Origin: Polyangium spumosum
GTDB lineage: Bacteria > Myxococcota_A > Polyangia > Polyangiales > Polyangiaceae
DNA: 64,000 nucleotides
Direction of reading: 5' to 3'
Assembly (NCBI RefSeq): GCF_009649845.1
Contig: NZ_WJIE01000004.1
Location: 310,001-374,000, forward strand
Below are positions 1 through 64,000 of the stretch, piece by piece. Within the stretch, counting starts at the first letter, position 1, and every line of letters starts with the position of its first letter. The translations under genes and the position numbers were made by a program. The notes beneath the pieces were generated by a model, which saw only the letters and a list, made by a program, of their open reading frames with translations, was not told the DNA's origin and did not search any database.

Positions 1-1
1 C

Positions 2-130
2 GCGCAGAAGCAGCGCGAGATCGCGCAGATCGACGAAGTGATCACGCGCATGGAGGCGGACGCTTCGAGCGACGGCGTGGCGACGTTGAAGAAGCTGCGC
101 GCCGAGATGCAGGCCCAGGTCGACGGCTGA
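2..130 (+). CDS. C-terminal fragment of an unknown protein (5' truncated)
   Basis: An open frame enters from the left edge and ends at the TGA at 128-130, leaving 42 residues. The visible part is charged and helix-like (it starts AQKQREIAQIDEVI), with alternating acidic, basic and Ala/Leu positions typical of a coiled coil or helical tail. No family can be assigned from so little. It is read on the plus strand and converges with the UPF0102 gene at 204-656. Confidence 0.55.
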   Translation, partial: AQKQREIAQIDEVITRMEADASSDGVATLKKLRAEMQAQVDG

Positions 131-203
131 CGTCTCGCGCTTCTCGAGCGGCGTCGCCGTCCTGCCGAAGGATCACGCGACGCCGCGCGAAGCGTGTTTC
201 CCC

Positions 204-656
204 TCAGAACGCTGCCTTGATGTGCTCGACGAGCGGCTCGCCTTCGGGCGTGAACACGACGGCAACAGCGTCGAAGCGCATGCGCTCGATCGCCTCGTCG
301 CGCGCGAACTTCGAGATCCAGAGCCGCTGTCCAGCGAGGCGCAAGCGCGCGCGTTTCCGTGCGTCGATGCTGTCGAGCGCGCGCTGATAACTCCGAGGGC
401 CACGCGTGCGCACCTCGACGACCACGATCACGGCGCCGTCGCGGACGAGCAGATCGATCTCGGCGCGACCCACGCGCACGTTGCGGCCGAGGATCGTGTT
501 GCCCATGCGAACGAAATGATCGGCGGCTGCGTCCTCGGCGCGCGCACCTGCGCGATGGCGCGCATCACGCGGGGGGAGAGCTCGGACGTGAGGTGAAGGA
601 GAGCGCGCCGAGGAAGAGGCGGGCGGGGGGCGAGGGAGACGAGGAGGACGCGTCAC
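204..656 (-). CDS. UPF0102 (YraN-like) family protein
   Basis: The core from about residue 37 carries the features of the UPF0102/YraN family: a helix with ARAEDAAADHFVRMG, then GRNVRVGRAEIDLLVRDG and VVVEVRTR. These match the family's nuclease-like D/E...EVK/R fold, related to Holliday-junction resolvases. Its cellular role is not settled. The family is usually about 115-125 aa. The 150-aa frame here starts with a Pro/Arg/Ser-rich stretch of about 35 residues from a GTG without a ribosome site, so the N-terminus is uncertain. No better in-frame start codon lies between 656 and the conserved core. Assignment to the family is good; function is unknown. Confidence 0.75.
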   Translation of the reverse strand: MTRPPRLPRPPPASSSARSPSPHVRALPPRDARHRAGARAEDAAADHFVRMGNTILGRNVRVGRAEIDLLVRDGAVIVVVEVRTRGPRSYQRALDSIDARKRARLRLAGQRLWISKFARDEAIERMRFDAVAVVFTPEGEPLVEHIKAAF

Positions 657-679
657 GGGCGCGCGCGTCGCGGCTCGTC

Positions 680-1339
680 TCAGCTATCGGTGGTGAAACC
701 GACGCCCTTGCACTGGGTCGCGTTGTAGTGACCCTTGACGGTGCCGCAGGAGCCTTCGGTGACGAACTTCGTGTCCTGCTTGATGCAGTACTTGCCGGTG
801 AGCTGCTTGTCGCCGAGGCCCACGTCGGGACGGATCTCCTCGCAGGTGTAGCCGGTCGGGCACTCGCAGAAGTTGAAGTTCGGATCGGGGTCCGCGCCCT
901 CGGCGACGCCGCAGCGGCACGAGCAGTACACGGCCTGCGCGGCGTCACGCTGCGAGTCTTCCGCGCACTGGCCGCAGACCTCGGCCTCGACGACCGTGTC
1001 GGTGCCGGGGACGCAGCAGGCCTTGTTCGCGTCGTCCGGCCCGGAGGTGGACGTCTGGCAGCCGCCCGTGGCGGTCCCGCCGGTCGTGGGCTTCGTTTGC
1101 CCGTAGGGGCAGCTCACGCGGCCCTGGAAGTGGTTCACGAGGCAGATACGGGTCTGGCACTGGAAGGAGCGCGACTCGATGTTCTCCTCGGTCACTTTGA
1201 AGCCGGCGAAGTCGGTTTTGTACTCGTCCTCGGGGATGCAGGGGTCGCCGACGCCGCCGCTCTGACAGGCGACCGGGAGGCCGCCCAGGGCGAGTACGCT
1301 GATCAGACCAAGCATGCCGGACAGGATCGAACGGGTCAT
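680..1339 (-). CDS. Cysteine-rich secreted lipoprotein, unknown function
   Basis: The 219-residue protein starts at MTRSILSGM, followed by a hydrophobic stretch and the lipobox LPVAC, so it should be a lipidated envelope protein. The mature part is rich in Cys (over 20), with spacing that suggests several small disulfide-bonded modules (VCGQCAEDSQ, YCSCRCGVAE, FNFCECPTGYTC). The CxCxxGYxC pattern resembles EGF-like or other short disulfide repeats. An upstream ATG at 1414 would add 25 residues before the signal peptide and is disfavoured. Such lipoproteins are common and poorly characterised in myxobacteria. I do not recognise a specific family. Confidence 0.7.
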   Translation of the reverse strand: MTRSILSGMLGLISVLALGGLPVACQSGGVGDPCIPEDEYKTDFAGFKVTEENIESRSFQCQTRICLVNHFQGRVSCPYGQTKPTTGGTATGGCQTSTSGPDDANKACCVPGTDTVVEAEVCGQCAEDSQRDAAQAVYCSCRCGVAEGADPDPNFNFCECPTGYTCEEIRPDVGLGDKQLTGKYCIKQDTKFVTEGSCGTVKGHYNATQCKGVGFTTDS

Positions 1340-1901
1340 CAGATCGTGCTCCTTGGGCCGGGGCGCCCCTGCTCCATGCGGGGCGCGCGAGCGCGACGCG
1401 CCGCCCGCGTCCACGTCGCGGACTCAGCGAACGACGCCAGCAGCGTGGACGCTAATCGAAGGGGAGACGGACCGTCAACCTCTCGATGCACGCCGTGATG
1501 GACTGCCGCCGGTTTTCGACGGACGGCCGCCGGTCGGCGCCCCGGGGGGGTCGGTCCGGGTGGACCCGCGATCGAGCCGAGAGCCCGAGAGTCCCTTGGC
1601 GGGTCGAAGGCGAGCCCCAAGGCACTCCCTGGAGAGGTGTCGGAAGCAGCACCAGGACTCGTGCTGCTTCAAAACCCGCCGCTTGACAAGCCAACCGTCA
1701 TAATTTTACCATCCGCGGCCAGACGTAAGTATCCGCTGATTCTCATTGAAGTTTTTGGTCATCGCTCCCGGTACACGACACGCGGGGAGCCGCGACTGCG
1801 AAGGGCCCCGTCCACTGCGGATCAAGCAGCTAACGAACGGTATCTGGGCCGGTTCGGGTCGCCTTCATCGACCTCAACCTCCGAACGACGAGGAACGACG
1901 A
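1340..1901. other. 562-bp intergenic region upstream of the TPR/Glt-type cluster
   Basis: No convincing gene lies here; the short frames have no start signals or recognisable proteins. It separates the divergent lipoprotein gene from the cluster starting at 1902, so it should hold promoters for both. The most AT-rich patch of the area is at about 1699-1712, just after a TTGACA at 1683-1688. A 10-bp perfect inverted repeat (1643-1670) lies just upstream. Confidence 0.5.
1643..1670. promoter_or_regulatory. Perfect 10-bp inverted repeat upstream of the Glt-type cluster
   Basis: GAAGCAGCAC (1643-1652) and GTGCTGCTTC (1661-1670) are exact reverse complements with an 8-nt loop. On the plus strand the hairpin is followed by AAAA, not a T-run, so it is not an intrinsic terminator in that direction. 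On the minus strand the T-run precedes it. Its place about 230 bp before the first TPR gene, next to an AT-rich patch, suits an operator or a leader hairpin. Function is inferred. Confidence 0.4.
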
Positions 1902-3593
1902 ATGCGGAAAGGGCTGGCTACTCTCTGTCTTCTTGCTTCTGCCATGCTCGTGGCGCCGACCGCCTGGGCCCAAAAGGGCCCGGCGCCGACGGCGAAGGCT
2001 GGCGATGCCAAGAAGGCCGCTCCCAAGGAGATCGAGCTCGAAGAAGAGGATGGGCCCGTGACCGCGGGCCAGATGACCGAGGAGGCGGCGCAAGCGAAGC
2101 GGTTGTTCGACGCTGAGCGGTGGAGCGAATCGGCGCTGCTCCTGAAGAAGGTCGTCGACGGCGAGACGGGCGACGACGAGGGCAACAAGCAGATCGCGCA
2201 GTATCACCTCGCGATCGCGCTCTATCGCCTGCAGTTTTTCCAGGCGAGCTACGCGATCTTCTCCGAGATCGCGGACAAGCCGAATCACCTCAAGTTCAAC
2301 GAGACGCTGCTCTGGCTCTCGAAGCTCGCCACGCAGCTCCCCGAGCCGGCCGACATCATCGAGCGCGTCGGTAAGTACAAGGGCGAGCAGGTCGCGCGGT
2401 TCAACAACCCGCAGCAGCGGGATCTCTTCTGGCAGCTCAACTACCTGCTCGGCCGGTACAAGTACCGCAACCGCAACTACGAGGAGGCCATCGGCCTCTT
2501 CGAGAAGGTCGACGCCAAGAGCAAGTACTACGTGCAGGCCCAGTTCTTCACGGGCATCTCGAACGTGCAGCTCCGCAAGTCGGTGCCCGCGGTGAAGTCG
2601 TTCCAGCGCATCGTGCAGGCGCTCGACGAGGGCGTGGAGGGCGTCGAGGACGAGAGCCGCATGCGCGATCTCGCGTTCCTCTCGATGGCGCGCACGTACT
2701 ACTCGGCGTCGGTCCGCCTCGACGACAACAGCGTCCCGAAGATCGACGGCAACAAGCTCAGCGCGGCCGTCAAGTACTGGAACCGCGTCGACGTGGGCAG
2801 CGAGTACTGGCTCGACGCGCTCTTCGAGCAGTCGTGGGCGTACTTCATGGCCGGCGATTACCCGCACGCGCTCGGCAACATGCACACGATCGAGTCGCCT
2901 TACTTCCCGAACGCCTTCTATCCGGAGGCGGACATCCTCAAGGCGGTCATTTCTTTCACGATCTGCCAGTACCAGGACGCGACGACGATCGTCGCGCGCA
3001 TGCGCAAGCGGTACGAGCCGATCAAGAAGGAGCTCGAGGCGATCCTCAACCGGTTCAAGGGCGACGATGCGGAGGCGAAGTTCTTCGAGTTCTTGAAGGA
3101 CGTGCGCGCGGGCAAGGCGGCGCTCTCGCCGACGGTCAAGCCGATCGTCGAGAACGCGCTCTCGGATCGCCAGTTGCTCCGCAACCTGGAGTACGTGCGC
3201 GTGCTGGACGAGGAGGACGCTCGTTACAAGAAGGCGCCGGCCGCGTTCCGCAACTCGCCCGTGGGTGGAGACGTGACGGACGCGCTGTCGCTGGCTCGTG
3301 ATCTCGCGGTCCGCAACGCGGGCACGCTCGCGCGGGAGCGCTACCAGCGTTACCTCGACGAGCTCAACGAGCACCTCCGCGACGCCTCGAAGATCCTCAT
3401 CGACATCACGGCTGCCGAGCGAAACAAGCTCGATCAGGAGGTCGTGAGCGGCCAGCTCACGAAGGAAGAAGCGCTCGTGTTCGGCGTCGTCAAGCCGGAC
3501 GACGAGCACGTTCTGTGGCCGTTCAACGGCGAGTACTGGCGCGACGAGCTCGGTTTCTACCGGCAGGTCGTCACGTCGAAGTGCGGCAAGTAG
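1902..3593 (+). CDS. Secreted TPR protein, first gene of the Glt/Nfs-type cluster
   Basis: The 563-aa protein starts at the ATG at 1902, which gives a clear signal peptide (MRKGLATLCLLASAML, cleavage after AWAQ). It then has a charged linker (IELEEEDGPV) and helical TPR-like repeats from about residue 55 (AKRLFDAERWSESALLLKKV; YRNRNYEEAIGLFEKV; FTGISNVQLRKSVPAVKSFQ). The frame continues upstream to 1746, but that part lacks signal-peptide character. It lies 100 bp before the GltD-like gene on the same strand and probably shares its transcript. By position and export it may correspond to the TPR component GltC/NfsC of myxobacterial envelope machines, but I cannot confirm this by eye. A periplasmic scaffold role is inferred. 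Confidence 0.85.
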   Translation: MRKGLATLCLLASAMLVAPTAWAQKGPAPTAKAGDAKKAAPKEIELEEEDGPVTAGQMTEEAAQAKRLFDAERWSESALLLKKVVDGETGDDEGNKQIAQYHLAIALYRLQFFQASYAIFSEIADKPNHLKFNETLLWLSKLATQLPEPADIIERVGKYKGEQVARFNNPQQRDLFWQLNYLLGRYKYRNRNYEEAIGLFEKVDAKSKYYVQAQFFTGISNVQLRKSVPAVKSFQRIVQALDEGVEGVEDESRMRDLAFLSMARTYYSASVRLDDNSVPKIDGNKLSAAVKYWNRVDVGSEYWLDALFEQSWAYFMAGDYPHALGNMHTIESPYFPNAFYPEADILKAVISFTICQYQDATTIVARMRKRYEPIKKELEAILNRFKGDDAEAKFFEFLKDVRAGKAALSPTVKPIVENALSDRQLLRNLEYVRVLDEEDARYKKAPAAFRNSPVGGDVTDALSLARDLAVRNAGTLARERYQRYLDELNEHLRDASKILIDITAAERNKLDQEVVSGQLTKEEALVFGVVKPDDEHVLWPFNGEYWRDELGFYRQVVTSKCGK

Positions 3594-3693
3594 CGGGAGG
3601 CCCGAGGGGGCGGCGATCTGATTCGCCGCCCCGGGGGGATCGCGGCAAAGCCGCCTCCGGGTTGCGAGTTATCCAGTTGAGGAGATGACGACG

Positions 3694-6600
3694 ATGAAGC
3701 AGTCCAACGTGAGTGCGCTGCGCAAGCTCCGTTTCGTGACGGGCGCAGCGGCACTTTTCACCGCCGCCGTCGCGACGGGCCCGGCGTCGGCCGCCGATGA
3801 ATGCATCACGCAACAGGCGAAGGACGCGCTGGCGCAGTGCCCCGGCGGGTCGCTGAAGCAGAGCGCCGGCAAGAAGCCGGCGATGAGCTTCAAGTCGGCG
3901 CCGCAGGGGATTCAGCTCAAGAAGCGTGACGACCAGCTCAAGCCGACGAACCCGACGGCGTCGATGAACGCCGCGCAACGCGACGAGCGTCGCAACAGGC
4001 TGGCGGCGCGCTCGCGCCAGCTGCTGATCACCGAGATCCAGGGCCTCGAGAGCCTCTTCTCGAACACGCCGAAGAACGCGCCCGATCGTCCGAAGTTGAT
4101 GCGGCGCCTCGCGGAGGGCTACGTCGAGCTCGAGTCGGCCGCGTTCCGCGACAAGACCGAGCAGAGCATCAACGCCGACGAGGCGAAGCGCAAGAACCCC
4201 AAGGCAGAGAAGGGGTTCCGTGCCGAGGCGGCGAAGGCCGACAAGATCCTCGTCGCCGCGCGGCAGCAGGCGATCAAGTACTACACGCTGCTGAAGAACG
4301 GCTACCCGAAGTGGTGCCAGAGCTCGAACGCGCAGGATCCGACGAAGAGCACGGGCTGCACGGACGAGGTGCTCTACTACCTCGCGTACGAGTACGAGCA
4401 GGCCAACCAGCTCGATCAAGCGCGCAAGGTGTACTTCGAGCTGATCCAGAACTGGCCGCAGTCGAAGTTCATCCCGAACGCGTACCTCGCGTTCGGCGAG
4501 CTCTTCTTCAACGAGGCGCAGGGTGATCCCTCCAAGTGGCAGCTCGCGGAGCAGTCGTACCTGGAGGTCACGAAGTACCCGGCGCCCGACAACAAGGTCT
4601 GGGGCTACGCGCACTACAAGCTCGGCTACGTCTACTGGAACCAGGGTGAGTTCCCGAAGGCGCTCTCCGAGTTCAAGAAGACCATCGAGTACGGCACGCA
4701 GTACCAGCAGCTGCCGAACGCGAAGGAGCTCGCGAACTCCGCGCGGCGCGACATCATCCCGGTGTACGCGCTCGCGGCTGCGCCGAGGGCCGCGCACGAC
4801 TTCTTCAAGCCGCTCTCGGGCGACACGGGCATCAACAACGAGAAGACGCTCAAGATGCTCGACGATCTCGGCCAGAACTACCTCGACACCGGCCACTACA
4901 AGGAAGGCATCGAGCTCTACAAAGACCTCATGGCTCGCGATCGTGGTCCCAAGTTCTGCAAGTACCAGGGACACATCACCGAGGCCACGCTGGCCATGAA
5001 GTCGGGCAACAAGGACTCGATCAAGGGCGAGCTCGACCAGATGCTCGAGGTGCACAACAAGTTCGTCTCCGAAGGGCACCCCGACGACGCGAAGCTGAAG
5101 TGCTCGAACTCGACCGCGGGTCTGCTCACCGAGACCGCGATGGCGTGGCACCTCGAGGCCGTCGGATCGGGCGGCGTTCGCGGCACGGGTGACAAGAAGA
5201 CGATGACGCTCGCGACGGCGCTCTACGAGCGCGTCGTGCAGAACTTCAAGCAGGAGCAGTTCGCACGCTTCGAGTTCCCGCGCATCGTGAAGGAAGACTG
5301 GCCGAACATCTTCAAGATCAAGTACGCGATGGCCGACCTCGCGTACTTCAACAAGGACTGGGCGAAGTGCGGCCCGGCCTTCGACTCGGTCGTCGCGGAG
5401 GATCCCAGCGGTCCGCTCGCTCCCGAGGCCGCGTTCGCGGCGGTGCTCTGCTACCAGAACATCTATACCGAGACGCACAAGGACGGCTCGGACAAGAAGG
5501 GCAGCGGCAACCTCCCGAGCGCTGCGGACGGCGGCAAGAAGGGGGACAAGAAGGCCGACAAGGCCAAGTACGCCCCGAAGGAGTTCACCCCCAACCAGAA
5601 GGGCATGCTGACCGCGTTCAACCGGTACATTTGCTACATCAAGCCGCCGGAGAACGACAAGGAAGCGCAGGAGAACTACGTCGAGGTCAAGTACGCGCGC
5701 GCCCGCACCTACTTCGAGGCACAGCACTGGGAGGAGGCGGCGTTTGCGTTCCGCGACGTTGCGGTCAACCACTCCGACAAGGACGTGGGCATCTACGCGA
5801 CGCAGCTCTACCTCGAGTCGTTGAACATCCTCGGCTCGAACTCCGAGCCGACGCGGCCGTCCTGCTACGACAACATGGCGGAGGACGTGCCCAGGTTCCT
5901 CGACCTGTACTGCAAGGGCGGCAAGGAGAAGGAGAACGCCGAGCAGTGCGGGATCCTGACGCGCATCCAGCGCGACATCGAGCGTCTGCGCGCGCAGAAG
6001 CTGATCGAGTCGGCGGACGCCGGTGGCACTGGCGTGGACACGATCAAGCTGTACGAGAAGGGCGCGCAGGCCTACATGGACCTGTGGAAGAAGTACGGCG
6101 AGGCGGCGTGCGAGAAGAAGGAAGCCTCCTGCGAGAAGAGCGAGGAGATCCTCTACAACGCGGCCCGCGCGTTCCAGGCCGCGCGCCTCATCGCGAAGTC
6201 GATCACGGCGCGTCAGATCCTGCTGAACCCGAAGTACAACCTCGAGAAGACCGAGCTCGCCAAGAAGTCGATCTACGAGATCGGCGGTAACTACCAGGCG
6301 ATCGCGGTCTACGACGAGGCTGCCAACTGGTACGAGCGGTTCGCGCGTGAGAACCCGAAGATGGAGAAGGCGGCCGAGGCGCTTCAGGACGCCGTCGTGC
6401 TCCGTCTCGGTCTTGGGCAGGAGGACCAGGCGATCAAGGACGCCGACCTCTTCAACAGGAACTACGGGTCGCAGAAGCCCTCCGAGGCCGCGAAGATCGC
6501 GTTCGCCATCGGATCTCACTACATCGACAAGGAAGACTGGGACGGCGCGCGGCGGCGGCTCAGCTCGGCCATGGGCCAGATCGATCGCAACGCGACGTTC

Positions 6601-7533
6601 GATGTCCAGATCCAGGCGCACGCGATGCTCGGGCGGGTCTTCACGAAGATCAACAACCCGTCGAGCGCGACGCCCGAGTACAACAAGGTCCGCGGTTACT
6701 GGAAGGATCCGCAGGCCGCGCTGAAGAAGCTCGACGCCATCGGCGGGGGTGACGATGAGAAGCTCCGTCGTCTGGCCAAGTCGCTGACGGCCGTCGGTGA
6801 GGCGCTCTTCTTCTTCGCGGAGTTGAAGAAGAAGGAAGTCGATAAGATCCAGTTCCCCATCTACAAGGGCTCGGGTCAGCGCGACGACGTCATGAAGCAC
6901 ATCCAGACCAAGGTCATGGACTGGATCAAGAAGAAGCGGCCGGCGATCGAGCAAGCGTCGAACGAGTACGTGAAGATCGTCAACCTCGAGCCGCTGCCTC
7001 CGCCGCGCTGGGTCATCGCCGCTGGTTCGCGCGTCGGTGGTATGTGGAGCAAGTTCGTCGCCGAGTTCCGCGCCGCGCCGATTCCCAAGGAGTGGAAGGG
7101 CAACGGAATGGTCCCGGGTACGGACCTCAGCTACGCCGAGCTCCGCGGTGAGTACTACGCGAAGCTCGACGAGGCGAGCGAGCCGCAGAAGCTGTCGGCC
7201 AAGGCTGCCTTCAAGAAGTGCCTCGACTACTCGGTCAAGTATCAGTTCTTCGATGAGTACTCGCGTGCCTGCGAGGTGTGGCTGTCGAAGAACTACAGCG
7301 CCGAGTACCACCTGATCGACGAGTTCCGTGGTTCGCCGTCGCGCGTGAACTCGGGCCTCAGCGATCGCGCGCAGCCGGTGAACCTCGACGGTACGGCGTT
7401 CGTGCCCGTGCTCGATGTGCCGCAAGCCGAGAACAAGCCTGCTGCGGCGTCGGGCGACAAGCCTGCCGACGCGAAGCCCGGCACGTCACCCGAAAAGGCC
7501 GCCATCCAGGGCGCCACCACGAAGAAGAACTAG
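3694..7533 (+). CDS. gltD: Large periplasmic TPR protein, GltD/AgmU-like
   Basis: A protein of 1279 aa with an N-terminal signal peptide (hydrophobic FVTGAAALFTAAVATG, cleavage near ASA-AD) and TPR-like helical pairs along its length (VLYYLAYEYEQANQLDQARK; YAHYKLGYVYWNQGEFPKAL; YEIGGNYQAIAVYDEAANWY). The ATG at 3694 is preferred over 3685 because GAGGAG ends 9 nt before it and abuts the other. Size, export and position directly before a TPR lipoprotein, a tiny secreted protein and an FHA/AgmX-tail protein match GltD (AgmU) of Myxococcus xanthus, a periplasmic part of the gliding machine whose paralogue NfsD serves spore-coat assembly. A Lys-rich, low-complexity linker at about residues 605-630 splits the repeats. 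The symbol rests mainly on gene order and architecture. Confidence 0.8.
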   Translation: MKQSNVSALRKLRFVTGAAALFTAAVATGPASAADECITQQAKDALAQCPGGSLKQSAGKKPAMSFKSAPQGIQLKKRDDQLKPTNPTASMNAAQRDERRNRLAARSRQLLITEIQGLESLFSNTPKNAPDRPKLMRRLAEGYVELESAAFRDKTEQSINADEAKRKNPKAEKGFRAEAAKADKILVAARQQAIKYYTLLKNGYPKWCQSSNAQDPTKSTGCTDEVLYYLAYEYEQANQLDQARKVYFELIQNWPQSKFIPNAYLAFGELFFNEAQGDPSKWQLAEQSYLEVTKYPAPDNKVWGYAHYKLGYVYWNQGEFPKALSEFKKTIEYGTQYQQLPNAKELANSARRDIIPVYALAAAPRAAHDFFKPLSGDTGINNEKTLKMLDDLGQNYLDTGHYKEGIELYKDLMARDRGPKFCKYQGHITEATLAMKSGNKDSIKGELDQMLEVHNKFVSEGHPDDAKLKCSNSTAGLLTETAMAWHLEAVGSGGVRGTGDKKTMTLATALYERVVQNFKQEQFARFEFPRIVKEDWPNIFKIKYAMADLAYFNKDWAKCGPAFDSVVAEDPSGPLAPEAAFAAVLCYQNIYTETHKDGSDKKGSGNLPSAADGGKKGDKKADKAKYAPKEFTPNQKGMLTAFNRYICYIKPPENDKEAQENYVEVKYARARTYFEAQHWEEAAFAFRDVAVNHSDKDVGIYATQLYLESLNILGSNSEPTRPSCYDNMAEDVPRFLDLYCKGGKEKENAEQCGILTRIQRDIERLRAQKLIESADAGGTGVDTIKLYEKGAQAYMDLWKKYGEAACEKKEASCEKSEEILYNAARAFQAARLIAKSITARQILLNPKYNLEKTELAKKSIYEIGGNYQAIAVYDEAANWYERFARENPKMEKAAEALQDAVVLRLGLGQEDQAIKDADLFNRNYGSQKPSEAAKIAFAIGSHYIDKEDWDGARRRLSSAMGQIDRNATFDVQIQAHAMLGRVFTKINNPSSATPEYNKVRGYWKDPQAALKKLDAIGGGDDEKLRRLAKSLTAVGEALFFFAELKKKEVDKIQFPIYKGSGQRDDVMKHIQTKVMDWIKKKRPAIEQASNEYVKIVNLEPLPPPRWVIAAGSRVGGMWSKFVAEFRAAPIPKEWKGNGMVPGTDLSYAELRGEYYAKLDEASEPQKLSAKAAFKKCLDYSVKYQFFDEYSRACEVWLSKNYSAEYHLIDEFRGSPSRVNSGLSDRAQPVNLDGTAFVPVLDVPQAENKPAAASGDKPADAKPGTSPEKAAIQGATTKKN

Positions 7534-7542
7534 GAGCGAGCC

Positions 7543-9006
7543 ATGAAGAGGTTTTCGATTCTTGTGGCGACGGCTGCCCTGACGGCTGCGGTGGGTTGCG
7601 GCGGTGGGGGAGCCGGTGGGGGCGGCAAGCCCGCGGTGGATCCCAAGACCGGCCAGGCGATCGTGGACAGCAAGGGCAACGCTGTGTCCGTCGCTGCGGC
7701 GAACAAGTACAAGGACGGCCTCGAGGCCTTCACCAAGCACGACAAGGCGCGTGATTGGAACGAGGCCGTCTGCGCGCAGACGGCGGAGATCTTTCTCGAC
7801 GCTGCCGACGAGCAAGCTGGCAAGACGCTGGTCGAGGCGATCTACAACGCGGGCGTCTCGTATCAGCGGTGCAAGCAGGACGCGAAGGCGAAGGAGTATT
7901 TCAAGAAGGCGCTCGACGCGGACCCCAAGTTCCATCGCGCGCGGGTGCAGCTCGCGATCTACTCCTTCGCCGAGTCGGGGGAGAAGTCGCTCGACGCGAC
8001 GATCAATGAGCTCTACCAAGCTGCGATCGTCGACGCCCGGTTCCAGAACGTCGAGGGCCTCGTTCAGCTCGGCATGTTGCACATGAAGCGCAACAACCTG
8101 CAGCCGGACAAGGATGGTCGGACGGACCTGCAGAACGCGAAGCGCTACGCGCAGAGCGCGCTGGCCATCGACGACGGGTATCTGCCGGCGTTCAACCTGC
8201 TCGCGCTGATTTACATGGAATCGGCGAAGCAGAAGGCGGGTCGCTCCTCCAAGAAGAAGGTCGCGACGAACGTCAGCAAGGAGAAGAAGATCGACACGCA
8301 GGCTCTGGATCTCGCGGCCCTGGTTTGCTCGCAGGCCATCCGCAAGAACCCGAACTACGCGCCGATCCACAACACGGCCGGCATGATCCAGGTCGAGCTC
8401 AGCAACCTGAACGGCGCGGTCGGCGCGTTCAACACGGCGCGCAAGCTCGACCCGACCTTCTACGAGGCGCAGATGAACTTCGCCGCCGTGAACCTGCAGT
8501 TCCGCGGGTTCGCTCAGGCGGAGGAGGCCTACCGCGCTGCGCTGAAGATGCGGCCGAACGATTACGACGCGCACCTCGGGCTCGCGCTGGCGCTTCGTGG
8601 TCAGATCGACGACTCGAACTTCGACAAGATGGTCGCTGCGGCCGCGGCCGAGCTGGCGGAGGCGAAGAAGCTCCAGCCGGATCGGCCGGAGACGTACTAC
8701 AACGACGCGATCCTGACGCAGGAGTACAAGGCGAAGTCGGGCGGCAAGGACGCCGAGCCGATGTTGCTCGCTGCGAAGCAGCTCTTCGGTGAGTTCATCG
8801 CCAAGGCTGGGAGCGCGCCCGAGTATGCGGATGCGGTGAAGCGCTCGAAGGAGCGCATGGAAGAGATCGAGCAGATCATCGAGTTCAACAAGCAGACCGA
8901 GGCGGAGCGCAAGGCGGCCGAGGCGGAGGCGAAGACCCGCGCCGCCGAGGCGGAAGCCATGGGCACCGACGAGGGGGGCGCGAAGCCCGGAGGCGGGGGG
9001 CAGTGA
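7543..9006 (+). CDS. gltE: TPR lipoprotein, GltE/AglT-like
   Basis: The 487-aa protein has a lipoprotein signal peptide (MKRFSILVATAALTAAVGC), a Gly-rich spacer after the lipidated Cys, and TPRs through most of its length (AIYNAGVSYQ-type pairs; NTAGMIQVELSNLNGAVGAF; AQMNFAAVNLQFRGFAQAEE). It ends with a Glu/Ala/Lys-rich coiled coil (about residues 440-475) and a Gly-rich tail. It begins 9 nt after the GltD-like gene, so the two are surely co-transcribed. GltE/AglT is a TPR lipoprotein of the M. xanthus gliding complex, and the match in architecture and order is good. A strong terminator follows immediately. It is likely anchored in the outer membrane, facing the periplasm. Confidence 0.82.
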   Translation: MKRFSILVATAALTAAVGCGGGGAGGGGKPAVDPKTGQAIVDSKGNAVSVAAANKYKDGLEAFTKHDKARDWNEAVCAQTAEIFLDAADEQAGKTLVEAIYNAGVSYQRCKQDAKAKEYFKKALDADPKFHRARVQLAIYSFAESGEKSLDATINELYQAAIVDARFQNVEGLVQLGMLHMKRNNLQPDKDGRTDLQNAKRYAQSALAIDDGYLPAFNLLALIYMESAKQKAGRSSKKKVATNVSKEKKIDTQALDLAALVCSQAIRKNPNYAPIHNTAGMIQVELSNLNGAVGAFNTARKLDPTFYEAQMNFAAVNLQFRGFAQAEEAYRAALKMRPNDYDAHLGLALALRGQIDDSNFDKMVAAAAAELAEAKKLQPDRPETYYNDAILTQEYKAKSGGKDAEPMLLAAKQLFGEFIAKAGSAPEYADAVKRSKERMEEIEQIIEFNKQTEAERKAAEAEAKTRAAEAEAMGTDEGGAKPGGGGQ

Positions 9007-9009
9007 GAA

Positions 9010-9053
9010 GAGGGCCCGCGGTGACCAGGACGTCGCCGCGGGCCTCTTTTTTT
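9010..9053 (+). terminator. Strong intrinsic terminator after the GltE-like gene
   Basis: GAGGGCCCGCGG (9010-9021) pairs with CCGCGGGCCTC (9036-9046) with a single bulge, and seven T follow (9047-9053). It starts 4 nt after the gltE stop and separates the first three genes of the cluster from the GltF-like gene. Confidence 0.9.
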
Positions 9054-9208
9054 GGACCTCCGGGAACCTTGGGTCGTGCGGGATGTCTTTTCGGGCCAGG
9101 TCGAGAGAGTCTCGAACGAAACCAGGCTCGGATCCCGTTGACCACGTCCCTGCAGGGACGGTACGATGTGACTGAAAATACGGCGAAGACTTGCGAGGAG
9201 GCTTGAAG

Positions 9209-9481
9209 ATGAAGAGGTCAACGCGTTTGGGTGCTGCGCTGGTCGCTGGTGTCGGCGTTCTTCTCGTGTCGTCGTTCGCGTTTGCCCAGGGGGCAGGTGG
9301 CGGCGCCGGGAAGAAGGACGAGGGGTACGGATACGAGTTCTCCGACGATCCCCTCAACGCTGGTGGCTTTGGGCCGAACGACGCGACGATCCGTGTTCGT
9401 CCGGGCCCGGTTCGCACGACCCTGATCCGTCCGCGCACGTCGTTCGTGCCGGAGATGCTGAAGTCGGTCGAGAATCTCTGA
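9209..9481 (+). CDS. gltF: Small secreted protein, GltF-like
   Basis: A 90-aa protein with a signal peptide (MKRSTRLGAALVAGVGVLLV, cleavage after FAFAQ), a Gly-rich linker and a short polar domain containing GYGYEFSDDPL, RVRPGPVRTTLIRPR and SFVPEMLKSVENL. GAGGAGG lies about 8 nt before the ATG at 9209. A TTG at 9191 would only add residues before the signal peptide. A tiny exported protein between a GltE-like lipoprotein and a GltG-like FHA protein matches the place of GltF in the M. xanthus G1 cluster. The mature part is about 65 residues, too small for an enzyme, and is probably a structural plug or linker. The symbol is inferred from context. Confidence 0.72.
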   Translation: MKRSTRLGAALVAGVGVLLVSSFAFAQGAGGGAGKKDEGYGYEFSDDPLNAGGFGPNDATIRVRPGPVRTTLIRPRTSFVPEMLKSVENL

Positions 9482-9701
9482 GAACGGCTCGGGGGTTCGT
9501 GCAGGCGGGGGGGGCTCGGCTGCGGTTTCGAGCGAGCACGGGGAGCGTGGTGTCTCGGGATCGCAGCCATGAATCCAAGGGCTCCATCGCCTTTCTGGGA
9601 AGGCGCACGGGCCCCTGAGTAATATTCGATGCCCCGACCCCGGGGTTTCTGGTCGCCTCGGGCGACGGCGGGACGCAACAGGCAGGGAAGGCTGGCTCAC
9701 G

Positions 9702-11759
9702 ATGGAAGGCAAGCAGAAGGTCGCGCTCACGTTCGCGCTCTACCAGAATGAAGCGCTCGTGCGTCGAGAGACGGTGACGCAGGACATCGTCAAGGTTGGA
9801 AAGGACCCGAAGAGCCATCTGCGCGTCGACGACGAGCTGGCCTCGCGAATGCACGCCGTCATCGAGGTGGCGTCGCCTGAGGACATCACGCTGATCGACC
9901 TCGGCAACGAGCCGGGGACGCTGGTGAACGGCGCCCGGGTCAACAAGGTCAAGATCAAGGCGAACGATCAGCTCCAGATCGGTGGCACGAAGATCGTGCT
10001 CGAGAAGGCCGAGCCTGTGGCGGTCGCGGGCGGCGCGGCGAAGCCCGGCAATCCGTTCGCGGCGGCTCCGGCGGCGAACCCGTTTGGCGCGGCTCCGGCG
10101 GCGAACCCGTTCGCGGCGGCCGGGGGCAACCCGTTCGCGGGCGCTCCGGCGGCGGCGCCGAGCCCGTTCGGCGGCGGCGGTGGCGACCCGTTTGGCATGA
10201 ACAACCCCTTCGCGCAGCCGAAGGCGCCCTCGCACGACGAGGTGCCGCACGACGCGCCCGAGGGGTCGTACACGTACCAGCTCGTCAAGAGCGGCCCCGA
10301 CGTCCCCAGCGAGGAGATCGAGTCGCCCTCCGCGTCCGTCGAGGTGATGGTGATGTGGGATCAGATGATCCTGCACGTCTCGCACTTGACGCCGCCGCGC
10401 TCGTTCTACGTGGGCGAGGAGGAGAGCAAGAACTTCAAGTGCGACTACTTCGTGCCGCAAGAGAAGATCGGCACGACGCGCGCTCCGATCGTGCTCGCGG
10501 ACAAGGGCGGGTCGGTCTCGGTCGTGCTCCTGCCGCGCGCGAAGGGCACGATCGAGCTCGCGGGCCAGCCGAAGATGACGGTGCAGCAGGCGATCGACAG
10601 CGGCAAGACGCAGCCCTGCTCGGAGCTCTCGGGCGCGTTCCAGATCGCGCTGCCGCCGGGCTCGAAGGCGCGGGTCGACGTCGACGGCCTGATCTTCCAG
10701 GTGTCGACGGTGAACGCGGGCCGCGTGGTCGCGGGCCACCTGCAGTTCGAAACGCAGAACTTCATGTATCACGGCCTCTCGATGGCCGTGCACCTCGGGC
10801 TCCTCGCGGCGATGGCGTTCTTCATGCCGCCGCTCGGCGCCACGGACGAGGACGGGATCTCGGACGATCAGAAGTTCATGATCCAGCAGTTCCTCGCGTC
10901 GGCCGCCGAAAAGGAGATGGAGGAGAAGGAGACCGAGCAGGTCGCCGATAACGCCGCTGACAACAAGGAAGGCGGCACGGGAACGCGCGCCAAGGGTGAA
11001 GAGGGTTCGATGGGTAACCCGAACACCAAGTCGTCGGGCAACCGCTACGGCGTGCAGGGCCCGCAGGACAACCCCGATCCGCACATCGCGCGGCAGGCAG
11101 CGCTCCGCGACGCGGCGGAGTTCGGCATGATCGGCCTGCTCAACTCGGGCGCCGGTGGTGATCCGAATGCGCCGACGGCTCCCTGGGGTCGTGACGACTC
11201 GCTCGGCAACGATGCGCTGTCGGCCCGCGGCAACATGTGGGGCGACAACATCGGTGACTCGTTCGGCGCGGGCGGCCTCGGTTTGTCCGGTATCGGCGAG
11301 GGCGGCGGTGGTCGCGGTGAGGGTATCGGTCTCGGCTCGATCGGCACGATCGGCCACGGCGCGGGCACGGGCACGGGCCAGGGCTTCGGCTCGGGTCACG
11401 GTCGGCTCTCGGGTTCGCACCGCACGAAGCCGCCGCAGGTGCGCATGGGCGCGACGAGCGTGAGCGGCCGTCTTCCGCCCGAGGTCATCCAGCGTATCGT
11501 GCGTCAGAACTTCGGCCGGTTCCGCCTTTGCTACGAGAACGGCCTGCGGAACAACCCGAACCTCCAGGGCCGCGTCGCGGTGCGCTTCGTCATCGGTCGT
11601 GACGGCGCGGTGTCGAACGTGGGCAACGGTGGATCGGACATGCCGGATGGCGGCGTGGTGTCTTGCGTGGTCCGCGCGTTCTACGGCCTGTCCTTCCCGC
11701 AACCGGAAGGCGGTATCGTGACGGTCGTGTACCCGATCATGTTCAGCCCTGGCGGCTGA
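9702..11759 (+). CDS. gltG: FHA-domain transmembrane protein with AgmX/PglI C-terminal domain, GltG-like
   Basis: A protein of 685 aa. Residues about 25-102 form an FHA domain with the phosphopeptide-binding signatures SRMHAVIE and GTLVNG. A linker of (N)PFAAAPA-type repeats follows (about 108-172), then a second folded region (about 190-350). One membrane helix (about 357-378, HLGLLAAMAFFMP) is followed by a Gly-rich periplasmic linker (about 490-570) and an AgmX/PglI-type, TonB-like C-terminal domain (about 587-685) with FGRFRLCYENGL and GRVAVRFVIGRDG. This is the architecture of GltG (PglI), the inner-membrane component that links cytoplasm to periplasm. The FHA domain implies control by Thr phosphorylation. 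No zinc-ribbon/GYF GltJ gene is present. The N-terminus begins at MEGKQKVALTF. Confidence 0.85.
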   Translation: MEGKQKVALTFALYQNEALVRRETVTQDIVKVGKDPKSHLRVDDELASRMHAVIEVASPEDITLIDLGNEPGTLVNGARVNKVKIKANDQLQIGGTKIVLEKAEPVAVAGGAAKPGNPFAAAPAANPFGAAPAANPFAAAGGNPFAGAPAAAPSPFGGGGGDPFGMNNPFAQPKAPSHDEVPHDAPEGSYTYQLVKSGPDVPSEEIESPSASVEVMVMWDQMILHVSHLTPPRSFYVGEEESKNFKCDYFVPQEKIGTTRAPIVLADKGGSVSVVLLPRAKGTIELAGQPKMTVQQAIDSGKTQPCSELSGAFQIALPPGSKARVDVDGLIFQVSTVNAGRVVAGHLQFETQNFMYHGLSMAVHLGLLAAMAFFMPPLGATDEDGISDDQKFMIQQFLASAAEKEMEEKETEQVADNAADNKEGGTGTRAKGEEGSMGNPNTKSSGNRYGVQGPQDNPDPHIARQAALRDAAEFGMIGLLNSGAGGDPNAPTAPWGRDDSLGNDALSARGNMWGDNIGDSFGAGGLGLSGIGEGGGGRGEGIGLGSIGTIGHGAGTGTGQGFGSGHGRLSGSHRTKPPQVRMGATSVSGRLPPEVIQRIVRQNFGRFRLCYENGLRNNPNLQGRVAVRFVIGRDGAVSNVGNGGSDMPDGGVVSCVVRAFYGLSFPQPEGGIVTVVYPIMFSPGG

Positions 11760-11777
11760 TGTTGGCCTGAGTCGGCG

Positions 11778-11821
11778 ACGATGCCCTGCGGGCCACGAGC
11801 TCGCGGGGCATCGTGTTTTTG
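11778..11821 (+). terminator. Intrinsic terminator after the GltG-like gene
   Basis: ACGATGCCC (11778-11786) and GGGCATCGT (11806-11814) are perfect reverse complements followed by GTTTTTG. It lies 19 nt after the gltG stop, so the two downstream TPR genes probably need their own promoter within 11822-12104. That stretch holds no gene I can support. Confidence 0.82.
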
Positions 11822-12104
11822 TTGGCGTGCGTCGCGTCGATGGGGGAGCGTCGCGGCCTCCCGAGTACGCCCGGACGCTTGGTGCTTTGGGCGAAGTGCA
11901 CAATCCAACTGGACTTTCGACGCGCCATCCGCCTATTCTCGGCGCGCAAGAGAACGTCTCGTCCTGTGCCTGGGCGGCAATTTGGGCTGCAAGTTCGAGG
12001 ACTTATGTGCGTGCTTGGTGTGGGTGGGGCTGCCATGGCCCTCTCCGCGCTCAGGTGACGCGAGGAGCGGCGGAGCCGGCTCCGAGAGAAAGGTGAGCGA
12101 AGCG

Positions 12105-13016
12105 ATGAAGCTTGGCGCAATGGTGATGGCGTCCTGTGTCGTGGTCTCGAGCATGCTCGGGCTGGGGTGCAGCCGGAACCGGCAGGAGGCCGTGATCCTC
12201 GCAAACCAGGGCGACAAGGAGGTCGCGCTGAACCCGGACGGCGCGGCCAACAAGTACGAGCAGGCGACCAAGCTCGATCCGACAAACCATCGGATCTTTT
12301 ACAAGCTGGCGATGGCCTACAAGAAAAAGGAGGAGTGGGACAAGACCGCCTCGACCTTGAGCCGCGCCACGCAGCTTGCGCCGAAGTTCGCGAACTACTG
12401 GTTCGAGCGCGCGTATGCGCTCGAGATGCAGGCGAAGAAGAAGACGATCTCGTACGAAGAGGCGAAGGAGCCGTACCAGAAGTGCATCGAGAACGATCCG
12501 AACTTCGCTGACTGTTACCACCAGCTCGGCAACGTCTTCCTTTGGACCGACGACGAGCAGAAGGCGCTCGAGAACTACACCAAGGCGGTCGAGCACAATC
12601 CGAACGAGATCCGTTACTATACGGCGCTCGCGGACCTCTACCTCCGCCTGGGGTACACGAAGGAGGCCGAGCAGGTGCTCAAGGAAGCGAAGAACTTCGC
12701 GAAGCCCGGCGACAAGAGCCTCTTCGGCGTGCACGTGCTGCTCTCGCAGGTTCACCAGGATCGCAAGTCGCTCCCGGAGATGGTGACGGAGCTCGAGGCA
12801 GCGAAGGCGGTCGCGGGCAAGGATGGCCCGGAGGCGGTGCAGATTCTCTTCAGCTTGGGCAGCACTTACGCGCAGCTCACCCCGCCGAGGACGCAGGAGG
12901 CCGTCCAGATGCTCAAGGGCTTCACCGCCCGGGCATGCAAGGGCGCGAAGGCGGCGAGCTTCAAGACCGAGTGCGAGACCGCGCAGACGCTGGTCACGCG
13001 GCTCGGTGGCAACTAG
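12105..13016 (+). CDS. TPR lipoprotein of the Glt-type cluster
   Basis: A 303-aa protein whose signal peptide ends in the lipobox LGLGC (MASCVVVSSMLGLGCSR). Canonical TPRs follow (ANKYEQATKLDPTNHRIFYK; ADCYHQLGNVFLWTDDEQKA; EIRYYTALADLYLRLGYTKE), a superhelix of about six repeats. The ATG at 12105 is chosen because it starts the signal peptide and GGTGAG lies 7 nt upstream; the frame itself opens at 11781. It lies 68 bp before the giant TPR gene. A lipidated TPR protein beside GltI-like and GltG-like genes suggests an outer-membrane or periplasmic assembly factor. I do not assign it to a named Glt protein. It could also be a PilW/Tgl-like pilotin, since Tgl has a similar build. Confidence 0.85.
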   Translation: MKLGAMVMASCVVVSSMLGLGCSRNRQEAVILANQGDKEVALNPDGAANKYEQATKLDPTNHRIFYKLAMAYKKKEEWDKTASTLSRATQLAPKFANYWFERAYALEMQAKKKTISYEEAKEPYQKCIENDPNFADCYHQLGNVFLWTDDEQKALENYTKAVEHNPNEIRYYTALADLYLRLGYTKEAEQVLKEAKNFAKPGDKSLFGVHVLLSQVHQDRKSLPEMVTELEAAKAVAGKDGPEAVQILFSLGSTYAQLTPPRTQEAVQMLKGFTARACKGAKAASFKTECETAQTLVTRLGGN

Positions 13017-13084
13017 TCGGGGGCGCGGTTCGGCGACGTCGTTTGCAAGGCCTTTTGTAGGTCAGGTCAGGGGCCGAGGAATCC

Positions 13085-16000
13085 ATGGATCTTGCGCAGC
13101 GTCTGAAGCATCTCGAGTCGGTTCGTGATTGGCAGGGGCTCGCTGAAGAGCTCGAGAAGGGGCTCGCCAGCGAGGCGGATGCCACGGCGAAGGCCGGCTA
13201 CCACCTGCGTCTGGGGCGGCTCCTCGAGGAGAAATTCCTCCAGGGCGTCAAGGCGCTCAAGCATCTGCAGGACGCCTTCAAGCTGAATTCGACGCTCACC
13301 GAGGCGCTTCGCCTCGCGCGGCTCGTGTACTGGGACCTTGGCAAGATCAACATGGTCCAGAGGCTCCTCGAGCTCGAGCTGAAGGGGATCGAGGACGGCC
13401 CCGAGGCGACCCCGCTGCTCGTGGAGCTCGGGGACGTGTACTGCGACATCGGCGACAACGAGAAGGCCGTGTCGACGTACGCGCGTGCGCTCGGCGCGTC
13501 CGGGGGCACGAGCGAGGAGGCGCGCGCAGGTCTCGCCGACGCGCAGGTCGAGCTGGAAGGCTGGGAGGCGCACGTCGCTTCGCTCCTCCAGGGCGCGGCC
13601 GATCCGTCGCTCGACGGTGCTGCGCGCGCGCGCCTGTATCTGCGCGCGGCTCGGCTCGCGCGTCGCTTCGCGCCGGCGGAGGTCGACGATCTCCTCGCGA
13701 AGGCGTACGAGGCGAACGCGCTCGATAAGCAGGTGTCGGCGCTCTACGAGGGGATCCTCGTGGAAGAGGAGCGGTCGCAGGCGCTCGTCGACGTGCAGCG
13801 TCGCGTGCTCGATGCGTCGAGCGGTCGTGCGCGCGCCGAGGCTGCGCTTCGGTTCGGCACGCGCTGGGCGACGCGGCATCAGAACGCGGAGCTCGGCGCC
13901 AAGCTGCTCGAGGAGGCGCTCGCGCACGACCCCGAGTCCGAGGGGGCCTTCGCCTATCTGCGAGACCTTTGGGGCGCCAAGGAAGGCGACTGGGAGCGCG
14001 TCGCGGTGCTCGCCGAGACGATCGCCTCGGACGGCGGCAACGGCTCGCCGTTCATGCTCGCCCAGGCGGGCGGGATCATCTGGCAGAAGCTCGGCAACGT
14101 GATGCGCGCGCGGCCCTGGTTCGAGAAGCTCTCGCAGGTCGCGCCGCAGCACCCCACGCTGCTCGCGTTCGAGACGCAGATCGGCGAGCGCCTCGGCGCC
14201 GCGGTTTCGGCGCCCGTGGCCTCGGTGCCCGTGGCTTCGGAGCCGGCCGTGTCGGCTGCGCCGGAGTCTGCGGCCGCGCCCGAGGTCGAGATGGAAGTGT
14301 CGACGGAGGTGGTCGAGGAAGAGGACTCCGTGGACTGGGCCAAGATCGAAGAGCTCAAGGCGAAGGCCCAGAAGCAGGAGCAGGCCAAGCGCTTCAACGA
14401 GTACGTCAAGACGCTCGTCGAGCTCGCGGAGGCGGTGCCCGACGCGTCGGACAAGATCGCGTACTACCAGCAGGCCGCGGAGCTCTACACGGGCAAGTTC
14501 TCGAACGCGGCCGAGGCCGTGAAGTGCTTCGAGGCGATCCTCGCGATCGACGGCGAGAACGCGCAGGCGATCGAGTACCTGCAGCAGAGCTACGAGAAGC
14601 GGCGCGACTGGGAGAAGCTCATCGGGCTGAACCGGCGCAAGGCGCAGATGATGCCGCCGGGGCCGGCGCGCGCGGAGAAGTTCCTCGAGATCGCGAAGCT
14701 CGCCACCGAGCGCGTCAAGAAGCCCGAGGTCTGCGTCGAGCTCTGGGACGAGGTCCTCGCCGACGATCCGGAGAACGTCGAGGCGCTGAACGCGCTCGCG
14801 GGCCTCCACGAGCGCTCGAAGGACTGGGACAAACTCGCTGGAGTGCTGCAGAAGCAGGTCGAGATCACGGCCGACTTCAAGGCGAAGGAGGCGCTGCTCG
14901 GCAAACTCGGCGCCCTCTACGGCGATCGCCTGAGCAACGACGACGCTGCGATCGAGTCGTGGGAGCAGTTGCTCACGCTGAACCCGAACGAGCGCAAGGC
15001 CCAGGAGGCGCTGAAGAAGCTCTACCTCAAGGTCGCGCGCTGGGAGGACCTGCAGCGGTTCTACGAAGAGCAGGGCAAGTGGGACGAGTTCATCCGCGTT
15101 CTCGAGTCGCAGGAGGCGAAGGAGACCGAGGACAAGAACAAGATCAGCTTGCTCATGAAGACGGCCCAGCTCTGGCTGGATCAGAAGGGCAAGCCCGATC
15201 GGGCGATGAAGGCCTACGAGAAGGTCTGGACGATCGACGCCGGGTATCTGCCGGCGGCCGAGGCCCTGATCCCGCTCTACACGCAGGCCAACAACGCGAA
15301 GGGGCTCGCGGTCGCGATCGAGGTCAAGCTCGCGAACGATCAGGACGCGGACACGAAGCTCGCGCTCTACCGCGAGGTCGCGGGGTTGTACGAGGCCAAG
15401 CTCAAGGAGCCGCAGAAGGCGTTCGAGCGCTTCCTCTCCGCGTTCGAGCTCGCCCCGGGCGACGAGCAGTGCATCGATGACGTGGAGCGCGTCGCTCGCA
15501 CGACGGGTAGCTGGGACAGCCTCATCGGGTCCTACGGCAAGACGATCGCGCGCGCGGACGAGGAGGCGGATCGGGATCTCGGGATCGCGCTGCGACTCCG
15601 GCTCGGCCGCGTCCTCGTCGACGAGGTCCAGCGCGTGGACGACGCGCTCGCCCAGTTCCGGGCCGTGTACGACACGGACAGCGAGAACGCGTCGGCGATC
15701 TCGGCGCTCGAGCGTCTCTACCGCGACACGGGTCGGTTCACCGAGCTGCTCGAGATCTACAAGCGCAAGCTGGAGCTCGCGCAGGACACCGAGGAGACGA
15801 AGAGCATCCGCTACGCGATCGCGCAGCTCTACGTCAACGAGATCAAGGACCCGGCGAGCGCGATCACGACGTACAACGAGGTCCTCCAGGACGATCCGGC
15901 CGACGCGCCGGCGCTCGAGGCGCTCGACACGCTCTACCGCGAGGGCGAGCAGTGGGAGAACTACGTCGACGTCCTGCGCCGCCGCATCGAGCTGAACCTC

Positions 16001-19000
16001 GGTGACGCGGTGACGGTCGATCTCAAGTACCGGCTCGGCTCGACGCTCGAGAAGCTCGGAGACGCGCACGGCGCGCTCGAGAACTACCGGGAGATCCTGG
16101 TCCTCGATCCGGCGAACGACGGCGCGCGTGTCGCGCTCGAGAAGCTGCTCGAGAACGAGGAGCTGCGCGCCGAGGCGGCCGGGATCCTGCAGGAGATCTA
16201 CGAGACGCGCGGCGACTGGGAGAAGCTCATCCAGTCCCTCGAGATCCTGGCGGCTGCGGAGGCGGACGTCGGCACGCGCGTGAACCTGCTGCGCAAGGTC
16301 GCCCGTACGGCGGCCGAGCACCTGACGGATCTCGCGCGGGCGTTCGAGGCGCAGAGCCGCGCGCTCAAGGACGATCCGTCGAACGGCGAGACGCGCGGGG
16401 AGCTCGAGCAGCTCGCGGCGCAGGCGGGCTCGTGGGACAAACTCTTCGCGGTCTTCAGCGAGATCGCGGGGGGCCTCAGCGACGAGCGACTCGCGCGCGA
16501 GTACTGGATGCGGCTCGCGGGCATCTCGGAGAAGCTCGGCAAGATCGAGGACGCGGCGAACGGCTACAAGCGCGTGCTCGAGATCGATCCGGCGGACGGC
16601 GAGGCGCTGGCCGCGATGGATGCGCTCTATCGTCGCACGGAGCGGTGGCAGGACCTCATCGAGGTCTTCCGTCGTCGGATCGCGCTCGCGCCGGAGTTCA
16701 CGGATCGCGAGGCGCTCTTCGCGCAGATGGCCGAGGTCTACGAGGAGAAGCTCTCGCTGCCCGGCGACGCGATCGCGGCCTACCAGGAGGTGCTGCGCGA
16801 GGATCCGACGAGCCACGTGGCGCTCACGGCCCTCGACGGTCTCTTCTCGCGGCAGAGCATGTGGGAGGACCTCGCGGACAACCTGGAGCAGCAGCTCCGG
16901 TACGCCACCGAGGACGAGCACCAGATCCGGCTCATGCTCCGCCTCGCGGCGTTGCGCGAGTCGAAGATGAACCTGCTCGAGACCGCGATCGAGGGCTACC
17001 GCCAGGTCCTCGAGCGCGAGCCTTCGAACGAGGAGGCGCTCGGCGCGCTCGAGCGGCTGGGCAAGCTGCCGGAGCACGAGGTGGCGATCGCCGAGATCCT
17101 GGAGCCGCTCTACAGGGCGTCGGGCGACTACATGAAGCTCATCGGCGTGCACGAGGTGCAGGTCCGACGGAGCGACGACGTGAGCCGCAAGGTGGAGCTG
17201 CTCCATCAGATCGCGACGCTCTACGAGGACGCGGGCGGTGATCTGAACTCGGCCTTCGACACGTACGCGCGCGCGCTCGGGCACGATCCGGCGCTCGTCG
17301 AGACGCAGCAGGGCCTGGATCGGCTGGCGCGCGCGACGGGAAGGTTCCCCGACTTCGCGCTCGTGCTGGTGAACCTCGCGGAGCAGCAGCAGGAGCCGGA
17401 GCTCTCGAGCCAGCTCTTCACGATGAGCGCGCGTGTCTACGAGTCGGACATCGGCGACATCGAGAGCGCGATCAAGCACTACCGCAAGGTGCTCGAGATC
17501 GACGCGCACAACCTCGGCGCGGCCGAGGCGCTGGAGAACCTCTTCCGGGCTGCGGATCGGTACGAGGAGCTCTCGGCGATCCTGCAGCAGAAGGCCGACA
17601 TCCTCGACGAGCTCGGGGAGAAGAAGGGCGCGCTCTTCCAGGCGGCGTCGATCGAGGAGGACATCCTCCAGCGGCACGACGCGTCGATCGCGGTGTACGG
17701 CAAGATCCTGGAGCTCGATCCGGAGGATCTCGGCGCGATCGATCAGCTCATCAAGCTCTACCTCGGTTTGTCGCGGTGGGCCGACCTTCTCGCGGTCTAC
17801 ACGAAGAAGGTCGATCTCGTCGGTGATCCCGAGGAGAAGAAGAGCATCTACTACCAGATGGGCGCGGTCTACGAGAGCGAGCTCAAGGACGTGACGGCGT
17901 CGATCGACACGTACCAGCGCGTCCTCGAGCTCGATCCGGACGATCAGCAGGCGCTCGGTCGGCTCGACGTGCTCTATCAGCAGGCGCAGAACTGGCACGA
18001 GCTGCTCGGCGTGCTCGAGCACCTGTCCCGCATCTCGGCCGATCCGGCGGAGCAGATCTCGTACAACTACCGGATCGCCGAGCTTTACGAGAAGCACCTC
18101 GGCGACATGCAGCGTGCGATCGAGCTCTATCGGGATCTGCTGCAGGTGATGCCCGATCACGAGCCCACGCTGATCGCCCTCGAGGGCATCAAGAGCAGCG
18201 GCGCGGCGGCGGCGCTCGAGGCGGCCCTCGTGCTCGAGCCGATCTACGACACGGCCCAGCAGTGGGAGCAGCTGATCAGCGTCCTCGAGGTCCAGGTCGC
18301 GAAGGCGGACGATGCGTACGCCAAGGTGGAGCTGCTCCACCGCGTCGCGCGCCTGCACGAGGAGATGCTCGGCAACCACCAGGCGGCCTTCGACACGTAC
18401 GCGCGGGCGGTGACGTTCGACATCGCCAACCAGGACTCGCTCGGCAACATCGAGCGGCTCGCGATGTACGTGTCGCGCTGGAAGGACGTCGCGGCGCTCT
18501 ATGATCAGGAGCTCGGCAAGCTCGGTGAGCAGCCGGATCAGTTCGTGGAGCTTGGGCTGCGGCTCGCGGGGATCTTCGAGACGCAGCTCGAGGACGTGGA
18601 CAGCGCCGTCGCGCGCTACCGGCGCGTGCTCGAGGTCGACGCGGAGAACTGGACGGCGGTCTCCTCGCTCGACCGGCTCTTCACGATGACCGAGCGCTGG
18701 ACCGACCTCGTGCCCGTGCTCGCGCGCGAGGCCGAGTCCTCGCCGAACCCGGAGGACTCGCTCGAGTTCAAGTACCGGCTCGGCCAGGTGCACCAGCTCC
18801 GCCTGAACGATCTGACGGCGGCGATCGGCGTCTACCGCGAGATCCTCAACGCGGCGCCGGATCATCAGGCGACGCTGGAGGCCCTCGAGGGGCTCTTCTC
18901 GGCGGGCGTGAAGCAGCTCGAGATCGGCGAGATCCTCGAGCCGCTTTATCAGTCGTCCGGCGACTGGGAGAAGCTCGTGGGCGTCCTGGAGGCGCAGCTC

Positions 19001-22000
19001 GGGCACCTCACGGAGCCCGCGGATCGGCTCACCATGTACTACCGCATGGCCGAGATCCACGAGGAGCGGCTCGTCGCGCTCGACGGCGCGCTCGAGGTGT
19101 ACGTTCGCGTGCTCAAGGAGTACCCGACGGACGAGAAGACGCTCGAGGAGGTCGAGCGGCTCGGCGCGTCGACGGACAACGGCTGGAGCACGCTCGGCGA
19201 CGCATACGCGGACGTGCTCGGCCTGCACGCGGACAAGGCGGTGCAGACGAACATCGGCACGCGGCTCGCGCGCGTGTTCGAGGAGGAGCTGCGCGACATC
19301 GAGAAGGCGGAGCAGACCTACCGCTACGTGCTCGGTGTGGACCCGCTCGATCCGAAGGCGCTCGCCGAGCTCGATCGGATCTACTCGGGGCTCGAGCAGT
19401 ACGCGGAGCTCGCGGGGATCCTCGAGCAGCGGGTCAAGGTGCCGATGGAGGCCTACGAGCTCATCGAGCTCTACGGCCGCCTGGGCCAGGTGTACGAGGA
19501 GCAGCTCGGGCAGGTGGACGACGCGATTCGCGCGTTCCGCAAGCTCTTCGACGAGCTCGACACGAAGAACGAGGCGGCCATCTACGCGCTCGAGCGCCTC
19601 TACGGCGGCAAGGGGGCGTGGACGGAGTTGATGGGCGTCTACGAGCGTGAGCTCGAGATCACGGCGGACGAGGGCGAGGTGCGCGCGAAGATGGCGCGGC
19701 TGCTCATGCCGGAGCACCTCAACAACATCGCGGCCGCGATCGAGATGTGGAAGCAGGTCCTCGAGATCAAGGGCGAGGACACGGAGGCGCTCTTCGCGCT
19801 CGCGAATCTGCACGAGCGCGAGCAGCGGTGGGCGGAGCTCTGCGAGGTGCTCGAGCGGCAGTTCGACGTCGAGCCGACCGACGAGGCTCGCGTGGCCGTC
19901 CTTCTGCGTCGCGCCAAGCTCTACAACGATCAGCTCAGCCGCGATGATCTCGCGCTCGACGATTACAACCGCGCGCTCGACATCGAGTACGCGAACGTCG
20001 AGGCGCTCTACGCGATCGCCGAGATCTGGCGCAAGCGCGGGGACGACAACGAGCTCGTGAGCATCCTCCACCAGACGGTGGATCGTGCGGGTTCGGTGCT
20101 GCCGGCCGAGAACGTGGTGGCCCTCTACCGCGAGCTCGGGATCATCTACCAGACGCGCCTCGTCCAGCCGTACGACGCGATCGACGCGTGGCGGAAGCTG
20201 CTCGCGGTCGACCCGCGTGACTTCGAGGCGATGGCGGCGCTCGAGAACCTCCTCCGCGCGGAAGAGCGCTGGGTGGAGGTGATCGACGTCAAGATGGGCC
20301 GCGCGGCGGCGTACGAGGACGGCGCGGAGAAGATCCGCGAGTACCTCGAGGTCGCCGACATCTGGGAGCACCAGGTCCAGGACAAGGACAAGGGCACGAC
20401 GGCGTACGAGCGTGTCCTCGAGATCGAGCCGACGCACGATCGCGCCTACCTCACGCTCGAGGAGCTCCACAGCGCGGCGCACCGCGCCGAGCCGCTCATC
20501 GAGCTGTACCTGGCGCGCCTCGACACGCGCGAGGACACCGACGAGAAGACGGACATCCTCCGCAAGGTCGCGCGCGTGTTCGAGACGGAGCTCGAGGACC
20601 GGATGCAGGCGTTCGACGCCTTGCTCACGGCGTTCGAGCTCGACTTCGACAACATGGACACGGTCCGTTACCTCGAGCGCATGGCGCAGGCGACGAACCG
20701 CTGGCCGGAGCTCGTGCAGACGGTCAACGGGTGGCTGCAGGCGCTGAACCCGGAGAGGGATCCGCTGCGCACGATCCGGCTCTGCCTGCACCTCGCCAAG
20801 TGGTACGCGGAGGACCTCGGCCACCCCGAGTACTCGCAGCCGTACTACGGCAAGGTGCTGCAGATCGATCCAAACAACGTCGACGTGCTGCGCCAGATGG
20901 CGAACTTCCACAAGAAGGGCGGCCAGTGGCAGCAGCAGGGCCAGATGCTCACGCGGGCGCTGGAGATCGCCGTCAAGGACACCGATCGCAAGGAGATCCT
21001 GACGGAGCTCGGCGAGGTGCTCGAGAGGAACGCGGGCGACGTGGAGCAGGGGCTCTCGTTCTACAAGCGCGCGCTCGACGTGGACGCGTACCACCTGCCG
21101 GCGCTCGAGGCGCTCGACCGCATCTACACGGAGCGCGGCCTGCTCACCGAGCTCGTCGACGTCCTGACCCGCAAGGGCAAGGCGCAGACGGAGCCGTCGC
21201 AGATCGCGACCACGAAGCTGCGTTGCGCAGGGCTGTACGAGAAGGACCTCGGCCAGATCGAGAAGGCGGGTCAGGTCTACCGCGAGGTGCTCGAGGTGGA
21301 CGCGGCCAACCTGCTCGCGATGCGAGGCCTCGAGCGCGTCTACAACCAGACGCACCAGTGGCCGGACCTCGTGAGCGTGCTGGAGATGCAGCTCGACGTG
21401 GTCACGACCGAGCGCGAGCGCATCGACGTGCTGCTCAAGATCGCGAAGATCCAGGAGGAGCAGTTCCTCAAGCCGGATCTCGCGGCCGCGAGGCTCGAGC
21501 AGGTCGTGGACATCGATCCGCACCACGAGGTGGCGCTCGATTCGCTCCAGCGCTGCTACCGCCGGCTGCGGCAGTGGCACGATCTCATCAACAGCTACGA
21601 TCGCCACATCAACGCGACGATCGATCGGCAGAAGAAGATCGAGCTCTGGTCGGCGACGGCGAAGGTGTACGCCGAGGAGGTCCAGGATTTCGACCGCGCG
21701 ATCGACGCGTGGCTGAACATCACGGACCTCGACGACAAGCACATCCCGGCGCTCGAGGCGCTCGCGAAGCTCTACGAGAAGCAGGACGATACGTCGCGCG
21801 CCATCGATTACATGACGCGCGTCGCCGACCTGACCGCGGACGGCAAGCAGCGCGTCGAGATGTATTACCGGATCGGTAAGCAGCTCGACGAGAAGATGGG
21901 CGATCGGTTTGCGGCGCGCGACCGGTTCGAGATGGCGCTCGATCTCGATCCGACGCACCTGCCGACCCTCGCCGCGCTGCGTGTCATCGCGATCGACGCA

Positions 22001-24352
22001 GCGGATTGGGATACCGCCGCCCGGTACCTCGATCAGGAGCAGATGAACACCGAGGCGCCGCGCCAGCGCGCCAAGCTCCTCGTGGAGCTCGGCAAGCTGC
22101 GCGAGCAGATCGGTGAACACGACCTCGCGGTGCAGGCGTACGAGCTGGCGCTCCAGAGCGACGCCGACAACGAGGACGCGGCGATGCCGCTGCTCACGGA
22201 GTACGTGGGCACCGAGAAGTGGGCGAAGGCGGAGCCGCTCGGCGAGATGCTCGTGCGCAAGTCGGGCAAGCGCGAGAAGGCCGAGCAGCACAACCTGCAG
22301 AACACGTTCGGCAAGGTGCTCGTCGCGATCGGGAAGAACGAGCAGGCGCTCAAGGCGTACCAGGCTGCCTACGCGATCGACATGACGAACCGCGAGACCA
22401 TCGAGGGCCTCGCCGACGTCTGCTTCCGCTTGGGTGACTGGGCCGGCGCGCTGACGAACTACCAGAAGGTCCTGGGGACGACGGACGAGGCCGAGACCGA
22501 GGCGCGGGCGAACGTCTACTACAAGCTCGGCCTCATCAAGCAGAACCAGGGCCAGGCGAAGCAGGCGATCAACAACTTCGAGAAGGCGCTCGGCGTGGAG
22601 CCGGCCCACCGGCCGACGCTCGACGCGCTCGTCGCGGTCTACGACGGGCTCAAGGACTGGAAGCAGGTCGCGCACTACAAGCGCCAGATCCTCGACAACA
22701 TCATCGACGGCGCCGAGCGCTTCAAGCTGCTCGGCGAGATCGCCGATACGTGGGAGAGGGATCAGACCCCGGCGAAGGCCGTGGAGGCGCTCGAGGAGGC
22801 GCTCGATCTGGAGCCGCAGAACCACGTTCTGCTGCACCGGATGCTCACGCTGTACCAGAAGGTTGGTCAGTGGGAGCAGATGGTGGACACGCTCCAGCGC
22901 ATCGCGGACCTCGAGACGCAGCCGGGTCGCAAGTCGCGTTACTTCTTCACGATGGCGCAGATCTACCGCGACAAACTCGAGGATCTCGGGCGCGCGGTGG
23001 ACCTGTTCAACGACGCGCTGGATCTCGATCCCGCGTTCCTCGACGCGTTCGAGCGCATCAACAAGATCCTCACGTCGCAGAGGGACTGGAAGCAGCTCGA
23101 GCGGGCCTACCGGAAGATGCTGCACCGCGTGGCAGGCAAGGGGAACATCGACCTCGAGTTCACCTTGTGGCACGCGCTCGGCCTCATCTACCGCGACCGA
23201 CTCGAGGACACGAACGCGGCGGTCGAGACGTTCAAGATCGCGTCGCGGCTCAAGCCCGAGGACACGCAGGAGCACCAGATCCTGGCGCAGCTCTACACGG
23301 GCGTCGGCAACACGGAGGACGCGATCACCGAGTACCAGGCGCTCGTGAAGATCGACGCGACGAACGCCGACTCCTACCACGAGCTCTATCGGCTCTACGT
23401 GGAGCAGAAGTCGTACGATCCGGCGTGGTGCACGGCGGCGGCGCTCGCGTTCATCCGCAAGGCCGACGAGGACGAGCAGCGCTTCTTCGAGGACTACCGT
23501 CCGCAGGGGATGCTGCAGGTCAAGAACCGGCTCGACAACGAGCAGTGGCTCCGGAACCTCTTCCACGAGGAGGAGAACCTCTACATCGGCAAGATCTTCG
23601 AGATGATCGCCTCTGCGGCGCTCAAGGCGAAGATCGCGACGCTGGAGGCGAAGAAGGAGAAGCCGGTCCTCGATCCGCGGTTCCGTCAGGATCCGGCCAC
23701 GTCGACCGTCACGTTCGCCCGCACGTTCGGGTGGGCTTCGCAGGTGCTCGGCATCCCGTGCCCGGCGCTCTACGTGCGCAGTGACGTGCCGGGTGCTCTC
23801 GTGGCCGTGCCGGCCGAGCCGCCCTCGTCGGTTGCGGGTCAAACGGTCTTGACTGGGTTCTCGCCGCAGGAGCTGACGTTCATCATCGGCAAGCACCTCG
23901 CGATGTATCGCGGCGAGCACTACATCAAGACGCTGTTCCCGACGGTCACCGAGCTGACGGTGCTCCTCTTCGCGGCGATCAAGCTCGTCCAGCCGGACGC
24001 GCCTTCGCCGCCGGACATCGACAAGCAGGTGCTGGCGACGGCGCAGACGATTCGCCAGTTCATGCAGCCGATGCAGATCGAGGGTCTGCGGATGGTCGTG
24101 AAGAAGTTCGTGGCGGACGGGGCGAAGGCGAACCTGAAGCGGTGGTCGCAGTGTGTGGACATCACGGCCAACCGCGCTGGGTACCTGCTCTGCGGCGACC
24201 TCGAGATCGCGAAGAAGATCATCGCGGCCGAGCCGCAGCAGCCGGGTGATCTGCCGCCGCAGGAGAAGCTGAAGGAGCTGCTCCTGTTCTCGGTCTCGGA
24301 TCAGTACTTCGCGCTGCGGCAGCAGCTCGGCATCGCGATCGGCGGCGAGTAA
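13085..24352 (+). CDS. gltI: Giant cytoplasmic TPR protein, GltI/AgmK-like (3755 aa)
   Basis: An 11.3-kb gene encoding about 3,440 residues of helical repeats and a distinct C-terminal domain. The repeats follow a double-hairpin pattern of about 70-75 residues (W-x-x-L, then AxVYEEKL, then AIxxYxxVLxxDP, then ALxxLxxLY), read as several dozen divergent TPR/HAT-like units. Residues about 372-420 are an Ala/Val/Glu-rich linker splitting the array. There is no signal peptide or membrane helix, so it should be cytoplasmic. Size, repeats and neighbours match AgmK/GltI of M. xanthus, a giant TPR gliding protein. The C-terminal 300 residues include FSPQELTFIIGKHLAMYRGE, which looks like an M48-type metallopeptidase helix with HExxH lost. 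The start ATG at 13085 follows GAGG. Codon use matches its neighbours. Confidence 0.9.
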   Translation: MDLAQRLKHLESVRDWQGLAEELEKGLASEADATAKAGYHLRLGRLLEEKFLQGVKALKHLQDAFKLNSTLTEALRLARLVYWDLGKINMVQRLLELELKGIEDGPEATPLLVELGDVYCDIGDNEKAVSTYARALGASGGTSEEARAGLADAQVELEGWEAHVASLLQGAADPSLDGAARARLYLRAARLARRFAPAEVDDLLAKAYEANALDKQVSALYEGILVEEERSQALVDVQRRVLDASSGRARAEAALRFGTRWATRHQNAELGAKLLEEALAHDPESEGAFAYLRDLWGAKEGDWERVAVLAETIASDGGNGSPFMLAQAGGIIWQKLGNVMRARPWFEKLSQVAPQHPTLLAFETQIGERLGAAVSAPVASVPVASEPAVSAAPESAAAPEVEMEVSTEVVEEEDSVDWAKIEELKAKAQKQEQAKRFNEYVKTLVELAEAVPDASDKIAYYQQAAELYTGKFSNAAEAVKCFEAILAIDGENAQAIEYLQQSYEKRRDWEKLIGLNRRKAQMMPPGPARAEKFLEIAKLATERVKKPEVCVELWDEVLADDPENVEALNALAGLHERSKDWDKLAGVLQKQVEITADFKAKEALLGKLGALYGDRLSNDDAAIESWEQLLTLNPNERKAQEALKKLYLKVARWEDLQRFYEEQGKWDEFIRVLESQEAKETEDKNKISLLMKTAQLWLDQKGKPDRAMKAYEKVWTIDAGYLPAAEALIPLYTQANNAKGLAVAIEVKLANDQDADTKLALYREVAGLYEAKLKEPQKAFERFLSAFELAPGDEQCIDDVERVARTTGSWDSLIGSYGKTIARADEEADRDLGIALRLRLGRVLVDEVQRVDDALAQFRAVYDTDSENASAISALERLYRDTGRFTELLEIYKRKLELAQDTEETKSIRYAIAQLYVNEIKDPASAITTYNEVLQDDPADAPALEALDTLYREGEQWENYVDVLRRRIELNLGDAVTVDLKYRLGSTLEKLGDAHGALENYREILVLDPANDGARVALEKLLENEELRAEAAGILQEIYETRGDWEKLIQSLEILAAAEADVGTRVNLLRKVARTAAEHLTDLARAFEAQSRALKDDPSNGETRGELEQLAAQAGSWDKLFAVFSEIAGGLSDERLAREYWMRLAGISEKLGKIEDAANGYKRVLEIDPADGEALAAMDALYRRTERWQDLIEVFRRRIALAPEFTDREALFAQMAEVYEEKLSLPGDAIAAYQEVLREDPTSHVALTALDGLFSRQSMWEDLADNLEQQLRYATEDEHQIRLMLRLAALRESKMNLLETAIEGYRQVLEREPSNEEALGALERLGKLPEHEVAIAEILEPLYRASGDYMKLIGVHEVQVRRSDDVSRKVELLHQIATLYEDAGGDLNSAFDTYARALGHDPALVETQQGLDRLARATGRFPDFALVLVNLAEQQQEPELSSQLFTMSARVYESDIGDIESAIKHYRKVLEIDAHNLGAAEALENLFRAADRYEELSAILQQKADILDELGEKKGALFQAASIEEDILQRHDASIAVYGKILELDPEDLGAIDQLIKLYLGLSRWADLLAVYTKKVDLVGDPEEKKSIYYQMGAVYESELKDVTASIDTYQRVLELDPDDQQALGRLDVLYQQAQNWHELLGVLEHLSRISADPAEQISYNYRIAELYEKHLGDMQRAIELYRDLLQVMPDHEPTLIALEGIKSSGAAAALEAALVLEPIYDTAQQWEQLISVLEVQVAKADDAYAKVELLHRVARLHEEMLGNHQAAFDTYARAVTFDIANQDSLGNIERLAMYVSRWKDVAALYDQELGKLGEQPDQFVELGLRLAGIFETQLEDVDSAVARYRRVLEVDAENWTAVSSLDRLFTMTERWTDLVPVLAREAESSPNPEDSLEFKYRLGQVHQLRLNDLTAAIGVYREILNAAPDHQATLEALEGLFSAGVKQLEIGEILEPLYQSSGDWEKLVGVLEAQLGHLTEPADRLTMYYRMAEIHEERLVALDGALEVYVRVLKEYPTDEKTLEEVERLGASTDNGWSTLGDAYADVLGLHADKAVQTNIGTRLARVFEEELRDIEKAEQTYRYVLGVDPLDPKALAELDRIYSGLEQYAELAGILEQRVKVPMEAYELIELYGRLGQVYEEQLGQVDDAIRAFRKLFDELDTKNEAAIYALERLYGGKGAWTELMGVYERELEITADEGEVRAKMARLLMPEHLNNIAAAIEMWKQVLEIKGEDTEALFALANLHEREQRWAELCEVLERQFDVEPTDEARVAVLLRRAKLYNDQLSRDDLALDDYNRALDIEYANVEALYAIAEIWRKRGDDNELVSILHQTVDRAGSVLPAENVVALYRELGIIYQTRLVQPYDAIDAWRKLLAVDPRDFEAMAALENLLRAEERWVEVIDVKMGRAAAYEDGAEKIREYLEVADIWEHQVQDKDKGTTAYERVLEIEPTHDRAYLTLEELHSAAHRAEPLIELYLARLDTREDTDEKTDILRKVARVFETELEDRMQAFDALLTAFELDFDNMDTVRYLERMAQATNRWPELVQTVNGWLQALNPERDPLRTIRLCLHLAKWYAEDLGHPEYSQPYYGKVLQIDPNNVDVLRQMANFHKKGGQWQQQGQMLTRALEIAVKDTDRKEILTELGEVLERNAGDVEQGLSFYKRALDVDAYHLPALEALDRIYTERGLLTELVDVLTRKGKAQTEPSQIATTKLRCAGLYEKDLGQIEKAGQVYREVLEVDAANLLAMRGLERVYNQTHQWPDLVSVLEMQLDVVTTERERIDVLLKIAKIQEEQFLKPDLAAARLEQVVDIDPHHEVALDSLQRCYRRLRQWHDLINSYDRHINATIDRQKKIELWSATAKVYAEEVQDFDRAIDAWLNITDLDDKHIPALEALAKLYEKQDDTSRAIDYMTRVADLTADGKQRVEMYYRIGKQLDEKMGDRFAARDRFEMALDLDPTHLPTLAALRVIAIDAADWDTAARYLDQEQMNTEAPRQRAKLLVELGKLREQIGEHDLAVQAYELALQSDADNEDAAMPLLTEYVGTEKWAKAEPLGEMLVRKSGKREKAEQHNLQNTFGKVLVAIGKNEQALKAYQAAYAIDMTNRETIEGLADVCFRLGDWAGALTNYQKVLGTTDEAETEARANVYYKLGLIKQNQGQAKQAINNFEKALGVEPAHRPTLDALVAVYDGLKDWKQVAHYKRQILDNIIDGAERFKLLGEIADTWERDQTPAKAVEALEEALDLEPQNHVLLHRMLTLYQKVGQWEQMVDTLQRIADLETQPGRKSRYFFTMAQIYRDKLEDLGRAVDLFNDALDLDPAFLDAFERINKILTSQRDWKQLERAYRKMLHRVAGKGNIDLEFTLWHALGLIYRDRLEDTNAAVETFKIASRLKPEDTQEHQILAQLYTGVGNTEDAITEYQALVKIDATNADSYHELYRLYVEQKSYDPAWCTAAALAFIRKADEDEQRFFEDYRPQGMLQVKNRLDNEQWLRNLFHEEENLYIGKIFEMIASAALKAKIATLEAKKEKPVLDPRFRQDPATSTVTFARTFGWASQVLGIPCPALYVRSDVPGALVAVPAEPPSSVAGQTVLTGFSPQELTFIIGKHLAMYRGEHYIKTLFPTVTELTVLLFAAIKLVQPDAPSPPDIDKQVLATAQTIRQFMQPMQIEGLRMVVKKFVADGAKANLKRWSQCVDITANRAGYLLCGDLEIAKKIIAAEPQQPGDLPPQEKLKELLLFSVSDQYFALRQQLGIAIGGE

Positions 24353-24373
24353 CCGCTCCCAGACAAACGCGAA

Positions 24374-24399
24374 CCGCCCTCCTCGCAAGGGGAGGGCGG
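24374..24399. terminator. Hairpin terminator after the giant TPR gene
   Basis: CCGCCCTCC (24374-24382) pairs perfectly with GGAGGGCGG (24391-24399) over an 8-nt loop, 21 nt after the gltI stop. CTTCGTTTGTG follows, a weak T tract. It probably ends the cluster transcript. Confidence 0.7.
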
Positions 24400-24435
24400 C
24401 TTCGTTTGTGCACCAACGGTCAGCCGCTACCCTTT

Positions 24436-24582
24436 GCATCGACCGCGTCGCGGTCGATGCGTTGCTTGACGATGGGGCTGCGCTCGGCAAGCCGAGCTAC
24501 GCCCCAAACCCCCGGTCCAGGCCGTGCCTGGTCCGGGTCCAGGGGTGGACAACCCCTGGTCGGGTCCGGGGTGAAACCCCGG
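24436..24582. repeat. Mosaic intergenic repeat, copy A
   Basis: This space between two convergent genes is built of palindromic modules. The first is a 10-bp perfect inverted repeat at 24436-24460 (GCATCGACCG/CGGTCGATGC). The second is a 35-bp core at 24471-24505 with arms CTCGGC/GCCGAG. The third is a 43-bp block at 24514-24556. The last is a CCGGGGT/ACCCCGG hairpin at 24566-24582. The same modules recur at 46014-46082 and 57298-57440. The 43-bp block matches 57372-57414 in inverted orientation at about 42 of 43 positions. It ends 13 bp before the stop codon of the minus-strand kinase gene. Confidence 0.85.
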
Positions 24583-24595
24583 CGCAACGCTCCAG

Positions 24596-27500
24596 CTACG
24601 ACTCGTTTGGCGGAAGCGAGAGGATCTGCTCGATGGGCTTCGTGACGCAGCCGTAGGCTTCGGCGGCGGCGAGCAGGCCTGCGTTGTGCGGGAGGTTCAC
24701 CAGAAAGGCGCGCGCGTAGGGCGTGCCTTCGAGGCCTTTCAGGCGGCGCTCGAGGTGCGGGATGGCGCGCTCGACGCCTTCGCGGGCGCTCTTCAGGTCG
24801 CCGATGTCGACGTAGGCGTCGTGCAGCGTCAGGTAGATCGAGGCTTCGTTGAGCAGGCTCGGGGCGCCGGATTCGACGAGGCCTGCTGCTTCGCGGGCGA
24901 GATCGATGGCCTGGTCGGAGTTGCCGAAGCGGCGCTCTGCTTCGGCCCAGAAGCCGAGGGCGACGGGGAGAACGTCGCGGTTTTGGGAGGCTCGATAGGC
25001 CTCGGTGGCGGTCTTGAGCAGCGAGCGTGCGCGCGGGATGTTGCCTGCGCCGTCGGTGCGGAGCAGCTCGCAGCCGCGGTAGAAGAGCGTGCCGAGTGTC
25101 ACGCGGTCCTTGTGGAACCAGGCGACGGTCGCTTCGTCTGCGCTCGCGCGGGGCTCGGCGAGGGCTGCGTCGAGGCGGCTATCCGGGCCGAACGTCGCGG
25201 CCCAGCAGAGCAGGTTCATCTGTGCGTTGCGTACCGTGCCGGGGCTGCCGATCGCCGAGGCTTTCGCGAGGCCTGCTTCGAGCTGGTGCAGGGCCTCGTG
25301 GCGCGCGCCGATCGTGGTCAGGGCGAAGCCGACGTTCGTGATGAGCATGGCCTCGCGCTCTTGCAGGCCTGCGCTCTTCGCGGCGCGGGCTGCGTTGCGC
25401 CGGGCTTCGAGTGCTGCGCCGAGCTGCCCCTGCGTTTGCCTCACGACGGCGAGGGCTTGCCATGCGTCGACGGCGGCCCAGTCGATCGAGCGGTGCTCGG
25501 TGAGGTCCAGGAGGACCTTCGTTTCGCGCTCTGCGAGGGCGAGCTGGCCGGCGTAGGCGTAGAGGTTCGCGAGCGACGCCGAGCAGCGCGCCTCTTCCTC
25601 GACGAGGCCGAGCTTCGCGGCGCGATCGCGGCACTGGATGAGGCGGGCTTCGACGTCGAAGCCCGATCCGAGCACGTAGTCGTAGCGGACGCGGGCGCCG
25701 AGGGAGCGGATCTCGCTCTCTTCGTCGAAGACGTTCTCGGCCATCGCGTCGATCGCCTCTTTGCGCTCGGTGGACTTCGCGTCGAGGCGGCAGTGGGCCT
25801 CGTCGAGCAGGACGGCGCGGGCGAAGGCGGTGGGTTTGTCCGTCGCGTACGTCAGCGCTTTTTCGGCCATTTTTACGGCTTCCTGGAGCGAGTTCGTCGC
25901 GAGGGCGCGGCGGGCGGCCGTCTCCCAGTGGACGGCGGCCTTCTCGTTCTGGGCGCCGAGTTCGAAGTGTTGCGCGACCGTCGCGGCGTCCTCGCCCATG
26001 TTGGCGAGCCACTCGGCGGCGGCGGCGTGGATCTGCTTGCGCAGCTCCTCGTTCGCCGAGGCGTAGGCGACGTCGCGGACGAGGGCGTGTTTGAAGAGGA
26101 ACTCACGTGTGCCGGCGAAGCGGCTCGCGCCGTGCTCGACGAGCAGCTCCGCGGCGATGAGCTTTTTCAGGGCGCCGTCCGCGTCTGCGACGCCGACGGC
26201 GCTGATGCCGGAGTCCCACACGCTCAGGCCGAGGACGCTCATGCGCACGACGGCCTCGCGCGTCGCGTCGTCGAGGGCGTCGAGGCTGACCTGGATCGCG
26301 GCCTCGATCGTCGCGGCCGTGGTCACGTCCTTGCCGGCGGCGATGACGCGCGCGAGCTCTTCGGCGAAGAGCGGCGAGCCGGCGGCTTGCTCGGCGACGC
26401 GGTTCAGCACGGCCTCGTCCGCGTGCTCGCCGATGATGGCGCGGGCGATCTCGCGCGTGGCCTTCTTCGACATCGGGCGCAGGTCGATTCGCACGTGATC
26501 GCGGCCGACGAAGCGCTGGCCCTGGTCGCGCCAGAACGACGGTCGCATGACCATCATCACGAAGAGGGGCAGGTTCGTGGCGCGGCCGAGCAGGTGCTCG
26601 ATCCAGGAGATGCTCTCGGGGTCGGACCACTGCGCGTCTTCGAAGAGCAGGACGCAGGTGCCGGCGGAGGCGGCGCCGAGGGCGAGCTCGGTCATCGAGA
26701 GGTAGAGCGAGTCGCGGGCGCCGCGTGGATCGAGGCCGTCGTCGAAGGGCTGGTTCGCGAGCAGGCGCGAGAGCAAGGTGCTGTCGCCGCTCCGGAGCTT
26801 GCGGACGCGCAGGCCTTGCTCGACCTGATCGAGGCTCGCGCCCTTGGGCAGGCCGAGCAGCGCGCGGAGGGCGTCGGTGGCGACGCCGAGGGCCTGGGCG
26901 CGGCCGAAGGACTCGCAGCGCACGCGGACGAGGAGAGGTGGCTCGTCGCGGGTCGTGATGCGGTTGACGAACTCGCGGCCGAGGCGGCTCTTGCCGATGC
27001 CGGGCGGGCCCGAGATCGTGACGATGATGGGGGTGCGATCGTCGACGCAGCGCTCGTACTGCGCGAGCGCGTTGATGAGCTCCGCCTCGCGTCCGATGAA
27101 CTGCTCGGTCTTGCGGCCCTCGGGCTTGGCCTTCGCGCCGACCTTGAAGTGACCACCGGGGACGGGGTCGAACTGGAAGAAGCCCTTGTCGAGGTCCTTC
27201 GTGGTGCTGTCGCAGAGCAGGTTGCCTTCGCCCGCCTTCCGGGCGAGGGCGCTCGCGCGATCGACGACGTCCCCCGCGGACTTGACGCGATCGAGCCGCG
27301 TGCGGCCCGTGGAGACGCCGACGCAGGCGCCGTCCTGGGCGAGCCATCGGCCGAGATCGAGGGCGTTCGTGGCCTCGTCGCCGTGCGACTGGCGCATGCC
27401 GAGGTGCGCGACGATCGAGTCGGTGCCGAGGGGCAAGGCGTCGGCGCCGCGCTCGCGCAGGCGCTCGAGGAGCTGCAGGCGTTGCTCCTTGCGCGAGCCG

Positions 27501-28534
27501 ACTTGCAGCGCGACGAGCGTCGTGACGAGCCGCGTGTTCATGGGCGGCGGCTCGGTCGAGGTGGCGAGCGCGCGCGCGACCTCGGGGACAGACGGGTCGC
27601 GGCAGAGCGCGTCGAGCTCGAGCGCGACCTCGCGTGACGAGGAGGGGCGATGCTCGCGCTCGGACATGAGCATGCGCGCGACGAGCTCGTCGAGGGCCTC
27701 GGGCACGTCGAGCAAGAGCTCGTTCAGGCGAGGCGCGGGGGTCGTGGCGAGCAGCGCGATCGTGGCGATCGAGTTCGAGCCGATGTGCGGGGGCCGTCCG
27801 GTGAGCAGCTCGAAGAGCGTCGCGCCGAGCGAGTAGATGTCGCTGCGCGCGTCGGCGATCGCGTCGCCGCGGGCCTGCTCGGGGGCCATGTACGCGGGGG
27901 TGCCGACGAAGATGTCGTTGCCGGTCAGGCGCATGTCGCGCGAGGTGGCGACGCCGAAGTCGACGAGCTTGGAGGTGAGCTGCTCGGGGGCCGCTTCGCC
28001 TTCGTCGCGTGACCTGCGTGTCGTGCGGGTCGAGACGGGGGGCGAGTCGGGATCGGGGAAGCGGCTCGAGAGGATGAAGATGTTCGAGGGCTTGATGTCG
28101 CGGTGCACGACGCCTGCGTCGTGGGCGGCGGCGAGCGCGAAGGCGACCTGACGCGCGATGTCGAGGGCCTGGCGCATCGTGAGGGCCGCGCGGAGCTGGC
28201 GCGTGAGCAGGTCCTCGCCTTCGAGCCACTCCATCGCGATGAAGGGCGTGCCTTCGTCGAACTTTCGGCCGAGCGCGGCGGTGTAACTCGAGTCGAGGGC
28301 GCCGTAGGCCACGACCTGGACGATGCCCGGATGATCGAGCTCGCTCAGGATCTTGCCCTCTTGCAGGAGGCGCGTTCGTTCGCCGGGGTCCGACTCGCCT
28401 GCTGCGATGATCTTCAGGGCGACGCGCCGCTGGGAGACCGTGTCGAACGCGCGGAACACGATGCCGACGGCGCCGCGCCCGACCTCGCGCTCGACCTGAA
28501 ATCGCCCGGCGATGAGCTGCTGCGTGCGTGCCAT
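24596..28534 (-). CDS. Ser/Thr kinase-cyclase-like-AAA-TPR signalling protein (PknK/STAND type)
   Basis: The 1312-aa protein starts at the ATG at 28534 (MARTQQLIAGRFQVER), just before the glycine loop GRGAVGIVF; the frame extends to 28699 without support. Residues about 10-330 are a complete Hanks-type kinase (HRDIKPSN near 140, DFG near 192, MAPEQ near 214). A region at about 345-460 resembles a degenerate class III cyclase homology domain (GVSTGRTRLD). An AAA/STAND ATPase follows, with Walker A GPPGIGKS near 508 and Walker B VLLFEDAQWSD near 630. The last 450 residues are TPR-like helices. Such proteins integrate signals through oligomerisation and phosphorylation. It is convergent with the giant TPR gene and divergent from the gene at 28759. 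No membrane segment is seen. Confidence 0.9.
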   Translation of the reverse strand: MARTQQLIAGRFQVEREVGRGAVGIVFRAFDTVSQRRVALKIIAAGESDPGERTRLLQEGKILSELDHPGIVQVVAYGALDSSYTAALGRKFDEGTPFIAMEWLEGEDLLTRQLRAALTMRQALDIARQVAFALAAAHDAGVVHRDIKPSNIFILSSRFPDPDSPPVSTRTTRRSRDEGEAAPEQLTSKLVDFGVATSRDMRLTGNDIFVGTPAYMAPEQARGDAIADARSDIYSLGATLFELLTGRPPHIGSNSIATIALLATTPAPRLNELLLDVPEALDELVARMLMSEREHRPSSSREVALELDALCRDPSVPEVARALATSTEPPPMNTRLVTTLVALQVGSRKEQRLQLLERLRERGADALPLGTDSIVAHLGMRQSHGDEATNALDLGRWLAQDGACVGVSTGRTRLDRVKSAGDVVDRASALARKAGEGNLLCDSTTKDLDKGFFQFDPVPGGHFKVGAKAKPEGRKTEQFIGREAELINALAQYERCVDDRTPIIVTISGPPGIGKSRLGREFVNRITTRDEPPLLVRVRCESFGRAQALGVATDALRALLGLPKGASLDQVEQGLRVRKLRSGDSTLLSRLLANQPFDDGLDPRGARDSLYLSMTELALGAASAGTCVLLFEDAQWSDPESISWIEHLLGRATNLPLFVMMVMRPSFWRDQGQRFVGRDHVRIDLRPMSKKATREIARAIIGEHADEAVLNRVAEQAAGSPLFAEELARVIAAGKDVTTAATIEAAIQVSLDALDDATREAVVRMSVLGLSVWDSGISAVGVADADGALKKLIAAELLVEHGASRFAGTREFLFKHALVRDVAYASANEELRKQIHAAAAEWLANMGEDAATVAQHFELGAQNEKAAVHWETAARRALATNSLQEAVKMAEKALTYATDKPTAFARAVLLDEAHCRLDAKSTERKEAIDAMAENVFDEESEIRSLGARVRYDYVLGSGFDVEARLIQCRDRAAKLGLVEEEARCSASLANLYAYAGQLALAERETKVLLDLTEHRSIDWAAVDAWQALAVVRQTQGQLGAALEARRNAARAAKSAGLQEREAMLITNVGFALTTIGARHEALHQLEAGLAKASAIGSPGTVRNAQMNLLCWAATFGPDSRLDAALAEPRASADEATVAWFHKDRVTLGTLFYRGCELLRTDGAGNIPRARSLLKTATEAYRASQNRDVLPVALGFWAEAERRFGNSDQAIDLAREAAGLVESGAPSLLNEASIYLTLHDAYVDIGDLKSAREGVERAIPHLERRLKGLEGTPYARAFLVNLPHNAGLLAAAEAYGCVTKPIEQILSLPPNES

Positions 28535-28585
28535 GCCTTGCTCGGGGAGACCGGCGCGACGCCGGCCGAGGGTGTACGTAGGCCC

Positions 28586-28614
28586 GTTATGCGGGCCCGC
28601 CCAAGGGTACACAA
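28586..28614 (-). promoter_or_regulatory. Candidate sigma-70-type promoter for the kinase gene
   Basis: On the minus strand TTGTGT (28614-28609) and CATAAC (28591-28586) are separated by 17 nt, placing transcription start near 28578, about 45 nt before the ATG at 28534. A GGCCCG/CGGGCC hairpin (28581-28597) overlaps the -10 box and could modulate it. This rests on motif matching only. Confidence 0.35.
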
Positions 28615-28758
28615 TCGGCGCACGAGCCAAAAGGCGGCTGCGCACCCGAGAGCGCGCTCGCTTGACGGTCCCGGGCCGAGCCCCTAGCCTCACGGCCACG
28701 CGCCCGCCGAATCGTGTGATCGGGCGAGCGCAGAAAGCGCGAAGAGGAGAGCTAGCGC

Positions 28759-30282
28759 ATGCTCGAGCGGGTCGCGGTCCACCAGACGAGGCTCCGCACG
28801 CCGGGCCTCGGCCTGGATGCGCGCGGCGTGGCGCTCGGCGCGAAGGGCGTGGTCCTCCTGCCCTCGATCGATCGGCTCGTCGCGTTCCTCGCGCTCTACA
28901 CGAGGCAGGGCTCGCTCGCCGACATCCTCCGGTCGCTCGCGATCGAGGTCGTGCGATCGAAGCTCGGGGCGCGCGAGGTGACGCTCACCTTCGCGGCCGA
29001 GACGAGCGATCGTATGGATCGCATCGCCGAGATCGCGCGTCTCGCCGGCGGCTACACGTTCACGGGGACGAGCCGTCACTTCGTCCAGTACCGCGACGCC
29101 GCGGCGCCCTTCGGCTACGACGTCGCGCAGATCAGCGCGGGCGACGCGACGTTGTGGCTCTACCACAACACGTTCTCGCAGAGCTACGAGACCGAGCGGA
29201 AGATCGACGTGCGCTCGCTCGTCCTGCGCCTCGAGCCACACGCCGATCCCTCGACAGGACGTGAACCCGGTCCGCGCTGGATCGCGGCGGAGGCGGGGCT
29301 CGGGCCGGCGCTGATCCACTACTTCGTGCGCTCGGGTGTCGCTGCCGAGGTCGGCGTCGCCGAGTGGCCGCCGGCCTCGAGCTTCGATGACGGGCCCGTC
29401 GTGCGTTACCTGTTCCGCGTGCCCGAGTTGCCCGAGCGGATGCTGCCGCTGCTCACGCGTACGCCAGGGGTCTCGATGTTCGTGCCGGCCGCGCCGGGCA
29501 CGGCCGTGGAGGTGGGCTTCCGGCACCCCGTGAACCTCCGCGCTTGTCCCGTCTTCGCGGAGACGGGCCTCGTGCTCTTCCGCGGCCACGGCCTCGATCC
29601 GCTGGAGATCCCGAAGCTGCCCGCGCTCGGCGACGTGCGCGCCTTCGCCCGCATGGAGATGCGCAAGGACGTGGCCGCCGCGCGCGAGAGCGCGCCGAAG
29701 GCGACCTCGGTCTCGGTCGCGCTCCGCCTCGTGCCCACGCTCGATCCGTGGCGCCACGTCACGGCGACCTGGGTCGAGTCCGAGGACCTGCCCGTGCTCC
29801 GCCGCATCGCGTATGCGCTCGGCCCGGAGAGCTTGCGCGCGGCGCGCGTCGCGTTCACCGAGCGGGGCGCGATCGTCCGCCACCCGACGGGCATCGAGGG
29901 CATCCCCGTGGGCCAGTTCTTCCGCGAGGTGCACAAGCAGCTCTACGTGCCCGCCGGCTACGACGTGGTGCCCGCGGTCGCGCCGGACGTGCTCTACCGC
30001 TCGCTCGGCGCGCCGCCGGGGCAGGTGCTGTTCATCGGCCGCGACGGCAGCGTGCTCGGCGTGCCCGAGGAGGGCTTCGTCTCGCTCGAAGTGGCCGTGC
30101 TCGAAGCGCAGGCGTGGCTCCCGCTCGCGGCGGATCGCTTCGCGGACGCGCTCTCCTCGGCGCTCGCCACGGAGTTGCCCGAGGTGACGCTCGGCGGCGT
30201 GGGTTTGCGGCCGCTGCGTGACGTCACGGCGAGCGAGGACGGCGCCCTCCCCGCGCTCCCGGGTGCAGGCAGCGGAGGCTAG
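28759..30282 (+). CDS. Uncharacterised 507-aa protein, first of a coupled pair
   Basis: I do not recognise this protein. It starts MLERVAVHQTRLRTPG with AGAGGAGAG about 10 nt upstream, has no signal peptide or clear membrane helix, and is mixed alpha/beta. Recognisable stretches include FLALYTRQGSLADILRSLA, YRDAAAPFGYD, LWLYHNTFSQSYE, a central PELPERMLPLLTRTPGVSMF and a C-terminal PPGQVLFIGRDGSVLG. It lacks nucleotide-binding, zinc-binding or catalytic motifs that I can name. Its stop lies 1 nt before the TTG start of the next gene, and that gene's ribosome site is inside this one, so the two are translated together. It diverges from the kinase gene at 28534. It is probably a cytosolic scaffold or partner protein. 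Confidence 0.85.
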   Translation: MLERVAVHQTRLRTPGLGLDARGVALGAKGVVLLPSIDRLVAFLALYTRQGSLADILRSLAIEVVRSKLGAREVTLTFAAETSDRMDRIAEIARLAGGYTFTGTSRHFVQYRDAAAPFGYDVAQISAGDATLWLYHNTFSQSYETERKIDVRSLVLRLEPHADPSTGREPGPRWIAAEAGLGPALIHYFVRSGVAAEVGVAEWPPASSFDDGPVVRYLFRVPELPERMLPLLTRTPGVSMFVPAAPGTAVEVGFRHPVNLRACPVFAETGLVLFRGHGLDPLEIPKLPALGDVRAFARMEMRKDVAAARESAPKATSVSVALRLVPTLDPWRHVTATWVESEDLPVLRRIAYALGPESLRAARVAFTERGAIVRHPTGIEGIPVGQFFREVHKQLYVPAGYDVVPAVAPDVLYRSLGAPPGQVLFIGRDGSVLGVPEEGFVSLEVAVLEAQAWLPLAADRFADALSSALATELPEVTLGGVGLRPLRDVTASEDGALPALPGAGSGG

Positions 30283-30283
30283 C

Positions 30284-31198
30284 TTGGCGAGCGACGACGA
30301 ACGGTTCGAGGAGCTCGTCACGGGGATCGTCGCGCCCCTCGTCCTCGGCGGAAAATTGCGCCTCGTGCGTCCGTTCGGCCAGCTCGGGGCGCAGCTCGGG
30401 GAGGGGAAGGGCGTCGTCGACGCGGACCTGCGCTCGCGGCTCGACGTGGCGCGTGTTCGTCGCGCGCGGCTCGTCGCGCCGGTCGACACGTTGCCGGAGC
30501 TCGACGAGCACGAGTGGGCCCTCGCCGCGGCGCTGAACGATCTCTTGCAGGTGACGAACCACGAGCTCGGCGGGCTCTTCACGAAGGGGCGCTACATGCG
30601 CCTGCTCAGGAGCGTGTTCGATCTGTGCGGTCGGGTTCCGCCGCCGCGTGACGTGGGCGCGGCGCTCGCCCGCCATGCGACGTTCGCCCGCGTGATGGAG
30701 CTCAGCCGCGCGGACACGTCGGTGCGGTGGTGGACGGGCTCGGCGAGCTTCCGCGGCATGCCCCCGCCGAAGCGGCTCTTGCTCTGGCAAGACCTGCGGC
30801 GCGTGCACGTGGAGACGCAGCGGGTGCCGATCCACGAGATGTGCGACGGTCTGCCGACGATGGTCGCCGAGGGCTACACGACGGCGCTCTCGGCGTGGCT
30901 CTCGCGTTCGCCGCTCACCGACCTCGCCTCCGTCACGCGCGCGGCGCCGCTCTTCGCCTGGTCGCCTCCGACGATCGCGCTCATCGCGGTCCCTGCGGGT
31001 CGGATGCTCGCCTTCCACGTGCTCGCGCGGCAGCGGGCCGAGCACGTGAGCGCCGCGCTCTCGCGGGCCAGCGCGGGGCTCGACGGCCCGCTCGCGGCGC
31101 ATCGTCCGGTCGTGGAGGAGTTCTCCCGGGAGATCGCCGCCGCCTTCGAGGCGATGCGGACCAAGCCGGACAGACGGGTCGCTGCGCCACGCGAATGA
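30284..31198 (+). CDS. Uncharacterised 304-aa protein, second of a coupled pair
   Basis: The TTG at 30284 is chosen because GGAGG (30274-30278) lies 5 nt upstream, inside the end of the previous gene. The protein begins MASDDERFEELVTGIVAPLV. It is soluble, helix-rich and Arg-rich, with stretches such as DLLQVTNHELGGLFTKGRYM, FDLCGRVPPPRD and LLLWQDLRRVHVETQRVP. No signal peptide, membrane helix or catalytic signature is visible. It shares a transcript with the preceding unknown gene, and the tight coupling suggests a complex. It converges with lpxB; a short palindrome ends both. I cannot assign a family. Confidence 0.83.
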   Translation: MASDDERFEELVTGIVAPLVLGGKLRLVRPFGQLGAQLGEGKGVVDADLRSRLDVARVRRARLVAPVDTLPELDEHEWALAAALNDLLQVTNHELGGLFTKGRYMRLLRSVFDLCGRVPPPRDVGAALARHATFARVMELSRADTSVRWWTGSASFRGMPPPKRLLLWQDLRRVHVETQRVPIHEMCDGLPTMVAEGYTTALSAWLSRSPLTDLASVTRAAPLFAWSPPTIALIAVPAGRMLAFHVLARQRAEHVSAALSRASAGLDGPLAAHRPVVEEFSREIAAAFEAMRTKPDRRVAAPRE

Positions 31199-31218
31199 TC
31201 GTTTGACTTCAAACGGTC
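31197..31218. terminator. Short bidirectional hairpin between convergent genes
   Basis: GATCGTTTGA and TCAAACGGTC (one G-T wobble) form a 10-bp stem with a 2-nt loop, overlapping the stop codons of the unknown gene ending at 31198 and of lpxB ending at 31217. No long T-run follows on either strand, so termination efficiency is uncertain. Confidence 0.45.
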
Positions 31219-32362
31219 AAAGCCACCGAGCGAGCAGCGCCGCGACACGCCCGCCGAACGTGCTTGGGCCCGGGGGCGTGAGGATCACGTGGAGCTCGCG
31301 GGCGTCGGATCGGGCGCGCTCACGGCGCTCGTCGTCGAGCAGCGAAGCGGCAGCCGCGGCGAGCGAGCGGCCCCGCGCCTCGTCCTGGAGCAGCTCGGGG
31401 TGGGCACGGCGACCGAGCAAGACGTTCGGCAGGCCGATGTGCGGCGTCCGTACGAGGCGACGGGCGAGGGCGTAGGTGAGGGGATCGACGCGGTAGGCGA
31501 TGACCGTGGGCAGCCCGGCGAGCGCCGCCTCGAGGCAGGCCGTGCCCGAGGCGCAGAGCGCGAGATCGAAGGCCCCGAGCAGCGGGGAAGCGCCGTGCTC
31601 CGCGTCGGCTTCGGTGATCCCCACGCCGGCGCGGCAGGCCGCCCGTTCGAGCTCGGCGCGAGCGCGCGCGTCGAGCCACGGCGCCACGAGGACACGCGCC
31701 TCCATCACGTCGCCGCGCGCGACGAGCATCGCGGCGGCTTCGCAGAAGTGCGGCGCGAGGCGCGTGATCTCGCCGGCGCGGCTGCCCGGCATGACGCAGG
31801 CGGCGCGACCGCCGCCGAGCCCGAGACGGCCACGCGCGACCTCGCGGGGGAGGCGCGGCGCCTCGGCAGACGGATGCCCCACGAAGCGCGCGTCGTAGCC
31901 CGCGTTTCGCCAGAGCGGCTCCTCGAAGGGCAGGACGACGGCGAGCGTGTCGACGGCGTCGTGGAGCGCCCGGATGCGCCCTTCACGCCAGGCCCAGACC
32001 TGCGGCGCGACGGCCCAGAGCACGCGTGTCCCCCGGCGCCGGAGCGCGCGCCCGAGCCGCGCGTTGAGCTCCGTGAAGTTCACGAGCAACGCGGCGCGCG
32101 GCGGGTCCTTGCGGATCTGGCCGATCAGCGCGCCGAGCGATCGTCCCAGCGCCGACGCCTTCCGCAGCACGTCGAGCGTGCCCATCGCCGCCACGTCCGA
32201 CGTATCCGCGAGCGTCTCCATCCCCTGCGCTCGGCACCCGCGCCCGCCGATGCCGAAGGCGCGCGCCGCTCCTGGCCTGAGCGCGCGCAGCACCTCGGCC
32301 GCGATGCGATCCCCCGAGGCTTCGCCGGCCACGACGAGCAGCGGCGCGCCCGCGCCGCTCAC
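31217..32362 (-). CDS. lpxB: Lipid-A-disaccharide synthase
   Basis: The 381-aa enzyme joins UDP-2,3-diacylglucosamine and lipid X to form the lipid A disaccharide at the inner membrane. Family landmarks are GEASGDRIAAEVLRAL at the N-terminus, VLWAVAPQVWAWREGRI, VLPFEEPLWRNAGYDARFVG, MPGSRAGEI, LALCASGTACLEAALAGLP and PHIGLPNVLLGR. Length fits the family (about 370-390). The GTG at 32362 overlaps the rnd stop as GTGA, so translation is coupled. The open frame continues upstream inside rnd, but the homology begins right after this GTG. It is unusual to find lpxB outside the lpxD-fabZ-lpxA cluster and behind RNase D. Confidence 0.93.
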   Translation of the reverse strand: MSGAGAPLLVVAGEASGDRIAAEVLRALRPGAARAFGIGGRGCRAQGMETLADTSDVAAMGTLDVLRKASALGRSLGALIGQIRKDPPRAALLVNFTELNARLGRALRRRGTRVLWAVAPQVWAWREGRIRALHDAVDTLAVVLPFEEPLWRNAGYDARFVGHPSAEAPRLPREVARGRLGLGGGRAACVMPGSRAGEITRLAPHFCEAAAMLVARGDVMEARVLVAPWLDARARAELERAACRAGVGITEADAEHGASPLLGAFDLALCASGTACLEAALAGLPTVIAYRVDPLTYALARRLVRTPHIGLPNVLLGRRAHPELLQDEARGRSLAAAAASLLDDERRERARSDARELHVILTPPGPSTFGGRVAALLARWL

Positions 32363-33603
32363 GATGCCTCGCGTGGCCCGCTCCCTTGCGCCTGCGCGGC
32401 GGCCTCGCCCGGCGCCGAGAGCAGCGAAGCGAGGCGCTTGCCGTACCGCTCGAACCGCTTCGCGCCGAGGCCCGGGATCGCGGCGATCCGCGCGAGCGTC
32501 TCCGTGGGTTCTTCTCCCGCCGCCGTGAGCAGGATGCTCGCGACGTCCTGCGCGCAGTGTCCTGGCAGCACGGCCTGCTCGTCGACGCCGCGGCGCTTGG
32601 CCTCGGCGCGCCGGAACGTGCTGATCTTCGACTCGAGCTCCCGCCGCCGCGCGATCTCCTTCCGATCGATTGGCGCGACCTCGAAGTGCGCTCGTTCGTC
32701 CGGAGGCACGTCCCCTTCGGCGGCGCCGCGCGTGACCGCCTCGAGCCACCGCGCCGCGTGCCTGCCTGCGCGGCCCGAGAGCGCGCCCGGCACGCGGCCG
32801 AGCTCCCGGATCGACGTCGGGCGCCTCGCCGCGAGCTCGAGCAGGATCTCGTTCGTGACGATCTTGAACGGCGGCACGTCGGCGGCCTCGGCGATCGCCT
32901 CGCGCGCCGCCACGAGGCTCCGCAGCGCGGCGCGGCCCGGCCGATCGAGCTTCTGCGCGCCCTTGATCCGCACGTAGGCGGGGCGCGTCTCCCGGGGCGG
33001 CGCGAGCGCCGCGCGCAGCTTGTACGCGCACTCCTCCTCGATCTCCTCCTCGATGTCCACCGCCGCGGCCTTCGCCGCGAGCGCGCGATCGAGCCGCAGG
33101 AGGTAAGCGACGTCGTCGCCGAGGTACCGCCGCTCCGCCGGCGAGATCGGCCTCCGGGACCAGTCGTGTTGCTGGAAGCGTTTGTCGAGGACGATGCCGA
33201 GCTCCGCCGCCAGGAGCGACGCGAGCCCGGTCGCCTTCTGACCGAGCAGCCGCGCCGTGACCGACGTGTCCCGCACGCGCGCGAGCGGCGCGCCCGCCTC
33301 GGCGAGCATGCGCGCGTCGAACGTGAGATCGTGCAGCACCTTCGTGGGGCCGTCGGGGCCGAGGAGCCTGTCGAGCGCGGCCGCGCTCGTGGCGAGGGTG
33401 TCGACGAGCAGGACGACCGTCTTCTCGCCTTCTTCCCAGGCGACCTGCGTGGCGCAGAGGCGAGGGCGGTAGACGAACAGGCCGTTCGCCTCCACGTCCA
33501 CCGCGATCGCCGGGGCCTTCATGGCGCGCTCGAGCGCGCCGCCGAGCGCGCGCGCCTCCTCGACCCACAGGACCTCGTAGGGCGGCGCTTCGTGGCTCGT
33601 CAT
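32359..33603 (-). CDS. rnd: Ribonuclease D
   Basis: The 414-aa 3'-to-5' exoribonuclease takes part in tRNA 3' maturation and RNA turnover. The DEDD catalytic set is visible: Exo I AVDVEANGLF, Exo II HDLTFDARML and Exo III YLGDDVAYLL. The RNase D signature LLGQKATGLASLLAAELGI and QQHDWSRRPISPAERRYLGD also appears. The C-terminal half carries HRDC-type helical domains, ending with IAAIPGLGAKRFERYGKRLA. The ATG at 33603 overlaps the upstream protease stop as ATGA, and the 3' end overlaps lpxB. The frame's 49 upstream residues lie inside the protease gene and are not conserved. Confidence 0.93.
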   Translation of the reverse strand: MTSHEAPPYEVLWVEEARALGGALERAMKAPAIAVDVEANGLFVYRPRLCATQVAWEEGEKTVVLLVDTLATSAAALDRLLGPDGPTKVLHDLTFDARMLAEAGAPLARVRDTSVTARLLGQKATGLASLLAAELGIVLDKRFQQHDWSRRPISPAERRYLGDDVAYLLRLDRALAAKAAAVDIEEEIEEECAYKLRAALAPPRETRPAYVRIKGAQKLDRPGRAALRSLVAAREAIAEAADVPPFKIVTNEILLELAARRPTSIRELGRVPGALSGRAGRHAARWLEAVTRGAAEGDVPPDERAHFEVAPIDRKEIARRRELESKISTFRRAEAKRRGVDEQAVLPGHCAQDVASILLTAAGEEPTETLARIAAIPGLGAKRFERYGKRLASLLSAPGEAAAQAQGSGPREAS

Positions 33604-34532
33604 GGACGCGCGCGCACGGCTCGCCGCTTCGCCGCGAGGCCGAGGGCGAGGGCGAGGGCCGCGAGCGCGCTCGTGCCCGCCGAGCGAGGCGAGCCGGGGG
33701 CCGTCGCGCAGCAGCTCCCGTCTTCGGCCACGATCGGGGGCGGAGAGCACTCCGTTTCGAAGCCACGGCGCGGCGTGGGATCACACTCCGCGGGGATCGG
33801 ATCGCCGGGCGGATAGGCCGCGCAGATGCCGTCGATGTCGTCGTTCTCCAGCGATCGCAGCTCCATCGAGCCGGGCATGTAGTCCGCGAACATCGTCGCC
33901 GTCCCGTCCGCGGAGTGCGACATGCCGAGGAAATGCCCCGTCTCGTGCGCCGCGATCGAGGGCAGGTCGTAGAGGACGTTGTCGATGCCGGTCGTGAACT
34001 CGACGTTCGCGCCGTTCAGCTCCATGTCCGCGTCGTAGATCTCGCCCGTCTCGACGTTGTACGTGACCGTGGTCAGCGCGAGCGTGCTCCCTGCGCCGGC
34101 GTGGGGCCACACCTTGTCGTGGAAGAGGATCACGTTCGCGTTGCCGGCCTTCTTGTTGTACTCGTGCACGTTGCACGCCACGGGACCGAGGTTCACGACC
34201 TTGATGCGCGGGTGCTTGCCGTCGCCGCAGTCGGCGTCGGTCCACTTCTGGAAGGCCTCCAGGAAGATCTGCGTCGCGTCCTCGAGGTCGATCTGCGCCG
34301 ACGCGTCCTTCTGCATGGAGAAGCCGACGCAGGGCTTGCTCCAGAAGAGCTCGACGCCGCAGTCGGTGGGACGCACGGGCACGCAACGAGCGCCGGTCCC
34401 GACGCCCTTGCAGCTCGTCGTGCGGCAGTAGGCCGAGGCCGACGGCGCGAGCAACGCCGCCGCTGCGAAGAGCGAGAGCCCCAGGGCGATCGGCGCGAGC
34501 CGCGCTCGATTACTTGCGTTCACGCGGCGCAC
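33600..34532 (-). CDS. Secreted matrixin-like zinc metalloprotease with C-terminal anchor
   Basis: A 310-aa protein starting at the GTG at 34532, with GAGGAGG 6 nt upstream. It has a signal peptide (APIALGLSLFAAAALLAP, cleavage near SASA-Y). The catalytic domain contains the metzincin motif HETGHFLGMSHS, followed by a Met-turn-like MFADYM and ENDDIDGICAAYP, typical of matrixins (M10A family). The C-terminus has a Cys pair (SCCATAPG), a hydrophobic helix (LAALALALGLA) and Lys/Arg residues, like a MYXO-CTERM surface-sorting tail. Its start lies inside the preceding secreted-protein gene and its stop overlaps rnd, so it is coupled on both sides. A substrate cannot be predicted. Confidence 0.88.
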   Translation of the reverse strand: MRRVNASNRARLAPIALGLSLFAAAALLAPSASAYCRTTSCKGVGTGARCVPVRPTDCGVELFWSKPCVGFSMQKDASAQIDLEDATQIFLEAFQKWTDADCGDGKHPRIKVVNLGPVACNVHEYNKKAGNANVILFHDKVWPHAGAGSTLALTTVTYNVETGEIYDADMELNGANVEFTTGIDNVLYDLPSIAAHETGHFLGMSHSADGTATMFADYMPGSMELRSLENDDIDGICAAYPPGDPIPAECDPTPRRGFETECSPPPIVAEDGSCCATAPGSPRSAGTSALAALALALGLAAKRRAVRARP

Positions 34533-35112
34533 GTTTCGCCTCCTCGATGGCTGTGATCGCACGCGACAGCGTCGACCCGACGAGCACCTCGCGGGCGGCG
34601 ACGCTGGGCCCGGTCCGCGGCAAGATCGTCCCCGCGTCGGGGCTCGCCGCGAGCTTCGGGACACCCTCCACCGTGGCGAGCACGGGGTAGTGGCCCTGCG
34701 CCATCGCCGTCACGACGACCGTGGTCGGCGTCTTGCGCAGAAACAAAAGCGAGCGCTCCCCGGGCTTGATCACCGCCTCGCCGGAGACCCATTGCCCGAC
34801 CTCGCCCACGACGCCGCCGAGCGTCCGCACCCACACGCTCGTGCCCGGCTCTCCGACGACGGATTGCTCCACGTCGAGCCGCGTGTACGTGACGATCCGC
34901 CGGCCGTTCGGCGTGTCTTCCCACATGCTCTGTCGTTCACTCGCCTTCGCGACGACGACGTAGGACGAGCTGCCCACGAGCTCGTCGAGCGAGACGACCA
35001 CCGACACCGCCGCCGCGGCTTCCTTCGGGCCCGTGTGGGGCGAGTGTGGTGACACGAAGAGCGCCGCCGGCAGGGCGAGCGAGAGCGCAAGCAGGGAGGC
35101 TCGAACGCGCAT
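34510..35112 (-). CDS. Secreted protein of unknown function upstream of the matrixin gene
   Basis: The 200-aa protein starts at MRVRASLLALSLALPAALF, a signal peptide. The mature part is a beta-rich domain with VSLDELVGSSSYVVVAKASE, RLDVEQSVVGEPG, VWVRTLGGVVGEVGQWVSGE and SLLFLRK. This resembles a small domain of exported proteins often found beside myxobacterial matrixins, but I cannot name it. Its 3' end overlaps the protease gene by 23 nt, so the two are likely a functional pair, for example an inhibitor, chaperone or partner of the protease. That link is inferred from coupling only. The frame starts upstream at 35193, but the extra residues precede the signal peptide. Confidence 0.8.
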   Translation of the reverse strand: MRVRASLLALSLALPAALFVSPHSPHTGPKEAAAAVSVVVSLDELVGSSSYVVVAKASERQSMWEDTPNGRRIVTYTRLDVEQSVVGEPGTSVWVRTLGGVVGEVGQWVSGEAVIKPGERSLLFLRKTPTTVVVTAMAQGHYPVLATVEGVPKLAASPDAGTILPRTGPSVAAREVLVGSTLSRAITAIEEAKRAPRERK

Positions 35113-35191
35113 GCCGTGAAGGATACCACGTGGGGCCGCGCTCGCTCGCGCGTCGACCTCGTGCCGTGGGGACATGAGGTTCGACCCCTCC

Positions 35192-35230
35192 AAAAACGAA
35201 GCGCCGCGGCCCTCGAGAGGACCGCGGCGC
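35192..35230 (-). terminator. Intrinsic terminator of the surface-protein gene
   Basis: On the minus strand GCGCCGCGG (35230-35222) pairs with CCGCGGCGC (35209-35201), followed by TTCGTTTTTG. This is a GC-rich stem with a T-run, about 50 nt after the stop of the gene ending at 35280. Confidence 0.85.
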
Positions 35231-35279
35231 CTCGACGCTCCCAGGGCACGTTTGGGGCGCCCTTCGAGCTTGTGATCGC

Positions 35280-39140
<3,861 letters not shown>

Positions 39141-39281
39141 GACCAATACCTCTGTCGAATGGGTGGCGCGGCCTTCAGGGCCTCACACCACGCGGATCTC
39201 CGCGCGCACCTCGCGGCGCGAGCGGAGGCGTTGCAGACCGGCCGCGGAGGCCCTCGCGAGCCTCCGGACCGTTCCCGTTAC

Positions 39282-39307
39282 GGGGCGCCCGCGTCAGCGG
39301 GCGCCCC
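39282..39307 (-). terminator. Perfect 11-bp hairpin after the OmpA-family gene
   Basis: GGGGCGCCCGC (39282-39292) and GCGGGCGCCCC (39297-39307) are exact reverse complements over a GTCA loop, starting 10 nt past the stop of the gene ending at 39317. There is no T-run, so it may act as an mRNA 3'-end stabiliser or a weak terminator. Confidence 0.6.
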
Positions 39308-39316
39308 GCTCCTCGA

Positions 39317-41344
39317 TCACTTCTTGGTGGGAGCCGGCGCCTTGGTGGGCGCGGGAGCCTTCGGCGCGGGAGCCTTCGGCGCGGGGGCCTTCGGCGCGGG
39401 AGCCTTCGGCGCAGCGCCCTTCGGCGCGGCGGGCGGCGGCGGCGGCGGCGCGGCGTTCTCGAACTTCTTGATCGAGCCGTCCTTCATCTTCTTCTCGAGG
39501 ATGACGAACTGGACGCGGCGGTTCGCCTGGCGGCCCTCCTCCGTCGCGTTGTCGGCGGCGGGTCGATCCGGGCCGTAGCCCTGCGTCGACAGGCGATCCG
39601 CGCTCACGCCACGCTTGGCGAGCGCGGCCTTCACCGCGTCGGCGCGCGCCTTCGACAGCTTCGTGTTGAGCAGCTTCGAGCCGCGGCTGTCGGTGTGGCC
39701 CTGGACCTCGACCTTGAGGAGCTCCGGGTGCTCGTTGAGCACGCCCGCGACCTCGTCGAGAAGCTGATCGCTGACCTTGCGGATCGTCGCGCGGGCCGTG
39801 TCGAACTGCACCTGCTGCAGGATGATGACCTCGGTCTCCGTGACGCGGACGGCCTTCGGGCAGCCGTTCTGCTTCGGATCCGGATCCGCCGCGCCCTTCT
39901 CGTTCGGGCAGGCGTCCTTGTCGTCGCGGATCTTGTCGCCGTCGGTGTCGCCGGGGCAGCCGTTCGTCGCCGGGTCGCTCGTCTTGAGGCCGGGGATGTC
40001 CGGGCACGCGTCCTGCGCGTCGTAGACGCCGTCGTTGTCCTTGTCGGGCGGGCAGCCGTTCTTCTTCGGATCCGGATCGGCCACGCCGGGCACGTCGACG
40101 CAGGCGTCCTGCGCGTCGATGATGCCGTCCTTGTCCTTGTCGGGCGGGCAGCCGTTCTTCGCGGGATCCGCGTCGGCCACGCCGGGCACGTCGACGCAGG
40201 CGTCCTTGTCGTCGTAGATCCCGTCGTTGTCGCTGTCGGGCGGGCAGCCGTTCTTCTTCGGATCGTCGTTCGCCACGCCCTTGAGATCCGGGCAGGCGTC
40301 CTGCACGTCGATGATGGTGTCGTCGTCACGATCCGACGGACAGCCGTTCTTCTTCGGGTCGGAGTGCTTGACGCCCTTCACGTCGACGCAGGCGTCCGCC
40401 TTGTCCGGGATGCCGTCCTGATCGGTGTCCTTCGACTTCCACTTCGGCGTGTACGCGAGGGAGCCGACGACGCGCACGTCCGGCGTACCGATGCCCGAGG
40501 AGAGGCCGGGGCCGGCGGCGATGCCCGCCTCGAAGTTCTCCGCGAAGCGATACTTCGCGCCGACGAGCGCCTCGGCATTGAGGCTCTGCCGCGTCGTCTC
40601 GCGCATCGAGGCGACGACGTTGAACTCGGGGCCGATCTGGAAGTTGCGCTCCTCGCCGAGCAGGAAGCCGATACCGCCGCCCGCGACGAACGTCGTGCCG
40701 AGCAGCGTGTTGTCGTAGTAGTTCTGATCCGGCCGGATCTCCGGGCCGATCGCGGCCGAGTACACGAACCGGTCGTGCTTGCCGCCGACGATCACCTGCG
40801 GCAGGCCGCGCACGGCGCCGTCCGTGACGAACGTTCCCGTGCCCGTCGGCACCCACAGGTAGCCGCCGATCGCGAGCTGGAACAGATCGTCGTAGTCGCC
40901 GAGCACCTTCAGGCGCAGGCCGAGGCGCAGGTCGCCGAAATCCGCGCCGCTCGGCGAGCTGATGCCGAGGGTGTTCGCCGGGTTCTCGCCGCTCTGGAAC
41001 AGCGCCACGGGGACGTCGACGTTGACGAGCAGCCGCTCGAAGAGCGCGAACGAGCCGTTGAGGTGCAAGAAGAGCTGGTTGCTCACGACCGAGCCGAGCG
41101 ACTCGTCGTCGCTCCGGCGGCGGATCACGAGGGGGTTGTGCGCGTAGTCGACGATGAGCGCCGCGTGCGGCGTGAGCTCGCCGTTCACGAAGGGTGACTG
41201 GACGCCGAAGAGCCGATCGCCGGCCGCGGAGGGGTAGAACCGGTTGATGGCGAGATCGTCCGCGCTTGCCGGCGCGGCGATGCCCGCGATCGACCCCAGC
41301 GCCGCCGCGCAGAGCAGCCACCTATATCCCTTGGAAGTTCGCAT
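39317..41344 (-). CDS. OmpA-family outer-membrane protein with TSP3 repeats
   Basis: A 675-aa protein with a signal peptide (GYRWLLCAAALGSIAGIAA, cleavage near ASA-D). An N-terminal domain of about 300 residues looks like an outer-membrane barrel (AINRFYPSAAGDRLFG; alternating beta strands). Six or seven TSP3-type calcium repeats follow (DKDGIIDAQDACVDVPGVAD). An OmpA C-terminal peptidoglycan-binding domain comes next (about 510-625; VQFDTARATI, VEVQGHTDSRGS, NTKLSKARADAVKAALAKRG, NRRVQFVI). The protein ends in a KAPAP repeat tail. It probably ties the outer membrane to peptidoglycan. The start at 41344 is set by the signal peptide. A promoter should lie in the divergent gap 41345-41738. Confidence 0.9.
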   Translation of the reverse strand: MRTSKGYRWLLCAAALGSIAGIAAPASADDLAINRFYPSAAGDRLFGVQSPFVNGELTPHAALIVDYAHNPLVIRRRSDDESLGSVVSNQLFLHLNGSFALFERLLVNVDVPVALFQSGENPANTLGISSPSGADFGDLRLGLRLKVLGDYDDLFQLAIGGYLWVPTGTGTFVTDGAVRGLPQVIVGGKHDRFVYSAAIGPEIRPDQNYYDNTLLGTTFVAGGGIGFLLGEERNFQIGPEFNVVASMRETTRQSLNAEALVGAKYRFAENFEAGIAAGPGLSSGIGTPDVRVVGSLAYTPKWKSKDTDQDGIPDKADACVDVKGVKHSDPKKNGCPSDRDDDTIIDVQDACPDLKGVANDDPKKNGCPPDSDNDGIYDDKDACVDVPGVADADPAKNGCPPDKDKDGIIDAQDACVDVPGVADPDPKKNGCPPDKDNDGVYDAQDACPDIPGLKTSDPATNGCPGDTDGDKIRDDKDACPNEKGAADPDPKQNGCPKAVRVTETEVIILQQVQFDTARATIRKVSDQLLDEVAGVLNEHPELLKVEVQGHTDSRGSKLLNTKLSKARADAVKAALAKRGVSADRLSTQGYGPDRPAADNATEEGRQANRRVQFVILEKKMKDGSIKKFENAAPPPPPPAAPKGAAPKAPAPKAPAPKAPAPKAPAPTKAPAPTKK

Positions 41345-41738
41345 CGCGTGATTGACCTCTCGAATTTTCGTGTCGGAGTCCGCCAAAGGGAAGGCTCGAC
41401 GCAAGACGTCGCCCTGGAGTGACCCGATGGTCCGCCGCGCGTGTGAGTGGACGGCGGCAGCGGACAATGGAGCTACCTATACACGGACTGTGCCGGAGAC
41501 GGACCACAAACGATCAGCGCAAATCTCGTTCTCCGCCCGTTTCCAGTGAGGCGCGTCGGCCTCAACTCGGGGCCTCAACTGAGGCCTCCGGTCCTCGGAG
41601 CTCCCACACATCCTCGCGCAACGATCCGAAACCAATCGTGTTTTGAATGGATCGCCCCCGTTTGGCCCGACCACCGGGGGGCCGGCCGCGCCACACCCGA
41701 TCCACCGGATCGTTGACAGCGGAATCGGTCCGGCCACG
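41345..41738. other. 394-bp divergent intergenic region with a palindrome
   Basis: This region separates the minus-strand OmpA gene from the plus-strand lipoprotein gene and should hold both promoters. I see no gene. A palindrome GGCCTCA-AC-TGAGGCC lies at 41571-41586, and its left part (GGCCTCAACT) is also repeated directly 12 bp earlier (41559-41568), so it may be a regulator site. No promoter with good spacing stands out. Confidence 0.5.
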
Positions 41739-42023
41739 ATGCACTCCGTGCTCCTCCCGCTCCTCCGCGCGCCTGCTGCGGCCGTTCTCCTCGGCGCCCT
41801 CGCCACCGCCCCCTTTCAATGCGCGCGGGATCCCGACCCCGAGAAGGCCATGGAGGAGCCGGCCGAGGACGCGCTCTACGAGCTCGCCGAGCAGTTCCGG
41901 GAGAAGGGCGACAAGGAAGCCCGCATCACCACGCTGCGATTCCTCGTGACCCGCTACCCCTCGAGCCGCTTCGCGGAGCGGGCCCGGCGGGAGCTCGCGG
42001 AGCTGGGCATCGCCTCGCCCTGA
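41739..42023 (+). CDS. Small TPR-like lipoprotein
   Basis: A 94-aa protein starting MHSVLLPLLRAPAAAVLLGA, with a hydrophobic leader and a possible lipobox (APFQC). The mature part is one helical repeat resembling TPR or BamD/YbgF units (YELAEQFREKGDKEARITTL, then RYPSSRFAERARRELAEL). The frame opens at 41643, but only the ATG at 41739 gives a leader. At about 70 mature residues it holds at most two TPR motifs. Plus strand, 234 bp before ileS; it could be an adaptor for a larger envelope complex. Function unknown. Confidence 0.65.
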   Translation: MHSVLLPLLRAPAAAVLLGALATAPFQCARDPDPEKAMEEPAEDALYELAEQFREKGDKEARITTLRFLVTRYPSSRFAERARRELAELGIASP

Positions 42024-42112
42024 CGCTGCCGGCCTCCGATGACGACGCTTCGAGGCCCTTGCGCTTCCCACGAGCGCCGCGCAGGAGGGCTGCCCGTAAG
42101 CGCGAGGACCAC

Positions 42113-42203
42113 GGGGAGTCGCTGCCGTTCTCCGGCAGGACGCCGGGGAGTCGCTGCCGCTCTCCGGCAGGACCTCGGGGCGTTGCTGCCGGGGACGGGC
42201 AGG
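42113..42203 (+). repeat. 32-bp tandem repeat upstream of ileS
   Basis: Two near-identical 32-bp units (42113-42144 and 42145-42176) begin GGGGAGTCGCTGCCG and end CTCCGGCAGGAC, and a degenerate third copy runs to about 42203. Each unit holds a CTGCCG/CGGCAG hairpin. The array occupies the leader region 55-145 bp before the ileS start codon. Confidence 0.75.
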
Positions 42204-42257
42204 GGGCGAGGGAGCTCGACGCCCTTTCAGGGCGAAACGTGCTAAGCGCAGCCGACC

Positions 42258-45200
42258 ATGTCAGGCCGCGAATCCTCCCCGAAAAACCTCTTCAAGACCG
42301 TTCGGCCCGAGCTCGATTTCCCGAGGGACGAGGCCGAGATCCTCGCGTTCTGGAAGAGGGAGGGCATCTTCCAGAAGACGCTCTCGGCGGAGACGCGCGC
42401 CACGGGGCCTTCGAAGGGCACGTTCGTCTTCTACGAGGGGCCGCCCACGGCGAACGGCATGCCGCACAACGGCCACGTGCTCACGCGCGCCGTGAAGGAC
42501 GTCTTCCCGCGCTACAAGACGATGCGCGGCTACGACGTGCCCCGCAAGGCCGGCTGGGACACGCACGGCCTGCCCGTCGAGGTCGAGGTCGAGAAAGAGC
42601 TCCGGATCCACGGCAAGGCCGACATCGAAAAGTACGGCGTCGAGCCCTTCGTCGCGCGCTGCATCGAGAGCGTGTTCCGTTACACGGACGCGTGGGAGAA
42701 GCTGACGGACAAGATCGGCTTCTGGGTCGACCTGCCCGACGCGTACGTCACCTACCACCGGAGCTACGTGGAGAGCGTGTGGTGGGCGCTCGCGAAGCTC
42801 TACGAGAAGGGCCTGCTCTACCAGGGGCACAAGGTCGTCTGGTGGTGGGCGCAAGGCGGGACGGCGCTCTCCAGCGCCGAGGTCGGTCAGGGCTACAAGA
42901 CCGTCGACGACCCGAGCGTCTTCGTGGCGTTCCCGCTCGTCGACGAGCCCGGCACGGCGCTCTGCGTCTGGACGACGACGCCGTGGACCTTGCCGTCGAA
43001 CATGTATGCGGCGGTGCGCGCGGACTTCGATTACGTCGTCGTCGACGCGGGTGATCGTAAGCTCATCGTCGCGGCGGGCCTGCGCGAGGCGCTCGCGAAG
43101 AAGCTCGGCAAGGACCTGCCGGTTCTTTCGACCACCAAGGGATCGGCGCTCGTCGGCAAGAAGTACGTGCCGCCGTTTGATCTCTACGCGGCGGAGGCGA
43201 AGGCGTACGAGGCCGTGCATGCGGTCGTCGCGGCGGACTTCGTCACGCTCGACGCCGGCACGGGCATCGTCCACATCGCGCCTGCGTTCGGCGAGGACGA
43301 CTACGGCGCGCATCGGCAGCTCCTCGCGGCGGGCAAGACGCGGAAGGACCCGTTCTGCGCCGTGAAGCCCGACGGCACGTTCGTCGACGAGATGGGCAAG
43401 TATGCCGGCCGCTGGGTCAAGGACAGCGACAAGGATCTGCAGAAGGACCTCGCGCAGTCCGGCAAGCTCGTGTTTGCCGAGCTCTACCGCCACGAGTACC
43501 CGTTCTGCTGGCGCGCCGACGACGATCCCTTGATCCAGTACGCCCGCCCGGCCTGGTACATCCGCACGACCGCGCTCATCCATAAAGCGATCGAGAACAA
43601 CCAGACGGTCAACTGGTTGCCCGAGCACATCAAGACCGGCCGGTTCGGCGACTTCCTCGCGAACAACGTCGACTGGGCGCTCTCGCGCGAGCGGTACTGG
43701 GGCACGCCGCTGCCGATCTGGGTGAACGACCAGACGGGCGCGATGGAGGCCATCGACTCGGTGACGACGCTACGCGCGAAGGCGGGCAACAACGTGGCCG
43801 AGGTCGAGGCGGAGCTGAAAAACGCGCACCCGAAGACGGCCGAGCACCTGCTCGTGCACAAGCCCTGGATCGACAAGATCACCTACCAGAAGCCCGGCGA
43901 GCCCGGCACGTACCGGCGCGTCTCCGAGGTCATCGACTGCTGGTTCGACTCGGGCGCGATGCCCTTCGCGCAGTGGGGTTTTCCGCACGCAGAGGGCTCG
44001 AAGGAGAAGTTCGACCGCGCCTTCCCGGCCGACTTCATCAGCGAGGCGATCGATCAGACGCGCGGCTGGTTCTACTCGCTGCTCATGATCTCGACGCTCG
44101 TCTTCGACGAGCAGACGCAGAAGTCGCTCGGCCTGTCGCGGATCCGGAGCTACCCGCACCCGTACCAGACCTGCGTGGTGCTCGGTCACGTCGGCGATCG
44201 CGAGGGCAAGAAGGAGAGCAAGTCGAAGGGCAACTACACGCCGCCCGAGGTGATCCTCGACCGCGTCCGCATGGAGTTCGCCGTGTCGACCGGCGAAAAG
44301 GCACACATCGGCGTGGTGCCCGAGGGCGTCGGTTACATCGCGCGCGAGGACTACGAGGGGCTCGATCTCTCGGGCGAGAGCGCGAAGGTGAAGCTCTACC
44401 GAGGTGATCGGCCCGGCGACGTGATGACGCTCGAGCTGCGTCCGGCGACGGGCAAGCTCAGGTTGCCGCGGCGTATCCTCGCGCTCTCCGGCGCGGATCT
44501 CGCGAAGCTCGGGCTCGTCCCCGGTGAGAACCCGCTCGACGTGAAGCCAAACGAGGTGTTCCGCCAGCCGCAGGAGGCGCGCGCGTACATCGAAGACCCG
44601 AGCGCGCCCGCGCCCGGCGCCGACGCGTTCCGCTGGTTCTTCTACGCGTCCTCGCCTCCGTGGACGAACACGCGCCACTCGCTGACGAACGTGCGCGCGA
44701 CGCAGAAGGAATACGCGATCAAGATCCGCAACGTCTGGTCGTTCTTCTCGATCTACGCGAACATCGACGGCTTCGATCCGGCCCGCGGAAACGGAGACGC
44801 GAAGGGCGTCACGCCCGCGGATCTCGCGAAGAGCGAGGGGTACCGGCCGGCGCGCGAGCGCAGCCTGCTCGATCGGTGGTTGCTCTCCGAGCTCGCCCTC
44901 ACGACCCGCGAGGTCACGCAGCACCTCGACGACTACCGGCTGTACGAGGCGGCGCAGCGGCTCGTCGACTTCGTGGACGCGCTCTCGAACTGGTACGTGC
45001 GCAGGAGCCGCGCGCGTTACTGGTCACCCGCGGAGAACGTCGCGGCCGTGGCCCTCGCCGACAAACGCGACGCGTATTTCACGCTGTACGAGGCGCTCGT
45101 CGTGATCGCGCACCTCACCGCGCCGTTCACGCCCTTCCTCGCCGAGGAGCTCTACCAGGCGCTCGTCCGTGGCCCCTGGAAGACGTCGCAGCCCGAGAGC

Positions 45201-46004
45201 GTGCACCTCGCGCGTTTCCCCGAGCCCGACCTCGCCGCGATCGACGAGGGCCTCGCCGCGGAGATGCGCGCCGTGCGCGAGCTCGTGAGCCTCGGCCTCC
45301 AGGTCCGCACCCTGAACAAGCTGAAGGTCCGCCAGCCCCTCGCGCGCGCCGACGTCATCGTCTCGAACCAGGCCATGCGCCGCGCGATCGCAGAGCACGC
45401 GGCCCTCATCGCAGAGGAGCTCAACGTCAAGGAGGTCCGCTTCCTCGAGCCGGGGCAGGAGGGCGAGGCCGTTCGTTACGTGCTCAAACCGAACTTCCGC
45501 GCGCTCGGACCGAAGCTCGGCAAGAAGGTGCAGCTCGCCAAGCAGGTCCTCGCGAAGGCGAACGCCGCCGAGCTGCGCACCGAGCTCGTCACGCGCGGCG
45601 CGATCGAGCTCGAGCTCGACGGCGAGAAGGTCTCGCTCGGCCCCGAGGAGATCGAGGTCGTCGTCGAGGCCGGCAAGGACTTCGCCGCGGCCGGCGGCAA
45701 GGCCGGCGTCGTCGTCCTCCACGCCGCGCTCACCGACGCGCTGCGTGACGAGGGCCTCGCCCGCGAGATCCTCTCGCGCGTGCAAGGCCTGCGCAAGGAC
45801 CTCTCCCTCGGCTTCACCGATCGCATCACGCTCGCCGTCGAAGGCAGCGAGCGCGTCCTGCGCGTCACGCGCGCGGCCCAGGACGACATCACCCGCGAGG
45901 CGCTCGTGCGTTCGTTCGAGATCGGCAGCTCGACCGTGGCGGGCGAGCGGCGCGAGCTCAACGTGGACGGCGAAGCGCTCGTCCTGACGATCACGCGGGC
46001 CTGA
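42258..46004 (+). CDS. ileS: Isoleucyl-tRNA synthetase (IleRS2-like) with a large insert
   Basis: A class I synthetase that charges tRNA-Ile with isoleucine; 1248 aa against roughly 900-1050 for most family members. The HIGH motif is PHNGH (near residue 68, in PPTANGMPHNGHVLTRAVKD). The surrounding WDTHGLPVEVEVEKEL and the editing domain resemble the eukaryote-like IleRS2 type, often tolerant of mupirocin. The KMSKS loop reads KESKSKGN (near 652). Directly after it, about 120 residues (about 665-785) are inserted before GADAFRWFFYASSPPW, where the family normally continues without a break. The anticodon-binding and C-terminal domains follow. ATG start at 42258; the upstream leader holds tandem repeats. 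Confidence 0.93.
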   Translation: MSGRESSPKNLFKTVRPELDFPRDEAEILAFWKREGIFQKTLSAETRATGPSKGTFVFYEGPPTANGMPHNGHVLTRAVKDVFPRYKTMRGYDVPRKAGWDTHGLPVEVEVEKELRIHGKADIEKYGVEPFVARCIESVFRYTDAWEKLTDKIGFWVDLPDAYVTYHRSYVESVWWALAKLYEKGLLYQGHKVVWWWAQGGTALSSAEVGQGYKTVDDPSVFVAFPLVDEPGTALCVWTTTPWTLPSNMYAAVRADFDYVVVDAGDRKLIVAAGLREALAKKLGKDLPVLSTTKGSALVGKKYVPPFDLYAAEAKAYEAVHAVVAADFVTLDAGTGIVHIAPAFGEDDYGAHRQLLAAGKTRKDPFCAVKPDGTFVDEMGKYAGRWVKDSDKDLQKDLAQSGKLVFAELYRHEYPFCWRADDDPLIQYARPAWYIRTTALIHKAIENNQTVNWLPEHIKTGRFGDFLANNVDWALSRERYWGTPLPIWVNDQTGAMEAIDSVTTLRAKAGNNVAEVEAELKNAHPKTAEHLLVHKPWIDKITYQKPGEPGTYRRVSEVIDCWFDSGAMPFAQWGFPHAEGSKEKFDRAFPADFISEAIDQTRGWFYSLLMISTLVFDEQTQKSLGLSRIRSYPHPYQTCVVLGHVGDREGKKESKSKGNYTPPEVILDRVRMEFAVSTGEKAHIGVVPEGVGYIAREDYEGLDLSGESAKVKLYRGDRPGDVMTLELRPATGKLRLPRRILALSGADLAKLGLVPGENPLDVKPNEVFRQPQEARAYIEDPSAPAPGADAFRWFFYASSPPWTNTRHSLTNVRATQKEYAIKIRNVWSFFSIYANIDGFDPARGNGDAKGVTPADLAKSEGYRPARERSLLDRWLLSELALTTREVTQHLDDYRLYEAAQRLVDFVDALSNWYVRRSRARYWSPAENVAAVALADKRDAYFTLYEALVVIAHLTAPFTPFLAEELYQALVRGPWKTSQPESVHLARFPEPDLAAIDEGLAAEMRAVRELVSLGLQVRTLNKLKVRQPLARADVIVSNQAMRRAIAEHAALIAEELNVKEVRFLEPGQEGEAVRYVLKPNFRALGPKLGKKVQLAKQVLAKANAAELRTELVTRGAIELELDGEKVSLGPEEIEVVVEAGKDFAAAGGKAGVVVLHAALTDALRDEGLAREILSRVQGLRKDLSLGFTDRITLAVEGSERVLRVTRAAQDDITREALVRSFEIGSSTVAGERRELNVDGEALVLTITRA

Positions 46005-46013
46005 GGCATGCCG

Positions 46014-46082
46014 CCGGGGTCTCCACCCCGGTCCCCGACTGGTCAACGATGGGGCTACGCTCGGCAAGCCGAGCTACGCCCC
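46014..46082. repeat. Mosaic intergenic repeat, copy B
   Basis: A CCGGGGT/ACCCCGG hairpin (46014-46031) is followed by ACTGGTCAAC and the 35-bp core palindrome (46048-46082). It is a short version of the element at 57298-57440 and lacks the 43-bp block. It lies between convergent ileS and the nucleotidyltransferase gene, where the hairpin may serve as a shared terminator. Confidence 0.85.
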
Positions 46083-46095
46083 GCGTGTCGGCCCA

Positions 46096-46818
46096 TCACG
46101 CCTTCGTTTCGGGCAAATAACGCGCGCGGTTCTTCTCGAACTCGTCCTGCGCATCGGCGAAATCGTCGCTGCGCCCGATGTCGAGCCAGTGCCCGTGGAA
46201 CGGGTGCGTCTGGATCGGCACGCGCGCCGCGAGCAGCGCGTGCATGAGCTGATCGAAGCCGAACGGCACCCCCGGCGGCACGTACCGCAAGAGCGTCTCC
46301 CGGCTCATCGCGTAGATGCCCATGCTCACCCAGAACGAGTAGGACGGTTTTTCTCGGAACCCCGTCACGCTCCCCGCGGCGTCGAGCTCGAGCACGCCGA
46401 GATCGATCTTCGTCGCGCGCTCGAACACGCAGACCGTCAGCGCCGCGTTCGCCTCGGCGCTCGTCCTCGCGAGCTCGCCGAAATCGAGGTCGCAGAGGAT
46501 GTCGCCGTTCATCACGAGGAACCGCTCGGGGAGCTGCTCGGCCATCGCGCGCAGCGGCCCGATCGTGCCGAGCGGCTGCTCCTCGCGCCGATACGAAAGT
46601 TTGACCCCATAACGATCGCCGTCGCCGAGCACGGCCTCGATCAGGGCGGCCTGGTGCCCCGTGCAGAGCGTCACGTCTCGCACGCCGTGAAACGCGAGCT
46701 GGCGGAGGAGGATCTCCACGATGGTCTGCTCGCCGATCGGCATGAGCGGCTTCGGGATGAGCGCCGTGTAGGGCTTGAGACGGCTGCCTTTGCCGCCGGC
46801 GAGGACGATGGCCTTCAT
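46096..46818 (-). CDS. NDP-sugar nucleotidyltransferase
   Basis: A 240-aa protein with the sugar-nucleotidyltransferase signature at its N-terminus (MKAIVLAGGKGSRLKPYTAL, then PKPLMPIG). It also has LCTGHQAALIEAVLGDGDRY, the LVMNGDILCDLDF metal-binding region and TGFREKP. This places it with glucose-1-phosphate and mannose-1-phosphate nucleotidyltransferases (RmlA/GMP-like family), which activate sugar phosphates for polysaccharide or lipopolysaccharide synthesis. It is shorter than RmlA (about 290) and lacks an added acyltransferase-type C-terminal domain, so the substrate is unclear. It starts at the ATG at 46818. No sugar-pathway genes adjoin it; upstream is a Sel1 lipoprotein gene 28 bp away on the same strand. 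Confidence 0.88.
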   Translation of the reverse strand: MKAIVLAGGKGSRLKPYTALIPKPLMPIGEQTIVEILLRQLAFHGVRDVTLCTGHQAALIEAVLGDGDRYGVKLSYRREEQPLGTIGPLRAMAEQLPERFLVMNGDILCDLDFGELARTSAEANAALTVCVFERATKIDLGVLELDAAGSVTGFREKPSYSFWVSMGIYAMSRETLLRYVPPGVPFGFDQLMHALLAARVPIQTHPFHGHWLDIGRSDDFADAQDEFEKNRARYLPETKA

Positions 46819-46846
46819 CGCCGGCGAAGGTACCACGCGTGCCGGA

Positions 46847-47572
46847 TCACTGACGCGGAGGCACGACCTCTCCCTTGGGATCGGCCGTGAGGCACCCCTC
46901 GTCGAGCCCGAGCTGGCAGGCCTTCGTGAACAGCGCGAGCGCGCGGTCCGGGTCCTTGCGCACGCCGTGGCCGCGATCGTAGAGCCGGCCGAGCTCGAGG
47001 CAGGCCTCGGCGTTGCCGCGCTCGCAGACGCGCGTGAAGAGCGTCGCGGCGAAGACCGGATCGAGGCCGACGACGCGCCCCTCGAGGTAGGCCTTGCCCG
47101 CGGCGACGCAGCCCCGGTTCGCGCCCGCGTCGCACGCCTTGCGGTAGAGCGTGACCTCCTCGGCCGGATCGTCCTGGAGCGTGCCGTCGTGGTAGAGGTC
47201 GCCGAGCTTGATGCAGCCACGCGCGCTGCCGCTCGTGCAAGCGCCGCGGAAGAGCTCGACGGCCCGCGGCGGGTCGGTCCGAACGACCTCGCCGCCGCGC
47301 AGGTACATCACCCCGAGCGTGACGCAGTCCTCGACGATCCCGTCGTCGCAGCCGTTCGTGCAGCCCACGAGGTCGTCCTCGGCGCACGGCAGGCGCAGCT
47401 TGGGCGGCGCGGGTTCGGCCGTGACGGGCGCTGGCGCGGGCTCGATCGCGCCCATGTCCTCGGAGGTGGCGTCCTCGCTCGGAGGCGCCTTGGGCGCGGG
47501 CGCGGGGCCGCAGGCGACGAGCGTGATCGTCCCCAGCGTCAAGAACGCGGCGCCATGCTGGAAGGGGCGCAT
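46847..47572 (-). CDS. Sel1-repeat lipoprotein
   Basis: A 241-aa protein with a lipoprotein leader (HGAAFLTLGTITLVACG), a Pro/Ala-rich linker and five or so Sel1-like repeats carrying the Cys pairs typical of this subgroup (DCVTLGVMYLRGG, RGCIKLGDLYHDG, RGCVAAGKAYLEG, EACLELGRLYDRG, LFTKACQLGLDEGC). Similar Cys-rich Sel1 proteins (as in Helicobacter Hcp proteins) form disulfide-stabilised helical solenoids for protein binding. The start at 47572 is fixed by the leader peptide. A role in envelope assembly or signalling is inferred. It probably shares a transcript with the downstream nucleotidyltransferase gene. Confidence 0.85.
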   Translation of the reverse strand: MRPFQHGAAFLTLGTITLVACGPAPAPKAPPSEDATSEDMGAIEPAPAPVTAEPAPPKLRLPCAEDDLVGCTNGCDDGIVEDCVTLGVMYLRGGEVVRTDPPRAVELFRGACTSGSARGCIKLGDLYHDGTLQDDPAEEVTLYRKACDAGANRGCVAAGKAYLEGRVVGLDPVFAATLFTRVCERGNAEACLELGRLYDRGHGVRKDPDRALALFTKACQLGLDEGCLTADPKGEVVPPRQ

Positions 47573-47692
47573 CCGTGAAGGATGACACACGGCCCGCGCG
47601 CGCCGGTGGTTTTCCTCGTTCGGCACGTCCCGGGCGTCCCTCGCCTTTTCAGCGGTCTTTTGGCCTCGGCGAGGACGGTGTAGGAAGGGGAC

Positions 47693-48118
47693 ATGGCGCC
47701 GATTTCCTTGCGGTCCTCGCACACGCTCGATGAACCGAAGCTCGAGGCCCTCGTCGAGCTCATGTACCTCGCCGCTTACGCGGACGGCGAGTTCGGCGCG
47801 GAGGAGAAGCGCCACTTCGCGCGGAGCGTGCAGTCGCTGACGGACCGCAAGGTGACGCCGGATCAACTCGAGCAGCTCATCACGCGGCTCGACGCGGCGC
47901 GCAGGGCCTCGGGCACGGCGGCGCTGCTCGCGGGCGCGCGCACGACGCTCGGCAGCCCCGCGGCTTGCCGCGTCGCCTTGAGCCTCGCGATCGGCGTGAT
48001 CGCGGCCGACGGCACGATCACGACCTCCGAGCGCGCGATGATCCACGAGATCGGCGCGGCGCTCGGCCTCGACCGTGGTGGGACCGAGGAGATGCTCCGT
48101 GAAGCGGAAGGCGGATGA
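47693..48118 (+). CDS. TerB-family protein
   Basis: A 141-aa all-helical protein with two acidic TerB/DjlA-type metal-binding helix pairs: MYLAAYADGEFGAEEKRHF near residues 23-43 and IGVIAADGTITTSERAMIHE near 100-122. The ADGxxxxxE pattern repeats as in TerB proteins of tellurite and phage-response operons. Start ATG at 47693 with GGAAGGGG upstream. It diverges from the Sel1 gene and sits 76 bp before the atypical kinase gene on the same strand, so the two may work together. No ter operon is present, so metal resistance should not be assumed. Confidence 0.8.
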   Translation: MAPISLRSSHTLDEPKLEALVELMYLAAYADGEFGAEEKRHFARSVQSLTDRKVTPDQLEQLITRLDAARRASGTAALLAGARTTLGSPAACRVALSLAIGVIAADGTITTSERAMIHEIGAALGLDRGGTEEMLREAEGG

Positions 48119-48193
48119 CGCCGCGCGCCGCCCTGGGCGCCTTCGGCGCTGAAGAGGCCCGGGGCGGCCTGATTCTTGTTAAATTGAAGGCGC

Positions 48194-49054
48194 GTGAACT
48201 GGGCGAATCAAACCGGCTCGCATCTGATCCCGTTCCCGGTCCCCGGGACGACGTTGACGTCCACGCGCGGCACCTACGTCGTCGGGGCCCTCATCGGGGA
48301 TGGCCAGTACGGATCGGTGTACGAGTGCATCGGGCCCTTCGATCAGCGGTACGCGCTGAAGATGCTTCGCCCGGCGAACAAGTCCTACCAGGCGGTGAAG
48401 GACGAGTGGGCGCAGGAGCTACGGCGCCTCGAGCAGTTCCGCCATCCGAACATCGTCTACATCCACGACGCGTTCGAGAACAACTACCTCTTCTACCTCG
48501 CGCTCGAGCGATGTGACACGAGCCTGCGCGCGCTGCTCGGCCGTCCCTTCTCGGACCTCCTGCTCGTGGAGCTCTGCCGGCAGCTCCTGATGACGCTGCA
48601 GTACCTGCACGACAGCGGCGTCGTGCACTCCGACCTCCACGCGGGCAACGTGCTCATCTCGCAGCTCGACCGATCGCCGATCGTCAAGCTGACCGACTTC
48701 GGCGTGGCGCATCAGCTCCAGGGCAGCACGCGCTGGTTCCGCCCGCAGGTGGCGAACCCGAAGATCCTCACGCCGGAGCTCGTCACCGCCGGATACACGA
48801 CGACGCAGAGCGACCTCTATCAGTTCGGCCTGCTCATGTACCAGATGCACACGGGCCAGCCTGCGATCGACGTGGACGTCGCCTACCCGGAGATCACGCG
48901 GCAGATCTCCGAGGGCGCGCCGCGCAAGAAGGCCGAGGCCCTCGGCACGCCCGTCGGCAACGTGATCGCCAAGCTGCTGCGCCGTCGCGACGCCTATCGT
49001 TACCAATCCGCGCGGGAAGTCTGGGAGGATCTGCGCCAGGTCACCTGGCGCTAG
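48194..49054 (+). CDS. Compact Ser/Thr protein kinase with altered catalytic loop
   Basis: A 286-aa Hanks-type kinase domain without other regions. It starts at a GTG (48194) with GAAGG upstream. The glycine loop is IGDGQYGSVYE, the ATP lysine lies in YALKML, and the activation segment starts DFGVAHQ near residue 166. The catalytic loop reads HSDLHAGNV (His145-Ser146-Asp147) where most have HRDxKxxN, making it a non-RD kinase with the general-base Asp and Asn kept. The activation segment ends NPKILTPELVTAGYTTTQSD instead of an APE-type motif, but the later W/D region fits. It lacks sensor or membrane parts and follows a TerB-like gene. Active or pseudokinase cannot be decided from sequence. 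Confidence 0.88.
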   Translation: MNWANQTGSHLIPFPVPGTTLTSTRGTYVVGALIGDGQYGSVYECIGPFDQRYALKMLRPANKSYQAVKDEWAQELRRLEQFRHPNIVYIHDAFENNYLFYLALERCDTSLRALLGRPFSDLLLVELCRQLLMTLQYLHDSGVVHSDLHAGNVLISQLDRSPIVKLTDFGVAHQLQGSTRWFRPQVANPKILTPELVTAGYTTTQSDLYQFGLLMYQMHTGQPAIDVDVAYPEITRQISEGAPRKKAEALGTPVGNVIAKLLRRRDAYRYQSAREVWEDLRQVTWR

Positions 49055-49058
49055 GCGC

Positions 49059-49598
49059 TCACTTCTTCGGCGCTTCTTTGAGCGCGCCCTTCGCCTTCGT
49101 GTCCTTGCCGCCCTCGGCGGGCTTCGCGTCCTCGCCGACGATCTCGAGCAGCTCCACGTCGAAGACGAGCGTCGCCTTGCCGGGGATCTTGGGCGGGCTT
49201 CCACCGTCGCCGTAGCCGAGCTTCGAGGGGATCGTGAGCTTGCGTTTGCCGCCGACCTTCATGCCGGCGACGCCGAGGTCCCAGCCCTTGATGACCTCGC
49301 CCTTGCCGAGCTCGAACTCGAACGGGTCCTTGCCGACCGAGCTGTCGAACATGAAGTTCGTCTTGAGCAACCGGCCCGTGTAGTGGACCTTGACCTTGTC
49401 GCCTTCCTTGGCCTCGGCGCCCGTGCCGACGGTGATGTCTTCCTTGATGAGGTCTGCGGGCTCGGGCTTCTCCGGCTCGCGCGGCGCCGCGGCGCGAGGC
49501 TCGGCGGCAGGCTCGGGGACCTTGTTCTCACAGGCGGCGGTGGTGGCGACGCCGAGGGCGAGGATCACGAACGAACCCAGACGACGGATGACCATCAT
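49059..49598 (-). CDS. FKBP-type peptidyl-prolyl isomerase lipoprotein
   Basis: A 179-aa protein with a lipoprotein signal ([20 protein letters not shown]), a Pro/Glu-rich linker and an FKBP domain at about residues 55-152. The domain contains [52 protein letters not shown] and [15 protein letters not shown], with the active-site aromatics present. A Lys-rich tail follows. It should catalyse Xaa-Pro isomerisation in the periplasm. The ATG at 49598 is preceded by GGAGG at 5 nt. It is the last of three minus-strand genes with a Pro/Thr-rich membrane protein and a kinase, whose long Pro-rich extracytoplasmic regions could be its clients (inference). Confidence 0.92.
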
Positions 49599-49669
49599 GC
49601 GCCCCTCCTATTCGACGAGAGGCGTTCGAGCAAGCGCCCCGAGGCGCGAGCGGCCGGGGCCGTAGGGCC

Positions 49670-50551
49670 TCAGAACGGCTTGGGGATGCTCTTCTTGGTG
49701 GTCGTCGTGGGCTTCGGCGTCGGCGACGTCGACGTCGACGTGCCGGGGAGGGAGACGGTGGGCCGCGACGGCGGCGTGGTCGACGTGGTCGTCGGCGAAG
49801 GTTTGGGCGCCGAGCCGGTCGTGGTCGGGGTCGACGTCGGCGGTTTCGTCGTGGTCGTGGAGGTCGCGGTGGGCTTCGGCGGCGTCGTGGACGCGGGGCG
49901 CACGGGCTCGGGCGGCGGCGCGGGCGCCTCCGCGGTGGCCTCGGGCGGCGGGGCGTCGCCGGTCGCGGGCGGATCGGAGGCGACGCTGATGGCGCTCGGC
50001 TGGCTGACCGGCGCGAGGGGAACATCCTCGGCCGTGCTGCTCGAGCCGCCGCGGAGGAGGAGGAAGCCGCCGAGCGAGAGGCCGCCGATGACGAAAGCGG
50101 CGGCGAGGCCGATGGCGACGAGCGGCGGGCCGCTGTTGCCCGAGGAGGCCACGCGAACCGGCGGAGGCGGGGGCGCGCCGTACGCGGGCGGGCCGGCCAT
50201 CCCCGGGACGGGCGGGCCGTAGGGCGACGGAGCGGGCGCGCCGTACGGAGCCGGTCCGGGGACGGGCGCAACGCCGTAGGGAGCGGGTCCGCCTGGTTGG
50301 GTGCCGGATCCTTGGCCGAAGGGGGCGCCGGCGGGCGGCGCGTGGGCCGGGTAGACGGGGGCTTGTGCGGGGCCGGCGTCGACCATGGTGGCGGGCACGG
50401 GCGCGCCTGCGAGGGGCGCGGGGGCGGGCATGCCAGGCGGGGTGACGCCGGGGGCGGGCGAAGGGCCGGCGCCCTCGGGCCCGAACAGGGGCTCACCGAC
50501 GATGGTTTTTCCGGGACCGTAGGGGCTTCCCGGCGGCTGTTGTTCGCTCAT
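49670..50551 (-). CDS. Pro/Thr-rich single-pass membrane protein
   Basis: A 293-aa low-complexity protein. Residues 1-135 are Pro/Gly/Ala/Tyr-rich with GPxPYG repeats and KTIVGEPLFGP near the start. One transmembrane helix follows (about 142-163, LVAIGLAAAFVIGGLSLGGF), then a Pro/Thr/Ser-rich tail (STTTTKPPTSTPTTTG) of about 120 residues. It has no folded domain I can name. The N-terminal part is cytoplasmic and resembles the juxtamembrane linker of the kinase gene 55 bp upstream. Polar threonines make it a candidate kinase substrate (inferred). Composition and repeats evolve fast, so homologues may be hard to align. Confidence 0.78.
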   Translation of the reverse strand: MSEQQPPGSPYGPGKTIVGEPLFGPEGAGPSPAPGVTPPGMPAPAPLAGAPVPATMVDAGPAQAPVYPAHAPPAGAPFGQGSGTQPGGPAPYGVAPVPGPAPYGAPAPSPYGPPVPGMAGPPAYGAPPPPPVRVASSGNSGPPLVAIGLAAAFVIGGLSLGGFLLLRGGSSSTAEDVPLAPVSQPSAISVASDPPATGDAPPPEATAEAPAPPPEPVRPASTTPPKPTATSTTTTKPPTSTPTTTGSAPKPSPTTTSTTPPSRPTVSLPGTSTSTSPTPKPTTTTKKSIPKPF

Positions 50552-50606
50552 CTCGCCGACGTTCTCCTTGGCTACGAGCTGCGCGTTGCGTTCGGGGAAC
50601 GAGACT

Positions 50607-52598
<1,992 letters not shown>

Positions 52599-52814
52599 GG
52601 GGACCTGTGCGGCGCTACTTTGGACGCGGGAGAGTGTCACAAGCCTATGGACGAACGACAAAGAATTTCGTCCTGCAGAACGATCCCTTCGTGATCTCGC
52701 GGGACGGACGCGAAAATCCAGGGCGGGAGGTGAGGAGCGAGGGCGCCCGCGGGTCAGGGGGCGGCGGCGAGCTCGTGGATACGGAAGCAGTTATCGAAGC
52801 GGACCCGCGCTCGC

Positions 52815-53657
52815 TCAGCGCTGCCCGTCCCCGGCGCGCATCCGTCTCGCCTTCACAGGGGCGTCTCCGACCTCCACGAGGGCGCCGATCGCGTCCCGCA
52901 GCGCGTCGCCCATCGGGTCGAGCACGTCCTGCGCGCAGATCATCTCGTGGTCCGCGGGCAGCTCACCCGAGAGGAGCCACGCGCCGAGGTGCGCCTCGTC
53001 GCGCAGCACCGCGAGCACCTCCGGCGCGCCGTCCTTCGTCACCACGAGGGCACCGAGGCTCGGGCCTTCGTGGAGGATCTGCGCCTCCACCGCCGCGAGC
53101 CGCGTCGCCGAGAGGCGCGGCCGCCTCCGCGCGAGCGTCGCCCGGACGTGGATCCGGAGCGGGAGCTTCGTGTTCTTCGCCTCGCGCGGGAGACGCTCGA
53201 GCGGCAACGGCACGAAGCCATCCGAGGTGCGGAGCACGTGCACGAGCCGACCGCCCGACGGCATGAGCGTGACGCCCTCGAGATCCTCGTACGCGACCTC
53301 CACCGTCCCGCCGCGCACGAGCGGCAGCGCAGGCACCGTCAGCGCGCGCAGCCCGAGCACGATCGCGAGGTCCTGCCGAGCGCCGAAGCGCCTCGCCAGC
53401 ACGGCCGCGTAGACCCCGCACCCGAGGAGCACCACGCCGAACGAGGCGAGCCCGACGCCGGTCGCGCCGCCACGCGTGATCCCGACCGAGACGCCGAGCG
53501 CGAAGCCGAGCCCGAGCAACACCACGAACACCCAGAGCATCCGGGAGGGGTTCCTGAGCGGCACCCGGAGCTCCCGTCCCAGGCACGCCGCCGAAAGCTC
53601 CGCGTGTTCACGCCGGAGCAGCTCTCGTTCTCGTACCTTCGCCTCGCGACCTTCCAT
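52815..53657 (-). CDS. Two-pass membrane protein of unknown function
   Basis: A 280-aa protein starting at MEGREAK (53657). Two adjacent transmembrane helices lie at about 39-60 (MLWVFVVLLGLGFALGVS) and 67-89 (GLASFGVVLLGCGVYAAVLA). A PH-like beta-rich cytoplasmic domain of about 190 residues follows (YEDLEGVTLMPSGGRLVHVL, VPLPLERLPREAK). This layout resembles bacterial membrane proteins with PH-like domains, but the match is by eye. The last 60 residues are helical. It diverges from fabH. An upstream frame extension to 53750 lacks support. Function unknown. Confidence 0.72.
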   Translation of the reverse strand: MEGREAKVRERELLRREHAELSAACLGRELRVPLRNPSRMLWVFVVLLGLGFALGVSVGITRGGATGVGLASFGVVLLGCGVYAAVLARRFGARQDLAIVLGLRALTVPALPLVRGGTVEVAYEDLEGVTLMPSGGRLVHVLRTSDGFVPLPLERLPREAKNTKLPLRIHVRATLARRRPRLSATRLAAVEAQILHEGPSLGALVVTKDGAPEVLAVLRDEAHLGAWLLSGELPADHEMICAQDVLDPMGDALRDAIGALVEVGDAPVKARRMRAGDGQR

Positions 53658-53857
53658 CGTTCGTTGTGTCCCTCCTACGGCCGCCCGAGCATGACGGAAA
53701 ACAGTCGCGAAATGGAGCGACGGAGCGAACGCGACACCGCAAAAAATCATACGCGGCCATTGCCGCGTCCGCTCGGTCGGACGTATCTCGTCCGCTGACG
53801 CACCGTGTCGGTCGTTATGCCTTTGATACCCGGCCGAGTCGCATTACGAGCCCAGGG

Positions 53858-54853
53858 ATGCGTTCAGCGATTCTGGGCGTCGGCCATTACGTGCCGACCA
53901 AGGTGGTGACCAACGACGACCTCGCTCGCACGATGCCGACGAGCGACGAGTGGATCCAGCAGCGCACGGGCATCAAGGAGCGGCGGTTCATCGAGCGTGA
54001 CGGGATCGGCGCGAGCGACCTCGCCGTGCCGGCCGCGCAGATGGCCCTCGAGCGCGCCGGTCGCAAGGTCTCCGATGTCGACATGATCATCTTCGCGACC
54101 CTGAGCCCGGACCACAATTTCCCCGGCTCGGGTTGCTTCCTCGGCGAGAAGCTCGGCCTGCCCGGCGTGCCCGCGCTCGACGTCCGCAACCAGTGCTCGG
54201 GGTTCCTCTACGGGCTCAGCGTCGCCGACGCGTGGATCCGCGCCGGGGCCTACAAGAACATCCTCGTCGTGGGCGCCGAGGTGCACTCGACGGGCGTGGA
54301 GTTCACCGAGCGCGGCCGCGACGTGGCCGTGCTCTTCGGCGACGGCGCAGGCGCGGCCCTCGTCGGCGCGAGCCCGTCCGACGATCGGGGCCTCATGTCG
54401 ATCCACCTGCACGCCGATGGTACGGGCGCGAAAGATCTCTGGCTGCCCGCGCCCGCGTCGAAGCACATCCCGCGGCTCACGCAGGAGATGTTCGAGCGCG
54501 GCGATCATTACCCCAAGATGAACGGCAAGCAGGTCTTCCGCTGGGCCACCGAGAAGATGCCCGAGGTCAGCCGCGAGGCGCTCGCCGCGGCCGGCATCGA
54601 CATCAGCAAGATCGACCTGTTCGTCCCACACCAGGCGAACATGCGCATCAACCAGTACGTGGCCGACAAGCTGGGTTTGCCGCCGGAGAAGGTCGTCCAC
54701 AACATCGAGCGGTACGGCAACACGACGGCCGCGACGATCCCCATCGGCCTGAGCGAGTCGGTCGCCGACGGCCGCATCAAGGAAGGATCGACCGTGCTGA
54801 CGGCCGCCTTCGGCAGCGGCTACACCTGGGGCGCCGCCGTGCTCCGGTGGTAA
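53858..54853 (+). CDS. fabH: 3-oxoacyl-ACP synthase III (FabH)
   Basis: The 331-aa condensing enzyme joins acetyl-CoA (or a branched acyl-CoA) with malonyl-ACP to start fatty acid synthesis in the cytoplasm. The catalytic triad is visible as Cys113 (RNQCSGFLYGL), His258 (VPHQANMRI) and Asn288 (ERYGNTTAATI). The N-terminus MRSAILGVGHYVPTKVVTN, TSDEWIQQRTGIKERR and C-terminal AFGSGYTWGAAVLRW are typical. The ATG at 53858 is at the correct distance for the family. It is slightly longer than E. coli FabH (317). Ten nucleotides separate it from nadC, so they are likely co-transcribed, although the pathways differ. Myxobacteria often carry several FabH copies, so this may not be the primary one. 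Confidence 0.92.
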   Translation: MRSAILGVGHYVPTKVVTNDDLARTMPTSDEWIQQRTGIKERRFIERDGIGASDLAVPAAQMALERAGRKVSDVDMIIFATLSPDHNFPGSGCFLGEKLGLPGVPALDVRNQCSGFLYGLSVADAWIRAGAYKNILVVGAEVHSTGVEFTERGRDVAVLFGDGAGAALVGASPSDDRGLMSIHLHADGTGAKDLWLPAPASKHIPRLTQEMFERGDHYPKMNGKQVFRWATEKMPEVSREALAAAGIDISKIDLFVPHQANMRINQYVADKLGLPPEKVVHNIERYGNTTAATIPIGLSESVADGRIKEGSTVLTAAFGSGYTWGAAVLRW

Positions 54854-54863
54854 GAAGAGCCCG

Positions 54864-55766
54864 ATGATCGCTCCTCCCCTCCTCGACGCCATCGTCGATC
54901 GCGCGCTCGAAGAAGACCTCGCCGGCGGTGACCTGTCCGGCGAGGCGTGCGTCGACGCAGAGACCCGAGCCGACGCCGCCGCCGTCGCGCGCAAGGCCGT
55001 CGTCGCCTGCGGCGCGGAGGTCTTCCGCCGCGTGTTCACGCGCGTCGATCCACGCTGCGTGGTCGAGACGCTGGTCCCGGACGGCAGCGCCGCGCCCGCC
55101 GGGACGACGCTCTGGCGCGTGCGCGGGCCGGCCCGCGCCGTGCTCGCCTCCGAGCGGACCGCGCTGAACCTCGTGCAACGCATGACGGGCATCGCGACGA
55201 TCACGCGCCGCTACGTCGACGCCGTGCCGACAGTCGCGCGGACGCGTATCACCGACACGCGCAAGACCACGCCGGGCCTGCGCGCGCTCGAGCGGTACGC
55301 CGTCCGCATGGGAGGCGGGGTGAACCACAGGAACGACCTCGGCAGCGCGGTGATGATCAAGGACAACCACATCGTCGCGGCCGGCGGCATCGGCCGCGCC
55401 GTCGAGCGCGCGAGGGCCCACGCCCCGCACACGTCGCGGATCGAGGTGGAGGTCGACTCGCTCGTGCAGCTCGAAGAGGCGATCGCAGCCGGCGCGGACA
55501 TCATCCTGCTCGACAACTTCTCGACCGAGGACGTTCGAACGGCCGTCGCCCGCGCAGCCTCGCTCACGCCTCGCCCGATCCTCGAAGCCTCGGGCGGGAT
55601 CACGCTCGAGCGCATCACGGAGCTCGCCCTCGCCGGCGTCGACGTGATCAGCGTCGGAGCTCTCACGCACTCGGCGCCCGCGGCGGACATCGGCCTCGAC
55701 TTTTTGGTCGACGCTCGGGGGCTCCGCTCGGACGAGCCGAGCTCTGCCCCCGAACCCCCGCTTTGA
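54864..55766 (+). CDS. nadC: Quinolinate phosphoribosyltransferase (NadC)
   Basis: A 300-aa enzyme that converts quinolinate and PRPP to nicotinate mononucleotide in de novo NAD synthesis. Signatures: EEDLAGGDLSGEA, ERTALNLVQRMTGIAT, TRITDTRKTTPGLRALE, RMGGGVNHRNDLG, MIKDNHI, VEVEVDSLVQLEEAI and SVGALTHSAPAADIGLDF. Homologues end about there. The last 17 or so residues (ARGLRSDEPSSAPEPP-L) come from a diverged copy of the mosaic repeat. The stop TGA overlaps the birA TTG start. Start ATG at 54864 with AAGAAGAG upstream. Confidence 0.93.
   Translation: MIAPPLLDAIVDRALEEDLAGGDLSGEACVDAETRADAAAVARKAVVACGAEVFRRVFTRVDPRCVVETLVPDGSAAPAGTTLWRVRGPARAVLASERTALNLVQRMTGIATITRRYVDAVPTVARTRITDTRKTTPGLRALERYAVRMGGGVNHRNDLGSAVMIKDNHIVAAGGIGRAVERARAHAPHTSRIEVEVDSLVQLEEAIAAGADIILLDNFSTEDVRTAVARAASLTPRPILEASGGITLERITELALAGVDVISVGALTHSAPAADIGLDFLVDARGLRSDEPSSAPEPPL
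55716..55752 (+). repeat. Diverged mosaic repeat, copy D, inside the nadC 3' end
   Basis: The core (GGGGGCTCCGCTCGG, then GAGCCGAGCTCTGCCCCC) matches the 35-bp intergenic core with about six changes, and is followed by CGAACCCCCG as copy A is by AAACCCCCG. It encodes the last residues of NadC and stops next to the birA start. The other copies lie between genes. Confidence 0.65.
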
Positions 55767-56611
55767 ACGACCTCGACCCTCTCCGCATCGAGGCCGAGCT
55801 CGAAAGGCTCGGCGCGAGCATCGGCCGGCCCGTCGTCGTCGCACGGATCACCGCCTCGACGAACGACGACGCGCGCCGCGCCGCGGCCTCCGGCGCGCCC
55901 CACGGCGCCGCCTTCCTCGCCGACGCGCAGACGCGCGGACGCGGCCGCAGCGGCCACGCGTGGCACTCGCCGCCCGGGGAGAACCTCTACCTCTCCGTCG
56001 TCCTTCGCCCGAGGATCGACCCGCGCGCCTTGCCGCCGCTCGCGCTCGTCCTCGGCGTGTGCGTGGCGCGTGTGGTCGACGAGGTGCTCGGGGCGAGCCG
56101 CGCGCGGGCCGGTGTCAAATGGCCAAACGACGTGCTCGTCGACGGCAAGAAGCTCGCGGGCCTGCTCGTCGAGACGGCCCTGCGCGGCGGCACGATCGAC
56201 GCGGTCATCGCGGGCGTCGGGCTCAACGTGCACGCGGCCTCGTTCCCCGCGGAGCTCGCCTCCCGCGCGACCTCGCTCCACGCCCTCGGAGGAGCCGGGC
56301 TCGACAGATCCTCGCTCGCCGCGCGTCTGCTCGCCGAGATCGGCCACGCCGTGCGCAGCTTCGAGGCCGACGGCCTCGGCGCTTTCCACGGCGAGCTGCA
56401 GCGCCGCGACGTCCTCCGCGGGGTCCCCATCGACGTCTCGGGTATCTCGGGGACGGCGGCCGGCATCGATCACGAGGGCTACCTCCTCGTGATCGGGAGC
56501 GACGGAGAGACGCACCGCATCGGCTCCGGGAGCGTCACGACGCACGGCCCGCTCGGCTCGCCGGGCGCTCGTGTTCGTGGCGGACCTGGCGCGGGCGGGG
56601 CCGAGGGGTAA
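55763..56611 (+). CDS. birA: Biotin-[acetyl-CoA-carboxylase] ligase
   Basis: A 282-aa ligase that attaches biotin to the carboxylase carrier protein through biotinyl-AMP. Visible motifs: TASTNDDARR, ADAQTRGRGRSGHAWHSPPG (the GRGRxG loop), LYLSVVLRP, KWPNDVLVDGKKLAGLL and AGVGLNVH. A C-terminal SH3-like domain follows (ISGTAAGIDHEGYLLVIGSD). It lacks the N-terminal HTH, so it is a monofunctional class I enzyme and not a repressor. The start is a TTG at 55763 that overlaps the nadC stop (TTGA), with no clear ribosome site, so translation depends on coupling. The frame runs upstream to 54947 inside nadC without homology. Confidence 0.9.
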   Translation: MNDLDPLRIEAELERLGASIGRPVVVARITASTNDDARRAAASGAPHGAAFLADAQTRGRGRSGHAWHSPPGENLYLSVVLRPRIDPRALPPLALVLGVCVARVVDEVLGASRARAGVKWPNDVLVDGKKLAGLLVETALRGGTIDAVIAGVGLNVHAASFPAELASRATSLHALGGAGLDRSSLAARLLAEIGHAVRSFEADGLGAFHGELQRRDVLRGVPIDVSGISGTAAGIDHEGYLLVIGSDGETHRIGSGSVTTHGPLGSPGARVRGGPGAGGAEG

Positions 56612-56627
56612 GAACGTCCCGCCGCAC

Positions 56628-57281
56628 GTGAAGGAAGACACCCTCGTCGTCCACGAGATTTATTCGAGCATCCAGGGCGAATCCACGTTCGCCGGGCTGC
56701 CGTGCACGTTCGTACGCTTGACGGGGTGCAACCTGCGTTGCGCCTGGTGCGACACGACGCAGGCATTCTTTGGAGGCCAAAGAATGCGGCGCGGCGAGGT
56801 GCTCGACCGTGCGCTCGCCTCCGGCACGCCCCTCGTCGAGCTCACGGGGGGCGAGCCGCTCCTGCAGCCCGGCGCGATCCCGCTCCTGCGCGAGCTCTGC
56901 GACGCAGGCCGGACAGTGCTCGTGGAGACGAGCGGCGAGGCCGACGTCTCACGCGTCGATCCGCGGGTCCACAAGATCATGGACCTCAAGGCCCCCGGCT
57001 CCGGCGAGAGCCATCGCAACCGCTGGTCGAACCTCGCGCACATCGGGCCGCGCGACGAGATCAAGTTCGTGCTGGCCGATCGCGCCGACTACGAGTGGAT
57101 GCGCGGCGTGATCCGCGAGCGCGAGCTCACGCGGCTCGGCTGCACGCTGCTCGCCTCGGCGGTGTGGGGAAAGCTCGCGCCGAAGGATCTCGTGGCCTGG
57201 GTGCTCGAGGACGGCCTGCTCGTGCGCGTGCAGGTCCAGCTCCACAAGATCATCTGGGGCGCGGAGGCGCAGGGCGTTTGA
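56628..57281 (+). CDS. queE: 7-carboxy-7-deazaguanine synthase (QueE)
   Basis: A radical-SAM enzyme of about 217 aa that converts 6-carboxy-tetrahydropterin to 7-carboxy-7-deazaguanine in queuosine synthesis. The Cx3Cx2C cluster motif is CNLRCAWC (C51-C55-C58 region if the GTG at 56628 is used), with YSSIQGEST upstream and LTGGEPLLQPG, VETSGEADVS, HKIMDLKAPGSGE and EIKFVLAD downstream. The GTG at 56571 would add 19 residues and overlap birA; 56628 gives the family's usual length, but its ribosome site (GAGGGG, 19 nt away) is poor, so the start is uncertain. Queuosine partners (queC, queD) are not in the window. Confidence 0.9.
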   Translation: MKEDTLVVHEIYSSIQGESTFAGLPCTFVRLTGCNLRCAWCDTTQAFFGGQRMRRGEVLDRALASGTPLVELTGGEPLLQPGAIPLLRELCDAGRTVLVETSGEADVSRVDPRVHKIMDLKAPGSGESHRNRWSNLAHIGPRDEIKFVLADRADYEWMRGVIRERELTRLGCTLLASAVWGKLAPKDLVAWVLEDGLLVRVQVQLHKIIWGAEAQGV

Positions 57282-57297
57282 GGCGGGTGGCGTAGCG

Positions 57298-57440
57298 CCG
57301 GGGTTTCACCCCGGGCCCGTCTGGTCGACGATGGGGCTACGCTCGGCAAGCCGAGCTACGCCCCAAACCCCGGGGTTATCCACCCCTGGACCCGGACCAG
57401 GCACGGCCTGGACCGAGGACGACCGCGCGAAGCGCGGTCG
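57298..57440. repeat. Mosaic intergenic repeat, copy C (longest)
   Basis: The space between convergent queE and the HEAT gene is made of modules. They are the CCGGGGT/ACCCCGG hairpin (57298-57314), the 35-bp core (57330-57364), the 43-bp block (57372-57414) and a perfect 9-bp inverted repeat CGACCGCGC/GCGCGGTCG (57420-57440). The last lies 6 bp after the stop of the minus-strand gene and may terminate it. Copies A and B share subsets. Confidence 0.88.
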
Positions 57441-57446
57441 ACCGGG

Positions 57447-58397
57447 TCAGCGATGCAGCGGGCTGTTCTTGAAGCGCTCGAGCAGCGCGTCGAGCGCCGC
57501 CTGATCCCCCGGCCTCGCGCCGCGCTTCGCTTGCTCCACGAGCGCAGGCGTGGACGGGTGATCCACGATCAGCACGGCCTTCGTGATCGCCGCGCGCGCC
57601 TCGCCTTCGTAACGCAGATACGACGCCACGAGCGCCCGCGCCGCGGTCGAGCGCACGGCCTCTTCTTCGCCGCTCGCCGCGATGATCGGCGTCTGCCAGG
57701 CCCACGCGGAGCCCACGTCGCCGAGCGATCGCGCCACGACGATGGCCGTCTCCGCGTCCGGGCGCGCCGCGAGCGTGGAGGCGAGCGCCTCGGCGACCAC
57801 GAGCCGCCGGCAATCGCCCATCCCCGCGAGCACGCCCTTCTGCTTCGGGCCCTCCTTTTTCGCCAGCGCGACGAGCTTCTGCGCCGCCGCGTCCGTGCCG
57901 AGCTTGCCGAGCGCCGAGGCCGCGGCGCGCACGAGATCCGGGTTCTCCTCGGGCGCGTCGAGGATCGCGAAGAGCACGGGCGCCGCGCGGCCGTCCCGCA
58001 GCGTGCCCGCGGCCTCCACGAGGCCCACGCGCCACGCGTGCCAGGCGTCCGCGGACATGTCGCCGCGCGGCTTCGCGTCCACCGCGAGCTCGTTCAACAC
58101 CGGCAAGAGCACGTCCTTGCCGAGGCGCTTCAAGATGGCCGCGACGGGCACGTACCGGCCGCGCTTCTGCGCGTCGAGCGCCGGCATGTCCTCCCGCAGC
58201 CGCGCGAGCGTCTCGAACGCCGCGGGGTTCTGGCTCCGCGCCGAGCCGATCGCTTGCACGAGCGTCGTTCGGTCCTGCGCGGCGAGTTTGTCCGGACCGA
58301 TCCACACGCCCTCGGCCGCGCTCGCCGCGCCCGTGAGCGCCGAGAGCAGGAGCCCGGCCGTGAGCAGCCCGATCCCCAGGACTCGTTTTGCCTTCAC
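57447..58397 (-). CDS. Secreted HEAT-like repeat protein coupled to the deiminase
   Basis: A 316-aa protein starting at the GTG at 58397, with GGGGAGG upstream inside the preceding gene. It has a signal peptide (VLGIGLLTAGLLLSALTGA, cleavage near ASA-A) and a helical solenoid with HEAT/armadillo-like repeats (VGLVEAAGTLRDGRAAPVLF, LVRAAASALGKLGTDAAAQK, VVARSLGDVGSAW). The fold suggests a protein-binding scaffold in the periplasm or on the surface. Its GTG overlaps the deiminase stop as GTGA, so the pair is translationally coupled and probably acts together, perhaps by binding the enzyme or presenting substrates. The frame continues upstream to 59633 only as a shadow of the deiminase gene. Confidence 0.85.
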   Translation of the reverse strand: MKAKRVLGIGLLTAGLLLSALTGAASAAEGVWIGPDKLAAQDRTTLVQAIGSARSQNPAAFETLARLREDMPALDAQKRGRYVPVAAILKRLGKDVLLPVLNELAVDAKPRGDMSADAWHAWRVGLVEAAGTLRDGRAAPVLFAILDAPEENPDLVRAAASALGKLGTDAAAQKLVALAKKEGPKQKGVLAGMGDCRRLVVAEALASTLAARPDAETAIVVARSLGDVGSAWAWQTPIIAASGEEEAVRSTAARALVASYLRYEGEARAAITKAVLIVDHPSTPALVEQAKRGARPGDQAALDALLERFKNSPLHR

Positions 58398-60301
58398 AGT
58401 GCACCTCCCCACCAGGGGTTCGTCTCCGGCACGACCCGCGTCGTGTTCGACCCGCAATGAACCTCTCCGCTGTTGCGGTGGTAGAGGTTCCAGTTCTCGA
58501 TGAAGCTCACCGTGATCCCGTAGGGCTTGAACGCCTCGACGAGCTGCGTCTCGAAGATGTCCTGCCCGTTGATGTTCGGCCCGTGCGGCTTCGGCGGGCC
58601 GAAGACCGTGTCCGAGAGGTAGATCCCGTTCACCGTGCCCGGCTGGTACGCGAGCGAGTAGCCCTGCGCCGGCTCGTGCAGGAACGGGATGGGGATGATC
58701 TCGGCGTCCGTGATGCCCGTCTCCTGCTTCAGCACCTCGAGCTGCCCGGCGACCTCGACCGCGGACGCGGCGCTCTCGTTCATGACGTCGGGATCGGCCA
58801 GCACCTCGTTGATCGTGACCTCGGCGGGGTCGTTCCCCCACCAGTATTTCCCGACGAACATCGGCACGTCGCCGTGCCCGGCCGCCTTCGCGTCCTCGAG
58901 CATCTTCTTCGCGAGCGCGACGTCGTTCAGGCCGAGCGCCCATCCGCGCGGCGTGTTCGACTTGACGAACGTCGTCGTCTCGTCGACGTGCCCGACCAGG
59001 AGCCACTCCGTGTCGATGTAGAGGATCGGCTGCTCCCGCTGCGAGCTCACCATGCGGTCGAAGCTCCTGTCCGGGTAGTAGCTGGCGGTCGATCCGCGCA
59101 GCACGCGTCCGTTCGGGTAGCTCTTCCCGTCGTGCGTGTACGGCGGCACGGTCTCGAAGTTGCCGAACGAGTTCAGCGTATCCATGCCGTTCGAGTGGTT
59201 CGGATCGAACTGCGCGAGGCCCGCGACGTCCTTGCCGCGTAACGCGAAGACGATCCGCCCCGCGCTGCGCAGGCTGCCCGTGTGGTTCGCGGAGCGGAAG
59301 TTCACGTGCATCACGTGTTGCTTGCCGCCGGGGCCGGGCATCGAGGTGTACGCGGTTTCGAAGTAGTCCTGCGTCCACTGATCCTGGCTCTGGTGCTCGT
59401 AGAGCGGCTCGGCCAGGCTCGCGACCTGCATGGCCGCCTTCAGGTCGTCGCGGAAGGCGGTGGACGAGGTGGAATTCTGGGCCGCCGCGTAGATCGTGCG
59501 CGCCGGGTGCAGGTGGTGGCGGAAGAGCACCGGCGCGACGCGCAGCCGCACCGTGTCCTTCGTCTCGGGCATCGGCGCGCCCGAGGGCTCGGTGCCCGTC
59601 ACCGTCAGCGAGACGTCGACGAACCCGTCCCACGTGGACTCGTCACGCACGATGTCACGCGCCTCGATCGCGAGCTCGACGCCCGCCGCGAGATCCGCCT
59701 GGCCGAGCGTCGTCGAGGGATCGAAGAGCTCGAACGTACCGCCTTCGGTCTTCCGGAAGAGCCGCACTTGCTCCGGCGCGCTCACCGTGATCGTGCCCGA
59801 TGCGTCGGCGTACGCCTCGGGCCACGGCGCGGCCACGATACGCGCGAGATCGGCGAGATCCTCCTCGCCGTTCACCACCGTATCGGCCGCGTCGTTGCAG
59901 CCGACGAGCTGCGTGTCCGTCTGTCCGCTCGAGGGGCACTGCTCCTGATCGTCGTCGACGTTCGCCAGGAAGATCGCGCCGTGCTGGGCGTCCCAGGTGT
60001 CCTCGCCCTGATCCTCGGTGGGATCGTCGAGATCGATCGTGCCGTTGCGGTTCACGTCGGCGCGGAGATCGGCGGGGCTCTTGGGCCCTCCGCTTTGCCC
60101 GCCGCTGCCGCCTTGCCCTGCGCCGCCCGGGCCTGCGGCGCCCTGCCCTGCGCCGCCCTGGCCCGCGCCGCCTTGTCCGGCGCCGCCTCCGACGCCTGGG
60201 CCCGCGCCGAGCCCGAGATCCTCGTCGGCCCCGCCGCACCCTGCCGCGAGCGCGGCTCCCGAGAGCGTCGCGGCGCACAGCCACGTCCATCGTCTTCGCA
60301 T
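58394..60301 (-). CDS. Protein-arginine deiminase family lipoprotein
   Basis: A 635-aa lipoprotein (lipobox LAAGC, Cys22) with a Gly/Gln-rich linker, a region with a calcium-loop-like DVNRNGTIDLDD (about 82-93) and a deiminase domain from about 260 to the end. Catalytic residues of vertebrate PADs are all present: Asp312 (QWTQDYFETAY), His438 and Asp440 (LLVGHVDE) and Cys616 (GEVHCGSN). Further matches are DTLNSFGNFETVPP, GPPKPHGPNINGQD and the Trp-rich C-terminus. The enzyme should turn peptidyl arginine into citrulline, probably calcium-dependently, outside the cytoplasm. The ATG at 60301 is chosen because GAGG is 8 nt upstream; a GTG at 60310 is also possible. It is coupled to the HEAT-like gene. 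Confidence 0.9.
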   Translation of the reverse strand: MRRRWTWLCAATLSGAALAAGCGGADEDLGLGAGPGVGGGAGQGGAGQGGAGQGAAGPGGAGQGGSGGQSGGPKSPADLRADVNRNGTIDLDDPTEDQGEDTWDAQHGAIFLANVDDDQEQCPSSGQTDTQLVGCNDAADTVVNGEEDLADLARIVAAPWPEAYADASGTITVSAPEQVRLFRKTEGGTFELFDPSTTLGQADLAAGVELAIEARDIVRDESTWDGFVDVSLTVTGTEPSGAPMPETKDTVRLRVAPVLFRHHLHPARTIYAAAQNSTSSTAFRDDLKAAMQVASLAEPLYEHQSQDQWTQDYFETAYTSMPGPGGKQHVMHVNFRSANHTGSLRSAGRIVFALRGKDVAGLAQFDPNHSNGMDTLNSFGNFETVPPYTHDGKSYPNGRVLRGSTASYYPDRSFDRMVSSQREQPILYIDTEWLLVGHVDETTTFVKSNTPRGWALGLNDVALAKKMLEDAKAAGHGDVPMFVGKYWWGNDPAEVTINEVLADPDVMNESAASAVEVAGQLEVLKQETGITDAEIIPIPFLHEPAQGYSLAYQPGTVNGIYLSDTVFGPPKPHGPNINGQDIFETQLVEAFKPYGITVSFIENWNLYHRNSGEVHCGSNTTRVVPETNPWWGGAL

Positions 60302-60452
60302 TCGTTTCACCTCGAACGATCGCTTCGTCCCGCGTGAGGGTATCGATGTAGGCCGATCAAAAGCCGCGCGACAAGCGTCGAATCGTGTCGAAATGTGTAC
60401 GTTTCACGTGAGGCAGGAATAGTTCGCCGAGCGTGTTCGCGCGGCCCCTGCG

Positions 60453-61778
60453 TCACATCTGGGGTGCAGCGGCGACGTTCTCTTCGGCGCGGAAGTGCGC
60501 CTCGGCCTTCCTCGGATCGCAGAGCAGCAGCAGCGGGATCACCACGACCTGCACGACCGAGGCGATGAAGAAGGCGCGCTGGTAGCCGAACGTATCCGCC
60601 ATCCATCCGCCGTAGCGCGCGGTGAACGAGTAGCAGAGGTTCGTCATGGCCATGTACGCCGTGAACTGCGTCGCCCCGAGGGCCGGGTTCGAGAGCCGCA
60701 TGAAGAACTTGAGCGCCGACGCGCTGTAGGAGCAGATCGCGATCTGCAGCGTCGCCCCGTACACGACGAGCAGCGCGTACCGCGGCCAGAGATCGCTCAG
60801 CGACGCGAACGTCGCCATGACGACGCCGATCAGCGTCATGCTCATGGCCATCGTCTTTCGCGTGCCCATTCGATCGGCGAGCGCGCCGCCGACGAGCGCG
60901 CCCACGACCCCCGCGGGCGTGTCGATGACCGTGAGCAAGTAGAGCGCCTCCTCCGAGAGCGCGAGGTCCTTGCGGTAGAGGCGCGTCGTGAACGTGCCGA
61001 CGAGCGCGAAGCCCGCCGGCATGACGAAGCCGAGCAAGAACCCCGAGAGCGCCGGCCAGAAGCGCAACGTGCGGACGAGCTCGGGGACGTTCAGGCGCTT
61101 GCCTTCCTGCGCGAGGCGCGTGTCCTCGCCGCGAGGTCGCTCCCGCACGAGCAGCGGCACGAGCATGATCAGCCAGACCGGCAAGGTCATCGCGACGAAC
61201 GTCGCTTGCCATCCGACGTGCTTGGCGAGCACCGCGCCGGCGCCGCCGATCATCACGCCCACGACCTTGCCGGCCCACATGATGCTGTTGGCGCGCCCGG
61301 TCTCGTGCTCCGGCAAGATGTCCACCGCCAGGCCGTCGACCGCCACGTCCTGGAGCGCGGCAAACGTGTTGTGCAGGAAGAGCAGCACGTTCACGAGGCC
61401 GAGCCGCGCGGGATCCACGGCCGCGAGCGCGAGCAGCGGCACGCCCATCAAGATCTCGGCCAGCACGATGAACGGGCGCCGCCGGCCGAAGCGACCGCCG
61501 CGGTATCGATCGAGCAGCGGGCCGAAGAAGACCTTGAAGCTCCAGGGCAGGTAGGCGACCTGCATGACCGCGCCGAGCGCCTCGTTGCTGAGGCCGCGGT
61601 CGATCAAGAAGACACGATAACCACCCGCGAGGAAGCCCCACGGGATGCCCTGCGCGAGGTAGAGCAAGCCGAAGAAGACGAAGCGGAGCATCCGGCTCTC
61701 CACCAGCGTCGTGCCACGCGCCTTCGGTGGATCGGCCTCGCCGGGAGCCGCGTAGGGGTTCGGGGCCGGCTCGCTCAT
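60453..61778 (-). CDS. AmpG-like MFS transporter
   Basis: A 441-aa polytopic protein with about 12 transmembrane helices, family AmpG/PAT of the major facilitator superfamily. N-terminal landmarks are LYLAQGIPWGFL, MQVAYLPWSFKVFFGPLLDR and GRRRPFIVLAEILMGVPLLA; also HNTFAALQDVAVDGLAVDIL and, in the second half, GALADRMGTRKTMAM. AmpG carries GlcNAc-anhydromuramyl peptides from periplasm to cytoplasm in cell-wall recycling. Residues like LQDVAVDGLAV are typical, so substrate by homology is likely muropeptide, not proven. The start ATG at 61778 gives the usual cytoplasmic N-terminus. No recycling enzymes adjoin it. Confidence 0.9.
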   Translation of the reverse strand: MSEPAPNPYAAPGEADPPKARGTTLVESRMLRFVFFGLLYLAQGIPWGFLAGGYRVFLIDRGLSNEALGAVMQVAYLPWSFKVFFGPLLDRYRGGRFGRRRPFIVLAEILMGVPLLALAAVDPARLGLVNVLLFLHNTFAALQDVAVDGLAVDILPEHETGRANSIMWAGKVVGVMIGGAGAVLAKHVGWQATFVAMTLPVWLIMLVPLLVRERPRGEDTRLAQEGKRLNVPELVRTLRFWPALSGFLLGFVMPAGFALVGTFTTRLYRKDLALSEEALYLLTVIDTPAGVVGALVGGALADRMGTRKTMAMSMTLIGVVMATFASLSDLWPRYALLVVYGATLQIAICSYSASALKFFMRLSNPALGATQFTAYMAMTNLCYSFTARYGGWMADTFGYQRAFFIASVVQVVVIPLLLLCDPRKAEAHFRAEENVAAAPQM

Positions 61779-61788
61779 CGCGCCGAGG

Positions 61789-62343
61789 CTACCACGCCTG
61801 CTCGTCGCCCGAGGCGGCGCGGCGATCGCGCAGCCGCGGGAAGAGCGCCGCGCGGATCGCCGAGGCCGGCGCGTCGAAGAGCGCTTCGAGGCGCATGTAG
61901 ACCACCGCCGCGATCCGCCCCGCGGGAGGGCGGAGCGTGGCCCGCACGAACGCCACGTCGACCTCGATGCCCGCGTGCATCGACGCGTCCTTCGCGAGCT
62001 CGCCCGCCCGTTCGTCCGAGCACGAACGATCCCTCACCGCGCGGATCCGGATGCGCAGGCTCGCGCGGAGCAGGGCGTGATAACCGATCATCCAAGCGAT
62101 CCAGGCTTCGATCCCGCCGCCCGCGAGGGCCGAGCGGATCGCCTCGAGGCGCGCGTCGACGACGTCGAGCGGCAACGTGTCGAGCTCGCAGAGCGCGCCC
62201 GGGAACCGCTCGGCGAGGGCCTTGAACACGGCCTTCTCGGGGATCGGCTCGCCGCGATCACGCGCGCGCCGGAGCTCCGCGATCTCCGCGTATTTTCCTT
62301 CGAGGGCGACGAGCGCCTCGTGGCTCGGTCGCTCCGCCTTCAC
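61789..62343 (-). CDS. Uncharacterised 184-aa protein coupled to epmA
   Basis: I do not recognise this protein. It starts at a GTG (62343) that overlaps the epmA stop as GTGA, reading MKAERPSHEALVALEGKYAE. It is soluble and helical, with RRARDRGEPIPEKAVFKALAERFPGALCELDTLPLDVV (in two parts) near the N-terminus, WIAWMIGYHALLRASLRI in the middle and an Arg-rich C-terminus. No catalytic motif is visible. The frame continues upstream to 63048 only as a shadow of epmA. It lies 10 bp before ampG on the same strand. Coupling suggests an EpmA-related role, but the link is only positional. Confidence 0.75.
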   Translation of the reverse strand: MKAERPSHEALVALEGKYAEIAELRRARDRGEPIPEKAVFKALAERFPGALCELDTLPLDVVDARLEAIRSALAGGGIEAWIAWMIGYHALLRASLRIRIRAVRDRSCSDERAGELAKDASMHAGIEVDVAFVRATLRPPAGRIAAVVYMRLEALFDAPASAIRAALFPRLRDRRAASGDEQAW

Positions 62344-63662
62344 AACCACGTGTAGGGGAAGGCGGTGACGTCGCCGATCGCGCGCGCGCCGATGCCGAGC
62401 GCGACCAGCCGATCGACGCCGAGCGCGTTGCCGGCCGCGGGCGGCAACCCCTCCGCGAGCGCCGCGACGAACCGCTCGTCGATCGGATAGACGCTCTTGC
62501 CCTCGGCGCGCCGCTGGGCCTGATCTCGCTCGAAACGCGCGCGCTGCTCGACCGGATCCGTCAGCTCGCCGAAGCCGTTGCACACCTCCACGCTGCCCAC
62601 GTAGAGCTCGAAGCGCTCCGCGACACGTGGATCGTCCGGGCAGAGCCGCGCGAGCGAGGCGAACGGGGCGGGGAACCTCTCGACGAACACAGGCCGGCCG
62701 AGGCGCGCGAGCTTCGGCTCGACCTCCTCGACGAGCAGCCGGAAGAACCGATCCGCGTCCTCGCTCGCCATGGTGATCGCCTCGTCGTGGCTCGTGCCCG
62801 CGTACCGCGCGAACGCCTCGCCGACCTCGATCCGCTCGAACGGCGCCGCGAGATCCACGCGGGTCCCCTCGACCTCGATCACGCTCGACCCCGCGAGCTT
62901 CGTGACGACCGAACGCACGAGCTCCTCCGTGTCGCGAACGACCGCATCCATCGGGGCGAAGGCGCGGTACCACTCGAGCATGGTGAACTCGGGGTTGTGG
63001 CGGCTGCCGATCTCGCCGCGGCGATAACAACGCGCGAGCTGGAAACAACGGGGAACGCCGCCCACGAGCAGGCGCTTCATCTGGTACTCGGGCGACGTGA
63101 TGAGCCAGAGCGGGCGACCCTGAGGCGCTCCAGTCGACGCTCGGGGCTTCGGAGCGCCTTCGGCGTCCTGCGCCCCGAACCCCTCGATGCCAAACGCATC
63201 GAGGTGCAAATCGAGCCCGGGGCAGGGGACCATCGAGGGCGTCTCGACCTCGAGAAAACCCTGGCGCACGAAGAACGATCGCACCTCGGCGAGCGCCTCC
63301 GCCCGCGCCCGCAGCGCGCGCCCCACGCCACGAAGGACGAGCCGCTCGGTCTCGGTCTCGGGCTCCTCACTCGCCGCGCCTCGCGAGACGTTTGGCGTCT
63401 TCGGCCCGTGCCGCTCGATCACGCGGCCGCCTTCGAGCTTGCCTGCGGAGAACGACGCCTCGACGACCACGAGATCCGCGGGCGCGACCGTGCCCTCGGT
63501 GAGCGTGATCGTCACGCGCGCGAACGCGTCGGCGAGGATGACCTCGTCCCCCACGACCTCGAGGACCCGGCCCGCCACGCGGATCGACCCGGGCGCGCCC
63601 GCGAGCGTGTCGAGATCACTCGGAGCGAACGGCAACACCAGGGCTTCGTTCAACGTCGCCAC
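62340..63662 (-). CDS. epmA: EF-P lysine ligase (EpmA/GenX-like) with N-terminal OB-like domain
   Basis: A class II aminoacyl-tRNA-synthetase-like enzyme of about 440 aa. The catalytic core (from about residue 110) has motif 1 region FFVRQGFLEVETPSMVP, the SPEYQMKRLL and GEIGSRHNPEFTMLEWYRAF motif 2 region, and the motif 3 end ALGVDRLVALGIG. E. coli EpmA is 325 aa and lacks the tRNA anticodon-binding domain; here about 100 extra residues form a beta-rich OB-like domain (SIRVAGRVLEVVGDEVILAD). The enzyme should attach (R)-beta-lysine or lysine to EF-P. Without EpmB or EF-P nearby, target and amino acid are inferred. The GTG start at 63662 lacks a clear ribosome site. Confidence 0.82.
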   Translation of the reverse strand: MATLNEALVLPFAPSDLDTLAGAPGSIRVAGRVLEVVGDEVILADAFARVTITLTEGTVAPADLVVVEASFSAGKLEGGRVIERHGPKTPNVSRGAASEEPETETERLVLRGVGRALRARAEALAEVRSFFVRQGFLEVETPSMVPCPGLDLHLDAFGIEGFGAQDAEGAPKPRASTGAPQGRPLWLITSPEYQMKRLLVGGVPRCFQLARCYRRGEIGSRHNPEFTMLEWYRAFAPMDAVVRDTEELVRSVVTKLAGSSVIEVEGTRVDLAAPFERIEVGEAFARYAGTSHDEAITMASEDADRFFRLLVEEVEPKLARLGRPVFVERFPAPFASLARLCPDDPRVAERFELYVGSVEVCNGFGELTDPVEQRARFERDQAQRRAEGKSVYPIDERFVAALAEGLPPAAGNALGVDRLVALGIGARAIGDVTAFPYTWL

Positions 63663-63673
63663 GCGCGTGAGGC

Positions 63674-64000
63674 TCAGCCCCCGCCCGCGCCGCCCGCGCC
63701 ACCCGCGCCACCTTGTCCACCCGCGCCGCCTTGTCCACCCGCGCCACCTGCGCCGCCCGCGCCGCCACCACCACCGACGCCGCCCGTGAGCGCCCCGGGC
63801 GTGCACGCCGGATCGTCACTGCCCGTCGGCGGGCAGCAGATGTCCGAGTTGCCGAGCAGCTCGGTCTTCGACACGCACACGAGGCCGTCCTCGCAGTCCG
63901 TGCTGTTGTTGTCGATGCTGCAGGCCTGACCCACGCCCTGGTTCGAGCACGCGGCGAAGGCGAGGCCCGCGGCGAGCGCGACCAGGACGAACCCCGGGAA
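63674..64000 (-). CDS. Gly-rich lipoprotein (5' truncated at the window edge)
   Basis: The frame enters from the right edge with the end of a lipoprotein signal peptide (VLVALAAGLAFAACSNQG). It continues with a Cys-rich domain (DNNSTDCEDGLVCVSKTELL, then DICCPP) and ends in a long Gly/Ala-rich repeat (GGAGGAGGQGG) at a TGA at 63676-63674. The Cys pattern resembles the small disulfide-bonded domain found in myxobacterial lipoproteins near the lipidation site. The gene ends 11 bp before epmA on the same strand, so they may share a transcript. The first residues and start codon lie outside the window. Confidence 0.75.
   Translation of the reverse strand, partial: FPGFVLVALAAGLAFAACSNQGVGQACSIDNNSTDCEDGLVCVSKTELLGNSDICCPPTGSDDPACTPGALTGGVGGGGGAGGAGGAGGQGGAGGQGGAGGAGGAGGG

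Follow-up and report, generated by a model that had tools for sequence, protein, structure and literature searches.

What looks like a near-complete Glt gliding machine in a Polyangiales gene layout

Genes at the locus

The window, which is the whole stretch of 64,000 nucleotides analysed here, corresponds to C4:310001-374000 in a draft genome of 10.76 Mb (99.7% complete). The ORF reading of the window revealed seven genes on the plus strand over positions 1902-24352, in the order gltC-gltD-gltE-gltF-gltG-LP-gltI (Table 1), where LP encodes a TPR lipoprotein. The intergenic gaps from gltC to gltI are, in this order, 100, 9, 202, 220, 345, and 68 bases. The original prediction of seven same-strand genes forming a Glt-type cluster is borne out, and its names GltD, GltE, GltF, GltG, and GltI are correct. 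The first gene, which it described as encoding an exported TPR protein and left unnamed, does encode such a protein and is gltC.

Table 1. Features of the glt locus (window positions)
Feature	Position	Strand	Evidence
gltC, exported periplasmic TPR protein, 563 aa, signal-peptide-like start	1902-3593	+	NF033756, tree
gltD, exported TPR protein, 1279 aa	3694-7533	+	M. xanthus GltD match, tree
gltE, TPR lipoprotein, 487 aa, lipobox AVGC	7543-9006	+	NF033758, family profile
gltF, small exported protein, 90 aa, signal-peptide-like start	9209-9481	+	family profile
gltG, FHA - single TM (aa 358-376) - AgmX/PglI tail, 685 aa	9702-11759	+	NF033760, NF033768, family profile
GltG FHA domain, aa 30-94	9789-9983	+	PF00498 7.9e-13
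GltG AgmX/PglI C-terminal tail, aa 593-682	11478-11747	+	NF033768
LP, TPR lipoprotein between gltG and gltI, 303 aa	12105-13016	+	conserved position
gltI, giant TPR scaffold without signal-peptide-like start, 3755 aa	13085-24352	+	two-way M. xanthus GltI match
GltI C-terminal domain, M48-type (gluzincin)-like, zinc motif absent	23603-24340	+	M. xanthus GltI match, model
Cys-rich lipoprotein, divergent from gltC, positional GltK/CglC candidate	680-1339	-	conserved position

Three of the encoded proteins matched dedicated NCBIfam models. GltC matched NF033756 (1e-78; 265.6 bits against a cut-off of 450) with model positions 104-619 of 622 aligned, a match scored on the reading from 1746 and not from the refined start at 1902. 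The matches of GltE to NF033758 (1.3e-20; 73.7 bits against a cut-off of 225) and of GltG to NF033760 (3e-91, full length; 306.9 bits against a cut-off of 650; positions 3-649 of 650) were likewise below the equivalog cut-offs, and the three proteins are therefore divergent members of their families. The tail of GltG matched NF033768 (AgmX/PglI) above its cut-off of 40 (1.4e-23; 82.8 bits). No dedicated model for GltD or GltI was present among the NCBIfam matches of the window proteins. For LP, the start at 12105 was preferred over that at 11781; the N-terminus ends in LGLGC, a lipobox recognized by eye, and the script pattern flagged only the earlier MASC.

GltI was identified by a two-way comparison with its M. 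xanthus namesake. The two proteins share 27% identity over about 3000 residues (692 bits, and 715 in reverse) and are mutual best matches among the proteins compared. Three giant TPR proteins of the genome entered this test, one of them read without its N-terminal part but with the C-terminus present; the two giants other than the window GltI scored 241 and 59 bits against M. xanthus GltI. GltI also passes the generic TPR cut-offs of PrsT (327; cut-off 312) and MamA (255; cut-off 200). Such matches were rejected as evidence for GltI, being too generic, and were replaced by the two-way test and the non-TPR end domain. PF13432 was tried as a finder of TPR giants and proved too broad (128 matches).

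The last ~300 residues of GltI are non-TPR and were matched in M. xanthus GltI at 2.2e-15. This end domain was absent from both other giant TPR proteins compared in the genome and present at every one of the 11 additional loci retrieved from outside the Myxococcaceae type. A search matched it in 39 loci, 37 of them Myxococcaceae-type. An alignment of 31 sequences (the window, 10 non-Myxococcaceae loci, and 20 of the 37 Myxococcaceae-type loci) yielded an AlphaFold2 model with a pLDDT of 93.2 and a pTM of 0.91. The first five Foldseek hits to this model include ZMPSTE24, Ste24p, BepA, and abylysin, with a best E of 0.084 and none at 0.001. The top rows of VIA-align were BepA (Z 7.8, 161 residues, 5.7 Å) and Ste24p (Z 7.8, 180 residues, 7.8 Å). 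Its first 15 of 50 rows comprised BepA, Ste24p, ZMPSTE24, BlaR1, and selecase types as well as other zinc peptidases at Z 5.8-7.8; these are weak scores, since Z below 8 can, by the VIA-align warning, mean a common arrangement. A match to the 14-3-3 fold was disregarded, as it extends over no more than the first ~51 residues.

M48-type metallopeptidases such as BepA and Ste24p are thus the top fold matches of the GltI end, which differs from them in that neither the HExxH zinc motif nor a Pfam M48 match was found in any of the 31 sequences. The Pfam search assigned no family to the window domain; across the 31 sequences, five chance-like families appeared in one or two members each (best 0.004). 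Residues R184, E186, R272, and G274 (model numbering) are invariant in all 31. The helix (E/D)-x-(T/S)-(A/S)-x-R-x-G is placed where, as we take it, M48-type enzymes carry the third zinc ligand. The end of GltI is probably a dead M48-type peptidase module, a moderately firm assignment by fold, and perhaps a docking module. Among the literature matches listed, no text contained both GltI and M48; one of them (PMC12288465) names both GltI and "peptidase", and its passage on GltI makes no link between the two.

Kinship to Glt and Nfs, and conservation of the locus

Strain AM003 served as the M. xanthus reference, and its gene clusters were assigned via published protein lengths. The AM003 and published lengths (Luciano et al., 2011, PMC3169522) are, respectively, 674 and 673 aa for GltC, 1192 and 1191 for GltD, and 675 and 674 for GltJ; they coincide for GltF (89), GltG (640), GltH (209), AglR (245), AglQ (162), and AglS (194). 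The AM003 AglQ reaches 162 aa from an ATG four codons upstream of the called start. GltI was called at 4093 aa versus the published 4132, and GltE of AM003 is cut short by a contig end.

In blastp against the M. xanthus proteins compared, GltC of the window scored 173 bits with GltC and 127 with NfsC. The best M. xanthus match of window GltD was GltD (6.2e-28; NfsD 3.7e-18). The blastp result was ambiguous for GltE, whose top match (52.4 bits), a TPR protein encoded in another cluster, slightly outscored M. xanthus GltE (50.1), and for GltG, where NfsG and GltG were tied (81.6 vs 81.3). Family profiles, built from the window protein and five to six relatives per gene and run against 14 M. xanthus proteins, were therefore used. 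All five favoured Glt over Nfs: 257/171 bits for C, 320/271 for D, 111/105 for E, 59/51 for F, and 370/260 for G, the margins for E and F being small and the AM003 GltE incomplete. For GltF, the E-values were 1.3e-16 (GltF) and 3.5e-14 (NfsF). Unrelated TPR or FHA proteins were thus not the best matches: GltC, GltD, GltI, and the AglR described below best matched their M. xanthus counterparts among the proteins compared, as did GltE, GltF, and GltG by family profile.

In trees of 24 GltC and 21 GltD sequences, the window grouped with the M. xanthus glt cluster, one of two loci of a genome outside the class (G007), a genome from another family of the class (G258), and the Sandaracinus-like and Polyangiaceae-like loci; the M. 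xanthus nfs cluster fell outside in both. Support of the node joining M. xanthus glt was 82/81 (GltC) and 83/77 (GltD), below the 95/80 mark. A GltC search of the genome revealed only one strong GltC and no nfs-like second set; a distant relative at C4:260699 groups, in the GltC tree, with another M. xanthus cluster (C76). The window genes are nearer to Glt than to Nfs, as judged by these profiles and by trees of moderate support.

The order gltC-D-E-F-G-LP-I on a single strand was present in all 12 other Polyangiales loci read. Since the same order recurs throughout, the locus is beyond chance. The set comprises four loci of the genus, G287, four Sorangium-like loci, G276, and two Sandaracinus-like loci; the relatives are presumably of the Polyangium, Minicystis, Sorangium, and Sandaracinus types, which fits the Polyangiales-like genome originally proposed. 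The 12 stretches end inside gltI, the far end of which was checked separately, and the count omits a second G287 locus with GltD only and the two G007 loci. In G288, one of the 12, the GltG reading is split into two ORFs. Identity to the window is about 95% in the genus and falls to 49% (GltC) and 31% (GltD) in the Sandaracinus-like loci. G258 displays C-D-E-F-G together with a TPR ORF and the beginning of a gltI-like ORF; G007 carries C-D-E-F-G, a pair of short tail ORFs, an ORF resembling a TPR lipoprotein, and gltI. The window GltF shares its C-terminal motif F(I/V)PEML(K/E)S.E with the Sandaracinus-, G258-, and G007-type genes.

LP lies between gltG and gltI in each of the 12 loci, and the TPR ORF of G258 occupies the same interval; the G007 counterpart was assigned via its position and lipoprotein-like start, and the best blastp match of window LP in G007 was the protein in the GltE place. 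In M. xanthus and Archangium, this interval contains gltH and a ~560-aa ORF instead of LP. The top M. xanthus match of the LP family profile is GltE (69 bits); LP may therefore be a GltE-derived TPR lipoprotein. A role in outer-membrane assembly or bridging would be a guess.

A homologue of the Cys-rich lipoprotein occupies the same divergent place in all 12 loci, and a similar ORF is divergent from gltC in G258. Its position and the pattern CxnGxPC...CxxxxC(V/L) suggested GltK, for which sequence tests were weak or negative. M. xanthus GltK had no match in the genome at E 0.1; 17 of the 18 Myxococcaceae-type genomes gave a match, and none of seven others did. Single hhalign comparisons of the Cys-rich lipoprotein gave P 0.055 against one M. 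xanthus GltK sequence, P 0.013 (local) and 0.87 (global) against 16 Myxococcaceae-type sequences (a 61-aa fragment, L305, having been dropped), and P 0.0029 with the G258 ORF added; the G258 ORF alone gave P 0.00096 against the window type and P 0.0025 against that of M. xanthus, each again a single comparison. In a shuffle test (hmmsearch with the M. xanthus-type GltK profile), 45 to 179 of 200 shuffles scored at least as high as the real sequence for 12 of 13 members, and 4 of 200 did so for the thirteenth, the G276 copy. The window-type profile ranks M. xanthus GltK (E 7.7) under unrelated proteins. The GltK assignment is kept as a lead.

Other parts of the machine in the genome

The original prediction rightly noted that GltJ, GltA, and GltB are missing from the window; GltA and GltB have counterparts elsewhere in the genome, and GltJ has a candidate one. 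A GltA/GltB profile of four M. xanthus and two G007 sequences gave two genome matches at E 0.05, both on the minus strand: C4:302561-303178 (1.9e-17) and C4:303431-304075 (2.7e-26). They belong to ORFs at C4:302405-303274 and C4:303392-304369, located 5.6-7.6 kb before the window and adjoining an SRP54/FtsY-type gene. The OMP_myx_plus model matched the former region under its cut-off (2.6e-11) and the latter over it (3e-24); in blastp, the 289-aa protein pairs with GltA and the 325-aa protein with GltB. Such a pair was found near gltC in all 12 Polyangiales genomes searched, including the window's own.

Two divergent TolQ-TolR-TolR operons are located at C2:180-185 kb. The minus-strand operon (C2:180-182 kb; one TolQ-type and two TolR-type genes) corresponds to AglRQS: its AglR, AglQ, and AglS proteins scored 181, 44, and 83 bits against M. 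xanthus M1, the cluster recognized as AglRQS via the published lengths of 245/162/194, versus 111, 31, and none against M2. The M1-type TolQ proteins are 53% identical. The plus-strand operon, a second motor, best matches M2.

Proteins with zinc-ribbon, GYF, and TM segments are encoded at C5:425546-427138 (530 aa) and C4:658672-659961 (429 aa). The GltJ model matched the former, unlinked to the window cluster, at 2.6e-27 (96 bits, cut-off 450; match to the TonB-like tail only 0.12) and the latter at 7.2e-23, far under the cut-off. A GTPase homologue at C3:521574 is 83% identical to the M. xanthus GTPase used as reference, which we take to be MglA. The protein itself matches only the general small-GTPase domain; the name is supported by the neighbouring gene, which matches the MglB model (1.9e-25, under the cut-off). 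GltH had no match below E 0.01 in the 13 genomes other than M. xanthus; the NfsH query is a weak one, reaching M. xanthus GltH itself only at 1.1e-5. No NfsH-like gene was revealed by that query. Most of the parts missing from the window sit elsewhere in the genome (GltA/B just past the window edge, AglRQS on C2, a zinc-ribbon/GYF/TM protein on C5); the "reduced or rewired" character originally suspected is therefore mostly a window-edge effect.

Several further proteins resemble GltG. A second, unlinked GltG of 678 aa (C1:1382.9 kb) shares 606 of 677 aligned residues with the window GltG and has counterparts in the genus mates G233, G249, G251, G265, and G266. Two FHA-less GltG-like proteins of 539 and 398 aa are encoded on C6, and a VIT-domain protein on C3 has a tail 81% identical. 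These proteins may be alternative adaptors.

A probable Polyangiales form of the gliding machine and its alternatives

In M. xanthus, GltA/B are reported to be outer-membrane barrels that stabilize periplasmic GltC (PMC4488436), GltI and GltG to be part of an inner scaffold coupling AglQ to MreB (PMC13104615), and GltJ to be an MglA effector (PMC12288465). The genome contains a candidate protein for each of these steps; GltH is without a candidate. Quite probably, the window genes belong to a Polyangiales version of the Agl-Glt gliding machine known from M. xanthus, with its parts distributed among several loci. Here AglRQS would draw energy from proton flow at the inner membrane. GltG, with a cytoplasmic FHA domain, one TM segment, and a TonB-like periplasmic tail, would act with the giant GltI in the cytoplasm to link the motor to a cytoskeletal track under MglA/GltJ-type control. 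GltD, GltE, GltF, and GltC would then relay the force across the periplasm to the outer-membrane barrels GltA and GltB, and the organism would glide by it. LP may contribute outer-membrane assembly or bridging in a lineage with no detected GltH, and the dead-M48-like end of GltI may be a docking module.

A more far-reaching extension is only tentatively put forward. It holds that GltI, the giant motor-to-track scaffold, ends in an old, catalytically dead M48-type module at which GltG, AglQ, or the track docks, the module being shared by the window's class, G007 of another class, and the Myxococcaceae, and confined to GltI among the three giant TPR proteins compared in this genome; that the Polyangiales LP replaces the GltH/GltK outer-membrane assembly step of M. 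xanthus; and that several GltG-type adaptors (the second FHA-GltG, the two FHA-less GltGs, and the VIT-domain protein that carries this tail) connect different outputs to a single complex that transmits force.

One shared machine, with a single Glt cluster serving gliding together with developmental spore-coat or other surface-polymer transport, is rather unlikely. It is consistent with the single strong GltC, the distant relative grouping with another M. xanthus cluster, and the service of AglRQS to both Glt and Nfs in M. xanthus (PMC12288465, PMC3858216); the nearly identical second GltG and the two FHA-less proteins could be its adaptors. However, the sequence carries no sign of a developmental role.

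Improbable, too, is a core-complex transporter in the envelope that moves some other cargo (protein, lipid, or polymer) and takes no part in gliding. Core clusters are reported for bacteria without known gliding (Luciano et al., 2011, PMC3169522). The GltG model matched 278 of 283 phylum genomes at E 1e-3, presumably some non-gliders among them; none of these matches was over the cut-off, at most four candidates were scored in each genome, many of the weak ones are partial, and tail- or FHA-only matches inflate the count. In this genome, however, the core is accompanied by Group A homologues (A, B, F, I, and a J-type gene) and an MglA-type GTPase.

An Nfs-type spore-coat complex proper is highly improbable. 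Glt and Nfs are paralogous, GltE and GltF scores separate only slightly, and gltC and gltD-G form one cluster as in nfs; yet GltI, which Nfs lacks along with GltJ and GltK according to Wartel et al. (2013, PMC3858216), is present, no NfsH-like gene was found, and all five profiles and both trees place the window on the Glt side. Of the uses first considered (gliding, spore coat, or something else), the choice between Glt and Nfs is thus narrowed to Glt, although the cluster may serve more than gliding. That the proteins, several of them dominated by TPR repeats, are unrelated look-alikes can practically be dismissed in view of the full-length GltG and near-full GltC matches, the kept order, the trees, and the non-TPR end domain common to M. 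xanthus GltI.

The novelty of the Polyangiales form of the Agl-Glt machine is modest, since these families have already been reported for Sorangium: Group A genes (gltF, H, I, J, K, B, and A) were described only from Myxococcales, Sorangium cellulosum being named, and Bdellovibrio, with gltH and gltK having joined the set later (Luciano et al., 2011, PMC3169522). Hence, glt genes in Polyangiales are not new. No study devoted to Polyangium or Sorangium glt genes was present among the matches listed, as judged by titles and abstract starts, with most subscription journals outside the search. Experimental motor work has centred, in the sources consulted, on M. xanthus, where glt and nfs are duplicated. 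The single set (by GltC search), the stable gene order, and LP make this lineage a natural simpler design, which points to GltH as a part that the machine may do without. Two leads follow: LP, and the GltI end domain, a specific place at which to test how the motor grips its scaffold.

The locus shares with the M. xanthus Agl-Glt system (G1, G2, and M1; Luciano et al., 2011) homologues of C, D, E, F, G, and I and the order D-E-F-G-I; A, B, AglRQS, a protein of J architecture, and an MglA-type GTPase are present elsewhere in the genome. It differs in that gltC is joined to gltD-I, gltA/B lie 7.5-9.5 kb upstream of gltC on the opposite strand, no GltH was found, LP lies in the gltG-gltI interval, and the J-type gene, which closes the G1 cluster in M. 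xanthus, is unlinked. With the M. xanthus Nfs spore-coat complex it has in common paralogous C-G components in one cluster; it differs by its GltI, the absence of any H-type gene found, and the preference of profiles and trees for Glt. Other Polyangiales Glt clusters share the order C-D-E-F-G-LP-I, the divergent Cys-rich lipoprotein, and, in the 11 of them searched, the place of A/B; the Sandaracinus-like loci possess an extra GltE-like gene.

Additional GltG- and GltD-related proteins

A second GltG-like protein with an FHA domain, unlinked to the probable gliding (Glt) gene cluster of the window, is encoded on contig C1 of Polyangium spumosum; it shares 606 of 677 aligned residues with the window GltG and has counterparts in genus mates. 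The AgmX/PglI tail also occurs on two GltG-like proteins without FHA on contig C6 (612.7-617.4 kb), one of which is 84% identical to the window GltG along the last 107 residues, and on a VIT-domain protein (81% tail identity to the window GltG). A 472-aa protein displays 48% identity to residues 791-1212 of GltD, only part of the C-terminal half; its counterpart is present in genus mate G233.

Features identified in the three genomes
Feature	Genome and contig	Coordinates	Strand
~560-aa ORF, gltH-gltI interval	Myxococcus xanthus, G293:C144	L264:14948-16633	
~560-aa ORF, gltH-gltI interval	Archangium lansinium, G301:C1	L307:6139-7839	
FHA-less GltG-like proteins (two)	P. spumosum, G000:C6	L090:7690-9309; L090:11210-12406	
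VIT-domain protein, AgmX/PglI tail	P. spumosum, G000:C3	20.8-24.2 kb (L100:6807-10178)	minus
Second FHA-GltG	P. spumosum, G000:C1	1382919-1384955 (L087/L088)	
472-aa partial GltD match	P. spumosum, G000:C3	264102-265367 (L201:8048-9466)	minus
Ser/Thr-kinase-type gene (1312 aa), immediately downstream of gltI	P. spumosum, window	24596-28534	minus

Genes downstream and upstream of the cluster

The kinase-type protein matched NF033483 (1.9e-59) and other models, all below cut-offs. Similar genes follow gltI in G233, in the same place, and in the Sorangium-like genome G289, with one additional gene intervening. A distant second cluster (C4:260-269 kb, L265) lies about 43 kb ahead of the window cluster. 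Its GltC-like protein groups with that of an M. xanthus cluster (C76) other than glt and nfs, which is adjoined by genes encoding an MglB-like protein and a small GTPase.

An ORF between gltH and gltI

The ~560-aa ORFs of M. xanthus and A. lansinium share 383 of 543 residues. Their differences are distributed over the three codon positions as 102/98/233, a pattern typical of genuine coding sequence. In Luciano et al. (2011; PMC3169522), MXAN_4864/65 (agmV) of the same interval were discounted as probably not actual genes.
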